From: Chamaelirium japonicum
Lineage: Eukaryota; Streptophyta; Magnoliopsida; Liliales; Melanthiaceae
Direction: 5' to 3'
Length of the DNA stretch: 64,000 bases
Assembly: GCA_947650365.1 (NCBI GenBank)
Contig: CANTAL010000202.1
Coordinates: 248,001 to 312,000, forward strand
Shown: positions 1-64,000 of the stretch, piece by piece
Position numbering within the stretch: the stretch's first letter is position 1
Layout: every line of letters starts with the position of its first letter
Notes under the pieces: model-generated
The model's database searches: none
The model's input: the letters and a program-made list of their open reading frames with translations, nothing else
What the model was told of the DNA's origin: nothing
Translations under genes and position numbers: made by a program

Positions 1-65
1 AATTAAATGACGGTCTAAGACCGTCCTATAATCTGCGACCGAGTTTTTGATTTAAAAACACTTAG

Positions 66-133
66 TTTATAATTTTTTTTTGAGAACCCCTCCTCTCAGG
101 AGGGAGGGTTTGGCGGACCCCAACCAGACTTAG
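66..133 (-). mobile_element. 68-bp insertion with A-tail and short target duplication
   Basis: Relative to other C-to-A spacers, 68 extra bases interrupt CACTTAGTTAATAA. ACTTAG or a near match flanks both sides (60-65 and 128-133). On the minus strand the insert has a GGTTGGGGTCCGCC start, a CCCTCC/GGAGGG foldback and an A-run of nine. The tail plus direct repeat suggests a small retroposon fragment (SINE or LINE 3' end). Family not identified. Confidence 0.4.
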
Positions 134-410
134 TTAATAATTTAAAAACATTTATTTTATAATAAACGACGGTCGGGGACCGTCGTTTATTAAAGGACGG
201 TCGAAGGCCGTATTTTATTTATGTCCTATTTTCTTTGTTCGGTGTAGTGTGACCAGGTGTTTCGAGACGTCCGATGGGCCGGAAAAAGGGTCGTAAGTGT
301 GGGAGATATAGCTCAATCGTGAACCCATGGTGATCGTCCAAACGATCGTTTAGGCAGGTGGGCCACGACCCACTGAAAAGTGGCAAAAAAAAAAGATGGT
401 TTTGTTAAAC

Positions 411-528
411 GGGTGCAACACGAGGACTTCCCAGGAGGTCACCCATCCTAGTACTACTCTCGCCCAAGCACGCTTGACTGCGGAGTTCTGATGGGATCCG
501 GTGCTTTAGTGCTGGTATGATCGCACCC
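411..528 (-). rRNA. 5S rRNA, class A copy 1
   Basis: 5S ribosomal RNA, transcribed by RNA polymerase III and part of the large ribosomal subunit. The minus strand starts GGGTGCGATCATACCAGCAC and ends GTGTTGCACCC. Box A (AAGCGTGCTTGGGCG) and box C (GGATGGGTGACCTCCTGGG) are readable; the base before the start is C, as in other plants, and a T-run follows about 15 nt after the 3' end. One difference from the window consensus (TAACT to TGACT on the plus strand, in box A). Confidence 0.85.
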
Positions 529-2686
529 GTTATGCAATCGTCACGAATTACACTTGTACATCATTTCGTGAGAGTGGAATCACGTTTGACCATGTGTGGA
601 ATCCGGTTTGACCAGGTGTTTCGAGACGTACGATGGGCCGGAAAAAGCATCGTAAGTGCCAGCGATGGAGCTCGATCGCGAACCCGTGGTGCTAGTCGAA
701 ACGATCGTTTAGGCAGGTGGGCCCCGACCTGCCGAAAAGTGGCAAAAAAAAAGAGAGAGATGGTTTTTGTAAAATGGGTGCAACACGATGACTTCCCAGG
801 AGCTCACCCGTCCTGGTACTACTCTCGTCCAAGAGGACACTTGACTACTGAATTAAATCAGGAAGGGAAAACCCTCATAACAAATTTAGGGCAGATTAAA
901 TGACGGTCTATGACCATCCTATAATCTGCGACAGAGTTTTTAATTTAAAATGATTTAGTCAGTAATAAATGACGGTCGAGGACCGTCGTTTAATTAAAAA
1001 CCCTTCGTTTAATAAAGGATGCTCTAAGACCTTTGTTTAATTATGTCCTATTTTTTTTGTTTTGGTGCAGCGGGACAAGGTGTTTCGGGACGTTCGGTGG
1101 GCCGGAAAAAAGGCCTTAAGTGCGGGCAATGGAGCTCAATCGCGAACCTGTGGTGCTCGTCGAAACGATCGTTTAGGCAGGTGGGCCACGACCCACTGAA
1201 AAAGTGGCAAAAAAAAGAAGATGATTTCGTAAAATGGGTGCAACACGGGGACTCTCGCCCAAGCACGCTTAACTGCGGAGTTCGGATGGGATCCGGTGCT
1301 TTTGTGCTAGTATGATAGCACCCGTTATGCATTTGTCACGAATTACACGTATCCATCACTTCGTGATTTGTAACAAATTTAGGGCAAATTAAATGACGGT
1401 CTAAGACCGTCCTATAATCTGCGACCGAGTTTTTGATTTAAAAACACTTAGTTAATAATTTAAAAACATTTATTTTATAATAAACGACGGTCGGGGACCG
1501 TCGTTTATTAAAGGACGGTCGAAGGCCGCAGTTTATTTATGTCCTATTTTCTTTGTTCGGTGTAGTGTGACCAGGTGTTTCGAGACGTACGATGGGCCGG
1601 AAAAAGCATCGTAAGTGCCAGCAATGGAGCTCGATCGCGAACCCGTGGTGCTAGTCGAAACGATCGTTTAGGCAGGTGGGCCACTACCTGCCGAAAAGTG
1701 GCAAAAAAAAAGAGAGAGATGGTTTTTGTAAAATGGGTGCAACACGATGACTTCCCAGGAGCTCACCCGTCCTGGTACTACTCTCGTCCAAGACGACACT
1801 TGACTACTGAATTAAATCAGGAAGGGAAAACCCTCATAACAAATTTAGGGCAGATTAAATGACGGTCTATGACCATCCTATAATCTGCGACAGAGTTTTT
1901 AATTTAAAATGATTTAGTCAGTAATAAATGACGGTCGAGGACCGTCGTTTAATTAAAAACCCTTCGTTTAATAAAGGATGGTCTAAGACCTTTGTTTATT
2001 TATGTCCTATTTTTTTTGTTTTGGTGTAGCGGGACAAGGTGTTTCGGGACGTTCGGTGGGCCGGAAAAAGGGCCTTAAGTGCGGGCAATGGAGCTCAATC
2101 GCGAACCTGTGGTGCTCGTCGAAACGATCGTTTAGGCAGGTGGGCCACGACCCACTGAAAAAGTGGCAAAAAAAAAAGATGGTTTCGTAAAATGGGTGCA
2201 ACACGGGGACTCTCGCCCAAGCATGCTTAACTGCGGAGTTCGGATGGGATCCGGTGCTTTTGTGCTGGTATGATAGCACCCGTTATGCATTTGTCACGAA
2301 TTACATGTATCCATCACTTCGTGATTTGTAACAAATTTAGGGCAAATTAAATGACGGTCTAAGACCGTCCTATAATCTGCGACCGAGTTTTTGATTTAAA
2401 AACACTTAGTTAATAATTTAAAAACATTTATTTTATAATAAACGACGGTCGGGGACCGTCGTTTATTAAAGGACGGTCGAAGGCCGTAGTTTATTTATGT
2501 CCTATTTTCTTTGTTCGGTGTAGTGTGACCAGGTGTTTCGAGACGTCCGATGGGCCGGAAAAAGGGTCGTAAGTGCGGGAGATATAGCTCAATCGTGAAC
2601 CCATGGTGATCGTCCAAACGATCGTTTAGGCAGGTGGGCCACGACCCACTGAAAAGTGGCAAAAAAAAAAGATGGTTTTGTAAAAC

Positions 2687-3371
2687 GGGTGCAACACGAG
2701 GACTTCCCAGTAGGGGTGAGCGTCGGTTTTGTCGGTCGGTTTCGGTGTCGGTTTTGTCGGTTTTATTTTTTTTCGGTTTTCGAAAAATCAAAACCGAAAC
2801 CGAAACCGAAATGGTCGGTTTTTGTCGGTTCGGTGTGATCGGTTTTCGGTTCGGTTTCGGTTAATATGAGTTATGCTAGAACCCTTGGCTCTTAAATCTT
2901 AATCGTCAGTTCATCACAAATAAGTGGATGATTATGTTCTTCCATAGTGCCAAAATGAAAGTTCAAAGCAAAATCAACCGACGTTCACTCGTTTGAAGCA
3001 TTGTAGATGTAACATAATTACTTCGTACTTGCACTTACTTGAAACAAAAGTATTATGGCCGTTGTGTTTATGATTTAAGAAGTCGGGTCGGTTTTTTCGA
3101 TTTCGGTTCGGTGTTTCATACCCGGGAACCGAAACCGAAACCGATTTAATCGGTTTTGTCGGTTCGGTTTGTTTTCGGTTCGGTTTGATGTTCGGTTCGG
3201 TTATTTCGGTTAAATTTTGGTCGGTTTCGGTTCGGTTAGGCGGTTCGGGTCGGTTTTTGCACAGCCCTACTTCCCAGGAGGTCACCCATCCTTGTACTAC
3301 TCTCGCCCAAGCACGCTTAACTGCGGAGTTCTTATTGGAACCGGTGCTTTAGTGCTGGTATGACCGCACCC
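2687..3371 (-). pseudogene. 5S rRNA, class A copy 2, split by a MITE
   Basis: The 5S gene is interrupted at 2711-3269 by a 559-bp transposon, with CTTCCCAG duplicated on both sides (2703-2710 and 3270-3277). The break lies just past box C on the minus strand. The rest also differs from consensus at several bases (TTATTGGAACC, GACCGCACC). A transcript would carry the insert or stop in its T-runs, so it is not functional. Confidence 0.93.
2711..3269. mobile_element. hAT-type MITE
   Basis: 559-bp non-autonomous DNA transposon with 11-bp imperfect terminal inverted repeats, TAGGGGTGAGC on the left and GCACAGCCCTA on the right (reverse complement TAGGGCTGTGC). A perfect 8-bp target duplication CTTCCCAG flanks it. 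The 8-bp duplication and TAGGG-type ends fit the hAT superfamily. Both arms are packed with GGTTCGGTTTCGGT-type subterminal repeats in both orientations around an AT-rich centre. No transposase frame. Confidence 0.88.
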
Positions 3372-4754
3372 GTTATGCAATCGTCACGAATTACACTTGT
3401 ACATCATTTCGTGAGAGTGGAATCACGTTTGACCATGTGTGGAATCCGGTTTGACCAGGTGTTTCGAGACGTACGATGGGCCGGAAAAAGCATCGTAAGT
3501 GCCAGCGATGGAGCTCGATCGCGAACCCGTGGTGCTAGTCGAAACGATCGTTTAGGCAGGTGGGCCACGACCTGCCGAAAAGTGGCAAAAAAAAAGAGAG
3601 AGATGGTTTTTGTAAAATGGGTGCAACACGATGACTTCCCAGGAGTTCACCCATCCTGGTACTACTCTCGTCCAAGTGGACACTTGACTACTGAATTAAA
3701 TCAGGAAGGGAAAACCCTCATAACAAATTTAGGGCAGATTAAATGACGGTCTATGACCATCCTATAATCTGCGACAGAGTTTTTAATTTAAAATGATTTA
3801 GTCAGTAATAAATGACGGTCGAGGACCGTCGTTTAATTAAAAACCCTTCGTTTAATAAAGGATGGTATAAGACCTTTGTTTATTTATGTCCTATTTTTTT
3901 TTGTTTTGGTGTAGCGGGACAAGGTGTTTCGGGACGTTCGGTGGGCCGGAAAAAGGGCCTTAAGTGCGGGCAATGGAGCTCAATCGCGAACCTGTGGTGC
4001 TCGTCGAAACGATCGTTTAGGCAGGTGGGCCACGACCCACTGAAAAAGTGGAAAAAAAAAGATGGTTTCGTAAAATGGGTGCAACACGGGGACTCTCGCC
4101 CAAGCACGCTTAACTGCGGAGTTCGGATGGGATCCGGTGCTTTTGTGCTGGTATGATAGCACCCGTTATGCATTTGTCACGAATTACACGTATCCATCAC
4201 TTCGTGATTTGTAACAAATTTAGGGCAAATTAAATGACGGTCTAAGACCGTCCTATAATCTGCGACAGAGTTTTTGATTTTAAAACACTTAGTTAATAAT
4301 TTAAAAACATTTATTTTATAATAAACGACGGTCGGGACCGTCGTTTATTAAAGGACGGTCGAAGGCCGCAGTTTATTTATGTCCTATTTTCTTTGTTCGG
4401 TGTAGTGTGACCAGGTGTTTCGAGACGTCCGATGGGCCGGAAAAAGGGTCGTAAGTGCGGGAGATATAGCTCAATCGTGAACCCATGGTGATCGTCCAAA
4501 CGATCGTTTAGGCAGGTGGGCCACGACCCACTGAAAAGTGGCAAAAAAAAAAGATGGTTTATTTATGTCCTATTTTCTTTGTTCGGTGTAGTGTGACCAG
4601 GTGTTTCGAGACGTCCGATGGGCCGGAAAAAGGGTCGTAACTGCGGGAGATATAGCTCAATCGTGAACCCATGGTGATCGTCCAAACGATCGTTTAGGCA
4701 GGTGGGCCATGACCCACTGAAAAGTGGCAAAAAAAAAAGATGGTTTTGTAAAAC

Positions 4755-4872
4755 GGGTGCAACACGAGGACTTCCCAAGAGGTCACCCATCCTAGTACTA
4801 CTCTCGCCCAAGCACGCGTAACTGCGGAGTTCTGATGGGATCCGGTGCTTTAGTGCTGGTATGATCGCACCC
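4755..4872 (-). rRNA. 5S rRNA, class A copy 3
   Basis: Full length. Two differences from consensus on the plus strand: CCAAGAGG for CCAGGAGG, and CACGCGTAACT for CACGCTTAACT (box A). Confidence 0.8.
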
Positions 4873-6074
4873 GTTATGCAATCGTCACGAATTACACTTG
4901 TACATCATTTCGTGAGAGTGGAATCACGTTTGACCATGTGTGGAATCCGGTTTGACCAGGTGTTTCGAGACGTACGATGGGCCGGAAAAAGCATCGTAAG
5001 TGCCAGCGATGGAGCTCGATCGCGAACCCGTGGTGCTAGTCGAAACGATCGTTTAGGCAGGTGGGCCACGACCTGCCGAAAAGTGGCAAAAAAAAAAGAG
5101 AGAGATGGTTTTTGTAAAATGGGTGCAACACGATGACTTCCCAGGAGCTCACCCGTCCTGGTACTACTCTCGTCCAAGAGGACACTTGACTACTGAATTA
5201 AATCAGGAAGGGAAAACCCTCATAACAAATTTAGGGCAGATTAAATGACGGTCTATGACCATCCTATAATCTGCGACAGAGTTTTTAATTTAAAATGATT
5301 TAGTCAGTAATAAATGACGGTCGAGGACCGTCGTTTAATTAAAAACCCTTCGTTTAATAAAGAATGGTCTAAGACCTTTGTTTATTTATGTCCTATTTTT
5401 TTTTGTTTTGGTGTAGCGGGACAAGGTGTTTCGGGACGTTCGGTGGGCCGGAAAAAGGGCCTTAAGTGCGGGCAATGGAGCTCAATCGCGAACCTGTCGT
5501 GCTCGTCGAAACGATCGTTTAGGCAGGTGGGCCACGACCCACTGAAAAAGTGGCAAAAAAAAAAAGATGGTTTCGTAAAATGGGTGCAACACGGGGACTC
5601 TCGCCCAAGCACGCTTAACTGCGGAGTTCGGATGGGATCCGGTGCTTTTGTGCTGGTATGATAGCACCCGTTATGCATTTGTCACGAATTACACGTATCC
5701 ATCACTTCGTGAGTTGTAACAAATTTAGGGCAAATTAAATGACGGTCTAAGACCGTCCTATAATCTACGACCGAGTTTTTGATTTAAAAACACTTAGTTA
5801 ATAATTTAAAAACATTTATTTTATAATAAACAACGGTCGGGGACCGTCGTTTATTAAAGGACGGTCGAAGGCCGTAGTTTATTTATGTCCTATTTTCTTT
5901 GTTCGGTGTAGTGTGACCAGGTGTTTCGAGACGTCCGATGGGCCGGAAAAAGGGTCGTAAGTGCGGGAGATATAGCTCAATCGTGAACCCATGGTGATCG
6001 TCCAAACGATCGTTTAGGCAGGTGGGCCACGACCCACTGAAAAGTGGCAAAAAAAAAAGATGGTTTTGTAAAAC

Positions 6075-6192
6075 GGGTGCAACACGAGGACTTCCCAGGA
6101 GGTCACCCATCCTTGTACTACTCTCGCCCAAGCACGCTTAATTGCGGAGTTCTGATGGGAACCGGTGCTTTAGTGCTGGTATGATCGCACCC
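6075..6192 (-). rRNA. 5S rRNA, class A copy 4
   Basis: Full length with three differences on the plus strand: CCTTGTACTA, TTAATTGCGG and GGGAACCGG. Confidence 0.78.
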
Positions 6193-7391
6193 GTTATGCA
6201 ATCGTCACGAATTACACTTGTACATCATTTCGTGAGAGTGGAATCACGTTTGACCATGTGTGGAATCCGGTTTGACCAGGTGTTTCGAGACGTACGATGG
6301 GCCGGAAAAAGCATCGTAAGTGCCAGCGATGGAGCTCGATCGCGAACCCGTGGTGCTAGTCGAAACGATCGTTTAGGCAGGTGGGCCACGACCTGCCGAA
6401 AAGTGGCAAAAAAAAAGAGAGATGGTTTTTGTAAAATGGGTGCAACACGATGACTTCCCAGGAGCTCACCCGTCCTGGTACTACTCTCGTCCAAGAGGAC
6501 ACTTGACTACTGAATTAAATCAGGAAGGGAAAACCCTCATAACAAATTTAGGGCAGATTAAATGACGGTCTATGACCATCCTATAATCTGCGACAGAGTT
6601 TTTAATTTAAAATGATTTAGTCAGTAATAAATGACGGTCGAGGACCGTCGTTTAATTAAAAACCCTTCGTTTAATAAAGGATGGTCTAAGACCTTTGTTT
6701 ATTTATGTCCTATTTTTTTTTGTTTTGGTGTAGCGGGACAAGGTGTTTCGGGACGTTCGGTGGGCCGGAAAAAGGGCCTTAAGTGCGGGCAATGGAGCTC
6801 AATCGCGAACCTGTGGTGCTCGTCGAAACGATCGTTTAGGCAGGTGGGCCACGACCCACTGAAAAAGTGGCAAAAAAAAAAAGATGGTTTCGTAAAATGG
6901 GTGCAAAACGGGGACTCTCGCCCAAGCACGCTTAACTGCGGAGTTCGGATGGGATCCGGTGCTTTTGTGCTGGTATGATAGCACCCGTTATGCATTTGTC
7001 ACGAATTACACGTATCCATCACTTCGTGATTTGTAACAAATTTAGGGCAAATTAAATGACGGTCTAAGACCGTCCTATAATCTGCGACCGAGTTTTTGAT
7101 TTAAAAACACTTAGTTAATAATTTAAAAACATTTATTTTATAATAAACGACGGTCGGGGACCGTCGTTTATTAAAGGACGGTCGAAGGCCGCAGTTTATT
7201 TATGTCCTATTTTCTTTGTTCGGTGTAGTGTGACCAGGTGTTTCGAGACGTCCGATGGGCCGGAAAAAGGGTCGTAAGTGCGGGAGATATAGCTCAATCG
7301 TGAACCCATGGTGATCGTCCAAACGATCGTTTAGGCAGGTGGGCCACGACCCACTGAAAAGTGGCAAAAAAAAAAGATGGTTTTGTAAAAC

Positions 7392-7509
7392 GGGTGCAAC
7401 ACGAGGACTTCCCAGGAGATCACTCATCCTAGTACTACTCTCGCCCAAACACACTTAACTACGGACTTCTGATGGGATCCGGTGCTTTAGTGCTGGTATG
7501 ATCGCACCC
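7392..7509 (-). rRNA. 5S rRNA, class A copy 5, degenerate
   Basis: Full length but with about six substitutions, clustered in box C (GGAGATCACTCATCC) and box A (CCAAACACACTTAACTACGG). Probably a pseudogene by substitution. Confidence 0.7.
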
Positions 7510-8708
7510 GTTATGCAATCGTCACGAATTACACTTGTACATCATTTCGTGAGAGTGGAATCACGTTTGACCATGTGTGGAATCCGGTTTAACCAGGTGT
7601 TTCGAGACGTACGATGGGCCAGAAAAAGCATCGTAAGTGCCAGCGATGGAGCTCTATCGCGAACCCGTGGTGCTAGTCGAAACGATCGTTTAGGCAGGTG
7701 GGCCACGACCTGCCGAAAAGTGGCAAAAAAAAAGAGAGATGGTTTTTGTAAAATGGGTGCAACACGATGACTTCCCAGGAGCTCACCCGTCCTGGTACTA
7801 CTCTCGTCCAAGAGGACACTTGACTACTGAATTAAATCAGGAAGGGAAAACCCTCATAACAAATTTAGGGCAGATTAATTGACGGTCTATGACCATCCTA
7901 TAATCTGCGACAGAGTTTTTAATTTAAAATGATTTAGTCAGTAATAAATGACGGTCGAGGACCGTCGTTTAATTAAAAACCCTTCGTTTAATAAAGGATG
8001 GTCTAAGACCTTTGTTTATTTATGTCCTATTTTTTTTTGTTTTGGTGTAGCGGGACAAGGTGTTTCGGGACGTTCGGTGGGCCGGAAAAAGGGCCTTAAG
8101 TGCGGGCAATGGAGCTCAATCGCGAACCTGTGGTGCTCGTCGAAACGATCGTTTAGGCAGGTGGGCCACGACCCACTGAAAAAGTGGCAAAAAAAAAAAG
8201 ATGGTTTCGTAAAATGGGTGCAACACGGGGACTCTCGCCCAAGCACGCTTAACTGCGGAGATCGGATGGGATCCGGTGCTTTTGTGCTGGTATGATAGCA
8301 CCCGTTATGCATTTGTCACGAATTACACGTATCCATCACTTCGTGATTTGTAACAAATTTAGGGCAAATTAAATGACGGTCTAAGACCGTCCTATAATCT
8401 GCGACCGAGTTTTTGATTTAAAAACACTTAGTTAATAATTTAAAAACATTTATTTTATAATAAACGACGGTCGGGGACCGTCGTTTATTAAAGGACGGTC
8501 GAAGGCCGCAGTTTATTTATGTCCTATTTTCTTTGTTCGGTGTAGTGTGACCAGGTGTTTCGAGACGTCCGATGGGCCGGAAAAAGGGTCGTAAGTGCGG
8601 GAGATATAGCTCAATCGTGAACCCATGGTGATCGTCCAAACGATCGTTTAGGCAGGTGGGCCACGACCCACTGAAAAGTGGCAAAAAAAAAAGATGGTTT
8701 TGTAAAAC

Positions 8709-8826
8709 GGGTGCAACACGAGGACTTCCCAGAAGGTCACCCATCCTTGTACTACTCTCGCCTAAGCACGCTTAACTGCGGAGTTCTGATAGGAACCGGT
8801 GCTTTAGTGCTGGTATGATCGCACCC
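8709..8826 (-). rRNA. 5S rRNA, class A copy 6, degenerate
   Basis: Full length with about five differences: CCAGAAGGTC, CCTTGTACTA, GCCTAAGC and GATAGGAACC on the plus strand. Confidence 0.72.
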
Positions 8827-10025
8827 GTTATGCAATCGTCACGAATTACACTTGTACATCATTTCGTGAGAGTGGAATCACGTTTGACCATGTGTGGAAT
8901 CTGGTTTGACCAGGTGTTTCGAGACGTACGATGGGCCCGAAAAAGCATCGTAAGTGCCAGCGATGGAGCTCGATCGCGAACCCGTGGTGCTAGTCGAAAC
9001 GATCGTTTAGGCAGGTGGGCCACGACCTGCCGAAAAGTGGCAAAAAAAAAGAAAGAGATGGTTTTTGTAAAATGGGTGCAACACGATGACTTCCCAGAAG
9101 CTCACCCGTCCTGGTACTAATCTCGTCCAAGAGGACACTTGACTACTGAATTAAATCAGGAAGGGAAAACCCTCATAACAAATTTAGGGCAGATTAAATG
9201 ACGGTCTATGACCATCCAATAATCTGCGACAGAGTTTTTAATTTAAAATGATTTAGTCAGTAATAAATGACGGTCGAGGACCCTCGTTTAATTAAAAACC
9301 CTTCGTTTAATAAAGGATGGTCTAAGACCTTTGTTTATTTATGTCCTATTTTTTTTGTTTTGGTGTAGCGGGACAAGGTGTTTCGGGACGTTCGGTGGGC
9401 CGGAAAAATGGCATTAAGTGCGGGCAATGGAGCTCAATCGCGAACCTGTGGTGCTCGTCGAAACGATTGTTTAGGCAGGTGGGCCACGACCCACTGAAAA
9501 AGTGGCAAAAAAAAAAAGATGGTTTCGTAAAATGGGTGCAACACGGGGACTCTCGCCCAAGCACGCTTAACTGCGGAGTTCGGATGGGATCCGGTGCTTT
9601 TGTGCTGGTATGATACACCCGTTATGCATTTGTCACGAATTACACGTATCCATCACTTCGTGATTTGTAACAAATTTAGGGCAAATTAAATGACGGTCTA
9701 AGACCGTCCTATAATCTGCGACCGAGTTTTTGATTTAAAAACACTTAGTTAATAATTTAAAAACATTTATTTTATAATAAACGACGGTCGGGGACCGTCG
9801 TTTATTAAAGGACGGTCGAAGGCCGTAGTTTATTTATGTCCTATTTTCTTTGTTCGGTGTAGTGTGACCAGGTGTTTCGAGACGTCCGATGGGCCGGAAA
9901 AAGGGTCGTAAGTGCGGGAGATATAGCTCAATCGTGAACCCATGGTGATCGTCCCAACAATCGTTTAGGCAGGTGGGCCACGACCCACTGAAAAGTGGCA
10001 AAAAAAAAAGATGGTTTTGTAAAAC

Positions 10026-10142
10026 GGGTGCAACACGAGGAATCCCAGGAGGTCACCCATCCTAGTACTACTCTCGCCCAAGCACGCTTAACTGCGGAGT
10101 TCTGATGGGATCCGATGCTTTAGTGCTGGTATGATCACACCC
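10026..10142 (-). rRNA. 5S rRNA, class A copy 7, 1-bp deletion
   Basis: 117 bp: GGAATCCC replaces GGACTTCCC near the 3' end. Also GATCCGATGC, and GATCACACCC at the transcript start. Confidence 0.72.
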
Positions 10143-11530
10143 GTTATGCAATCGTCACGAATTACACTTGTTCATCATTTCGTGAGAGTGGAATCACGTT
10201 TGACCATGTGTGGAATCCGGTTTGACCAGGTGTTTCGAGGCGTACGATGGGCCGAAAAAAGCATCGTAAGTGCCAGCGATGGAGCTCGATCGCGAACCCG
10301 TGGTGCTAGTCGAAACGATCGTTTAGGCAGGTGGGCCACGACCTGCCGAAAAGTGGCAAAAAAAAAAGAGAGAGATGGTTTTTGTAAAATGGGTGCAACA
10401 CGATGACTTCCCAGGAGCTCACCCGTCCTGGTACTACTCTCGTCCAAGAGGACACTTGACTACTGAATTAAATCAGGAAGGGAAAACCCTCATAACAAAT
10501 TTAGGGCAGATTAAATGACGGTCTATGACCATCCTATAATCTGCGACAGAGTTTTTAATTTAAAATGATTTAGTCAGTAATAAATGACGGTCGAGGACCG
10601 TCGTTTAATTAAAAACCCTTCGTTTAATAAAGGATGGTCTAAGACCTTTGTTTATTTATGTCCTTTTTTTTTTTGTTTTGGTGTAGCGGGACAAGGTGTT
10701 TCGGGACGTTCGGTGGGCCGGAAAAAGGGCCTTAAGTGCGGGAGATATAGCTCAATCGTGAACCTGTGGTGCTCGTCGAAACGATCATTTAGGCAGGTGG
10801 GCCACGACCCACTGAAAAAGTGGCAAAAAAAAAAAGATGGTTTCGTAAAATGGGTGCAACACGGGGACTCTCGCCCAAGCACGCTTAACTGCGGAGTTCG
10901 GATGGGATCCGGTGCTTTTGTGCTGGTATGATAGCACCCGTTATGCATTTGTCACGAATTACACGTATCCATCACTTCGTGATTTGTAAATAATTTAGGG
11001 CAAATTAAATGACGGTCTAAGACCGTCCTATAATCTGCGACCGAGTTTTTGATTTAAAAACACTTAGTTAATAATTTAAAAACATTTATTTTATAATAAA
11101 CGACGGTCGGGGACCGTCGTTTATTAAAGGACGGTCGAAGGCCGCAGTTTATTTATGTCCTATTTTCTTTGTTCGGTGTAGTGTGACCAGGTGTTTCGAG
11201 ACGTCCGATGGGCCGGAAAAAGGGTCGTAAGTGCGGGAGATATAGCTCAATTGTGCACCCATGGTGATCGTCCAAACGATCGTTTAGGCAGGTGGGCCAC
11301 GACCCACTGAAAAGTGGCAAAAAAAAAAGATGGTTTATTTATGTCCTATTTTCTTTGTTCGGTGTAGTGTGACCAGGTGTTTCGAGACGTCCGATGGGCC
11401 GGAAAAAGGGTCGTAACTGCGGGAGATATATCTCAATCGTGAACCCATGGTGATCGTCCAAACGATCGTTTAGGCAGGTGGGCCACGACCCACTGAAAAG
11501 TTGCAAAAAAAAAAGAAGGTTTTGTAAAAC

Positions 11531-11648
11531 GGGTGCAACACGAGGATTTCCCAGGAGGTCACCCATCCTAGTACTACTCTCGCCCAAGCACGCTTAACTG
11601 CAGAGTTCTGATGGGATCCGGTGCTTTAGTGCTGGTATGATCGCACCC
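11531..11648 (-). rRNA. 5S rRNA, class A copy 8
   Basis: Full length; two differences (GGATTTCCC and ACTGCAGAG on the plus strand). The adjacent hairpin by the terminator is also altered (AAAGTTGC for AAAGTGGC). Confidence 0.8.
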
Positions 11649-11895
11649 GTTATGCAATTGTCACGAATTACACTTGTACATCATTTCGTGAGAGTGGAAT
11701 CACGTTTGACCATGTGTGGAATCCGGTTTGACCAGGTGTTTCGAGACGTACGATGGGCCGGAAAAAGCATCGTAAGTGCCAGCGATGGAGCTCGATCGCG
11801 AACCCGTGGTGCTAGTCGAAACGATCGTTTAGGCAGGTGGGCCACGACCTGCCGAAAAGTGGCAAAAAAAAAGAGAGAGATGGTTTTTGTAAAAT

Positions 11896-11970
11896 GGGTG
11901 CAACACGATGACTTCCCAGGAGCTCACCCGTCCTGGTACTACTCTCGTCCAAGAGGACACTTGACTACTG
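11896..11970 (-). pseudogene. Class B 5S rRNA pseudogene (exemplar), 5' end missing
   Basis: On the minus strand this keeps roughly the 3' 75 nt of a 5S gene: the box C region with substitutions (plus-strand GAGCTCACCCGTCCTGG) and the 3' terminal GTTGCACCC. The first ~45 nt, the transcription start and the upstream promoter are replaced by unrelated sequence leading into the CACTA-like module. Box A is degraded (CCAAGAGGACACTTG on the plus strand). It should not give a normal 5S RNA. Its own downstream T-run is often interrupted by GA repeats. Confidence 0.88.
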
Positions 11971-11997
11971 AATTAAATCAGGAAGGGAAAACCCTCA

Positions 11998-12193
11998 TAA
12001 CAAATTTAGGGCAGATTAAATGACGGTCTATGACCATCCTATAATCTGCGACAGAGTTTTTAATTTAAAATGATTTAGTCAGTAATAAATGACGGTCGAG
12101 GACCGTCGTTTAATTAAAAACCCTTCGTTTAATAAAGGATGGTCTAAGACCTTTGTTTATTTATGTCCTATTTTTTTTTGTTTTGGTGTAGCG
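11998..12193 (-). mobile_element. Diverged copy of the CACTA-like module in the B-to-C spacer (exemplar)
   Basis: Homologous to the module in the C-to-A spacer: it shares the start (AAATTTAGGGCA), the ATAATCTGCGAC segment, the ACGGTC palindromes and the end TATTTATGTCCTATTTT. Many substitutions separate the two by eye. The terminus is altered from CACTACACC to CGCTACACC, or CGCTGCACC in other repeats. Its left part replaces the 5' third of the class B 5S gene, so it marks where B lost its start. Confidence 0.55.
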
Positions 12194-12356
12194 GGACAAG
12201 GTGTTTCGGGACGTTCGGTGGGCCGGAAAAAGGGCCTTAAGTGCGGGCAATGGAGCTCAATCGCGAACCTGTGGTGCTCGTCGAAACGATCGTTTAGGCA
12301 GGTGGGCCACGACCCACTGAAAAAGTGGCAAAAAAAAAAAGATGGTTTCGTAAAAT

Positions 12357-12444
12357 GGGTGCAACACGGGGACTCTCGCCCAAGCACGCTTAACTGCGGA
12401 GTTCGGATGGGATCCGGTGCTTTTGTGCTGGTATGATAGCACCC
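12357..12444 (-). pseudogene. Class C 5S rRNA pseudogene (exemplar), 30-bp deletion of box C
   Basis: 88 bp instead of 118. Compared with class A, 30 bp between GCGAGAGT and CGTGTTGCACCC (minus strand) are missing. This removes most of the segment after box A, including all of box C, the main TFIIIA contact in 5S genes. The 5' end, start site and box A remain. Class C also carries fixed differences from A (for example ATCCGAACT for ATCAGAACT, and CTATCATACC for CGATCATACC). The deletion is the same in every C copy I read, so it arose once and was amplified. Confidence 0.9.
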
Positions 12445-12487
12445 GTTATGCATTTGTCACGAATTACACGTATCCATCACTTCGTGA

Positions 12488-12688
12488 TTTGTAACAAATT
12501 TAGGGCAAATTAAATGACGGTCTAAGACCGTTCTATAATCTGCGACCGAGTTTTTGATTTAAAAACACTTAGTTAATAATTTAAAAACATTTATTTTATA
12601 ATAAACGACGGTCGGGGACCGTCGTTTATTAAAGGACGGTCGAAGGCCGTAGTTTATTTATGTCCTATTTTCTTTGTTCGGTGTAGTG
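12488..12688 (-). mobile_element. CACTA-like terminal fragment in the C-to-A spacer (exemplar)
   Basis: A module of about 200 bp, absent from class A spacers, that ends on the minus strand with CACTACACCGAACAAAG. It contains perfect hairpins such as GACGGTC-GGG-GACCGTC with AAAC/GTTT extensions, and GACGGTCT-A-AGACCGTC. A CACTAC terminus followed by reiterated subterminal palindromes is typical of CACTA (EnSpm) elements. The opposite end (AAATTTAGGGC) shows no matching terminus, so only one end was kept. The class A spacer reads GGTTTGACCAGG where the module joins TGACCAGG. Confidence 0.6.
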
Positions 12689-12849
12689 TGACCAGGTGTT
12701 TCGAGACGTCCGATGGGCCGGAAAAAGGGTCGTAAGTGCGGAATAAATAGCTCAATCGTGAACCCATGGTGATCGTCCAAACGATCGTTTAGGCAGGTGG
12801 GCCACGACCCACTGAAAAGTGGCAAAAAAAAAAGATGGTTTTGTAAAAC

Positions 12850-12967
12850 GGGTGCAACACGAGGACTTCCCAGGAGGTCACCCATCCTAGTACTACTCTC
12901 GCCCAAGCACGCTTAACTACGGAGTACTGATGGGATCCGGTGCTTTAGTGCTGGTATGATCGCACCC
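12850..12967 (-). rRNA. 5S rRNA, class A copy 9
   Basis: Full length; two differences, both between box A and the 5' end (AACTACGGAGTACTG on the plus strand). Confidence 0.8.
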
Positions 12968-14169
12968 GTTATGCAATCGTCACGAATTACACTTGTACAT
13001 CATTTCGTGAGATTGGAATCACGTTTGACCATGTGTGGAATCCGGTTTGACCAGGTGTTTCGAGACGTACGATGGGCCGAAAAAAGAATCGTAAGTGCCA
13101 GCGATGGAGCTCGATCGCGAACCCGTGGTGCTAGTCGAAACGATCATTTAGGCAGGTGGGCCACGACCTGCCGAAAAGTGGCAAAAAAAAAGAGAGAGAT
13201 GGTTTTTGTAAAATGGGTGCAACACGATGACTTCCCAGGAGCTCACCCGTCCTGGTACTACTCTCGTCCAAGAGGACACTTGACTACTGAATTAAATCAG
13301 GAAGGGAAAACCCTGATAACAAATTTAGGGCAGATTAAATGACGGTCTATGACCATCCTATAATCTGCGACAGAGTTTTTAATTTAAAATGATTTAGTCA
13401 GTAATAAATGACGGTCGAGGACCGTCGTTTAATTAAAAACCCTTCGTTTAATAAAGGATGGTCTAAGACCTTTGTTTATTTATGTCCTATTTTTTTTTGT
13501 TTTGGTGTAGCGGGACAAGGTGTTTCGGGACGTTCGGTGGGCCGGAAAAAGGGCCTTAAGTGCAGGCAATGGAGCTCAATCGCGAACCTGTGGTGCTCGT
13601 CGAAACGATCGTTTAGGCAGGTGGGCCACGACCCACTGAAAAAGTGGCAAAAAAAAAAACGATGGTTTCGTAAAATGGGTGCAACAGGGGGACTCTCGCC
13701 CAAGCACGCTTAACTGCGGAGTTCGGATGGGATCCGGTGCTTTTGTGCTGGTATGATAGCACCCGTTATGCATTTGTCACGAATTACACGTATCCATCAC
13801 TTCGTGATTTGTAACAAATTTAGGGCAAATTAAATGACGGTCTAAGACCGTCCTATAATATGCGACCGAGTTTTTGATTTAAAAACACTTAGTTAATAAT
13901 TTAAAAACATTTATTTTATAATAAACGATGGTCGGGGACCGTCGTTTATTAAAGGACGGTCGAAGGCCGCAGTTTATTTATGTCCTATTTTCTTTGATCG
14001 GTGTAGTGTGAACAGGTGTTTCGAGATGTCCGATGGGCCGGAAAAAGGGTCGTAAGTGCGGGAGATATAGCTCAATCGTGAACCCATGGTGATCGTCCAA
14101 ACGATCGTTTAGGCAGGTGGGCCACGACCCACTGAAAAGTGGCAAAAAAAAAAGATGGTTTTGTAAAAC

Positions 14170-14287
14170 CGGTGCAACACGAGGACTTCCTAGGAGGTCA
14201 CCCATCCTAGTACTACTCTCGCCAAGGCACGCTTAACTGCGGAGTTCTGATGGGAACCGGTGCTTTAGTGCTTGTATGATCGCACCC
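14170..14287 (-). rRNA. 5S rRNA, class A copy 10, degenerate
   Basis: Full length with about six differences: CGGTGC at the 3' terminus, TTCCTAGGAGG, CGCCAAGGCACG, GGAACCGG and GCTTGTATG on the plus strand. Likely inactive. Confidence 0.7.
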
Positions 14288-15414
14288 GTTATGCAATCGT
14301 CACGAATTACACTTGTACATCATTTCGTGAGAGTGGAATCACGTTTGACCATGTGTGGAATCTGGTTTGACCAGGTGTTTCGAGACGTACGATGGGCCGG
14401 AAAAAGCATCGTAAGTGCCAGCGATGGAGCTCGATCGCGAACCCGTGGTGCTAGTCGAAACGATCGTTTAGGCAGGTGGGCCACGACCTGCCGAAAAGTG
14501 GCAAAAAAAAAGAGAGATGGTTTTTGTAAAATGGGTGCAACACGATGACTTCCCAGGAGCTCACCCGTCCTGGTACTACTCTCGTCCAAGAGGACACTTG
14601 ACTACTGAATTAAATCAGGAAGGGAAAACCCTCATATCAAATTTAGGGCAGATTAAATGACGGTCTATGACCATCCTATAATCTGCGACAGAGTTTTTAA
14701 TTTAAAATGATTGAGTCAGTAATAAATGACGGTCGAGGACCGTCGTTTAATTAAAAACCCTTCGTTTAATAAAGGGTGGTCTAAGACCTTTGTTTATTTA
14801 TGTCCTATTTTTTTTTGTTGTGGTGTAGCGGGACAAGGTGTTTCGGGACGTTCGGTGGGCCGGAAAAAGGGCCTTAAGTGCGGGCAATGGAGCTCAATCG
14901 CAAACCTGTGGTGCTCGTCGAAACGATCGTTTAGGCAGGTGGGCCACGACCCACTGAAAAAGTGGCAAAAAAAAAAAGATGGTTTCGTAAAATGGGTGCA
15001 ACACGGGGACTCTCGCCCAAGCACGCTTAACTGCGGAGTTCGGATGGGATCCGGTGCTTTTGTGCTGGTATGATAGCACCCGTTATGCATTTGTCACGAA
15101 TTACACGTATCCATCACTTCGTGATTTGTAACAAATTTAGGGCAAATTAAATGACGGTCTAAGACCGTCCTATTATTTACGACCGTCGTTTATTAAAGGA
15201 CGGTCGAAGGCCGTAGTTTATTTATGTCCTATTTTCTTTGTTCGGTGTAGTGTGACCAGGTGTTTCGAGACGTCCGATGGGCCGGAAAAAGGGTCGTAAG
15301 TGCGGGAGATATAGCTCAATCGTGAACCCATGGTGATCGTCCAAACGATCGTTTAGGCAGGTGGGCCACGACCCACTGAAAAGTGGCAAAAAAAAAAAGA
15401 TGGTTTTGTAAAAC

Positions 15415-15443
15415 GGGTGCAACAGGAGGACTTCCCAGGAGGT
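15415..15443 (-). pseudogene. Class A 5S remnant, 3' 29 bp only
   Basis: GGGTGCAACAGG...CCAGGAGGT on the plus strand, joined directly to the leader sequence TATAGCTCAATCG. The join uses the short match GGAGGT/GGAGAT between gene and leader. The same fusion recurs at 16384. Confidence 0.85.
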
Positions 15444-15547
15444 ATAGCTCAATCGTGAACCCATGGTGATCGTCCAAACGATCGTTTAGGCAGGTGGGCC
15501 ACGACCCAATGAAAAGTGGCAAAAAAAAAAAGATGGTTTTGTAAAAC

Positions 15548-15563
15548 GGGTGCAACACGAGGA
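15548..15563 (-). pseudogene. Chimeric class A/B 5S remnant
   Basis: The class A 3' end (16 bp, ending GAGGA) is fused to the class B tail CACTTGACTACTG. The shared GAGGAC sequence in both classes marks the crossover point. Confidence 0.8.
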
Positions 15564-16383
15564 CACTTGACTACTGAATTAAATCAGGAAGGGAAAACCC
15601 TCATAACAAATTTAGGGCAGATTAAATGACGGTCTATGACCATCCTATAATCTGCGATAGAGTTTTTAATTTAAAATGATTTAGTCAGTAATAAATGACG
15701 GTCGAGGACAGTCGTTTAATTAAAAACCCTTCGTTTAATAAAGGATGGTCTAAGACCTTTGTTTATTTATGTCCTATTTTTTTTTGTTTTGGTGTAGCGG
15801 GACAAGGTGTTTCGGGACGTTCGGTGGGCCGGAAAAAGGGCCTTAAGTGCGGGCAATGGAGCTCAATCGCGAACCTGTGGTGCTCGTCGAAATGATCGTT
15901 TAGGCAGGTGGGCCACGACCCACTGAAAAAGTGGCAAAAAAAAAAAGATGGTTTCGTAAAATGGGTGCAACACGGGGACTCTCGCCCAAGCACGCTTAAC
16001 TGCGGAGTTCGGATGGGATCCGGTGCTTTTGTGCTGGTATGATAGCACCCGTTATGCATTTGTCACGAATTACACGTATCCATCACTTCGTGATTTGTAA
16101 CAAATTTAGGGCAAATTAAATGACGGTCTAAGACCGTCCTATAATCTGCGACCGTCGTTTATTAAAGGACGGTCGAAGGCCGTAGTTTATTTATGTCCTA
16201 TTTTCTTTGTTCGGTGTAGTGTGACCAGGTGTTTCGAGACATCCGATGGGCCGGAAAAAGGGTCGTAAGTGCGGGAGATATAGCTCAATCGTGAACCCAT
16301 GGTGATCGTCCAAACGATCGTTTAGGCAGGTGGGCCACGACCCACTGAAAAGTGGCAAAAAAAAAAAGATGGTTTTGTAAAAC

Positions 16384-16412
16384 GGGTGCAACACGAGGAC
16401 TTCCCAGGAGGT
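16384..16412 (-). pseudogene. Class A 5S remnant, 3' 29 bp only
   Basis: Same truncation and same junction as at 15415-15443, so the two derive from one event copied along the array. Confidence 0.85.
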
Positions 16413-16515
16413 ATAGCTCAATCGTGAACCCATGGTGATCGTCCAAACGATCGTTTAAGCAGGTGGGCCACGACCCACTGAAAAGTGGCAAAAAAAAAAG
16501 ATGGTTTTGTAAAAC

Positions 16516-16633
16516 GGGTGCAACACGAGGACTTCCCAGGAGGTCACCCATCCTAGTACTACTCTCGCCCAAGCACGCTTAACTGCGGAGTTCTGACGGG
16601 ATCCGATGCTTTAGTGCTGGTATGATCGCACCC
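16516..16633 (-). rRNA. 5S rRNA, class A copy 11
   Basis: Full length; two differences (CTGACGGG and CCGATGC on the plus strand). Immediately upstream on the minus strand the spacer reads TTATGT for TTATGC, at the conserved GC near the start. Confidence 0.78.
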
Positions 16634-17832
16634 GTTATGTAATCGTCACGATTTACACTTGTACATCATTTCGTGAGAGTGGAATCACGTTTGACCATGT
16701 GTGGAATCCGGTTTGACCAGGTGTTTCGAGACGTACGATGGGCCGGAAAAAGCATCGTAAGTGCCAGCGATGGAGCTCGATCGCGAACCCGTGGTGCTAG
16801 TCGAAACGATCGTGTAGGCAGGTGGGCCACGACCTGCCGAAAAGTGGCAAAAAAAAAGAGAGATGGTTTTTGTAAAATGGGTGCAACACGATGACTTCCC
16901 AGAAGCTCACCCGTCCTGGTACTACACTCGTCCAAGAGGACACTTGACTACTGAATTAAATCAGGAAGGGAAAACCCTCATAACAAATTTAGGGCAGATT
17001 AAATGACGGTCTATGACCATCCTATAATCTGCGACAGAGTTTTTAATTTAAAATGATTTAGTCAGTAATAAATGACGGTCGAGGACCGTCGTTTAATTAA
17101 AAACCCTTCGTTTAATAAAGGATGGTCTAAGACCTTTGTTTATTTATGTCCTATTTTTTTTGTTTTGGTGCAGCGGGACAAGGTGTTTCGGGACGTTCGG
17201 TGGGCCGGAAAAAGGGCCTTAAGTGCGGGCAATGGAGCTCAATCGCGAACCTGTGGTGCTCGTCGAAACGATCGTTTAGGCAGGTGGGCCACGACCCACT
17301 GAAAAAAGTGGCAAAAAAAAAAAGATGGTTTCGTAAAATGGGTGCAACACGGGGACTCTCGCCCAAGCACGCTTAACTGCGGAGTTCGGATGGGATCCGG
17401 TGCTTTTGTGCTGGTATGATAGCACCCGTTATGCATTTGTCACGAATTACACGTATCCATCACTTCGTGATTTGTAACAAATTTAGGGCAAATTAAATGA
17501 CGGTCTAAGACCGTCCTATAATCTGCGACCGAGTTTTTGATTTAAAAATACTTAGTTAATAATTTAAAAACATTTATTTTATAATAAACGACGGTCGGGG
17601 ACAGTCGTTTATTAAAGGACGGTCGAAGGCCGTAGTTTATTTATGTCCTATTTTCTTTGTTCGGTGTAGTGTGACCAGGTGTTTCGAGACGTCCGATGGG
17701 CCGGAAAAAGGGTCGTAAGTGCGGGAGATATAGCTCAATCGTTAACCCATGGTGATCGTCCAAACGATCGTTTAGGCAGGTGGGCCACGACCCACTGAAA
17801 AGTGGCAAAAAAAAAAGATGGTTTTGTAAAAC

Positions 17833-17950
17833 GGGTGCAACACGAGGACTTCCCAGGAGGTCACCCATCCTAGTACTACTCTCGCCCAAGCACGCTTAAC
17901 TGCGGAGTTCTGATGGGATCCGGCGGTTTAGTGCTGGTATGATCGCACCC
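17833..17950 (-). rRNA. 5S rRNA, class A copy 12
   Basis: Full length; a two-base change in one place (CCGGCGGTTT for CCGGTGCTTT on the plus strand). Confidence 0.8.
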
Positions 17951-19152
17951 GTTATGCAATCGTCACGAATTACACTTGTACATAATTTCGTGAGAGTGGA
18001 ATCACGTTTGACCATGTGTGGAATCCGGTTTGACCAGGTGTTTCGAGACGTACGATGGGCCGGAAAAAGCATCGTAAGTGCCATCGATGGAGCTCGATCG
18101 CGAACCCGTGGTGCTAGTCGAAACGATCGTTTAGGCAGGTGGGCCACGACCTGCCGAAAAGTGGCAAAAAAAAAGAGAGAGATGGTTTTTGTAAAATGGG
18201 TGCAACACGATGACTTCCCAGGAGCTCACCCGTCCTGGTACTACTCTCGTCGAAGAGGACACTTGACTACTGAATTAAATCAGGAAGGGAAAACCCTCAT
18301 AACAAATTTAGGGCAGATTAAATGACGGTCTATGACCATCCTATAATCTGCGACAGAGTTTTTAATTTAAAATGATTTAGTCAGTAATAAATGACGGTCG
18401 AGGACCGTCGTTTAATTAAAAACCCTTCGTTTAATAAAGGATGGTCTAAGACCTTTGTTTATTTATGTCCTATTTTTTTTTGTTTTGGTGCAGCGGGACA
18501 AGGTGTTTCGGGACGTTCGGTGGGCCGGAAAAAGGGCCTTAAGTGCGGGCAATGGAGCTCAATCGCGAACCTGTGGTGCTCGTCGAAACGATCGTTTAGG
18601 CAGGTGGGCCACGACCCACTGAAAAAGTGGCAAAAAAAAAAAGATGGTTTCGTAAAATGGGTGCAACACGGGGACTCTCGCCCAAGCACGCTTAACTGCG
18701 GAGTTCGGATGGGATCCGGTGCTTTTGTGCTGGTATGATAGCACCCGTTATGCATTTGTCACGAATTACACGTATCCATCACTTCGTGATTTGTAACAAA
18801 TTTAGGGCAAATTAAATGACGGTCTAAGACCATCCTATAATCTGCGACCGAGTTTTTGATTTAAAAACACTTAGTTAATAATTTAAAAACATTTATTTTA
18901 TAATAAACGACGGTCGGGGACCGTCGTTTTTTAAAGGACGGTCGAAGGCCGTAGTTTATTTATGTCCTATTTTCTTTGTTCGGTGTAGTGGGACCAGGTG
19001 TTTCGAGACGTCCGATGGGCCGGAAAAAGGGTCGTAAGTGCGGGAGATATAGCTCAATCGTGAACCCATGGTGATCGTCCAAACGATCGTTTAGGCAGGT
19101 GGGCCACGACCCACTGAAAAGTGGCAAAAAAAAAAAGATGGTTTTGTAAAAC

Positions 19153-19270
19153 TGGTGCAACACAAGGACTTCCCAGGAGGTCACCCATCCTAGTACTACT
19201 CTCGCCCAAGCACGCTTAACTGCAGAGTTCTGATGGGATCCGGTGCTTTAGTGCTGGTATGATCGCACCC
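19153..19270 (-). rRNA. 5S rRNA, class A copy 13
   Basis: Full length; three differences: TGGTGC at the 3' terminus, CACAAGG and ACTGCAGAG on the plus strand. Confidence 0.77.
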
Positions 19271-20471
19271 GTTATGCAATCGTCACGAATTACACTTGTA
19301 CATCATTTCGTGAGAGTGGAATCACGTTTGACCATGTGTGGAATCCGGTTTGACCAGGTGTTTCGAGACGTACGATGGGCCGGAAAAAGCATCGTAAGTG
19401 CCAGCGATGGAGCTCGATCACGAACCGGTGGTGCTAGTCGGAACGATCGTTTAGGCAGGTGGGCCACGACCTGCCGAAAAGTGGCAAAAAAAAAGAGAGA
19501 GATGGTTTTTGTAAAATGGGTGCAACACGATGACTTCCCAGGAGCTCACCCGTCCTGGTACTACTCTCGTCCAAGAGGACACTTGACTACTGAATTAAAT
19601 CAGGAAGGGAAAACCCTCATTACAAATTTAGGGCAGATTAAATGACGGTCTATGACCATCCTATAATCTGCGACAGAGTTTTTAATTTAAAATGATTTAG
19701 TCAGTAATAAATGACGGTCGAGGACCGTCGTTTAATTAAAAACCCTTCGTTTAAAAAAGGATGGTCTAAGACCTTTGTTTATTTATGTCCTATTTTTTTT
19801 GTTTTGGTGCAGCGGGACAAGGTGTTTCGGGACGTTCGGTGGGCCGGAAAAAGGGCCTTAAGTGCGGGCAATGGAGCTCAATTGCGAACCTGTGGTGCTC
19901 GTCGAAACGATCGTTTAGGCAGGTGGGCCACGACCCACTAAAAAAGTGGCAAAAAAAAAAAGATGGTTTCGTAAAATGGGTGCAACACGGGGACTCTCGC
20001 CCAAGCACGCTTAACTGCGGAGTTCGGATGGGATCCAGTGCTTTTGTGCTGGTATGATATCACCCGTTATGCATTTGTCACGAATTACACGTATCCATCA
20101 CTTCGTGATTTGTAACAAATTTAGGGCAAATTAAATGACGGTCTAAGACCGTCCTATAATCTGCTACCGAGTTTTTGATTTAAAAACACTTAGTTAATAA
20201 TTTAAAAACATTTATTTTATAATAAACGACGGTCGGGGACCGTCGTTTATTAAAGGATGGTCGAAGGCCGTAGTTTATTTATGTCCTATTTTCTTTGTTC
20301 GGTGTAGTGTGACCAGGTGTTTCGAGACGTCCGATGGGCCGGAAAAAGGGTCGTAAGTGTGGGAGATATAGCTCAATCGTGAACCCATGGTGATCGTCCA
20401 AACGATCGTTTAGGCAGGTGGGCCACGACCCACTTAAAAGTGGCAAAAAAAAAAAGATGGTTTTGTAAAAC

Positions 20472-20589
20472 GGGTGCAACACGAGGACTTCCCAGGAGGT
20501 CATCCATCCTAGTACTACTCTCGCCCAAGCATGCTTAACTGCGGAGTTCTGATGGGATCCGGTGCTTTAGTGCTGGTATGATCGCACCC
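20472..20589 (-). rRNA. 5S rRNA, class A copy 14
   Basis: Full length; two differences (GTCATCCATCC in box C, and GCATGCTTA). Last A gene before the retrotransposon. It shares GCATGCTTA with the first A gene after the element (30380). Confidence 0.8.
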
Positions 20590-21649
20590 GTTATGCAATC
20601 GTCACGAATTACACTTGTACATCATTTCGTGAGAGTGGAATCACGTTTGACCATGTGTGGAATCCGGTTTGACCAGGTGTTTCGAGACGTACGTTGGGCC
20701 GGAAAAAGCATCGTAAGTGCCAGCGATGGAGCTCGATCGCGAACCCGTGGTGCTAGTCGAAACGATCGTTTAGGCAGGTGGGCCACGACCTGCCGAAAAG
20801 TGGCAAAAAAAAAGAGAGAGATGGCTTTTGTAAAATGGGTGCAACACGATGACTTCCCAGGAGCTCACCCGTCCTGGTACTACTCTCGTCCAAGAGGACA
20901 CTTGACTACTGAATTAAATCAGGTAGGGAAAACCCTCATAACAAATTTAGGGCAGATTAAATGACGGTCTATGACCATCCTATAATCTGCGACAGAGATT
21001 TTAATTTAAAATGATTTAGTCAGTAATAAATGACGGTCGAGGACCGTCGTTTAATTAAAAGCCCTTCGTTTAATAAAGGATGGTCTAAGACCTTTGTTTA
21101 TTTATGTCCTATTTTTTTTGTTTTGGTGTAGCAGGACAAGGTGTTTCGGGACGTTCGGTGGGCCGGAAAAAGGGCCTTAAGTGCGGGCAATGGAGCTCAA
21201 TCGCGAACCTGTGGTGCTCGTCGAAACGATCGTTTAGGCAGGTGGGCCACGACCCACTGAAAAAGTGGCAAAAAAAAAAGATGGTTTCGTAAAATGGGTG
21301 CAACACGGGGACTCTCGCCCAAGCACGCTTAACTGCGGAGTTCGGATGGGATCCGGTGCTTTTGTGCTGGTATGATAGCACCCGTTATGCATTTGTCACG
21401 AATTACACGTATCCATCACTTCGTGATTTGTAACAAATTTAGGGCAAATTAAATGACGGTCTAAGACCGTCCTATAATCTGCGACCGAGTTTTTGATTTA
21501 AAAACACTTAGTTAATAATTTAAAAACATTTATTTTATAATAAACGACGGTCGGGGACCGTCGTTTATTAAAGGACGGTCGAAGGCCGTAGTTTATTTAT
21601 GTCCTATTTTCTTTGTTCGGTGTAGTGTGACCAGGTGTTTCGAGACGTC

Positions 21650-22249
21650 TGTGGGTGCAAAAATCGTACCGGACCGGATCAGAGCGGCATGGGCCCGCGC
21701 AACGGCCCAAGTGGGTAAGCCCGCCCGGGTTCATGGGCTCACTCTACGAGGCTTGCAGATCAAGCCCTCCCCCTTATTGGGCCCGAATAACGGCCCAATA
21801 AGGGCCCAGCAAAGAGGCCCAGAACCAGTACCACATCATCAGCGCCACGTCATCACTGCCATATCGGGCACATGCCTACGCTATAAAAGGACCCCCAAGG
21901 CATCCAGGGAGGGGGTTGGTCATTCGATCTGGGGAAGAGAGGATTCAGAGCTAGAGCTTACTTCTCTCCTCCTAGTTTCTTTTCTTGTTGCTCCGTGCAA
22001 CCCCCATTGTAAAAAGCTTCTCTCGGCCTGTCGAGAGAACACTTCCCACCTTTATATTTATTATAGTGGAAACCAGGTGGCACCTCTCGCCCGGAGACGT
22101 AGGTCGTAAGACCGAACTTCGACAACAACTCCGTGTGTCATCTCTCTCCTTCTCAACTTTATAATCTCTAACTCTACAAACCATCCTCATTCAATCAAGG
22201 TTGTGGGGCGGGGTTCCCGATCAAGACGGCTCGGAAATTTCTCCCCACA
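21650..22249 (+). repeat. 5' LTR of retrotransposon copy 1
   Basis: 600 bp, starting TGTGGGTGC and ending CTCCCCACA (5'-TG...CA-3'). It holds a TATA box (CTATAAAAGG, 21881-21890) after paired CACGTCATCA-type motifs, so transcription should start about 25-35 bp further on. Ten bases differ by eye from the 3' LTR (1.7 percent). Confidence 0.95.
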
Positions 22250-22254
22250 ATCTT

Positions 22255-22272
22255 TGGCGCCGTCTATGGGAT
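22255..22272 (+). promoter_or_regulatory. Primer-binding site of retrotransposon copy 1
   Basis: TGGCGCCGTCTATGGG starts six bases after the LTR end. The first nine bases complement the 3' end expected of plant tRNA-Asp (ACGGCGCCA); later bases match less well, so the exact primer tRNA is uncertain. Confidence 0.65.
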
Positions 22273-22386
22273 ATCGATAGAGGTCTTACCCACACCTCTA
22301 CCGACTCCTATTCAGCTTGTGGTGACGAGCCACAAGTCCTCCAAATCAACCTCAACGCCTTCATCACGCCGACATCAACTCGCTTA

Positions 22387-24045
22387 ATGGTGAAGGCCAG
22401 CACCAACCCACCAAAGGCGGGTGCTGACCGGACAATCGACGTGCTAATCGAAGAAGAACAAGAAGTCTCGGTTGCAACCAACCGAAGAAATGTTCATAAG
22501 CGACTGGGGCCACAAGGAAGTCATCCGGGAAGCTGCAGCAATTGGCAGGACCCACCTTTCCCAAGGCAATGATCTGGCAAAGAGCACGCCACCCAAGGAG
22601 ACAACGGTTCAGCTACATACCAAATTTCGACTGCTGATTTCCAGCTGTTGAACCTCCTCAAGAGGAACACAGCCCTCGAGCAAGAGAGGGATTCCCTAAA
22701 GAAGGCGGTTGAAAGAGCGAGGGTTGTGGCCCATAACTCTCTAGGTACTGATGAAGACCAACCAAGGACTCGCCCGGCCGTGAGTCATCATCTTGAAGAA
22801 CCACATGTGCCGAAAATCGAGAGGCGTCAGGTATCCACACAAGCACCAAGGCAAACGGTGTGGGATCGCCTCAACGTCGATGGTGCGCCAAGCTATCGCC
22901 GAGAATGATCACCTCAGTCAACAGGGTCTACTAGACATTCTATCCCTTTGCACACGAAAGCAACAGATGCCCGCGAGCTGCTCAACCGACTAAGGCATAC
23001 TGCCGACGTAGGACGCCGCCATCAAGACCGTAGGCAGCTAATCACCTCGATGGGGCCACTGCATCCCAAGGTTCTTGCAACACCATTTCCTATGGGTTGG
23101 CGAACACCGAGCCTGCCAAAGTTCAACTGCATCCTGGGAGACCCTGCTCTCCATATCCTAGCCTACAAGCAGGCCCTGACGCCCTACGAGTATGAGAACC
23201 ATATTCTTTGCCGTATGTTTGCGGGAAGCCTCGAGGGACCTGCCCTCGACTGGTACTACACACTGCCTACTGGTACGGTGACCACATTCAAAGAATTGCC
23301 TGAAATCTTCATGGACCATTATCGGCTAAACTTAAAGTCAGAAAAGAAGCTGGATACACTCTACCGGCTGAAGATGGGCTCCGATGAGTCTCTAAGGAGC
23401 TTCACGATGAGGTTTCGTAATGAGCACTCTGAGCTCACCGGTCAGTCCCATAATGAGGAGGCCATCATGCTGGCATTCCAGAATGCTATCCGACCAGAGC
23501 TCCACGTATACACCGACTTCATCCGGTATCCTCCCAGTACCTTAAGCTTAGAGGCAATGTTCAAGCGCATACAGCGAGAGATAATGGTGGAAGACAATCA
23601 GCAGGCCAGAAGACTACGCGAGCCCCGCGAGTCTCGTGACTCCCGACATAAGAAAGATGATGAAGCTCCGAATGAAGCACACTACAAGAAGTCTGCCCAT
23701 GCCGCGTCCGACCAAAAGGTACAGGCCAAAAGGTACAATGAAGATCCGAAGGCCCCTCCAGCAGAAAAGAGGCAAACTCCAAGGGAGCAAAGGGTGTTCA
23801 CTGAGCAGAACACCTCCATTGAAGACATCTTCGTCTACTTGCAGAACGAGCCCTTTTGCAAGTGGCCACAGCCTCTCCCTCCAAATTCCGACCAGGCGAG
23901 AGATACGACAGCCTACTGTGAGTTTCATCGCAGCCATGGCCACCCAACCTCTACATGTCAGAAGCTAAAGCATCACATAGAAGACCTGATCCAAGAAGGG
24001 CGGCTCGATGGCTATCTCGCTAATAAGGAACTAGGTCGAGAGTAG
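22387..24045 (+). pseudogene. Retrotransposon gag with two in-frame TGA codons, copy 1
   Basis: Structural capsid protein of a Ty3/gypsy element. One continuous frame (ATG at 22387; about 552 codons) is interrupted by TGA at 22570-22572 and 22906-22908 but keeps sense on both sides of each stop. N-terminal part: an acidic stretch (VLIEEEQEVSV). Middle: a coiled-coil-like stretch (LLKRNTALEQERDSLKKAV). The 365-residue third segment (22948-24045) holds the gag domain (MGWRTPSLPKFN, GSLEGPALDWYYTLP, FMDHY, LRSFTMRFRNE) and a C-terminal knuckle CEFHRSHGHPTSTC followed by LKHHIEDLIQEG. Either it is dead or it needs readthrough; death is the simpler reading. Confidence 0.85.
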
Positions 24046-24190
24046 GAAAGGCAGCAGCAGTGGAGAAAGAAAGTCAATGTAATACATGTATGCATAAAGT
24101 GTAACTACAACTTTGTTATATCAATAAAGTGTCTTTTTTTTTTCTCAAAATCTACTCTCGAAGTTCGATTCCACCATATTAAGGCATAAA
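24046..24190 (+). other. Region after gag with a polyadenylation-like signal
   Basis: No frame. Contains ATACATGTATGCATAAAG and then AATAAA (24123-24128) followed by a T-rich tract. This resembles a 3' end for a short gag transcript, but it is unproven. Confidence 0.4.
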
Positions 24191-24196
24191 AAAAAG

Positions 24197-24960
24197 GGCT
24201 CCTGACAACCCAGGTCAACCAAAGATCTTCGATTCCGCCCATTCAAGTCGGAAGCTCGAAGGTAAGTCGGCTACGCCCTCTCGAGGCTAAAGTCCGATAA
24301 AAAGGCTCCTGGCAACCCAGGTCAACCAAAGACCTTCGATTCTGCCCATTCAAGTCGGAAGCTCGAAGGCAATTCGGCTACGCCCTCTCGAGGCTAAAGT
24401 CCGATAAAAATGCTCCTGGCAACCCAGGTCAACCAAAGACCTTCGATTCCGCCCATTCAAGTCGGAAGCTCGAAGGTAATTCGGCTACGCCCTTTCAAGG
24501 CAAAAGTCCGATAAAACGGCTCCTGGCAACCCAGGTCAATCAAAGACCTTCGATTCCGCCCATTCAAGTCGGAAGCTCGAAGGCAATTCGGCTACGCCCT
24601 CTCGAGGCTGAAGTCCGATAAAAGGCTCCTGGCAACCCAGGTCAACCAAAGACCTTCGATTCCGCCCGTTCAAGTCGGAAGCTCGAAGGCAATTCGGCTA
24701 CGCCCTCTCGAGGCTAAAGTCCGATAAAAGGCTCCTGGCAACCCAGGTCAACCAAAGACCTTCGATTCCGCCCGTTCAAGTCGGAAGCTCGAAGGCAATT
24801 CGGGTACGCCCTCTCGAGGCTAAAGTCCGATAAAAAGCTCCTGGTAACCCAGGTCAACCAAAGACCTTCGATTCCACCCATTCAAGTCGGAAGCTCGAAG
24901 GCAATTTGGCTACGCCCTTTCAAGGCAAAAGTCAGATAAAAATGCTCCTGACAATCCAGG
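24197..24960 (+). repeat. Internal tandem repeat I, ~107 bp x 7
   Basis: Copies start with GGCTCCTGGCAACCCAGG at about 24197, 24304, 24411 and every ~107 bp after, and end with GTCCGATAAAA. Each includes CTTCGATTCCGCCC and CTCGAAGGC, which are partly complementary. Non-coding: the period is not a multiple of three and stops occur in each copy. Confidence 0.9.
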
Positions 24961-25051
24961 TCATGCTAAACTATCAACTATATTTATCCGAGGCGATGAG
25001 AATAAGTCCAAGGCAGACTTCGCCGCTTAGACATGCACCAAGTTCAAGGAG

Positions 25052-25431
25052 ACATCCTTGGCACTCGAAGATAAAGTCCGAGGTAACCAATGCCTCGGCA
25101 ATCTATAAGCCCAAGGCCCTGCCCTTGGTACTCGAAGACATAGGCCGAGGCGACCAATGCCTCGGCACTCTACAAGCCCAAGGCCCAGCCCTTGGCACTC
25201 GAAGACAAAGTCTGAGGCGACCAATGCCTTGGCACTCTACAAGCCCAAGGCCCAGCCCTTGGCACTCGAAGACAAAGTCCGAGGCGACCAGCGCCTCGGC
25301 ACTCTACAAGCCCAAGGCCCAGTCCTTGGCACTTGAAGAAAAAGCTCGAGGCGACCAACGCCTTGGCACTCTACAAGCCCAAGGCCCAGCCCTTGGCATT
25401 CGAAGACAAAGTCCAAGACGTCGTCGCCGAC
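25052..25431 (+). repeat. Internal tandem repeat II, 67 bp x ~5
   Basis: Copies with GGCACTCTACAAGCCCAAGG start at 25164, 25231, 25298 and 25365, plus degenerate copies upstream. Each holds the inverted pair CCAAGGC...GCCCTTGG. An open frame runs through it only because the 67-bp unit rotates frames without stops. Confidence 0.88.
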
Positions 25432-25910
25432 GTATTGGAATTCGATCAAAAGTCCAAGCTTAGTCTTGTCACTCAGGTCCAGGCATGAGATTATCACTGG
25501 CCATCACCTTTTTTCGACGACTAACGGTTCCAAACCGGTCAGGGGGTGGTTGGTCTGACTCTGTCAGTGCGTGTCTCCACACTGGTGCAGTCGACGGTGG
25601 ATAACATGGGATAAAATGGTGCTTCCTTGATCCGGGCCAAGTCAACACCCTCACGCGACTGTAGTACCTGGCAAATACAGTAACCAGGTGCGGTAGTACA
25701 TTGGATGAAGACTGGCTGGCCATCATGCGGCGTCATCCTAGATTATCTCTAAGAAGCCCCCTCAAATATAGCATTGTCCCTCGCCGACGTCCCTGCGCAC
25801 CATTTTTTTTCCCGAAAAAGTGTTTGTTTCAAATGGGGCTGAAATTCGAAAAACACACTATTTTCAATACCGACACTTTTTGGCCTCTTCTAGCAGCCCC
25901 AATAATGGGG
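25432..25910 (+). other. Unique interior sequence between repeats II and III
   Basis: About 480 bp without repeats or a credible frame. One feature seen: the foldback ACCTGG...CCAGGT around AATACAGTAA (near 25667-25690), which recurs in altered form (CTAG...CTAG around AATACAGTAA) near 27330, on the other side of repeat III. Confidence 0.6.
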
Positions 25911-27098
25911 TGTCGGCATCAACAAGCAGCCCCCCCTCGGTTTTGCACAAAAACCGAGTGGGAAAGGGGTGACGGCACACCATCAGCTACAACCACCCCT
26001 CGGTTTCGTCAGAAAACCGAGAGGGGGTGTGTGTCGGCATCAACAAGCAGCCCCCCCTCGGTTTTGCACAAAAACTGAGTGGGGAAGGGGTGACGGCACA
26101 CCATCAGCTATAACCACCCCTCAGTTTCGTCAGAAAACCGAGAGGGGGTGTGTGTCGGCATCAACAAGCAGCCCCCCCTCGGTTTCGCACAAAAACCGAG
26201 TGGGGAAGGGGTGACGACACACCATCAGCTACAACCACCACTCGGTTTCGTCAGAAAACTGAGAGGGGGTGTGTGTCGGCATCAACAAGCAGTCCCCCCC
26301 TCGGTTTCGCATAAAAACCGAGTGGGAAAGGGGTGACGGCACACCATCAGCTACAACCACCCCTCGGTTTCGTCAGAAAACCGAGAGGGGGTGTGTGTCG
26401 GCATCAACAAGCAGCTCCCCCCTCGGTTTCGCAGAAAAACCAAGTGGGGAGGGGGTGATGGCACACCATCAGCACACCACTCGGTTTCGTCAGAAAACCG
26501 AGAGGGGGTGTGTGTTGGCATCAACAAGCAGCCCCCCCCTCGGTTTCGCACAAAAATCGAGTGGGGAAGGGGTGACGGCACACCATCAGCTACAACCACC
26601 CCTCGGTTTCATCAGAAAACCGAGAGGGGGTGTGTGTCGGCATCAACAAGCAGCTCCCCCCTCGGTTTCGCAGAAAAACCAAGTGGGGAGGGGGTGACGG
26701 CACACCATCAGCACACCACTCGGTTTCGTCAGAAAACCGAGAGGGGGTGTGTGTTGGCATCAACAAGCAGCCCCCCCTCGGTTTCACAGAAAAACCAAGT
26801 GGGGAGGGGGTGACGGCACACCATCAACACACTACTCGGTTTCGTCCGAAAACCGAGAGGGTGTGTGTGTTGGCATCAATAAGCAGCCCCCCCCTTTCGC
26901 ACAAAAACCGAGTGGGGAGGGGGTGACGGCACACCATCAGCTACAACCATCCCTCGGTTTCGTCAGAAAACCAAGAGGGGGTATGTGTCGACACCAACAA
27001 GCAGCCCCCCCTCGGTTTCGCAAAAAAACCAAGTGGGAAGGGGTGACGGCACACCATCAGCAGCACACCCCTCGGTTTCGTCAGAAAACCGAGAGGAG
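25911..27098 (+). repeat. Internal tandem repeat III, ~121 bp x ~10, hairpin-rich
   Basis: Copies start TGTCGGCATCAACAAGCAG at 25911, 26032, 26153, 26274 and on; several later copies are shorter because a CTACAACCACC segment is missing. Each copy has two foldbacks: CTCGGTTT...AAACCGAG around GCACA, and CTCGGTTT...AAACCGAG around CGTCAG. C-runs and G-runs flank both, so each can form a longer stem. Open frames here are repeat artefacts. Confidence 0.9.
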
Positions 27099-27436
27099 GG
27101 GTGCTCGGCGTCATCCAAACCTATTAGTCAACCCGATTCAGGTGTCATCCACACACAAGGATCAGCCAAAGACGAAGAGTTATCTTCCATTGGGTTGGTT
27201 GAATAGCATCTCCACCAAACCTATTGAGTTGGCTGTACAAACTTCACAAGCAAAATTCCTCCTTCTTATCTGGGGGTGGACTCGTGGTAACCGCCGCGTC
27301 ATCGCTAGGGCCCGACTGCAATCCCTAGTGAATACAGTAACTAGGTGCAGTTGGGTGTCAAACAGAGACGGATGAGTTACCGCGTATCGATGCCTCTTCA
27401 AGACGCGCGTAGGACACTCGGCCAATGCGTTCTTTA
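27099..27436 (+). other. Unique interior sequence between repeats III and IV
   Basis: About 340 bp with no recognised gene. Includes the AATACAGTAACTAGG foldback shared with the region before repeat III. Confidence 0.5.
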
Positions 27437-27960
27437 GAGTCATCTCTTCATGAAGGTGATTATCGGAAAAGTTACTCGTCAAGGTGTACGATGTTTCACG
27501 TCCACTTTGACCGGTTTTTCGGCGCCTACACAATGACACCTTATACACATTCAGCCGACGTGTGTATGAAAAGTTACGGCTGCCGGAAGTTTTCAAGATT
27601 CATCTCTCTATAAAGGTGAATACTGGAAAAGTTACTCGTCAAGGCGAACAATGTTTTACGTCTACTTTGACCGGTTTTTCGGCGCCTACACAACGACACC
27701 TTATACGCATTCATCCGACACGTGTATGAAAAGTTATGACTGTTAGAAGGTTTCAAGGTCTTTTTCCGCGAAGACATGCATTGGAAATGTTACACGCAAA
27801 GGTGCCCGACGCTTTACGTCCACTTTAACCAGTTTTTCAGCGCCAACGCAACGGCATATTATACGCATTGATCTGGCTCACGTATGAAAAACTACGACTT
27901 TTCAAGTTCATTTTGTTCGAAGACTAGCATCAGAATAATTACACGGTAACGACGGTTACG
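27437..27960 (+). repeat. Internal tandem repeat IV, ~160 bp x 3
   Basis: Three diverged copies, marked by GGAAAAGTTACTCGTCAAGG at 27465 and 27625 and GGAAATGTTACACGCAAAGG at 27783. Each is followed by ACGTCCACTTTGACCGG and GGCGCCTACACAA. The third copy is the most diverged. Confidence 0.85.
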
Positions 27961-28403
27961 CTCACGCCCTCAATTTGGTGTGTTACGCGCCCAACTCCTA
28001 GCAGGCCGAGCGCCGGGTATGAAAGAAGAACTCGCACCTCTCCCGGCCCGTGCGTAGGTGCTCTTGGCGACAACCGACCAGAATGGGAATAGGGGGCCGA
28101 ATGAACCAAACACCCTCCCGCACATTCTCCTCATGTAATTCGTCACGCGGCGGCGATGACGAACCGAACTCGTCCTCCCCCTCCGCGCACTCCGTCTCGC
28201 AGCGGACCGAGGCGACCCCTCCGTGCGTGCTGTCTCACAGTGACCCGAGGTAACCCCGTGTGTCCTCTTCGCAACAGCCCTTCTCTTTTCTCCTCCGGCT
28301 CGCAGTACCATGGGGAGAAGATCCGACTCCACCCCCCACGTGCACCCTCGACGCGCAGCAACGGAGAGAGGGAGAGGCCACAGCGGGGATCCGTGAACTC
28401 CCG
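27961..28403 (+). other. GC-rich sequence upstream of the NAC fragment
   Basis: Base composition shifts to GC-rich just before the NAC fragment. It may be captured 5' untranslated sequence of the same host gene (no repeats, leads directly into the ATG at 28404), but nothing in it proves this. Confidence 0.4.
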
Positions 28404-28640
28404 ATGATCAATGATGCCTCATCCTCCAACCCGCCGCCGCTGCCGTCCGAGCTGCTAGCGCCGGGGTTCAGGTTCCACCCCAACGATGAGGAGCTCGTCA
28501 GCTGCTACCTGAAGCGGAAGGTCTCCGGTCGGCCCCTCCGCGTCGACGCCATCGCTGAGGTCGACCTCTACAAGGCCGAGCCGTGGGACCTCCCCGCCAT
28601 GTCCCGGCTCCGGAGCCGGGACATGGAGTGGTACTTCTCC
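28404..28640 (+). pseudogene. Captured NAC-domain transcription factor fragment, copy 1
   Basis: 79 codons from an ATG encode the start of a plant NAC DNA-binding domain: [16 protein letters not shown] (subdomain A), [20 protein letters not shown] (B), [11 protein letters not shown] and [12 protein letters not shown] (start of C). Family members read WYFFS and continue for ~75 more domain residues; here the match stops at WYFS and unrelated GC-rich sequence follows. The DNA-contacting C-D subdomains and the activation region are missing, so it cannot act as a full NAC protein. The frame itself is unbroken and GC-rich at third positions. A host gene fragment transduced by the retrotransposon. 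Confidence 0.88.
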
Positions 28641-28850
28641 GGCCCGCGACCGGCCGCCGACCGCACCAACCCGCCTGCCATGCTCCCTGCTGCGCCAGCC
28701 CGAGCCCGGCCTCCGCCTCACCAGCCCGCCTGCCGTGCCTCCTGCTGCGCCAGCCCGAGCCCGGCCTACGCCGCATCGACCCACCGCCGTTGCCCGCCGA
28801 CCTCTACGCTGTCGCTGCTGTTGCTGCTGTAGCACGCGAACAAAAAAAAA
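28641..28850 (+). repeat. GC-rich segment with a ~60-bp duplication
   Basis: Two near copies of a segment reading CTGCGCCAGCCCGAGCCCGG, separated by about 60 bp. It lies just after the break in NAC homology and ends in an A-run (about 28841-28854). Could be part of the captured transcript or filler; not identifiable. Confidence 0.5.
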
Positions 28851-28859
28851 AAAAACAGA

Positions 28860-29105
28860 GCAGAGCAGAGAAAAGGAAAGAGAGAAAGGGTTCGCTGCAC
28901 ACACGTGAATATAAGCCAAAGAGGAAAGAAAGAGAGAGAGAGAAAGGAAAGAGAGAGCGGGGTTCGCTGCACTCACGTAAAGCCAAAGAAGAAAGAGAGA
29001 GAGAGAGAGAGAAAGGAAAGAGAGAGCGGGGTTCGCTGCACTCACGTAAAGCCAAAGAAGAAAGAGAGAGAGAGAGAGAAAGGAAAGAGAGGAACGCTGC
29101 TCACA
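28860..29105 (+). repeat. GA-rich tandem repeat, ~70 bp x 3
   Basis: Copies of GGTTCGCTGCACTCACGT at 28889, 28961 and 29030, each followed by AAAGCC and a long GA microsatellite. It produces charged KEREREK-type frames on the plus strand and leucine/serine-rich frames on the minus strand, which are not genes. Confidence 0.85.
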
Positions 29106-29182
29106 CCGAAAAGCACCAACCCCACGACCCCACTCATCACGGACGTTCGGCTCGGTATCCTCTCGGTTTGGAAAAAGGAGAA

Positions 29183-29500
29183 GGGTCTCGGTACCCTCTC
29201 GGTATCCTCTCCGTATCCACTCGGTCGAAAAACACACTGCTTTTTCGGAAACACCCCCTTGCAAAACCGAGACTTTTTGGCTTGCACCAAAAGGGTCTCG
29301 GTACCCTCTCGGTATCCACTCGGTCGGAAGACGCACTGCTTTTTCAGAAACACCCCCTTGCAAAACCGAGACTTTTTGGCTTGCACCAAAAGGGTCTCGG
29401 TATCCTCTCGGTATCCACTCGGTCGGAAAACGCACTGCTTTTTCGGAAACACCCCCTTGCAAAACTGAGACTTTTTGGCTCGCGCCAAAAGGGTCTCGGC
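29183..29500 (+). repeat. Internal tandem repeat V, ~100-110 bp x 3
   Basis: Copies start GGGTCTCGGTACCCTCTCGG at 29183, 29293 and 29392, with a fourth start at 29491. Each contains GCACTGCTTTTTC and CTTGCAAAACCGAGAC. CTCGGT/ACCGAG motifs echo those of repeat III, so the two may share an origin. Confidence 0.85.
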
Positions 29501-29621
29501 ATCGGCGGAAGAAGGCTCTGCTAATACGAACCGCGGCACCGACGGCCCTCGCCAACCATGCCAGGGTCCTAAGGCGTTTGCACCTCGGAATCCCAGCCGA
29601 CCCAGGGGGTCCTGACCCGAC

Positions 29622-29631
29622 TGGGAGGGGG
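29622..29631 (+). promoter_or_regulatory. Polypurine tract of retrotransposon copy 1
   Basis: TGGGAGGGGG lies four bases before the 3' LTR, the expected position for plus-strand priming. Confidence 0.8.
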
Positions 29632-29635
29632 TAAC

Positions 29636-30235
29636 TGTGGGTGCAAAAATTGTACCGGACCGGATCAGAGCGGCATGGGCCCGCGCAACGGCCCAAGTGG
29701 GTAAGCCCGCCCGGGTTCATGGGCTCACTCTACGAGGCTTGCAGATCAAGCCCTCCCCCTTATTGGGCCCGAACAACGGCCCAATAAGGGCCCAGCAAGG
29801 AGGCCCAGAACCAGTACCACATCATCAGCGCCACGTCATCACTGCCATATCGGGCACATGCCTACGCTATAAAAGGACCCCCAAGGCATCCAGGGAGGGG
29901 GTTGGTCATTCGATAAGGGGAAGAGAGGATTTAGAGCTATAGCTTACTTCTCTCCTCCTAGTTTCTTTTCTTGTTGCTCCGTGCAACCCCCATTGTAAAA
30001 AGCTTCTCTCGGCCTGTCGAGAGAACGCTTCCCACCTTTATATTTATTATAGTGGAAACCAGGTGGCACCTCTCGCCTGGAGACGTAGGTCGTAAGACCG
30101 AACTTCGACAACAACTCCGTGTGTCATCTCTCTCCTTCTCAACTTTATAATCTCTAACTCTACAAACCATCCTCATTCAATCAAGGCTGTGGGGCGGGGT
30201 TCCCGATCAAGACGGCTCGGAAATTTCTCCCCACA
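29636..30235 (+). repeat. 3' LTR of retrotransposon copy 1
   Basis: 600 bp with the same ends as the 5' LTR. Distinguishing bases include AAATTGTACC, CGATAAGGGG, GGATTTAGAGCTATAGC and CAAGGCTGTGG, all shared with the 3' LTR of copy 2. Confidence 0.95.
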
Positions 30236-30379
30236 ACGTCCGATGGGCCGGAAAAAGGGTCGTAAGTGCGGGAGATATAGCTCAATCGTGAACCCATGGT
30301 GATCGTCCAAACGATCGTTTAGGCAGGTGGGCCACGACCCACTGAAAAGTGGCAAAAAAAAAAGATGGTTTTGTAAAAC

Positions 30380-30497
30380 GGGTGCAACACGAGGACTTCC
30401 CAGGAGGTCACCCATCCTAGTACTACTCTCGCCCAAGCATGCTTAACTGCGGAGTTCTGATGGGATCCGGTGCTTTAGTGCTGGTATGATCGCACCC
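30380..30497 (-). rRNA. 5S rRNA, class A copy 15
   Basis: Full length; a single difference (GCATGCTTA for GCACGCTTA on the plus strand), shared with its duplicate at 60586. Confidence 0.85.
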
Positions 30498-31698
30498 GTT
30501 ATGCAATCGTCACGAATTACACTTGTACATCATTTCGTGAGAGTGGAATCACGTTTGACCATGTGTGGAATCCGGTTTGACCAGGTGTTTCGAGACGTAC
30601 GATGGGCCGGAAAAAGCATCGTAATTGCCAGCGATGGAGCTCGATCGCGAACCCGTGGTGCTAGTCGAAACTATCGTTTAGGCAGGTGGGCCACGACCTG
30701 CCGAAAAGTGGCAAAAAAAAAGAGAGAGATGGTTTTTGTAAAATGGGTGCAACACGATGACTTCCCAGGAGCTCACCCGTCCTGGTACTACTCTCGTCCA
30801 AGAGGACACTTGACTACTGAATTAAATCAGGAAGGGAAAACCCTCATAACAAATTTAGGGCAGATTAAATGACGGTCTATGACCATCCTATAATCTGCGA
30901 CAGAGTTTTTAATTTAAAATGATTTAGTCAGTAATAAATGACGGTCTAGGACAGTCGTTTAATTAAACACCCTTCGTTTAATAAAGGATGGTCTAAGACC
31001 TTTGTTTATTTATGTCCTATTTTTTTTGTTTTGGTGTAGCGGGACAAGGTGTTTCGGGACGTTCGGTGGGCCGGAAAAAGGGCCTTAAGTGCGGGCAATG
31101 GAGCTCAATCGCGAACCTGTGGTGCTCGTCGAAACGATCGTTTAGGCAGGTGGGCCACGACCCACTGAAAAAGTGGCAAAAAAAAAAAAGATGGTTTCGT
31201 AAAGTGGGTGCAACACGGGGACTCTCGCCCAAGCACGCTTAACTGCGGAGTTCGGATGGGATCCGGTGCTTTTGTGCTGGTATGATAGCACCCGTTATGC
31301 ATTTGTCACGAATTACACGTATCCATCACTTCGTGATTTGTAACAAATTTAGGGCAAATTAAATGACGGTCTAAGACCGTCCTATAATCTGCGACCGAGT
31401 TTTTGATTTAAAAACACTTAGTTAATAATTTAAAAACATTTATTTTATAATAAACGACGGTCGGGGACCGTCGTTTATTAAAGGACGGTCGAAGGCCGTA
31501 GTTTATTTATGTCCTATTTTCTTTGTTCGGTGTAGTGTGACCAGGTGTTTCGAGACGTCCGATGGGCCGGAAAAAGGGTCGTAAGTGCGGGAGATAAAGC
31601 TCAATCGTGAACCCATGGTGATCGTCCAAACGATCGTTTAGGCAGGTGGGCCACGACCCACTGAAAAGTGGCAAAAAAAAAAGATGGTTTTGTAAAAC

Positions 31699-31816
31699 GG
31701 GTGCAACACGAGGACTTCCCAGTAGGTCACCCATCCTAGAACTACTCTCGCCCAAGCACGCTTAACTGCGGAGTTCTGATGGGATCCGGTGCTTTAGTGC
31801 TGGTATGATCGCACCC
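31699..31816 (-). rRNA. 5S rRNA, class A copy 16
   Basis: Full length; CAGTAGG (box C side) and TAGAACTA differ from consensus. Its duplicate at 61905 has only the first change. Confidence 0.8.
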
Positions 31817-33013
31817 GTTATGCAATCGTCACGAATTACACTTGTACATCATTTCGTGAGAGTGGAATCACGTTTGACCATGTGTGGAATCCGGTTTGAC
31901 CAGGTGTTTCGAGACGTACGATGGGCCGGAAAAAGCATCGTAATTGCCAGCGATGGAGCTCGATCGCGAACCCGTGGTGATAGTCGAAACGATCGTTTAG
32001 GCAGGTGGGCCACGACCTGCCGAAAAGTGGCAAAAAAAAAGAGAGATGGTTTTTGTAAAATGGGTGCAACACGATGACTTCCCAGGAGCTCACCCGTCCT
32101 GGTACTACTCTCGTCCAAGAGGACACTTGACTACTGAATTAAATCAGGAAGGGAAAACCCTCATAACAAATTTAGGGCAGATTAAATGACGGTCTATGAC
32201 CATCCTATAATCTGCGACAGAGTTTTTAATTTAAAATGATTTAGTCAGTAATAAATGACGGTCTAGGACCGTCGTTTAATTAAAAACCCTTCGTTTAATA
32301 AAGGATGGTCTAAGACCTTTGTTTATTTATGTCCTATTTTTTTTTTTTTGGTGTAGCGGGACAAGGTATTTCGGGACGTTCGGTGGGCCGGAAAAAGAGC
32401 CTTCAGTGCGGGCAATGGAGCTCAATCGCGAACCTGTGGTGCTCGTCGAAACGATCGTTTAGGCAGGTGGGCCACGACCCACTGAAAAAGTGGCAAAAAA
32501 AAAAGATGGTTTCGTAAAATGGGTGCAACACGGGGACTCTCGCCCAAGCACGCTTAACTGCGGAGTTCGGATGGGATCCGGTGCTTTTGTGCTGGTATGA
32601 TAGCACCCGTTATGCATTTGTCACGAATTACACGTATCCATCACTTCGTGATTTGTAACAAATTTAGGGCAAATTAAATGACGGTCTAAGACCGTCCTAT
32701 AATCTGCGACCGAGTTTTTGATTTAAAAACACTTAGTTAATAATTTAAAAACATTTATTTTATAATAAACGACGGTCGGGGACCGTCGTTTATGAAAGGA
32801 CGGTCGAAGGCCGTAGTTTATTTATGTCCTATTTTCTTTGTTCGGTGTAGTGTGACCAGGTGTTTCAAGACGTCCGATGGGCCGGAAAAAGGGTCGTAAG
32901 TGCGGGAGATATAGCTCAATCGTGAACCCATGGTGATCGTCCAAACGATCGTTTAGGCAGGTGGGCCACGACCCACTGAAAAGTGGCAAAAAAAAAAGAT
33001 GGTTTTGTAAAAT

Positions 33014-33131
33014 GGGTGCAACACGAGGACTTCCCAGGAGGTCACCCATCCTAGTACTACTCTCGCCCAAGCACGCTTAACTGCGAAGTTCTGATGGGAT
33101 CCGGTGCTTAAGTGCTGGCATGATCGCACCC
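33014..33131 (-). rRNA. 5S rRNA, class A copy 17
   Basis: Full length; three differences: TGCGAAG, CTTAAGTG and GGCATGAT on the plus strand. The last two recur at 63221. Confidence 0.78.
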
Positions 33132-34297
33132 GTTATGCAATCGTCACGAATTACACTTGTACATCATTTCGTGAGAGTGGAATCACGTTTGACCATGTGT
33201 GGAATCCGGTTTGACCAGGTGTTTCGAGACGTACGATGGGCCGGAAAAAGCATCGTAAGTGCCAGCGATGGAGCTCGATCGCGAACCCGTGGTGCTAGTC
33301 GAAACGATCGTTTAGGCAGGTGGGCCACGACCTGCCGAAAAGTGGCAAAAAAAAAGAGAGAGATGGTTTTTGTAAAATGGGTGCAACACGATGACTTCCC
33401 AGGAGCTCACCCGTCCTGGTACTACTCTCGTCCAAGAGGACACTTGACTACTGAATTAAATCAGGAAGGGAAAACCCTCATAACAAATTTAGGGCAGATT
33501 AAATGACGGTCTATGACCATCCTATAATCTGCGACAGAGTTTTTAATTTAAAATGATTTAGTCAGTAATAAATGACGGTCGAGGACCGTCGTTTAATTAA
33601 AAACCCTTCGTTTAATAAAGGATGGTCTAAGACCTTTGTTTATTTATGTCCTATTTTTTTTGTTTTGGTGCAGCGGGACAAGGTGTTTCGGGACGTTCGG
33701 TGGGCCGGAAAAAGGGCCTTAAGTGCGGGCAATGGAGCTCAATCGCGAACCTGTGGTGCTCGTCGAAACGATCGTTTAGGCAGGTGGGCCACGACCCACT
33801 GAAAAAGTGGCAAAAAAAAAAAGATGGTTTCGTAAAATGGGTGCAACACGGGGACTCTCGCCCAAGCACGCTTAACTGCGGAGTTCGGATGGGATCCGGT
33901 GCTTTTGTGCTGGTATGATAGCACCCGTTATGCATTTGTCACGAATTACACGTATCCATCACTTCGTGATTTGTAACAAATTTAGGGCAAATTAAATGAC
34001 GGTCTAAGACCATCCTATAATCTGCGACCGAGTTTTTGATTTAAAAACACTTAGTTAATAATTTAAAAACATTTATTTTATAATAAACGACGGTCGGGGA
34101 CCGTCGTTTATGAAAGGACGGTCGAAGGCCGTAGTTTATTTATGTCCTATTTTCTTTGTTCGGTGTAGTGTGACCAGGTGTTTCAAGACGTCCGATGGGC
34201 CGGAAAAAGGGTCGTAAGTGCGGGAGATATAGCTCAATCGTGAACCCATGGTGATCGTCCAAACGATCGTTTAGGCAGGTGGGCCACGACCCATCCG

Positions 34298-34350
34298 AAC
34301 TGCGGAGTTCGGATGGGATCCGGTGCTTTTGTGCTGGTATGATAGCACCC
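34298..34350 (-). pseudogene. Class C 5S remnant at a foldback junction
   Basis: Only the 5' ~53 bp of a class C gene remain. The gene body is joined to a leader (GGGCCACGACCC) through a 12-bp perfect inverted repeat, CCCATCCGAACT and AGTTCGGATGGG, separated by GCGG. Confidence 0.85.
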
Positions 34351-34755
34351 GTTATGCATTTGTCACGAATTACACGTATCCATCACTTCGTGATTTGTAA
34401 CAAATTTAGGGCAAATTAAATGACGGTCTAAGACCATCCTATAATCTGCGACCGAGTTTTTGATTTAAAAACACTTAGTTAATAATTTAAAAACATTTAT
34501 TTTATAATAAACGACGGTCGGGGACCGTCGTTTATGAAAGGACGGTCGAAGGCCGTAGTTTATTTATGTCCTATTTTCTTTGTTCGGTGTAGTGTGACCA
34601 GGTGTTTCAAGACGTCCGATGGGCCGGAAAAAGGGTCGTAAGTGCGGGAGATATAGCTCAATCGTGAACCCATGGTGATCGTCCAAACGATCGTTTAGGC
34701 AGGTGGGCCATGACCCACTGAAAAGTGGCAAAAAAAAAAGATGGTTTTGTAAAAC

Positions 34756-34873
34756 GGGTGCAACACGAGGACTTCCCAGGAGGTCACCCATCCTAGTACT
34801 ACTCTCGCCCAAGCACGCTTAACTGCGGAGTTCTAATGGGATCCGGTGCTTAAGTGCTGGTATGATCGCACCC
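34756..34873 (-). rRNA. 5S rRNA, class A copy 18
   Basis: Full length; two differences (CTAATGGG and CTTAAGTG on the plus strand). Confidence 0.8.
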
Positions 34874-36074
34874 GTTATGCAATCGTCACGAATTACACTT
34901 GTACATCATTTCGTGAGAGTGGAATCACGTTTGACCATGTGTGGAATCCGGTTTGACCAGGTGTTTCGAGACGTACGATGGGCCGGAAAAAGCATCGTAA
35001 GTGCCAGCGATGGAGCTCGATCGCGAACCCGTGGTGCTAGTCGAAACGATCGTTTAGGCAGGTGGGCCACGACCTGCCGAAAAGTGGCAAAAAAAAAGAG
35101 AGAGATGGTTTTTGTAAAATGGGTGCAACACGATGACTTCCCAGGAGCTCACCCGTCCTGGTACTACTCTCGTCCAAGAGGACACTTGACTACTGAATTA
35201 AATCAGGAAGGGAAAACCCTCATAACAAATTTAGGGCAGATTAAATGACGGTCTATGACCATCCTATAATCTGCGACAGAGTTTTTAATTTAAAATGATT
35301 TAGTCAGTAATTAATGACGGTCGAGGACCGTCGTTTAATTAAAAACCCTTCGTTTAATAAAGGATGGTCTAAGACCTTTGTTTATTTATGTCCTATTTTT
35401 TTTGTTTTGGTGCAGCGGGACAAGGTGTTTCGGGACGTTCGGTGGGCCGGAAAAAGGGCCTTAAGTGCGGGCAATGGAGCTCAATCGCGAACCTGTGGTG
35501 CTCGTCGAAACGATCGTTTAGGCAGGTGGGCCACGACCCACTGAAAAAGTGGCAAAAAAAAAAAGATGGTTTCGTAAAATGGGTGCAACACGGGGACTCT
35601 CGCCCAAGCACGCTTAACTGCGGAGTTCGGATGGGATCCGGTGCTTTTGTGCTGGTATGATAGCACCCGTTATGCATTTGTCACGAATTACACGTATCCA
35701 TCACTTCGTGATTTGTAACAAATTTAGGGCAAATTAAATGACGGTCTAAGACCGTCCTATAATCTGCGACCGAGTTTTTGATTTAAAAACACTTAGTTAA
35801 TAATTTAAAAACATTTATTTTATAATAAACGACGGTCGGGGACCGTCGTTTATTAAAGGACGGTCGAAGGCCGTAGTTTATTTATGTCCTATTTTCTTTG
35901 TTTGGTGTAGTGTGACCAGGTGTTTCGAGACGTCCGATGGGCCGAAAAAAGGGTCGTAAGTGCGGGAGATATAGCTCAATCGTGAACCCATGGTGATCGT
36001 CCAAACGATCGTTTAGGCAGGTGGGCCACGACCCACTGAAAAGTGGCAAAAAAAAAAAGATGGTTTTGTAAAAC

Positions 36075-36192
36075 GGGTGCAACACGAGGACTTCCCAGGA
36101 GGTCACCCATCCTAGTACTACTCTCGCCCAAGCACGCTTAACTGCGAAGTTCTGATGGGATCCGGTGCTTTAGTGCTGGTATGATCGCACCC
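36075..36192 (-). rRNA. 5S rRNA, class A copy 19
   Basis: Full length; one difference (TGCGAAG for TGCGGAG on the plus strand), shared by several copies in block 2. Confidence 0.84.
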
Positions 36193-37392
36193 GTTATGCA
36201 ATCGTCACGAATTACACTTGTACATCATTTCGTGAGAGTGGAATCACGTTTGACCATGTGTGGAATCCGGTTTGACTAGGTGTTTCGAGACGTACGATGG
36301 GCCGGAAAAAGCATCGTAAGTGCCAGCGATGGAGCTCGATCGCGAACCCGTGGTGCTAGTCGAAACGATCGTTTAGGCAGGTGGGCCACGACCTGCCGAA
36401 AAGTGGCAAAAAAAAAGAGAGATGGTTTTTGTAAAGTGGGTGCAACACGATGACTTCCCAGGAGCTCACCCGTCCTGGTACTACTCTCGTCCAAGAGGAC
36501 ACTTGACTACTGAATTAAATCAGGAAGGGAAAACCCTCATAACAAATTTAGGGCAGATTAAATGACGGTCTATGACCATCCTATAATCTGCGACAGAGTT
36601 TTTAATTTAAAATGATTTAGTCAGTAATAAATGACGGTCGAGGACCGTCGTTTAATTAAAAACCCTTCGTTTAATAAAGGATGGTCTAAGACCTTTGTTT
36701 ATTTATGTCCTATTTTTTTTGTTTTGGTGCAGCGGGACAAGGTGTTTCGGGACGTTCGGTGGGCCGGAAAAAGGGCCTTAAGTGCGGGCAATGGAGCTCA
36801 ATCGCGAACCTGTGGTGCTCGTCGAAACGATCGTTTAGGCAGGTGGGCCACGACCCACTGAAAAAGTGGCAAAAAAAAAAAGATGGTTTCGTAAAATGGG
36901 TGCAACACGGGGACTCTCGCCCAAGCACGCTTAACTGCGGAGTTCGGATGGGATCCGGTGCTTTTGTGCTGGTATGATAGCACCCGTTATGCATTTGTCA
37001 CGAATTACACGTATCCATCACTTCGTGATTTGTAACAAATTTAGGGCAAATTAAATGACGGTCTAAGACCGTCCTATAATCTGCGACCGAGTTTTTGATT
37101 TAAAAACACTTAGTTAATAATTTAAAAACATTTATTTTATAATAAACGACGGTCGGGGACCGTCGTTTATTAAAGGACGGTCGAAGGCCGTAGTTTATTT
37201 ATGTCCTATTTTCTTTGTTTGGTGTAGTGTGACCAGGTGTTTCGAGACGTCCGATGGGCCGAAAAAAGGGTCGTAAGTGCGGGAGATATAGCTCAATCGT
37301 GAACCCATGGTGATCGTCCAAACGATCGTTTAGGCAGGTGGGCCACGACCCACTGAAAAGTGGCAAAAAAAAAAAAGATGGTTTTGTAAAAC

Positions 37393-37510
37393 GGGTGCAA
37401 CACGAGGACTTCCCAGGAGGTCACCCATCCTAGTACTACTCTCGCCCAAGCACGCTTAACTGCGAAGTTCTGATGGGATCCGGTGCTATAGTGCTGGTAT
37501 GATCGCACCC
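37393..37510 (-). rRNA. 5S rRNA, class A copy 20
   Basis: Full length; two differences (TGCGAAG and GCTATAGTG on the plus strand). Confidence 0.8.
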
Positions 37511-38709
37511 GTTATGCAATCGTCACGAATTACACTTGTACATCATTTCGTGAGAGTGGAATCACGTTTGACCATGTGTGGAATCCGGTTTGACCAGGTG
37601 TTTCGAGACGTACGATGGGCCGGAAAAAGCATCGTAAGTGCCAGCGATGGAGCTCGATCGCGAACCCGTGGTGCTAGTCGAAACGATCGTTTAGGCAGGT
37701 GGGCCACGACCTGCCGAAAAGTGGCAAAAAAAAAGAGAGATGGTTTTTGTAAAATGGGTGCAACACGATGACTTCCCAGGAGCTCACCCGTCCTGGTACT
37801 ACTCTCGTCCAAGAGGACACTTGACTACTGAATTAAATCAGGAAGGGAAAACCCTCATAACAAATTTAGGGCAGATTAAATGACGGTCTATGACCATCCT
37901 ATAATCTGCGACGGAGTTTTTAATTTAAAATGATTTAGTCAGTAATAAATGACGGTCGAGGACTGTCGTTTAATTAAAAACCCTTCGTTTAATAAAGGAT
38001 GGTCTAAGACCTTTGTTTATTTATGTCCTATTTTTTTTGTTTTGGTGTAGCGGGACAAGGTGTTTCGGGACGTTCGGTGGGCCGGAAAAAGGGCCTTAAG
38101 TGCGGGCAATGGAGCTCAATTGCGAACCTGTGGTGCTCGTCGAAACGATCGTTTAGGCAGGTGGGCCACGACCCACTAAAAAAGTGGCAAAAAAAAAAAG
38201 ATTGTTTCGTAAAATGGGTGCAACACGGGGACTCTCGCCCAAGCACGCTTAACTGCGGAGTTCGGATGGGATCCGGTGCTTTTGTGCTGGTATGATAGCA
38301 CCCGTTATGCATTTGTCACGAATTACACGTATCCATCACTTCGTGATTTGTAACAAATTTAGGGCAAATTAAATGACGGTCTAAGACCGTCCTATAATCT
38401 GCGACCGAGTTTTTGATTTAAAAACACTTAGTTAATAATTTAAAAACATTTATTTTATAATAAACGACGGTCGGGGACCGTCGTTTATGAAAGGACGGTC
38501 GAAGGCCGTAGTTTATTTATGTCCTATTTTCTTTGTTCGGTGTAGTGTGACCAGGTGTTTCGAGACGTCCGATGGGCCGGAAAAAGGGCCTTAAGTGCGG
38601 GCAATGGAGCTCAATCGCGAACCTGTGGTGCTCGTCGAAACGATCGTTTAGGCAGGTGGGCCACGACCCACTGAAAAGTGGCAAAAAAAAAAAGATGGTT
38701 TTGTAAAAC

Positions 38710-38827
38710 GGGTGCAACACGAGGACTTCCCAGGAGATCACCCATCCTAGTACTACTCTCGCCCAAGCACGCTTAATTGCGGAGTTCTGATGGGATCTGA
38801 TGCTTTAGTGCTGGTATGATCGCACCC
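38710..38827 (-). rRNA. 5S rRNA, class A copy 21
   Basis: Full length; four differences (GGAGATCACCC, TTAATTGC and GATCTGATGC on the plus strand), all shared with the copy at 50676. Its leader is class C in type (GGGCCTTAAGTGCGGGC), a gene-conversion or crossover patch. Confidence 0.75.
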
Positions 38828-40027
38828 GTTATGCAATCGTCACGAATTACACTTGTACATCATTTCGTGAGAGTGGAATCACGTTTGACCATGTGTGGAA
38901 TCCGGTTTGACCAGGTGTTTCGAGACGTACGATGGGCCGGAAAAAGCATCGTAAGTGCCAGCGATGGAGCTCGATCGCGAACCCGTGGTGCTAGTCGGAA
39001 CGATCGTTTAGGCAGGTGGGCCACGACCTGCCGAAAAGTGGCAAAAAAAAAGAGAGAGATGGTTTTTGTAAAATGGGTGCAACACGATGACTTCCCAAAA
39101 GCTCACTCGTCCTGGTACTACTCTCGTCCAAGAGGACACTTGACTACTGAATTAAATCAGGAAGGGAAAACCCTCATAACAAATTTAGGGCAGATTAAAT
39201 GACGGTCTATGACCATCCTATAATCTGCGACAGAGTTTTTAATTTAAAATGATTTAGTCAGTAATAAATGACGGTAGAGGACCGTCGTTTAATTAAAAAC
39301 CCTTCGTTTAATAAAGGATGGTCTAAGACCTTTGTTTATTTATGTTCTAGTTTTTTTGTTTTGGTGCAGCGGGACAAGGTGTTTCGGGACGTTCGGTGGG
39401 CCGGAAAAAGGGCCTTAAGTGCGGGCAATAGAGCTCAATCGCGAACCTGTGGTGCTCGTCGAAACGATCGTTTAGGCAGGTGGGCCACGACCCACTGAAA
39501 AAGTGGCAAAAAAAAAAAGATAGTTTCGTAAAATGGGTGCAACACGGGGACTCTCGCCCAAGCACGCTTAACTGCGGAGTTCGGATGGGATCCGGTGCTT
39601 TTGTGCTGGTATGATAGCACCCGTTATGCATTTGTCACGAATTACACGTATCCATCACTTGGTGATTTGTAACAAATTTAGGGCAAATTAAATGACGGTC
39701 TAAGACCGTCCTATAATCTGCGACCGAGTTTTTGATTTAAAAACACTTAGTTAATAATTTAAAAACATTTATTTTATAATAAACGACGGTCGGGGACCGT
39801 CGTTTATTAAAGGACGGTCGAAGGCCGTAGTTTATTTATGTCCTATTTTCTTTGTTCGGTGTAGTGTGACCAGGTGTTTCGAGACGTCCGATGGGCCGAA
39901 AAAAGGGTCGTAAGTGCGGGAGATATAGCTCAATCGTGAACCCATGGTGATCGTCCAAACGATCGTTTAGGCAGGTGGGCCACGACCCACTGAAAAGTGG
40001 CAAAAAAAAAAGATGGTTTTGTAAAAC

Positions 40028-40145
40028 GGGTGCAACACGAGGACTTCCCAGGAGGTCACCCATCCTAGTACTACTCTCGCCCAAGCACGCTTAACTGCAG
40101 AGTTCTGATGGGATCCGGTGCTTTAGTGCTGGTATGATCGCAGCC
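40028..40145 (-). rRNA. 5S rRNA, class A copy 22
   Basis: Full length; TGCAGAG, and CGCAGCC at the transcript 5' end differ from consensus. Confidence 0.8.
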
Positions 40146-41346
40146 GTTATGGAATCGTCACGAATTACAGTTGTACATCATTTCGTGAGAGTGGAATCAC
40201 GTTTGACCATGTGTGGAATCCGGTTTGACCAGGTGTTTCGAGACGTACGATGGGCCGGAAAAAGCATCGTAAGTGCCAGCGATGGAGCTCGATCGCGAAC
40301 CCGTGGTGCTAGTCGAAACGATCGTTTAGGCAGGTGGGCCACGACCTGCCGAAAAGTGGCAAAAAAAAAGAGAGAGATGGTTTTTGTAAAATGGGTGCAA
40401 CACGATGACTTCCCAGGAGCTCACCCGTCCTGGTACTACTCTCGTCCAAGAGGACACTTGACTACTGAATTAAATCAGGAAGGGAAAACCCTCATAACAA
40501 ATTTAGGGAAGATTAAATGACGGTCTATGACCATCCTATAATCTGCGACAGAGTTTTTAATTTAAAATGATTTAGTCAGTAATAAATGTCGGTCGAGGAC
40601 CGTCGTTTAATTAAAAACCCTTCTTTTAATAAAGGATGGTCTAAGACCTTTGTTTATTTATGTCCTATTTTTTTTTGTTTTGGTGTAGCGGGACAAGGTG
40701 TTTCGGGACGTTCGGTGGGCCGGAAAAAGGGCCTTAAGTGCGGGCAATGGAGCTCAATCGCGAACCTGTGGTGCTCGTCGAAACGATCGTTTAGGCAGGT
40801 GGGCCACGACCCACTGAAAAAGTGGCAAAAAAAAAAAGATGGTTTCGTAAAATGGGTGCAACACGGGGACTCTCGCCCAAGCACGCTTAACTGCGGAGTT
40901 CGGATGGGATCCGGTGCTTTTGTGCTGGTATGATAGCACCCGTTATGCATTTGTCACGAATTACACGTATCCATCACTTCGTGATTTGTAACAAATTTAG
41001 GGCAAATTAAATGACGGTCTAAGACCGTCCTATAATCTGCGACCGAGTTTTTGATTTAAAAACACTTAGTTAATAATTTAAAAACATTTATTTTATAATA
41101 AACGACGGTCGGGGACCGTCGTTTATTAAAGGACGGTCGAAGGCCGCAGTTTATTTATGTCCTATTTTCTTTGTTCGGTGTAGTGTGACCAGGTGGTTCG
41201 AGACGTCCGATGGGCCGGAAAAAGGGACGTAAGTGCGGGAGATATAGCTCAATCGTGAACCCATGGTGATCGTCCAAACGATCGTTTAGGCAGGTGGGCC
41301 ACGACCCACTGAAAAGTGGCAAAAAAAAAAGATGGTTTTGTAAAAC

Positions 41347-41464
41347 GGGTGCAACACGAGGACTTCCCAAGAGGTCACCCATCCTAGTACTACTCTCGCC
41401 CAAGCACGCTTAACTGCGGAGTTCTGATGGGATCCGGTGCTTTAGTGCTGGTATGATCACACCC
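41347..41464 (-). rRNA. 5S rRNA, class A copy 23
   Basis: Full length; CCAAGAGG and GATCACACC differ. The same pair occurs in the copy at 48613. Confidence 0.8.
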
Positions 41465-42662
41465 GTTATGCAATCGTCACGAATTACACTTGTACATCAT
41501 TTCGTGAGAGTGGAATCACGTTTCACCATGTGTGGAATCCGGTTTGACCAGGTGTTTCGAGACGTACGATGGGCCGGAAAAAGCATTGTAAGTGCCAGCG
41601 ATGGAGCTCGATCGCGAACCCGTGGTGCTAGTCGGAACGATCGTTTAGGCAGGTGGGCCACGACCTGCCGAAATGTGGCAAAAAAAAAGAGAGATGGTTT
41701 TTGTAAAATGGGTGCAACACGATGACTTCCCAGGAGCTCACCCGTCCTGGTACTACTCTCGTCCAAGAGGACACTTGACTACTGAATTAAATCAGGAAGG
41801 GAAAACCCTCATAACAAATTTAGGGCAGATTAAATGACGGTCTATGACCATCCTATAATCTGCGACAGAGTTTTTAATTTAAAATGATTTAGTCAGTAAT
41901 AAATGACGGTCGAGGACCGTCGTTTAATTAAAAACCCTTCGTTTAATAAAGGATGGTCTAAGACCTTTATTTATTTATGTCCTATTTTTTTTGTTTTGGT
42001 GCAGCGGGACAAGGTGTTTCGGGACGTTCGGTGGGCCGGAAAAAGGGCCTTAAGTGCGGGCAATGGAGCTCAATCGCGAACCTGTGGTGCTCGTCGAAAC
42101 GATCGTTTAGGCAGGTGGGCCACGACCCACTGAAAAAGTGGCAAAAAAAAAAGATGGTTTCGTAAAATGGGTGCAACACGGGGACTCTCGCCCAAGCACG
42201 CTTAACTGCGGAGTTCGGATGGGATCCGGTGCTTTTGTGCTGGTATGATAGCACCCGTTATGCATTTGTCACGAATTACACGTATCCATCACTTCGTGAT
42301 TTGTAACAAATTTAGGGCAAATTAAATGACGGTCTATGACCGTCCTATAATCTGCGACCGAGTTTTTGATTTAAAAACACTTAGTTAATAATTTAAAAAC
42401 ATTTATTTTATAATAAACGACGGTCGGGGACCGTCGTTTATTAAAGGACGGTCGAAGGCCGTAGTTTATTTATGTCCTATTTTCTCTGTTCGGTGTAGTG
42501 TGACCAGGTGTTTCGAGACGTCCGATGGGCCGAAAAAAGGGTCGTAAGTGCGGGAGATATAGCTCAATCGTGAACCCATGGTGATCGTCCAAACGATCGT
42601 TTAGGCAGGTGGGCCACGACCCACTGAAAAGTGGCAAAAAAAAAAAGATGGTTTTGTATAAC

Positions 42663-42690
42663 GGGTGCAACACGAGGACTTCCCAGGAGA
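42663..42690 (-). pseudogene. Class A 5S remnant, 3' 28 bp only
   Basis: GGGTGCAACACG...CCAGGAGA fused to TATAGCTCAAGATCGTTTA, which jumps back into the CACTA-like module. The identical double junction is seen at 49550-49577. Confidence 0.85.
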
Positions 42691-42966
42691 TATAGCTCAA
42701 GATCGTTTATTTTATAATAAACGACGGTCGGGGACCGTCGTTTATTAAAGGACGGTCGAAGGCCGTAGTTTATTTATGTCCTATTTTCTCTGTTCGGTGT
42801 AGTGTGACCAGGTGTTTCGAGACGTCCGATGGGCCGGAAAAAGGGTCGTAAGTGCAGGAGATATAGCTCAATCGTGAACCCATGGTGATTGTCCAAACGA
42901 TCGTTTAGGCAGGTGGGCCACGACCCACTGAAAAGTGGCAAAAAAAAAAAGATGGTTTTGTAAAAC

Positions 42967-43084
42967 GGGTGCAACACGAGGACTTCCCAGGAGGTCACCC
43001 ATCCTAGTACTACTCTCGCCCAAGCACGCTTCACTGCAGAGTTCTGATGGGATCCGATGCTTTAGTGCTGGTATGATCGCACCC
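42967..43084 (-). rRNA. 5S rRNA, class A copy 24
   Basis: Full length; three differences (CTTCACTGCAGAG and CCGATGC on the plus strand). Confidence 0.77.
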
Positions 43085-44283
43085 GTTATGCAATCGTCAC
43101 GAATTACACTTGTACATCATTTCGTGAGAGTTGAATCACGTTTGACCATGTGTGGAATCCGGTTTGACCAGGTGTTTCGAGACGTACGATGGGCCGGAAA
43201 AAGCATCGTAAGTGCCAGCTATGGAGCTCGATCACGAACCCGTGGTGCTAGTCGGAACGATCGTTTAGGCAGGTGGGCCACGACCTGCCGAAAAGTGGCA
43301 AAAAAAAAGAGAGATGGTTTTTGTAAAATGGGTGCAACACGATGACTTCCCTAGAGCTCACCCGTCCTGGTACTACTCTCGTCCAAGAGGACACTTGACT
43401 ACTGAATTAAATCAGGAAGGGAAAACCCTCATAACAAATTTAGGGCAGATTAAATGACGGTCTATGACCATCCTATAATCTGCGACAGAGTTTTTAATTT
43501 AAAATGATTTAGTCAGTAATAAATGACGGTCGAGGACCGTCGTTTAATTAAAAACCCTTCGTTTAATAAAGGATGGTCTAAGACCTTTGTTTATTTATGT
43601 CCTATTTTTTTTGTTTTGGTGCAGCGGGACAAGGTGTTTCGGGACGTTCGTTGGGCCGGAAAAAGGGCCTTAAGTGCGGGCAATGGAGCTCAATCGCGAA
43701 CCTGTGGTGCTCGTCGAAACGATCGTTTAGGCAGGTGGGCCACGACCCACTGAAAAAGTGGCAAAAAAAAAAAGATGGTTTCGTAAAATGGGTGCAACAC
43801 GGGGACTCTCGCCCAAGCACGCTTAACTGCGGAGTTCGGATGGGATCCGGTGCTTTTGTGCTGGTATGATAGCACCCGTTATGCATTTGTCATGAATTAC
43901 ACGTATCCATCACTTCGTGATTTGTAACAAATTTAGGGCAAATTAAATGACGGTCTAAGACCGTCCTATAATCTGCGACGGAGTTTTTGATTTAAAAACA
44001 CTTAGTTAATAATTTAAAAACATTTATTTTATAATAAACGACGGTCGGGGACCGTCGTTTATTAAAGGACGGTCGAAGGCCGTAGTTTATTTATGTCCTA
44101 TTTTCTTTGTTCGGTGTAGTGTGACCAGGTGTTTCGAGACGTCCGATGGGCCGAAAAAAGGGTCGTAAGTGCGGGAGATATAGCTCAATCGTGAACCCAT
44201 GGTGATCGTCCAAACGATCGTTTAGGCAGGTGGGCCACGACCCACTGAAAAGTGGCAAAAAAAAAACGATGGTTTTGTAAAAC

Positions 44284-44401
44284 GGGTGCAACACGAGGAC
44301 TTCCCAGGAGGTCACCCATTCTAGTACTACTCTCGCCCAAGCACGCTTAACTGCGAAGTTCTGATGGGATCCGGTGCTTTAGTGCTGGTATGATCACACC
44401 C
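44284..44401 (-). rRNA. 5S rRNA, class A copy 25
   Basis: Full length; three differences (CCATTCTAG in the box C side, TGCGAAG and GATCACACC on the plus strand). Confidence 0.77.
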
Positions 44402-45987
44402 GTTATGCAATCGTCACGAATTACACTTGTACATCATTTCGTGAGAGTGGAATCACGTTTGACCATGTGTGGAATCCGGTTTGACTAGGTGTTTCGAGAC
44501 GTACGATGGACCGGAAAAAGCATCGTAAGTGCCAGCGATGGAGCTCGATCGCGAACCCGTGGTGCTAGTCGAAACGATCGTTTAGGCAGGTGGGCCACGA
44601 CCTGCCGAAAAGTGGCAAAAAAAAAGAGAGATGGTTTTTGTAAAATGGGTGCAACACGATGACTTCCCAGGAGCTCACCCGTCCTGGTACTACTCTCGTC
44701 CAAGAGGACACTTGACTACTGAATTAAATCAGGAAGGGAAAACCCTCATAACAAATTTAGGGCAGATTAAATGACGGTCTATGACCATCCTATAATCTGC
44801 GACGGAGTTTTTAATTTAAAATGATTTAGTCAGTAATAAATGACGGTCGAGGACCGTCGTTTAATTAAAAACCCTTCGTTTAATAAAGGATGGTCTAAGA
44901 CCTTTGTTTATTTATGTCCTATTTTTTTTGTTTTGGTGTAGCGGGAAAAGGTGTTTCGGGACGTTCGGTGGGCCGGAAAAAGGGCCTTAAGTGCGGGCAA
45001 TGGAGCTCAATTGCGAACCTGTGGTGCTCGTCGAAACGATCGTTTAGGCAGGTGGGCCACGACCCACTGAAAAAGTGGCAAAAAAAAAAAGATGGTTTCG
45101 TAAAATGGGTGCAACACGGGGACTCTCGCCCAAGCACGCTTAACTGCGGAGTTCGGATGGGATCCGGTGCTTTTGTGCTGGTATGATAGCACCCGTTATG
45201 CATTTGTCACGAATTACATGTATCCATCACTTCGTGATTTGTAACAAATTTAGGGCAAATTAAATGACGGTCTAAGACCGTCCTATAATCTGCGACCGAG
45301 TTTTTGATTTAAAAACACTTAGTTAATAATTTAAAAACATTTATTTTATAATAAACGACGGTCGGGGACCGTCGTTTATGAAAGGACGGTCGAAGGCCGT
45401 AGTTTATTTATGTCCTATTTTCTTTGTTCGGTGTAGTGTGACCAGGTGTTTCGAGACGTCCGATGGGCCGGAAAAAGGGCCTTAAGTGCGGGCAATGGAG
45501 CTCAATCGCGAACCTGTGGTGCTCGTCGAAACGATCGTTTAGGCAGGTGGGCCACGACCCACTGAAAAAGTGGCAAAAAAAAAAAGATGGTTTCGTAAAA
45601 TGGGTGCACCACGGGGACTCTCGCCCAAGCACGCTTAACTGCGGAGTTCGGATGGGATCCGGTGCTTTTGTGCTGGTATGATAGCACCCGTTATGCATTT
45701 GTCACGAATTACACGTATCCATCACTTCGTGATTTGTAACAAATTTAGGGCAAATTAAATGACGGTCTAAGACCGTCCTATAATCTGCGACCGAGTTTTT
45801 GATTTAAAAACACTTAGTTAATAATTTAAAAACATTTATTTTATAATAAACGACGGTCGGGGACCGTCGTTTATTAAAGGACGGTCGAAGGCCGTAGTTT
45901 ATTTATGTCCTATTTTCTTTGTTCGGTGTAGTGTGACCAGGTGTTTCGAGACGTCCGATGGGCCGGAAAAAGGGTCGTAAGTGCGGG

Positions 45988-46095
45988 CGAGGACTTCCCA
46001 GGAGGTCACCCATCCTAGTACTACTCTCGCCCAAGCACGCTTAACTGCGGAGTTCTGATGGGATCTGATGCTTTAGTGCTGGTATGATCGCACCC
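45988..46095 (-). pseudogene. 5S rRNA, class A copy 26, 3' end and terminator deleted
   Basis: About 108 bp. The 3' terminal ~10 bp and the whole T-run region are lost by a deletion that joins GTGCGGG of the leader to CGAGGACTTCCC. GATCTGATGC also differs. Without its T-run it would lack normal Pol III termination. Confidence 0.82.
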
Positions 46096-47269
46096 GTTAT
46101 GCAATCGTCACGAATTACACTTGTACATCATTTCTTGAGAGTGTAATCACGTTTGACCATGTGTGGAATCCGGTTTGACCAGGTGTTTCGAGACGTACGA
46201 TGGGCCGGAAAAAGCATCGTAAGTGCCAGCGATGGAGCTCGATCGCGAACCCGTGGTGCTAGTCGGAACGATCGTTTAGGCAGGTGGGCCACGACCTGCC
46301 GAAAAGTGGCAAAAAAAAAGAGAGAGATGGTTTTTGTAAAATGGGTGCAACACGATGACTTCCCAGAAGCTCACTCGTCCTGGTACTACTCTCGTCCAAG
46401 AGGACACTTGACTACTGAATTAAATCAGGAAGGGAAAACCCTCGTAACAAATTTAGGGCAGATTAAATGACGGTCTATGACCATCCTATAATCTGCGACA
46501 GAGTTTTTAATTTAAAATGATTTAGTCAGTAATAAATGACGGTAGAGGACCGTCGTTTAATTAAAAACCCTTCGTTTAATAAAGGATGGTCTAAGACCTT
46601 TGTTTATTTATGTCCTATTTTTTTTGTTTTGGTGCAGCGGGACAAGGTGTTTCGGGACGTTCGGTGGGCCGGAAAAAGGGCCTTAAGTGCGGGCAATGGA
46701 GCTCAATCGCGAACCTGTGGTGCTCGTCGAAACGATCGTTTAGGCAGGTGGGCCACGACCCACTGAAAAAGTGGCAAAAAAAAAAGATGGTTTCGTAAAA
46801 TGGGTGCAACACGGGGACTCTCGCCCAAGCACGCTTAACTGCGGAGTTCGGATGGGATCCGGTGCTTTTGTGCTGGTATGATAGCACCCGTTATGCATTT
46901 GTCACGAATTACACGTATCCATCACTTCGTGATTTGTAACAAATTTAGGGCAAATTAAATGACGGTCTAAGACCGTCCTATAATCTGCGACCGAGTTTTT
47001 GATTTAAAAACACTTAGTTAATAATTTAAAAACATTTATTTTATAATAAACGACGGTCGGGGACCGTCGTTTATTAAAGGACGGTCGAAGGCCGTAGTTT
47101 ATTTATGTCCTATTTTCTTTGTTCGGTGTAGTGTGACCAGGTGTTTCGAGACGTCCGATGGGCCGGAAAAAGGGTCGTAAGTGCGGGAGATATAGCTCAA
47201 TCGTGAACCCATGGTGATCGTCCAAACGATCGTTTAGGCAGGTGGGCCACGACCCACTGAAAAGTGGCC

Positions 47270-47278
47270 AAAAAAAAA
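47270..47278 (-). terminator. Pol III T-run terminator of the consensus 5S copy
   Basis: Nine A on the plus strand, i.e. nine T in the transcript direction, about 16 nt after the 5S 3' end. Followed by the short stem CCACT-GAAA-AGTGG (here with GGCC next to the run). The same arrangement follows the other class A genes, with run lengths of about 9-12. Confidence 0.8.
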
Positions 47279-47294
47279 GATGGTTTTGTAAAAC

Positions 47295-47412
47295 GGGTGC
47301 AACACGAGGACTTCCCAGGAGGTCACCCATCCTAGTACTACTCTCGCCCAAGCACGCTTAACTGCGGAGTTCTGATGGGATCCGGTGCTTTAGTGCTGGT
47401 ATGATCGCACCC
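47295..47412 (-). rRNA. 5S rRNA, class A copy 27, exact consensus
   Basis: 118 bp; the only class A copy I found with no difference from the window consensus. Box A, intermediate element and box C (GGATGGGTGACCTCCTGGG) match the usual angiosperm 5S sequence. Best candidate for an active gene in this window. Confidence 0.92.
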
Positions 47413-47451
47413 GTTATGGAATCGTCACGAATTACACTTGTACATCATTTT
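47413..47451 (-). promoter_or_regulatory. 5S upstream region of the consensus copy
   Basis: On the minus strand the base at -1 is C, as in other plant 5S genes. There is no clear TATATA at about -28; the nearest AT-rich element is GTAATT around -23 to -18. An inverted repeat (TCACGAAT...ATTTTGTGA on the plus strand here, usually ATTTCGTGA) spans about -13 to -44. A base near the start differs from neighbours (TTATGG for TTATGC). Confidence 0.5.
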
Positions 47452-48612
47452 GTGAGAGTGGAATCACGTTTGACCATGTGTGGAATCCGGTTTGACCAGG
47501 TGTTTCGAGACGTACAATGGGCCGGAAAAAGCATCGTAATTGCCAGCGATGGAGCTCGATCGCGAACCCGTGGTGCTAGTCGAAACGATCGTTTAGGCAG
47601 GTGGGCCACGACCTGCCGAAAAGTGGCAAAAAAAAAGAGAGAGATGGTTTTTGTAAAATGGGTGCAACACGATGACTTCCCAGGAGCTCACCCGTCCTGG
47701 TACTACTCTCGTCCAAGAGGACACTTGACTACTGAATTAAATCAGGAAGGGAAAACCCTCATAACAAATTTAGGGCAGATTAAATGACGGTCTATGACCA
47801 TCCTATAATCTGCGACAGAGTTTTTAATTTAAAATGATTTAGTCAGTAATAAATGACGGTCTAGGACCGTCGTTTAATTAAAAACCCTTCGTTTAATAAA
47901 GGATGGTCTAAGACCTTTGTTTATTTATGACCTATTTTTTTTTTTTTGGTGTAGCGGGACAAGGTGTTTCGGGACGTTCGGTGGGCCGGAAAAAGGGCCT
48001 TAAGTGCGGGCAATGGAGCTCAATCGCGAACCTGTGGTGCTCGTCGAAACGATCGTTTAGGCAGGTGGGCCACGACCCACTGAAAAAGTGGCAAAAAAAA
48101 AAGGATGGTTCCGTAAAATGGGTGCAACACGGGGACTCTCGCCCAAGCACGCTTAACTGCGGAGTTCGGATGGGATCCGGTGCTTTTGTGCTGGTATGAT
48201 AGCACCCGTTATGCATTTGTCACGAATTACACGTATCCATCACTTCGTGATTTGTAACAAATTTAGGGCAAATTAAATGACGGTCTAAGACCGTCCTATA
48301 ATCTGCGACCGAGTTTTTGATTTAAAAACACTTAGTTAATAATTTAAAAACATTTATTTTATAATAAACGACGGTCGGGGACCGTCGTTTATTAAAGGAC
48401 GGTCGAAGGCCGCAGTTTATTTATGTCCTATTTTCTTTGTTCGGTGTAGTGTGACCAGGTGGTTCGAGACGTCCGATGGGCCGGAAAAAGGGTCGTAAGT
48501 GCGGGAGATATAGCTCAATCGTGAACCCATGGTGATCGTCCAAACGATCGTTTAGGCAGGTGGGCCACGACCCACTGAAAAGTGGCAAAAAAAAAAGATG
48601 GTTTTGTAAAAC

Positions 48613-48730
48613 GGGTGCAACACGAGGACTTCCCAAGAGGTCACCCATCCTAGTACTACTCTCGCCCAAGCACGCTTAACTGCGGAGTTCTGATGGGATC
48701 CGGTGCTTTAGTGCTGGTATGATCACACCC
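48613..48730 (-). rRNA. 5S rRNA, class A copy 28
   Basis: Full length; CCAAGAGG and GATCACACC, as in the copy at 41347. Confidence 0.8.
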
Positions 48731-49073
48731 GTTATCCAATCGTCACGAATTACACTTGTACATCATTTCGTGAGAGTGGAATCACGTTTGACCATGTGTG
48801 GAATCCGGTTTGACCAGGTGTTTCGAGACGTACGATGGGCCGGAAAAAGCATTGTAAGTGCCAGCGATGGAGCTCGATCGCGAACCCGTGGTGCTAGTCG
48901 GAACAATCGTTTAGGCAGGTGGGCCACGACCTGCCGAAATGTGGCAAAAAAAAAGAGAGATGGTTTTTGTAAAATGGGTGCAACACGATGACTTCCCAAG
49001 AGCTCACCCGTCCTGGTACTACTCTCGTCCAAGAGGACACTTGACTACTGAATTAAATCAGGAAGGGAAAACC

Positions 49074-49143
49074 CTCGCCCAAGCACGCTTAACTGCGGAG
49101 TTCGGATGGGATCCGGTGCTTTTGTGCTGGTATGATAGCACCC
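49074..49143 (-). pseudogene. Class B-to-C chimera
   Basis: The class B tail (GGAAGGGAAAACCCTC) runs directly into class C sequence (CTCGCCCAAGCACG). The crossover is at the shared CCCTC/ACTC(TCGCCC) sequence; the B-to-C spacer and the 3' part of the C gene are lost. Confidence 0.83.
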
Positions 49144-49549
49144 GTTATGCATTTGTCACGAATTACACGTATCCATCACTTCGTGATTTGTAACAAATTT
49201 AGGGCAAATTAAATGACGGTCTAAGACCGTCCTATAATCTGCGACCGAGTTTTTGATTTAAAAACACTTAGTTAATAATTTAAAAACATTTATTTTATAA
49301 TAAACGACGGTCGGGGACCGTCGTTTATTAAAGGACGGTCGAAGGCCGTAGTTTATTTATGTCCTATTTTCTCTGTTCGGTGTAGTGTGACCAGGTGTTT
49401 CGAGACGTCCGATGGGCCGAAAAAAGGGTCGTAAGTGCGGGAGATATAGCTCAATCGTGAACCCATGGTGATCGTCCAAACGATCGTTTAGGCAGGTGGG
49501 CCACGACCCACTGAAAAGTGGCAAAAAAAAAAAGATGGTTTTGTATAAC

Positions 49550-49577
49550 GGGTGCAACACGAGGACTTCCCAGGAGA
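49550..49577 (-). pseudogene. Class A 5S remnant, 3' 28 bp only
   Basis: Same truncation and back-jump junction as at 42663-42690. It marks a duplicated tract of block 2. Confidence 0.85.
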
Positions 49578-49853
49578 TATAGCTCAAGATCGTTTATTTT
49601 ATAATAAACGACGGTCGGGGACCGTCGTTTATTAAAGGACGGTCGAAGGCCGTAGTTTATTTATGTCCTATTTTCTCTGTTCGGTGTAGTGTGACCAGGT
49701 GTTTCGAGACGTCCGATGGGCCGGAAAAAGGGTCGTAAGTGCGGGAGATATAGCTCAATCGTGAACCCATGGTGATCATCCAAACGATCGTTTAGGCAGG
49801 TGGGCCACGATCCACTGAAAAGTGGCAAAAAAAAAAAGATGGTTTTGTATAAC

Positions 49854-49971
49854 GGGTGCAACACGAGGACTTCCCAGGAGGTCACCCATCCTAGTACTAC
49901 TCTCGCCCAAGCACGCTTAACTGCGGAGTTCTGATGGGATCCGATGCTTTAGTGCTGGTATGATCGCACCC
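49854..49971 (-). rRNA. 5S rRNA, class A copy 29
   Basis: Full length; a single difference (CCGATGC for CCGGTGC on the plus strand). The flank reads GTATAAC for GTAAAAC. Confidence 0.84.
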
Positions 49972-50675
49972 GTTATGCAATCGTCACGAATTACACTTGT
50001 ACATCATTTCGTGAGAGTTGAATCACGTTTGACCATGTGTGGAATCCGGTTTGACCAGGTGTTTCGAGATGTACGATGGGCCGGAAAAAGCATCGTAAGT
50101 GCCAGCTATGGAGCTCGATCGCGAACCCGTGGTGCTAGTCGGAACGATCGTTTAGGCAGGTGGGCCACGACCTGCCGAAAAGTGGCAAAAAAAAAGAGAG
50201 ATGGTTTTTGTAAAATGGGTGCAACACGATGACTTCCCTGGAGCTCACGCGTCCTGGTACTACTCTCGTCCAAGAGGACACTTGACTACTGAATTAAATC
50301 AGGAAGGGAAAACCCTCATAACAAATTTAGGGCAGATTAAATGACGGTCTATGACCATCCTATAATCTGCGACAGAGTTTTTAATTTAAAATGATTTAGT
50401 CAGTAATAAATGACGGTCAAGGACCGTCGTTTAATTAAAAACCCTTCGTTTAATAAAGGATGGTCTAAGACCTTTGTTTATTTATGTCCTATTTTTTTTG
50501 TTTTGGTGCAGCGGGACAAGGTGTTTCGGGACGTTCGGTGGGCCGGAAAAAGGGCCTTAAGTGCGGGCAATGGAGCTCAATCGCGAACCTGTGGTGCTCG
50601 TCGAAACGATCGTTTAGGCAGGTGGGCCACGACCCACTGAAAAGTGGCAAAAAAAAAAAGATGGTTTTGTAAAAC

Positions 50676-50793
50676 GGGTGCAACACGAGGACTTCCCAGG
50701 AGATCACCCATCCTAGTACTACTCTCGCCCAAGCACGCTTAATTGCGGAGTTCTGATGGGATCTGATGCTTTAGTGCTGGTATGATCGCACCC
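50676..50793 (-). rRNA. 5S rRNA, class A copy 30
   Basis: Full length; the same four differences as copy 21 (38710). Its leader is class C in type, joined near 50640. Confidence 0.75.
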
Positions 50794-51854
50794 GTTATGC
50801 AATCGTCACGAATTACACTTGTACATCATTTCGTGAGAGTGGAATCACGTTTGACCATGTGTGGAATCCGGTTTGACCAGGTGTTTCGAGACGTACGATG
50901 GGCCGGAAAAAGCATCGTAAGTGCCAGCGATGGAGCTCGATCGCGAACCCGTGGTGCTAGTCGGAACGATCGTTTAGGCAGGTGGGCCACGACCTGCCGA
51001 AAAGTGGCAAAAAAAAAGAGAGAGATGGTTTTTGTAAAATGGGTGCAACACGATGACTTCCCAAAAGCTCACTCGTCCTGGTACTACTCTCGTCCAAGAG
51101 GACACTTGACTACTGAATTAAATCAGGAAGGGAAAACCCTCATAACAAATTTAGGGCAGATTAAATGACGGTCTATGACCATCCTATAATCTGCGACAGA
51201 GTTTTTAATTTAAAATGATTTAGTCAGTAATAAATGACGGTAGAGGACCGTCGTTTAATTAAAAACCCTTCGTTTAATAAAGGATGGTCTAAGACCTTTG
51301 TTTATTTATGTTCTATTTTTTTTGTTTTGGTGCAGCGGGACAAGGTGTTTCGGGACGTTCGGTGGGCCGGAAAAAGGGCCTTAAGTGCGGGCAATAGAGC
51401 TCAATCGCGAACCTGTGGTGCTCGTCGAAACGATCGTTTAGGCAGGTGGGCCACGACCCACTGAAAAAGTGGCAAAAAAAAAAAGATAGTTTCGTAAAAT
51501 GGGTGCAACACGGGGACTCTCGCCCAAGCACGCTTAACTGCGGAGTTCGGATGGGATCCGGTGCTTTTGTGCTGGTATGATAGCACCCGTTATGCATTTG
51601 TCACGAATTACACGTATCCATCACTTCGTGATTTGTAACAAATTTAGGGCAAATTAAATGACGGTCTAAGACCGTCCTATAATCTGCGACCGAGTTTTTG
51701 ATTTAAAAACACTTAGTTAATAATTTAAAAACATTTATTTTATAATAAACGACGGTCGGGGACCGTCGTTTATTAAAGGACGGTCGAAGGCCGTAGTTTA
51801 TTTATGTCCTATTTTCTTTGTTCGGTGTAGTGTGACCAGGTGTTTCGAGACGCC

Positions 51855-52454
51855 TGTGGGTGCAAAAATCGTACCGGACCGGATCAGAGCGGCATGGGCC
51901 CGCGCAACGGCCCAAGTGGGTAAGCCCGCCCGGGTTCATGGGCTCACTCTACGAGGCTTGCAGATCAAGCCCTCCCCCTTATTGGGCCCGAACAACGGCC
52001 CAATAAGGGCCCAGCAAGGAGGCCCAGAACCAGTACCACATCATCAGCTCCACGTCATCACTGCCATATCGGGCACATGCCTACGCTATAAAAGGACCCC
52101 CAAGGCATCCAGGGAGGGGGTTGGTCATTCGATCAGGGGAAGAGAGGATTCAGAGCTAGAGCTTACTTCTCTCCTCCTAGTTTCTTTTCTTGTTGCTCCG
52201 TGCAACCCCCATTGTAAAAAGCTTCTCTCGGCCTGTCGAGAGAACACTTCCCACCTTTATATTTATTATAGTGGAAACCAGGTGGCACCTCTCGCCCGGA
52301 GACGTAGGTCGTAAGACCGAACTTCGACAACAACTCCGTGTGTCATCTCTCTCCTTCTCAACTTTATAATCTCTAACTCTACAAACCATCCTCATTCAAT
52401 CAAGGTTGTGGGGCGGGGTTCCCGATCAAGACGGCTCGGAAATTTCTCCCCACA
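51855..52454 (+). repeat. 5' LTR of retrotransposon copy 2
   Basis: 600 bp. Four bases differ by eye from the 5' LTR of copy 1 (for example AGCTCCACG, CGATCAGGG); nine differ from its own 3' LTR. Confidence 0.95.
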
Positions 52455-52459
52455 ATCTT

Positions 52460-52477
52460 TGGCGCCGTCTATGGGAT
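52460..52477 (+). promoter_or_regulatory. Primer-binding site of retrotransposon copy 2
   Basis: Identical to copy 1: TGGCGCCGTCTATGGG, six bases after the LTR. Confidence 0.65.
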
Positions 52478-52591
52478 ATCGATAGAGGTCTTACCCACAC
52501 CTCTACCGACTCCTATTCAGCTTGTGGTGACGAGCCACAAGTCCTCCAAATCAACCTCAACGCCTTCATCACGCCGACATCAACTCGCTTA

Positions 52592-54250
52592 ATGGTGAAG
52601 GCCAGCACCAACCCACCAAAGGCGGGTGCTGACCGGACAATCGACGTGCTAATCGAAGAAGAACAAGAAGTCTCGGTTGCAACCAACCGAAGAAATGTTC
52701 ATAAGCGACTGGGGCCACAAGGAAGTCATCCGGGAAGCCGCAGCAATTGGCAGGACCCACCTTTCCCAAGGCAATGATCTGGCAAAGAGCACGCCACCCA
52801 AGGAGACAACAGTTCAGCTACATACCAAATTTCGACTGCTGATTTCCAGCTGTTGAACCTCCTCAAGAGGAACACAGCCCTCGAGCAAGAGAGGGATTCC
52901 CTAAAGAAGGCGGTTGAAAGAGCGAGGGTTGTGGCCCATAACTCTCTAGGTACTGATGAAGACCAACCAAGGACTCGCCCGGCCGTGAGTCATCATCTTG
53001 AAGAACCACATGTGCCGAAAATCGAGAGGCGTCAGGTATCCACACAAGCACCAAGGCAAACGGTGTGGGATCGCCTCAACGTCGATGGTGCGCCAAGCTA
53101 TCGCCGAGAATGATCACCTCAGTCAACAGGGTCTACTAGACATTCTATCCCTTTGCACACGAAAGCAACAGATGCCCGCGAGCTGCTCAACCGACGAAGG
53201 TATACTGCCAACGTAGGACGCCGCCATCAAGACCGTAGGCAGCTAATCACCTCGATGGGGCCACTGCATCCCAAGGTTCTTGCAACACCATTTCCTATGG
53301 GTTGGCGAACACCGAGCCTGCCAAAGTTCAACTGCATCCTGGGAGACCCTGCTCTCCATATCCTAGCCTACAAGCAGGCCCTGACGCCCTACGAGTATGA
53401 GAACCATATTCTTTGCCGTATGTTTGCGGGAAGCCTCGAGGGACCTGCCCTCGACTGGTACTACACACTGCCTACTGGTACGGTGACCACATTCAAAGAA
53501 TTGCCTGAAATCTTCATGGACCATTATCGGCTAAACTTAAAGTCAGAAAAGAAGCTGGATACACTCTACCGGCTGAAGATGGGCTCCGATGAGTCTCTAA
53601 GGAGCTTCACGATGAGGTTTCGTAATGAGCACTCTGAGCTCACCGGTCAGTCCCATAATGAGGAGGCCATCATGCTGGCATTCCAGAATGCTATCCGACC
53701 AGAGCTCCACGTATACACCGACTTCATCCGGTATCCTCCCAGTACCTTAAGCTTAGAGGCAATGTTCAAGCGCATACAGCGAGAGATAATGGTGGAAGAC
53801 AATCAGCAGGCCAGAAGACTACGCGAGCCCCGCGAGTCTCGTGACTCCCGACATAAGAAAGATGATGAAGCTCCGAATGAAGCACACTACAAGAAGTCTG
53901 CCCATGCCGCGTCCGACCAAAAGGTACAGGCCAAAAGGTACAATGAAGATCCGAAGGCCCCTCCAGCAGAAAAGAGGCGAACTCCAAGGGAGCAAAGGGT
54001 GTTCACTGAGCAGAACACCTCCATTGAAGACATCTTCGTCTACTTGCAGAACGAGCCCTTTTGCAAGTGGCCACAGCCTCTCCCTCCAAATTCCGACCAG
54101 GCGAGAGATACGACAGCCTACTGTGAGTTTCATCGCAGCCATGGCCACCCAACCTCTACATGTCAGAAGCTAAAGCATCACATAGAAGACCTGATCCAAG
54201 AAGGGCGGCTCGATGGCTATCTCGCTAATAAGGAACTAGGTCGAGAGTAG
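52592..54250 (+). pseudogene. Retrotransposon gag with two in-frame TGA codons, copy 2
   Basis: Same frame and same two stops as copy 1 (52775-52777 and 53111-53113). A few residues differ (LRHTADV to RRYTANV, EKRQTP to EKRRTP). No new stop or frameshift in the 365-residue segment at 53153-54250. Confidence 0.85.
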
Positions 54251-54402
54251 GAAAGGCAGCAGCAGTGGAGAAAGAAAGTCAATGTAATACATGTATGCAT
54301 AAAGTGTAACTACAACTTTGTTATATCAATAAAGTGTCTTTTTTTTTTCTCAAAATCTACTCTCGAAGTTCGATTCCACCATATTAAGGCATAAAAAAAA
54401 AG

Positions 54403-55166
54403 GGCTCCTGACAACCCAGGTCAACCAAAGATCTTCGATTCCGCCCATTCAAGTCGGAAGCTCGAAGGTAAGTCGGCTACGCCCTCTCGAGGCTAAAGTC
54501 CGATAAAAAGGCTCCTGGCAACCCAGGTCAACCAAAGACCTTCGATTCTGCCCATTCAAGTCGGAAGCTCGAAGGCAATTCGGCTACGCCCTCTCGAGGC
54601 TAAAGTCCGATAAAAATGCTCCTGGCAACCCAGGTCAACCAAAGACCTTCGATTCCGCCCATTCAAGTCGGAAGCTCGAAGGTAATTCGGCTACGCCCTT
54701 TCAAGGCAAAAGTCCGATAAAACGGCTCCTGGCAACCCAGGTCAATCAAAGACCTTCGATTCCGCCCATTCAAGTCGGAAGCTCGAAGGCAATTCGGCTA
54801 CGCCCTCTCGAGGCTGAAGTCCGATAAAAGGCTCCTGGCAACCCAGGTCAACCAAAGACCTTCGATTCCGCCCGTTCAAGTCGGAAGCTCGAAGGCAATT
54901 CGGCTACGCCCTCTCGAGGCTAAAGTCCGATAAAAGGCTCCTGGCAACCCAGGTCAACCAAAGACCTTCGATTCCGCCCGTTCAAGTCGGAAGCTCGAAG
55001 GCAATTCGGGTACGCCCTCTCGAGGCTAAAGTCCGATAAAAAGCTCCTGGTAACCCAGGTCAACCAAAGACCTTCGATTCCACCCATTCAAGTCGGAAGC
55101 TCGAAGGCAATTTGGCTACGCCCTTTCAAGGCAAAAGTCAGATAAAAATGCTCCTGACAATCCAGG
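54403..55166 (+). repeat. Internal tandem repeat I, copy 2
   Basis: Near-identical duplicate of the ~107-bp repeat block, with the same number of units. Confidence 0.9.
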
Positions 55167-55257
55167 TCATGCTAAACTATCAACTATATTTATCCGAGGC
55201 GATGAGAATAAGTCCAAGGCAGACTTCGCCGCTTAGACATGCACCAAGTTCAAGGAG

Positions 55258-55637
55258 ACATCCTTGGCACTCGAAGATAAAGTCCGAGGTAACCAATGCC
55301 TCGGCAATCTATAAGCCCAAGGCCCTGCCCTTGGTACTCGAAGACATAGGCCGAGGCGACCAATGCCTCGGCACTCTACAAGCCCAAGGCCCAGCCCTTG
55401 GCACTCGAAGACAAAGTCTGAGGCGACCAATGCCTTGGCACTCTACAAGCCCAAGGCCCAGCCCTTGGCACTCGAAGACAAAGTCCGAGGCGACCAGCGC
55501 CTCGGCACTCTACAAGCCCAAGGCCCAGTCCTTGGCACTTGAAGAAAAAGCTCGAGGCGACCAACGCCTTGGCACTCTACAAGCCCAAGGCCCAGCCCTT
55601 GGCATTCGAAGACAAAGTCCAAGACGTCGTCGCCGAC
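55258..55637 (+). repeat. Internal tandem repeat II, copy 2
   Basis: Duplicate of the 67-bp repeat block. One nearby base differs (GGCATTCGATC for GGAATTCGATC just after it). Confidence 0.88.
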
Positions 55638-56116
55638 GTATTGGCATTCGATCAAAAGTCCAAGCTTAGTCTTGTCACTCAGGTCCAGGCATGAGATTAT
55701 CACTGGCCATCACCTTTTTTCGACGACTAACGGTTCCAAACCGGTCAGGGGGTGGTTGGTCTGACTCTGTCAGTGCGTGTCTCCACACTGGTGCAGTCGA
55801 CGGTGGATAACATGGGATAAAATGGTGCTTCCTTGATCCGGGCCAAGTCAACACCCTCACGCGACTGTAGTACCTGGCGAATACAGTAACCAGGTGCGGT
55901 AGTACATTGGATGAAGACTAGCTGGCCATCATGCGGCGTCATCCTAGATTATCTCTAAGAAGCCCCCTCAAATATAGCATTGTCCCTCGCCGACGTCCCT
56001 GCGCACCATTTTTTTTCCCGAAAAAGTGTTTGTTTCAAATGGGGCTGAAATTCGAAAAACACACTATTTTCAATACCGACACTTTTTGGCCTCTTCTAGC
56101 AGCCCCAATAATGGGG
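55638..56116 (+). other. Unique interior sequence between repeats II and III, copy 2
   Basis: Duplicate of 25432-25910; no gene seen. Carries the ACCTGG...CCAGGT foldback with one base changed (GGCGAATACAG). Confidence 0.6.
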
Positions 56117-57304
56117 TGTCGGCATCAACAAGCAGCCCCCCCTCGGTTTTGCACAAAAACCGAGTGGGAAAGGGGTGACGGCACACCATCAGCTACAACC
56201 ACCCCTCGGTTTCGTCAGAAAACCGAGAGGGGGTGTGTGTCGGCATCAACAAGCAGCCCCCCCTCGGTTTTGCACAAAAACTGAGTGGGGAAGGGGTGAC
56301 GGCACACCATCAGCTATAACCACCCCTCAGTTTCGTCAGAAAACCGAGAGGGGGTGTGTGTCGGCATCAACAAGCAGCCCCCCCTCGGTTTCGCACAAAA
56401 ACCGAGTGGGGAAGGGGTGACGACACAGCATCAGCTACAGCCACCACTCGGTTTCGTCAGAAAACCGAGAGGGGGTGTGTGTCGGCATCAACAAGCAGTC
56501 CCCCCCTCAGTTTCGCATAAAAACCGAGTGGGAAAGGGGTGACGGCACACCATCAGCTACAACCACCCCTCGGTTTCGTCAGAAAACCGAGAGGGGGTGT
56601 GTGTCGGCATCAACAAGCAGCTCCCCCCTCGGTTTCGCAGAAAAACCAAGTGGGGAGGGGGTGATGGCACACCATCAGCACACCACTCGGTTTCGTCAGA
56701 AAACCGAGAGGGGGTGTGTGTTGGCATCAACAAGCAGCCCCCCCCTCGGTTTCGCACAAAAATCGAGTGGGGAAGGGGTGACGGCACACCATCAGCTACA
56801 ACCACCCCTTGGTTTCATCAGAAAACCGAGAGGGGGTGTGTGTCGGCATCAACAAGCAGCTCCCCCCTCGGTTTCGCAGAAAAACCAAGTGGGGAGGGGG
56901 TGACGGCACACCATCAGCACACCACTCGGTTTCGTCAGAAAACCGAGAGGGGGTGTGTGTTGGCATCAACAAGCAGCCCCCCCTCGGTTTCATAGAAAAA
57001 CCAAGTGGGGAGGGGGTGACGGCACACCATCAACACACTACTCGGTTTCGTCCGAAAACCGAGAGGGTGTGTGTGTTGGCATCAATAAGCAGCCCCCCCC
57101 TTTCGCACAAAAACCGAGTGGGGAGGGGGTGACGGCACACCATCAGCTACAACCATCCCTCGGTTTCGTCAGAAAACCAAGAGGGGGTATGTGTCGACAC
57201 CAACAAGCAGCCCCCCCTCGGTTTCGCAAAAAAACCAAGTGGGAAGGGGTGACGGCACACCATCAGCAGCACACCCCTCGGTTTCGTCAGAAAACCGAGA
57301 GGAG
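56117..57304 (+). repeat. Internal tandem repeat III, copy 2
   Basis: Duplicate of the ~121-bp hairpin-rich block with the same unit order, including the shortened units. Scattered single-base changes break some stems (CCCTCAGTTTCGC, CCTTGGTTTCATC). Confidence 0.9.
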
Positions 57305-57642
57305 GGGTGCTCGGCGTCATCCAAACCTATTAGTCAACCCGATTCAGGTGTCATCCACACACAAGGATCAGCCAAAGACGAAGAGTTATCTTCCATTGGG
57401 TTGGTTGAATAGCATCTCCACCAAACCTATTGAGTTGGCTGTACAAACTTCACAAGCAAAATTCCTCCTTCTTATCTGGGGGTGGACTCGTGGTAACCGC
57501 CGCGTCATCGCTAGGGCCCGACTGCAATCCCTAGTGAATACAGTAACTAGGTGCAGTTGGGTGTCAAACAGAGACGGATGAGTTACCGCGTATCGATGCC
57601 TCTTCAAGACGCGCGTAGGACACTCGGCCAATGCGTTCTTTA

Positions 57643-58166
57643 GAGTCATCTCTTCATGAAGGTGATTATCGGAAAAGTTACTCGTCAAGGTGTACGATGT
57701 TTCACGTCCACTTTGACCGGTTTTTCGGCGCCTACACAATGACACCTTATACACATTCAGCCGACGTGTGTATGAAAAGTTACGGCTGCCGGAAGTTTTC
57801 AAGATTCATCTCTCTATAAAGGTGAATACTGGAAAAGTTACTCGTCAAGGCGAACAATGTTTTACGTCTACTTTGACCGGTTTTTCGGCGCCTACACAAC
57901 GACACCTTATACGCATTCATCCGACACGTGTATGAAAAGTTATGACTGTTAGAAGGTTTCAAGGTCTTTTTCCGCGAAGACATGCATTGGAAATGTTACT
58001 TGCAAAGGTGCCCGACGCTTTACGTCCACTTTAACCAGTTTTTCAGCGCCAACGCAACGGCATATTATACGCATTGATCTGGCTCACGTATGAAAAACTA
58101 CGACTTTTCAAGTTCATTTTGTTCGAAGACTAGCATCAGAATAATTACACGGTAACGACGGTTACG
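57643..58166 (+). repeat. Internal tandem repeat IV, copy 2
   Basis: Duplicate of the ~160-bp repeat block; differs at GTTACTTGCAAAGG in the third unit. Confidence 0.85.
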
Positions 58167-58609
58167 CTCACGCCCTCAATTTGGTGTGTTACGCGCCCAA
58201 CTCCTAGCAGGCCGAGCGCCGGGTATGAAAGAAGAACTCGCACCTCTCCCGGCCCGTGCGTAGGTGCTCTTGGCGACAACCGACCAGAATGGGAATAGGG
58301 GGCCGAATGAACCAAACACCCTCCCGCACATTCTCCTCATGTAATTCGTCACGCGGCGGCGATGACGAACCGAACTCGTCCTCCCCCTCCGCGCACTCCG
58401 TCTCGCAGCGGACCGAGGCGACCCCTCCGTGCGTGCTGTCTCACAGTGACCCGAGGTAACCCCGTGTGTCCTCTTCGCAACAGCCCTTCTCTTTTCTCCT
58501 CCGGCTCGCAGTACCATGGGGAGAAGATCCGACTCCACCCCCCACGTGCACCCTCGACGCGCAGCAACGGAGAGAGGGAGAGGCCACAGCGGGGATCCGT
58601 GAACTCCCG

Positions 58610-58846
58610 ATGATCAATGATGCCTCATCCTCCAACCCGCCGCCGCTGCCGTCCGAGCTGCTAGCGCCGGGGTTCAGGTTCCACCCCAACGATGAGGAGC
58701 TCGTCAGCTGCTACCTGAAGCGGAAGGTCTCCGGCCGGCCCCTCCGCGTCGACGCCATCGCTGAGGTCGACCTCTACAAGGCCGAGCCGTGGGACCTCCC
58801 CGCCATGTCCCGGCTCCGGAGCCGGGACATGGAGTGGTACTTCTCC
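58610..58846 (+). pseudogene. Captured NAC-domain transcription factor fragment, copy 2
   Basis: Same 79-codon fragment with an open frame; I see only a synonymous change (GGTCGG to GGCCGG in the codons of SGRP). Identical break after WYFS, confirming that capture preceded the duplication. Confidence 0.88.
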
Positions 58847-59065
58847 GGCCCGCGACCGGCCGCCGACCGCACCAACCCGCCTGCCATGCTCCCTGCTGCG
58901 CCAGCCCGAGCCCGGCCTCCGCCTCACCAGCCCGCCTGTCGTGCCTCCTGCTGCGCCAGCCCGAGCCCGGCCTACGCCGCATCGACCCACCGCCGTTGCC
59001 CGCCGACCTCTACGCTGTCGCTGCTGTTGCTGCTGTAGCACGTGAACAAAAAAAAAAAAAACAGA

Positions 59066-59311
59066 GCAGAGCAGAGAAAAGGAAAGAGAGAAAGGGTTCG
59101 CTGCACACACGTGAATATAAGCCAAAGAGGAAAGAAAGAGAGAGAGAGAAAGGAAAGAGAGAGCGGGGTTCGCTGCACTCACGTAAAGCCAAAGAAGAAA
59201 GAGAGAGAGAGAGAGAGAAAGGAAAGAGAGAGCGGGGTTCGCTGCACTCACGTAAAGCCAAAGAAGAAAGAGAGAGAGAGAGAGAAAGGAAAGAGAGGAA
59301 CGCTGCTCACA
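59066..59311 (+). repeat. GA-rich tandem repeat, copy 2
   Basis: Duplicate of the ~70-bp GA-rich repeat with three GGTTCGCTGCAC copies. Confidence 0.85.
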
Positions 59312-59388
59312 CCGAAAAGCACCAACCCCACGACCCCACTCATCACGGACGTTCGGCTCGGTATCCTCTCGGTTTGGAAAAAGGAGAA

Positions 59389-59706
59389 GGGTCTCGGTAC
59401 CCTCTCGGTATCCTCTCCGTATCCACTCGGTCGAAAAACACACTGCTTTTTCGGAAACACCCCCTTGCAAAACCGAGACTTTTTGGCTTGCACCAAAAGG
59501 GTCTCGGTACCCTCTCGGTATCCACTCGGTCGGAAGACGCACTGCTTTTTCAGAAACACCCCCTTGCAAAACCGAGACTTTTTGGCTTGCACCAAAAGGG
59601 TCTCGGTATCCTCTCGGTATCCACTCGGTCGGAAAACGCACTGCTTTTTCGGAAACACCCCCTTGCAAAACTGAGACTTTTTGGCTCGCGCCAAAAGGGT
59701 CTCGGC
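59389..59706 (+). repeat. Internal tandem repeat V, copy 2
   Basis: Duplicate of the ~100-110 bp repeat block. Confidence 0.85.
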
Positions 59707-59827
59707 ATCGGCGGAAGAAGGCTCTGCTAATACGAACCGCGGCACCGACGGCCCTCGCCAACCATGCCAGGGTCCTAAGGCGTTTGCACCTCGGAATCCC
59801 AGCCGACCCAGGGGGTCCTGACCCGAC

Positions 59828-59837
59828 TGGGAGGGGG
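59828..59837 (+). promoter_or_regulatory. Polypurine tract of retrotransposon copy 2
   Basis: TGGGAGGGGG, four bases before the 3' LTR. Confidence 0.8.
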
Positions 59838-59841
59838 TAAC

Positions 59842-60441
59842 TGTGGGTGCAAAAATTGTACCGGACCGGATCAGAGCGGCATGGGCCCGCGCAACGGCCC
59901 AAGTGGGTAAGCCCGCCCGGGTTCATGGGCTCACTCTACGAGGCTTGCAGATCAAGCCCTCCCCCTTATTGGGCCCGAACAACGGCCCAATAAGGGCCCA
60001 GCAAGGAGGCCCAGAACCAGTACCACATCATCAGCGCCACGTCATCACTGCCATATCGGGCACATGCCTACGCTATAAAAGGACCCCCAAGGCATCCAGG
60101 GAGGGGGTTGGTCATTCGATAAGGGGAAGAGAGGATTTAGAGCTATAGCTTACTTCTCTCCTCCTAGTTTCTTTTCTTGTTGCTCCGTGCAACCCCCATT
60201 GTAAAAAGCTTCTCTCGGCCTGTCAAGAGAACGCTTCCCACCTTTATATTTATTATAGTGGAAACCAGGTGGCACCTCTCGCCTGGAGACGTAGGTCGTA
60301 AGACCGAACTTCGACAACAACTCCGTGTGTCATCTCTCTCCTTCTCAACTTTATAATCTCTAACTCTACAAACCATCCTCATTCAATCAAGGCTGTGGGG
60401 CGGGGTTCCCGATCAAGACGGCTCGGAAATTTCTCCCCACA
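59842..60441 (+). repeat. 3' LTR of retrotransposon copy 2
   Basis: 600 bp; one base differs by eye from the 3' LTR of copy 1 (CTGTCAAGAG for CTGTCGAGAG). Confidence 0.95.
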
Positions 60442-60585
60442 ACGTCCGATGGGCCGGAAAAAGGGTCGTAAGTGCGGGAGATATAGCTCAATCGTGAACC
60501 CATGGTGATCGTCCAAACGATCGTTTAGGCAGGTGGGCCACGACCCACTGAAAAGTGGCAAAAAAAAAAGATGGTTTTGTAAAAC

Positions 60586-60703
60586 GGGTGCAACACGAGG
60601 ACTTCCCAGGAGGTCACCCATCCTAGTACTACTCTCGCCCAAGCATGCTTAACTGCGGAGTTCTGATGGGATCCGGTGCTTTAGTGCTGGTATGATCGCA
60701 CCC
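60586..60703 (-). rRNA. 5S rRNA, class A copy 31
   Basis: Full length; one difference (GCATGCTTA), the same as its duplicate at 30380. Confidence 0.85.
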
Positions 60704-61904
60704 GTTATGCAATCGTCACGAATTACACTTGTACATCATTTCGTGAGAGTGGAATCACGTTTGACCATGTGTGGAATCCGGTTTGACCAGGTGTTTCGAG
60801 ACGTACGATGGGCCGGAAAAAGCATCGTAATTGCCAGCGATGGAGCTCGATCGCGAACCCGTGGTGCTAGTCGAAACTATCGTTTAGGCAGGTGGGCCAC
60901 GACCTGCCGAAAAGTGGCAAAAAAAAAGAGAGAGATGGTTTTTGTAAAATGGGTGCAACACGATGACTTCCCAGGAGCTCACCCGTCCTGGTACTACTCT
61001 CGTCCAAGAGGACACTTGACTACTGAATTAAATCAGGAAGGGAAAACCCTCATAACAAATTTAGGGCAGATTAAATGACGGTCTATGACCATCCTATAAT
61101 CTGCGACAGAGTTTTTAATTTAAAATGATTTAGTCAGTAATAAATGACGGTCTAGGACAGTCGTTTAATTAAACACCCTTCGTTTAATAAAGGATGGTCT
61201 AAGACCTTTGTTTATTTATGTCCTATTTTTTTTGTTTTGGTGTAGCGGGACAAGGTGTTTCGGGACGTTCGGTGGGCCGGAAAAAGGGCCTTAAGTGCAG
61301 GCAATGGAGCTCAATCGCGAACCTGTGGTGCTCGTCGAAACGATCGTTTAGGCAGGTGGGCCACGACCCACTGAAAAAGTGGCAAAAAAAAAAAAGATGG
61401 TTTCGTAAAGTGGGTGCAACACGGGGACTCTCGCCCAAGCACGCTTAACTGCGGAGTTCGGATGGGATCCGATGCTTTTGTGCTGGTATGATAGCACCCG
61501 TTATGCATTTGTCACGAATTACACGTATCCATCACTTCGTGATTTGTAACAAATTTAGGGCAAATTAAATGACGGTCTAAGACCGTCCTATAATCTGCGA
61601 CCGAGTTTTTGATTTAAAAACACTTAGTTAATAATTTAAAAACATTTATTTTATAATAAACGACGGTCGGGGACCGTCGTTTATTAAAGGACGGTCGAAG
61701 GCCGAAGTTTATTTATGTCCTATTTTCTTTGTTCGGTGTAGTGTGACCAGGTGTTTCGAGACGTCCGATGGGCCGGAAAAAGGGTCGTAAGTGCGGGAGA
61801 TAAAGCTCAATCGTGAACCCATGGTGATCGTCCAAACGATCGTTTAGGCAGGTGGGCCACGACCCACTGAAAAGTGGCAAAAAAAAAAGATGGTTTTGTA
61901 AAAC

Positions 61905-62022
61905 GGGTGCAACACGAGGACTTCCCAGTAGGTCACCCATCCTAGTACTACTCTCGCCCAAGCACGCTTAACTGCGGAGTTCTGATGGGATCCGGTGCTT
62001 TAGTGCTGGTATGATCGCACCC
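61905..62022 (-). rRNA. 5S rRNA, class A copy 32
   Basis: Full length; one difference (CAGTAGG for CAGGAGG on the plus strand, in box C). Confidence 0.83.
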
Positions 62023-63220
62023 GTTATGCAATCGTCACGAATTACACTTGTACATCATTTCGTGAGAGTGGAATCACGTTTGACCATGTGTGGAATCCGG
62101 TTTGACCAGGTGTTTCGAGACGTACGATGGGCCGGAAAAAGCATCGTAATTGCCAGCGATGGAGCTCGATCGCGAACCCGTGGTGATAGTCGAAACGATC
62201 GTTTAGGCAGGTGGGCCACGACCTGCCGAAAAGTGGCAAAAAAAAAGAGAGATGGTTTTTGTAAAATGGGTGCAACACGATGACTTCCCAGGAGCTCACC
62301 CGTCCTGGTACTACTCTCGTCCAAGAGGACACTTGACTACTGAATTAAATCAGGAAGGGAAAACCCTCATAACAGATTTAGGGCAGATTAAATGACGGTC
62401 TATGACCATCCTATAATCTGCGACAGAGTTTTTAATTTAAAATGATTTAGTCAGTAATAAATGACGGTCTAGGACCGTCGTTTAATTAAAAACCCTTCGT
62501 TTAATAAAGGATGGTCTAAGACCTTTGTTTATTTATGTCCTATTTTTTTTTTTTTGGTGTAGCGGGACAAGGTGTTTCGGGACGTTCGGTGGGCCGGAAA
62601 AAGGGCCTTAAGTGCGGGCAATGGAGCTCAATCGCGAACCTGTGGTGCTCGTCGAAACGATCGTTTAGGCAGGTGGGCCACGACCCACTGAAAAAGTGGC
62701 AAAAAAAAAAAGATGGTTTCGTAAAATGGGTGCAACACGGGGACTCTCGCCCAAGCACGCTTAACTGCAGAGTTCGGATGGGATCCGGTGCTTTTGTGCT
62801 GGTATGATAGCACCCGTTATGCATTTGTCACGAATTACACGTATCCATCACTTCGTGATTTGTAACAAATTTAGGGCAAATTAAATGACGGTCTAAGACC
62901 GTCCTATAATCTGCGACCGAGTTTTTGATTTAAAAACACTTAGTTAATAATTTAAAAACATTTATTTTATAATAAACGACGGTCGGGGACCGTCGTTTAT
63001 GAAAGGACGGTCGAAGGCCGTAGTTTATTTATGTCCTATTTTCTTTGTTCGGTGTAGTGTGACCAGGTGTTTCAAGACGTCCGATGGGCCGGAAAAAGGG
63101 TCGTAAGTGCGGGAGATATAGCTCAATCGTGAACCCATGGTGATCGTCCAAACGATCGTTTAGGCAGGTGGGCCACGACCCACTGAAAAGTGGCAAAAAA
63201 AAAAGATGGTTTTGTAAAAC

Positions 63221-63336
63221 GGGTGCAACACGAGGACTTCCCAGGAGGTCACATCCTAGTACTACTCTCGCCCAAGCACGCTTAACTGCGGAGTTCTGAT
63301 GGGATCCGGTGCTTAAGTGCTGGCATGATCGCACCC
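63221..63336 (-). rRNA. 5S rRNA, class A copy 33, 2-bp deletion in box C
   Basis: 116 bp: GGTCACATCC replaces GGTCACCCATCC, a two-base loss inside box C absent from its duplicate at 33014. Also CTTAAGTG and GGCATGAT. Probably inactivated after the duplication. Confidence 0.8.
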
Positions 63337-64000
63337 GTTATGCAATCGTCACGAATTACACTTGTACATCATTTCGTGAGAGTGGAATCACGTTTGACCA
63401 TGTGTGGAATCCGGTTTGACCAGGTGTTTCGAGACGTACGATGGGCCGGAAAAAGCATCGTAAGTGCCAGCGATGGAGCTCGATCGCGAACCCGTGGTGC
63501 TAGTCGAAACGATCGTTTAGGCAGGTGGGCCACGACCTGCCGAAAAGTGGCAAAAAAAAAGAGAGAGATGGTTTTTGTAAAATGGGTGCAACACGATGAC
63601 TTCCCAGGAGCTCACCCGTCCTGGTACTACTCTCGTCCAAGAGGACACTTGACTACTGAATTAAATCAGGAAGGGAAAACCCTCATAACAAATTTAGGGC
63701 AGATTAAATGACGGTCTATGACCATCCTATAATCTGCGACAGAGTTTTTAATTTAAAATGATTTAGTCAGTAATAAATGACGGTCGAGGACCGTCGTTTA
63801 ATTAAAAACCCTTCGTTTAATAAAGGATGGTCTAAGACCTTTGTTTATTTATGTCCTATTTTTTTTGTTTTGGTGCAGCGGGACAAGGTGTTTCGGGACG
63901 TTCGGTGGGCCGGAAAAAGGGCCTTAAGTGCGGGCAATGGAGCTCAATCGCGAACCTGTGGTGCTCGTCGAAACGATCGTTTAGGCAGGTGGGCCACGAC

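Follow-up and report, generated by a model that had tools for sequence, protein, structure and literature searches.

A 5S rDNA higher-order repeat in Chamaelirium japonicum with an excess of variable sites in its intact gene

Introduction

The usual view of rDNA is that concerted evolution purges dead copies and keeps the genes cleaner than the spacers between them. The 5S array of Chamaelirium japonicum (Melanthiaceae) described here runs contrary to both parts of this view, and it raises the question of why an intact 5S gene that is homogenised together with two defective relatives should hold more variable sites than they or the spacers do. We regard the locus as a genuine 5S higher-order repeat and consider it fairly probable that the excess of variation in the intact gene stems from a raised mutation rate linked to Pol III.

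Architecture of the array

The window, meaning the whole stretch of 64,000 nt that was analysed (positions 248,001 to 312,000 of contig CANTAL010000202.1, assembly GCA_947650365.1), is a plant 5S rDNA array. Its unit is a trimer of about 1,318 bp made up of three monomers (A, B, and C), and all genes lie on the minus strand. Where plant 5S arrays are expected to have one gene per unit, the homogenised unit here carries three 5S-like segments. Period analysis of repeated 20-mers in the window gave 1317, 1319, 30,206, and 1318 bp as the commonest nearest spacings, and a scan against Rfam returned 67 matches to 5S (RF00001) at gathering score, all on the minus strand and head-to-tail, with no other family found at that score. 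The gene calls come to 33 A (one split by an insertion), 34 B, and 33 C copies, from which 9 shorter 5S fragments are excluded. Adjacent pairs within the array follow the fixed A-B-C order in 89 of 92 cases, with 7 larger breaks set aside. Together, the spacings, gene calls, and order bear out the first-pass annotation of this DNA, which had described a trimer of about 1,317 bp composed of a full 5S gene (A), a 5'-truncated one (B), and one with box C deleted (C). About 17.7 kb of the window consists of insertions and not of array, and no 35S gene was found in it. The array segments and representative copies are as follows.

1 to 21649, minus strand: first segment of the 5S trimer array, ending at the left target-site duplication of the retrotransposon and holding the hAT-like insertion at 2711-3269
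30236 to 51854, minus strand: second segment of the 5S trimer array
60442 to 64000, minus strand: third segment of the 5S trimer array, continuing past the end of the window
34755 to 36073, minus strand: example of a regular trimer, 1,319 bp
34755 to 34873, minus strand: A of the example trimer, a full-length 5S gene (Rfam RF00001, 110.5 bits)
35121 to 35215, minus strand: B of the example trimer, a 5'-truncated 5S with about 73 nt of gene and about 20 nt of unrelated 5' sequence
35580 to 35668, minus strand: C of the example trimer, with a 30-nt deletion that includes box C (23 of the 33 window C copies identical)
47294 to 47412, minus strand: A copy with the top Rfam score of the window (113 bits)
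45601 to 45689, minus strand: C gene followed in the gene direction by another C and not by B, and the one misplaced C tip in the tree described below

The last of these copies is probably a product of exchange. The identical trimer type is present on two further contigs, C12 and C173, of the 1.52-Gb genome, on which the A-B-C order is kept in 308 of 311 and 109 of 112 adjacent pairs within arrays, respectively. On C12 the order was read directly over about 200 kb, and C copies on this contig extend to at least 45.864 Mb. In the window, the array is interrupted by insertions and is partly repeated through a block duplication.

2711 to 3269, no strand assigned: hAT-like non-autonomous insertion in an A gene, flanked by the 8-bp target-site duplication CTTCCCAG (2703-2710 and 3270-3277)
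3270 to 3371, minus strand: 5' part of the A gene split by the hAT-like insertion, its 3' end lying near 2686-2710
21650 to 30235, plus strand: LTR retrotransposon copy 1, with LTRs of about 602 bp that have 10 differences and the target-site duplication ACGTC
51855 to 60441, plus strand: LTR retrotransposon copy 2, the same insertion carried by the block duplication, its LTRs having 9 differences
51500 to 64000, no strand assigned: block duplicate of the region from about 21300 to 33800, shifted by about 30.2 kb

The insertion at 2711-3269 is taken by us to be hAT-like on account of its ends and the length of its duplication. The retrotransposon, whose copy 1 is inserted in an A-to-C spacer, contains gag only (Pfam Retrotrans_gag) together with a piece of a host NAC gene, and a protein search with this gag returned no match at E <= 0.001. 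Positions 20401-33795 and 50605-64000 are 99.5% identical, with about 97% identity left of 21300. There are three A pairs in the duplicated block; two of these share variants that are absent from all other window A copies, and the variant shared by the third recurs in one further copy.

Lesions of the B and C monomers

B retains about the last 73 nt of the 5S gene, and C, which is 88-89 nt long, lacks 30 nt including box C, with AGT present at both breakpoints of this deletion. The spacers 3' of B and C are homologous to the spacer of A. On the usual placement of boxes A, IE, and C, only monomer A would have all three intact; its sequence we take to be that of an angiosperm-like 5S gene. The lesions of B and C should damage the internal Pol III promoter. 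With an internal promoter that is intact, unlike those of B and C, and with an angiosperm-like sequence, A would be, or would once have been, the transcribed gene, and we infer that transcription involves A but not C.

The consensus A gene of the window is identical to those of C12 and C173. This consensus is matched exactly by 1 of 33 A genes in the window, compared with 41 of 104 in the stretch of C12 that was read and 9 of 36 in pieces of C173, and the figure for the window makes it doubtful to label every A copy there as live. The annotated ratio of two dead genes to each live one is in keeping with the promoter lesions of B and C and is questionable as regards A.

Divergence and homogenisation

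With 400 pairs sampled per class and gene plus 3' spacer compared, the monomer types diverge by 11% (A-C), 20% (A-B), and 23% (B-C), versus 2.6% within A, 1.5% within B, and 0.9% within C. Between copies of the trimer the difference is about 0.65% on C12, 0.7% in c173a, 1.75% in the window, and 2.7% in c173c (6 trimers). Monomer divergence thus lies far above the divergence of multimer copies, as in a higher-order repeat. Since monomers differ by 11-23% and trimers of the same array by only about 0.65-2.7%, the homogenised unit is the trimer, as first proposed, and the suggested likeness to centromeric higher-order repeats finds support in form from the same two-level pattern. Each unit joins an intact gene to defective 5S copies that are homogenised with it, which is a unit of the gnetophyte kind discussed below.

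When 411 monomers of the window and C12 were placed in one tree, B formed a clade with support 1.0 and C one with support 0.998, each with 1 misplaced tip. The best split for A is off by 3 tips, has a support of 0.03, and is of near-zero length. The clean clades are those of B and C; the A monomers make up no supported third clade and are simply what is left over. Of the three clean clades that the first-pass annotation had proposed to look for, two were obtained. The copies do not form an intermixed tree and the 1.3-kb period is present, these being the two points on which that annotation had staked its reading. At the edge of the C12 array there is a full-length 5S gene that groups with B. 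A multi-trimer period shared by the whole array was rejected: mean divergence is nearly flat at lags 1-12, which indicates that block duplications are local.

Excess of variable sites in the intact gene

Variability was counted in trimers of 1290-1345 bp only, which kept 95 intervals on C12, 19 in the window, and 31 on C173, drawn from 104 full C genes, 33 C genes, and 38 C genes, respectively. Within the trimer, variable sites are proportionally most frequent in A, while the variability of C is close to that of the spacers. On C12, 50 of 118 sites are variable in A versus 179 of 1040 in the spacers (ratio 2.46; Fisher p 2.6e-9). The corresponding counts are 35/118 versus 124/1039 in the window (ratio 2.49; p 1.5e-6) and 26/118 versus 86/1040 on C173 (ratio 2.66; p 1.9e-5), and pooling all 145 trimers gives 75/118 versus 327/1040 (ratio 2.02). 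In none of the three arrays, then, is the gene less variable than its spacer, as would be expected of plant 5S arrays.

The comparison of A with C can be made at 84 matched sites that have identical bases in both. Sites variable in A only outnumber those variable in C only by 33 to 10 on C12 (p 6e-4), 24 to 4 in the window (p 2e-4), and 16 to 6 on C173 (p 0.05); the excess is clear in two arrays and borderline in C173. At sites matched between A and B the counts are 20 versus 8, 9 versus 1, and 7 versus 2 (p 0.04, 0.02, and 0.18). Nucleotide diversity on C12 is higher in B than in A (0.0198 versus 0.0148) because of a few common variants.

The first-pass annotation had overlooked the excess of variable sites in A, which is the oddest feature of the array.

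Variants are spread over the A copies in a Poisson-like manner (variance/mean 1.09, 0.88, and 0.96 in the three arrays) and are mostly singletons. The share of singletons is alike in A and the spacers on C12 (47/60 versus 150/192) and on C173 (17/28 versus 53/91), and amounts to 28/38 versus 112/131 in the window (p 0.14). The mutation spectrum of A resembles that of the spacers, with 54% versus 50% transitions. Comparing strands over the three arrays, C>T is found at 33 of 96 C sites and G>A at 25 of 105 G sites (p 0.12). The internal promoter of A has no depletion of variants (37/117 versus 74/237 sites, p 1.0), so no constraint on individual copies can be seen. In a profile along the C12 trimer the excess peaks over A but has no sharp limit, as 0.3 variants per site are still reached in the bin 20 nt upstream and in that 40 nt downstream.

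Several simpler causes of the A excess were rejected. Methylation alone was set aside as the excess of A over the spacers is found in every sequence context (CG 0.55/0.25, CHG 0.51/0.20, CHH 0.30/0.14), A/T sites included (0.21 versus 0.08). Base composition alone fails at the 84 bases that are identical in A and C and still differ in variability. Old or degenerate copies alone are an insufficient cause as the excess remains in the C12 core (20/118 versus 76/1040, p 0.001). Finally, of 126 A variants only 12 bear the base of B or C, and copying from these monomers was dismissed as the principal origin of the variants.

Origin of the array and of the A excess

These data suggest that the A excess reflects a mutation rate that is raised locally, in connection with the intact Pol III promoter. 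The pattern expected of transcription-associated mutagenesis is present, in that the excess is centred on A and absent from the promoter-less paralog, with C173 being borderline and the C12 excess reaching 20-40 nt into the flanks. Under this model an ancestral single-gene 5S repeat would have diverged into three monomer types, C losing box C through the 30-nt deletion and B losing the first ~45 nt of the gene along with its 5' flank. One A-B-C block would then have been amplified, and the 1.32-kb trimer would now be homogenised by unequal exchange, in the course of which blocks are also duplicated together with the transposons inserted in them. A would be the transcribed monomer, now or formerly, with B and C riding along, and its mutation rate would be raised by Pol III transcription or promoter occupancy, either through transcription-associated mutagenesis or through hindered repair. 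The A consensus would be kept by turnover of whole trimers and presumably by selection on the array as a whole. On this reading, transcription would be the source of the mutations that make up the A excess, and selection would preserve the consensus. Against the model, A exceeds the spacers by the same ratio in the degraded array of the window (1/33 equal to the consensus) as on C12 (41/104), although activity should differ between the two. The spacer-like spectrum of A, the lack of depletion in its internal promoter, and the missing sharp limit of the C12 excess also speak against it.

It is possible, if somewhat doubtful, that all three monomers are dead in the window, which would be the relic of a live array elsewhere (e.g., the C12 core) and in which A would differ by accident. 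The scarcity of consensus A genes in the window relative to C12, the higher trimer divergence (1.75% versus 0.65%), and the two copies of an 8.6-kb transposon insertion would all fit a relic. However, this does not account for A exceeding the spacers by a nearly equal factor in every array read, and the window has exactly the A consensus of C12 and C173.

A further alternative, which we consider unlikely, is that ectopic gene conversion feeds variants into A from other genomic 5S copies that share its gene and not its spacers. The excess does peak over the gene, where homology to foreign 5S would lie, and the resemblance between A and spacer spectra would be expected if the variants arose elsewhere. 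Shared A variants are also slightly more homoplasic than those of the spacers in two of the three arrays (0.83 versus 0.70 for C12 and the window; 0.23 versus 0.24 for C173), and within A the sites with a different base in B or C are variable somewhat more often than the others in each array (12/22 versus 38/96, 8/23 versus 27/95, and 7/23 versus 19/95), which together leave room for exchange. Conversion tracts should cluster, yet the variants are Poisson-like over copies; C, with 84 bases matched to A, should be converted as well, yet it is less variable. The singleton share of A equals that of the spacers on C12 and C173, and few A variants have the B or C base.

Arrays of 5S genes are hard to assemble, and the A variants could be largely artefacts of assembly or polishing with reads from other 5S copies. 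This we hold to be quite improbable, as each of the three A pairs in the duplicated block of the window shares a variant, doubletons on C173 lie four trimers apart in A (5/9) as they do in the spacers (19/28), and the A/spacer ratio recurs in three contigs. That B and C are parts of the 5S-carrying retrotransposon Cassandra fused into the array is hardly credible: Cassandra has 5S sequence in its LTRs and clusters at 5S loci (PMC7215508), and like the present array it repeats 5S sequence with spacers, but its conserved primer-binding motif is absent from both strands of the stretches searched (the window and 200 kb of C12), and the spacers after B and C are homologous to that of A.

Relation to known arrays

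A literature search of partial coverage found neither a 5S gene reported to exceed its spacer in variability nor any account of transcription-associated mutagenesis of 5S genes. Alpha satellite higher-order repeats are made up of divergent monomers in fixed order, with near-identical multimers and block duplications. The present array has these features in common with them, and differs in that its unit derives from a Pol III gene.

In gnetophytes, units that combine live and dead 5S genes have been reported before (PMC6526317), and the unusualness implied by the first-pass annotation was to that extent overstated. The unit of Gnetum montanum combines live and dead 5S copies, and that of Ephedra altissima, like the one described here, comprises one functional gene and two pseudogenes, which appear to homogenise with the genes (PMC6526317). 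In contrast to the present array, those units were inferred from short reads and Southern blots, with the long-range order in Gnetum left open, and in Ephedra they are linked to 35S genes, of which the window yielded none. A further difference is that the intact gene has more variable sites here than the dead ones.

The 5S blocks of pike (Esox) are likewise long tandem blocks seen in long reads and broken by other DNA, but the parts of PMC5437419 covered describe no pseudogene-bearing multimer, and the gene there is ~3 times less diverse than the spacer (Pi 0.0145 versus 0.0508), the reverse of what is found here. The mosaic 5S arrays of Landoltia punctata also have neighbouring units of different spacer classes; unlike the fixed three-monomer order reported here, their order is seemingly random, as judged by five two-unit clones, and the gene length is constant (PMC8264772). 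For rDNA generally, PMC10462631 gives coding regions as several-fold less variable.

Significance

The long-range order of intact and dead 5S genes is demonstrated directly here in one genome, whereas PMC6526317 could not settle the order in Gnetum. Since the control copy C lies ~0.4 kb from A, in the same unit and subject to the same turnover, an effect of Pol III on the inherited mutation rate becomes testable. The array might, as a tentative reading, be regarded as a mutation-accumulation experiment set up by nature, with its control included: an intact 5S gene and a copy that has 84 bases identical to it but no box C would have gone through hundreds of rounds of replication and homogenisation together, and the promoter-intact copy would have mutated 2-3 times faster than its surroundings. 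If this is true, the array would give direct evidence from the germ line that template genes are mutated by their own transcription by Pol III or by occupancy of their promoters, and rDNA turnover would be what keeps the 5S consensus clean.

Architecture and Spread of the 5S Repeat

The window (bases 248001 to 312000 of contig C214 in a 1.52-Gb genome) consists of 5S rDNA whose genes lie on the minus strand. The spacing of repeated 20-mers is mostly 1317 to 1319 bp, which bears out the period of about 1.3 kb proposed in the first-pass annotation, and each period holds three 5S-like segments. Segment A is a full gene of 118 to 119 nt. Segment B keeps approximately the last 73 nt of the gene, with unrelated sequence in place of the 5' part, while C (88 to 89 nt) has a 30-nt deletion that we take, from the usual box positions, to include box C. 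AGT lies on both sides of the deleted piece, as in a deletion that microhomology might produce. With 9 shorter 5S fragments left out, the window contains 33 A, 34 B, and 33 C, and the order is fixed in 89 of 92 neighbouring pairs.

The same trimer is carried by two further contigs, C12 and C173, of which 200 kb and 50 kb were examined. The C12 stretch yielded 319 calls (108 A, 105 B, and 106 C), and neighbours are in order in 308 of 311 pairs there and in 109 of 112 on C173. The C12 array runs on beyond 45.864 Mb. Genome-wide, a pattern spanning the C deletion was found at 783 places with at most 1 mismatch; its reversed control was found at 0. Several short palindromic GACGGTC...GACCGTC motifs with AT-rich surroundings are found in the A-to-C and C-to-B spacers (e.g., window 1380-1540) and are absent from the B-to-A spacer. 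They are possibly an old element inserted in the ancestor of the two spacers.

The Unit of Homogenisation

Monomer types are 11 to 23% apart, compared with approximately 0.65 to 2.7% between trimers of one array, and the trimer is thus the homogenised unit, as had been proposed. In sampled pairs, divergence is 11% for A-C, 20% for A-B, and 23% for B-C, against 0.9 to 2.6% within a type. Whole trimers diverge by about 0.65% on C12, 0.7% and 2.7% (6 trimers) in the C173 pieces c173a and c173c, and 1.75% in the window. The expectation that A, B, and C would form three clean clades held for two of them. The tree was built from 411 monomers of the window and C12, taking each gene together with 200 bp of its 3' spacer. 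Both B and C emerge as supported clades, each with 1 misplaced tip. The best split for A is off by 3 tips and has a support of 0.03, so that the A copies make up what is left of the tree and do not constitute a third clade. One misplaced tip, a C at window 45601, sits at a break in the order. Another is a full-length gene at the C12 array edge that is placed with B, implying that B either has a complete relative or has undergone exchange with one. The edge itself (locus L028, C12 45663039-45664456) contains a diverged B, this full-length gene, and A/C fragments, odd monomers that may record earlier stages of the trimer.

The A consensus is identical in all three arrays and resembles an angiosperm 5S gene. 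Copies that match it number 41 on the C12 stretch, 9 in the C173 pieces, and 1 in the window. On this count the C12 core is a stronger candidate for activity than the window, much of which may be silent. Variants are no rarer at internal-promoter sites of A (37/117 variable vs 74/237), and there is therefore no visible selection on single copies.

Mobile Elements and Block Duplications

The window array is interrupted by an LTR retrotransposon present twice:

Window 21650-30235: LTR retrotransposon copy 1; the two LTRs, each about 602 bp long, show 10 differences; target-site duplication ACGTC
Window 51855-60441: second copy of the same insertion
Window 28260-28832 and 58466-59038: fragment from a NAC transcription factor gene (NAM domain); domain scan on the first copy

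Copy 1 codes for gag (Pfam Retrotrans_gag, E 6.8e-9) and contains the NAC piece (Pfam NAM, E 3.4e-20). A scan of all 15 ORFs in this copy that reach 120 aa or more found no pol domain, and other matches were under curated cut-offs. The element is gag-only, and the NAC piece shows that it has taken up sequence from a host gene. Its interior (window 24192-29503 and 54398-59709) also holds unrelated tandem repeats with units of 107, 67, 121/239, 160, 55, 69, and 99 bp. Including flanks, the copies align over 13.4 kb with 99.5% identity, offset by 30.2 kb, and hence the block was duplicated after insertion. At the rice rate of 1.3e-8 substitutions per site and year, which may differ from that of Chamaelirium japonicum, insertion dates to about 0.6 My and duplication to about 0.15-0.2 My. 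Two 8.5- to 8.6-kb elements on C12 with a common TTGTT duplication and trimer position, 98.95% identical including flanks, are another instance of such an event. Spacer doubletons are shared at four-trimer spacing in 19 of 28 cases on the C173 pieces (L031-L035) and at six-trimer spacing in 9 of 32 on C12, pointing to local multi-trimer duplications.

Smaller insertions were met in A genes, and C12 has one further gap:

Window 2711-3269: hAT-like insertion splitting an A gene; 8-bp duplication CTTCCCAG
C12 45837395-45838331: different hAT-like insertion within an A gene; 8-bp duplication CTCGTGTT
C12 45840557-45841493: gap equal in length to the C12 insertion, 3.2 kb further on; known from gap length alone

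The window insertion is taken to be hAT-like from its ends and duplication length. Both of the insertions that were examined lie at the A 3' end, although two independent cases noted in passing are only suggestive of a preference for A.

Excess of Variable Sites in A

The 33 A copies in the window comprise 30 distinct sequences, whereas one sequence accounts for 23 of the 33 C copies and another for 22 of the 34 B copies. The excess recurs in all three arrays.

Variable sites by segment
Window (19 trimers): A 35/118; C 6/88; B 5/73; spacers 124/1039; A/spacer ratio 2.49
C12 (95 trimers): A 50/118; C 15/88; B 14/73; spacers 179/1040; ratio 2.46
C173 (31 trimers): A 26/118; C 9/88; B 3/73; spacers 86/1040; ratio 2.66
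All 145 trimers pooled: ratio 2.02
C12 core (56 trimers): A 20/118; spacers 76/1040

Outside A, the most variants in any 118-bp stretch are 34 on C12 (A 60) and 28 in the window (A 38). The excess has sharp edges in the window; on C12 it reaches a little way into the flanks, with a somewhat elevated 0.3 per site in the bins 20 nt upstream of A and 40 nt downstream. A few common variants give B a higher nucleotide diversity than A on C12 (0.0198 vs 0.0148; core 0.0163 vs 0.0075), and our claim is accordingly limited to counts of variable sites.

Segment C controls for sequence and composition, as 84 bases are identical in A and C. Among these, bases variable in A only outnumber those variable in C only by 33:10 (C12), 24:4 (window), and 16:6 (C173). 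The A/B comparison is weaker, at 20:8, 9:1, and 7:2, respectively. Variants per A copy are Poisson-like, with a variance/mean of 1.09 on C12, 0.88 in the window, and 0.96 on C173. On C12 and C173, singletons make up a similar share of the variants in A and in the spacers; in the window their share in A is somewhat lower (28/38 vs 112/131 in spacers, p 0.14). In the duplicated window block, each of three A pairs has a shared variant; those of two pairs are private within the window's A, and that of the third is found in one further A copy. Altogether, raised mutation accounts for the pattern better than copying or an artefact would.

The intact Pol III promoter is the simplest link between A and the excess, and we tentatively regard transcription-linked mutation as a possible cause, at somewhat under an even chance. 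Speaking against it are a strand comparison that does not show a bias (p 0.12), an ordinary mutation spectrum in A, an A/spacer ratio that is the same in the window array, degraded as that array is, and A variants that are slightly more homoplastic than expected from the spacers in two arrays. Ectopic conversion is regarded as less likely than transcription-linked mutation. Copying from B or C is not the main source of the variants: only 12 of 126 A variants carry a B or C base, though A sites differing from B or C are variable somewhat more often. Methylation alone would not account for the excess, as A is raised in all sequence contexts.

Comparison with Known 5S rDNA

Units that combine live and dead 5S genes are described in PMC6526317 for Gnetum montanum and for Ephedra altissima, where two pseudogenes accompany each gene; for Gnetum, the authors regard the long-range order as uncertain and ask for long reads. 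The present array shares this layout. In pikes, spacer diversity is described as approximately three times that of the 5S gene (PMC5437419), and a review (PMC10462631) gives less variable coding regions as a general finding. The present array breaks this rule, with A having more variable sites than the spacers.
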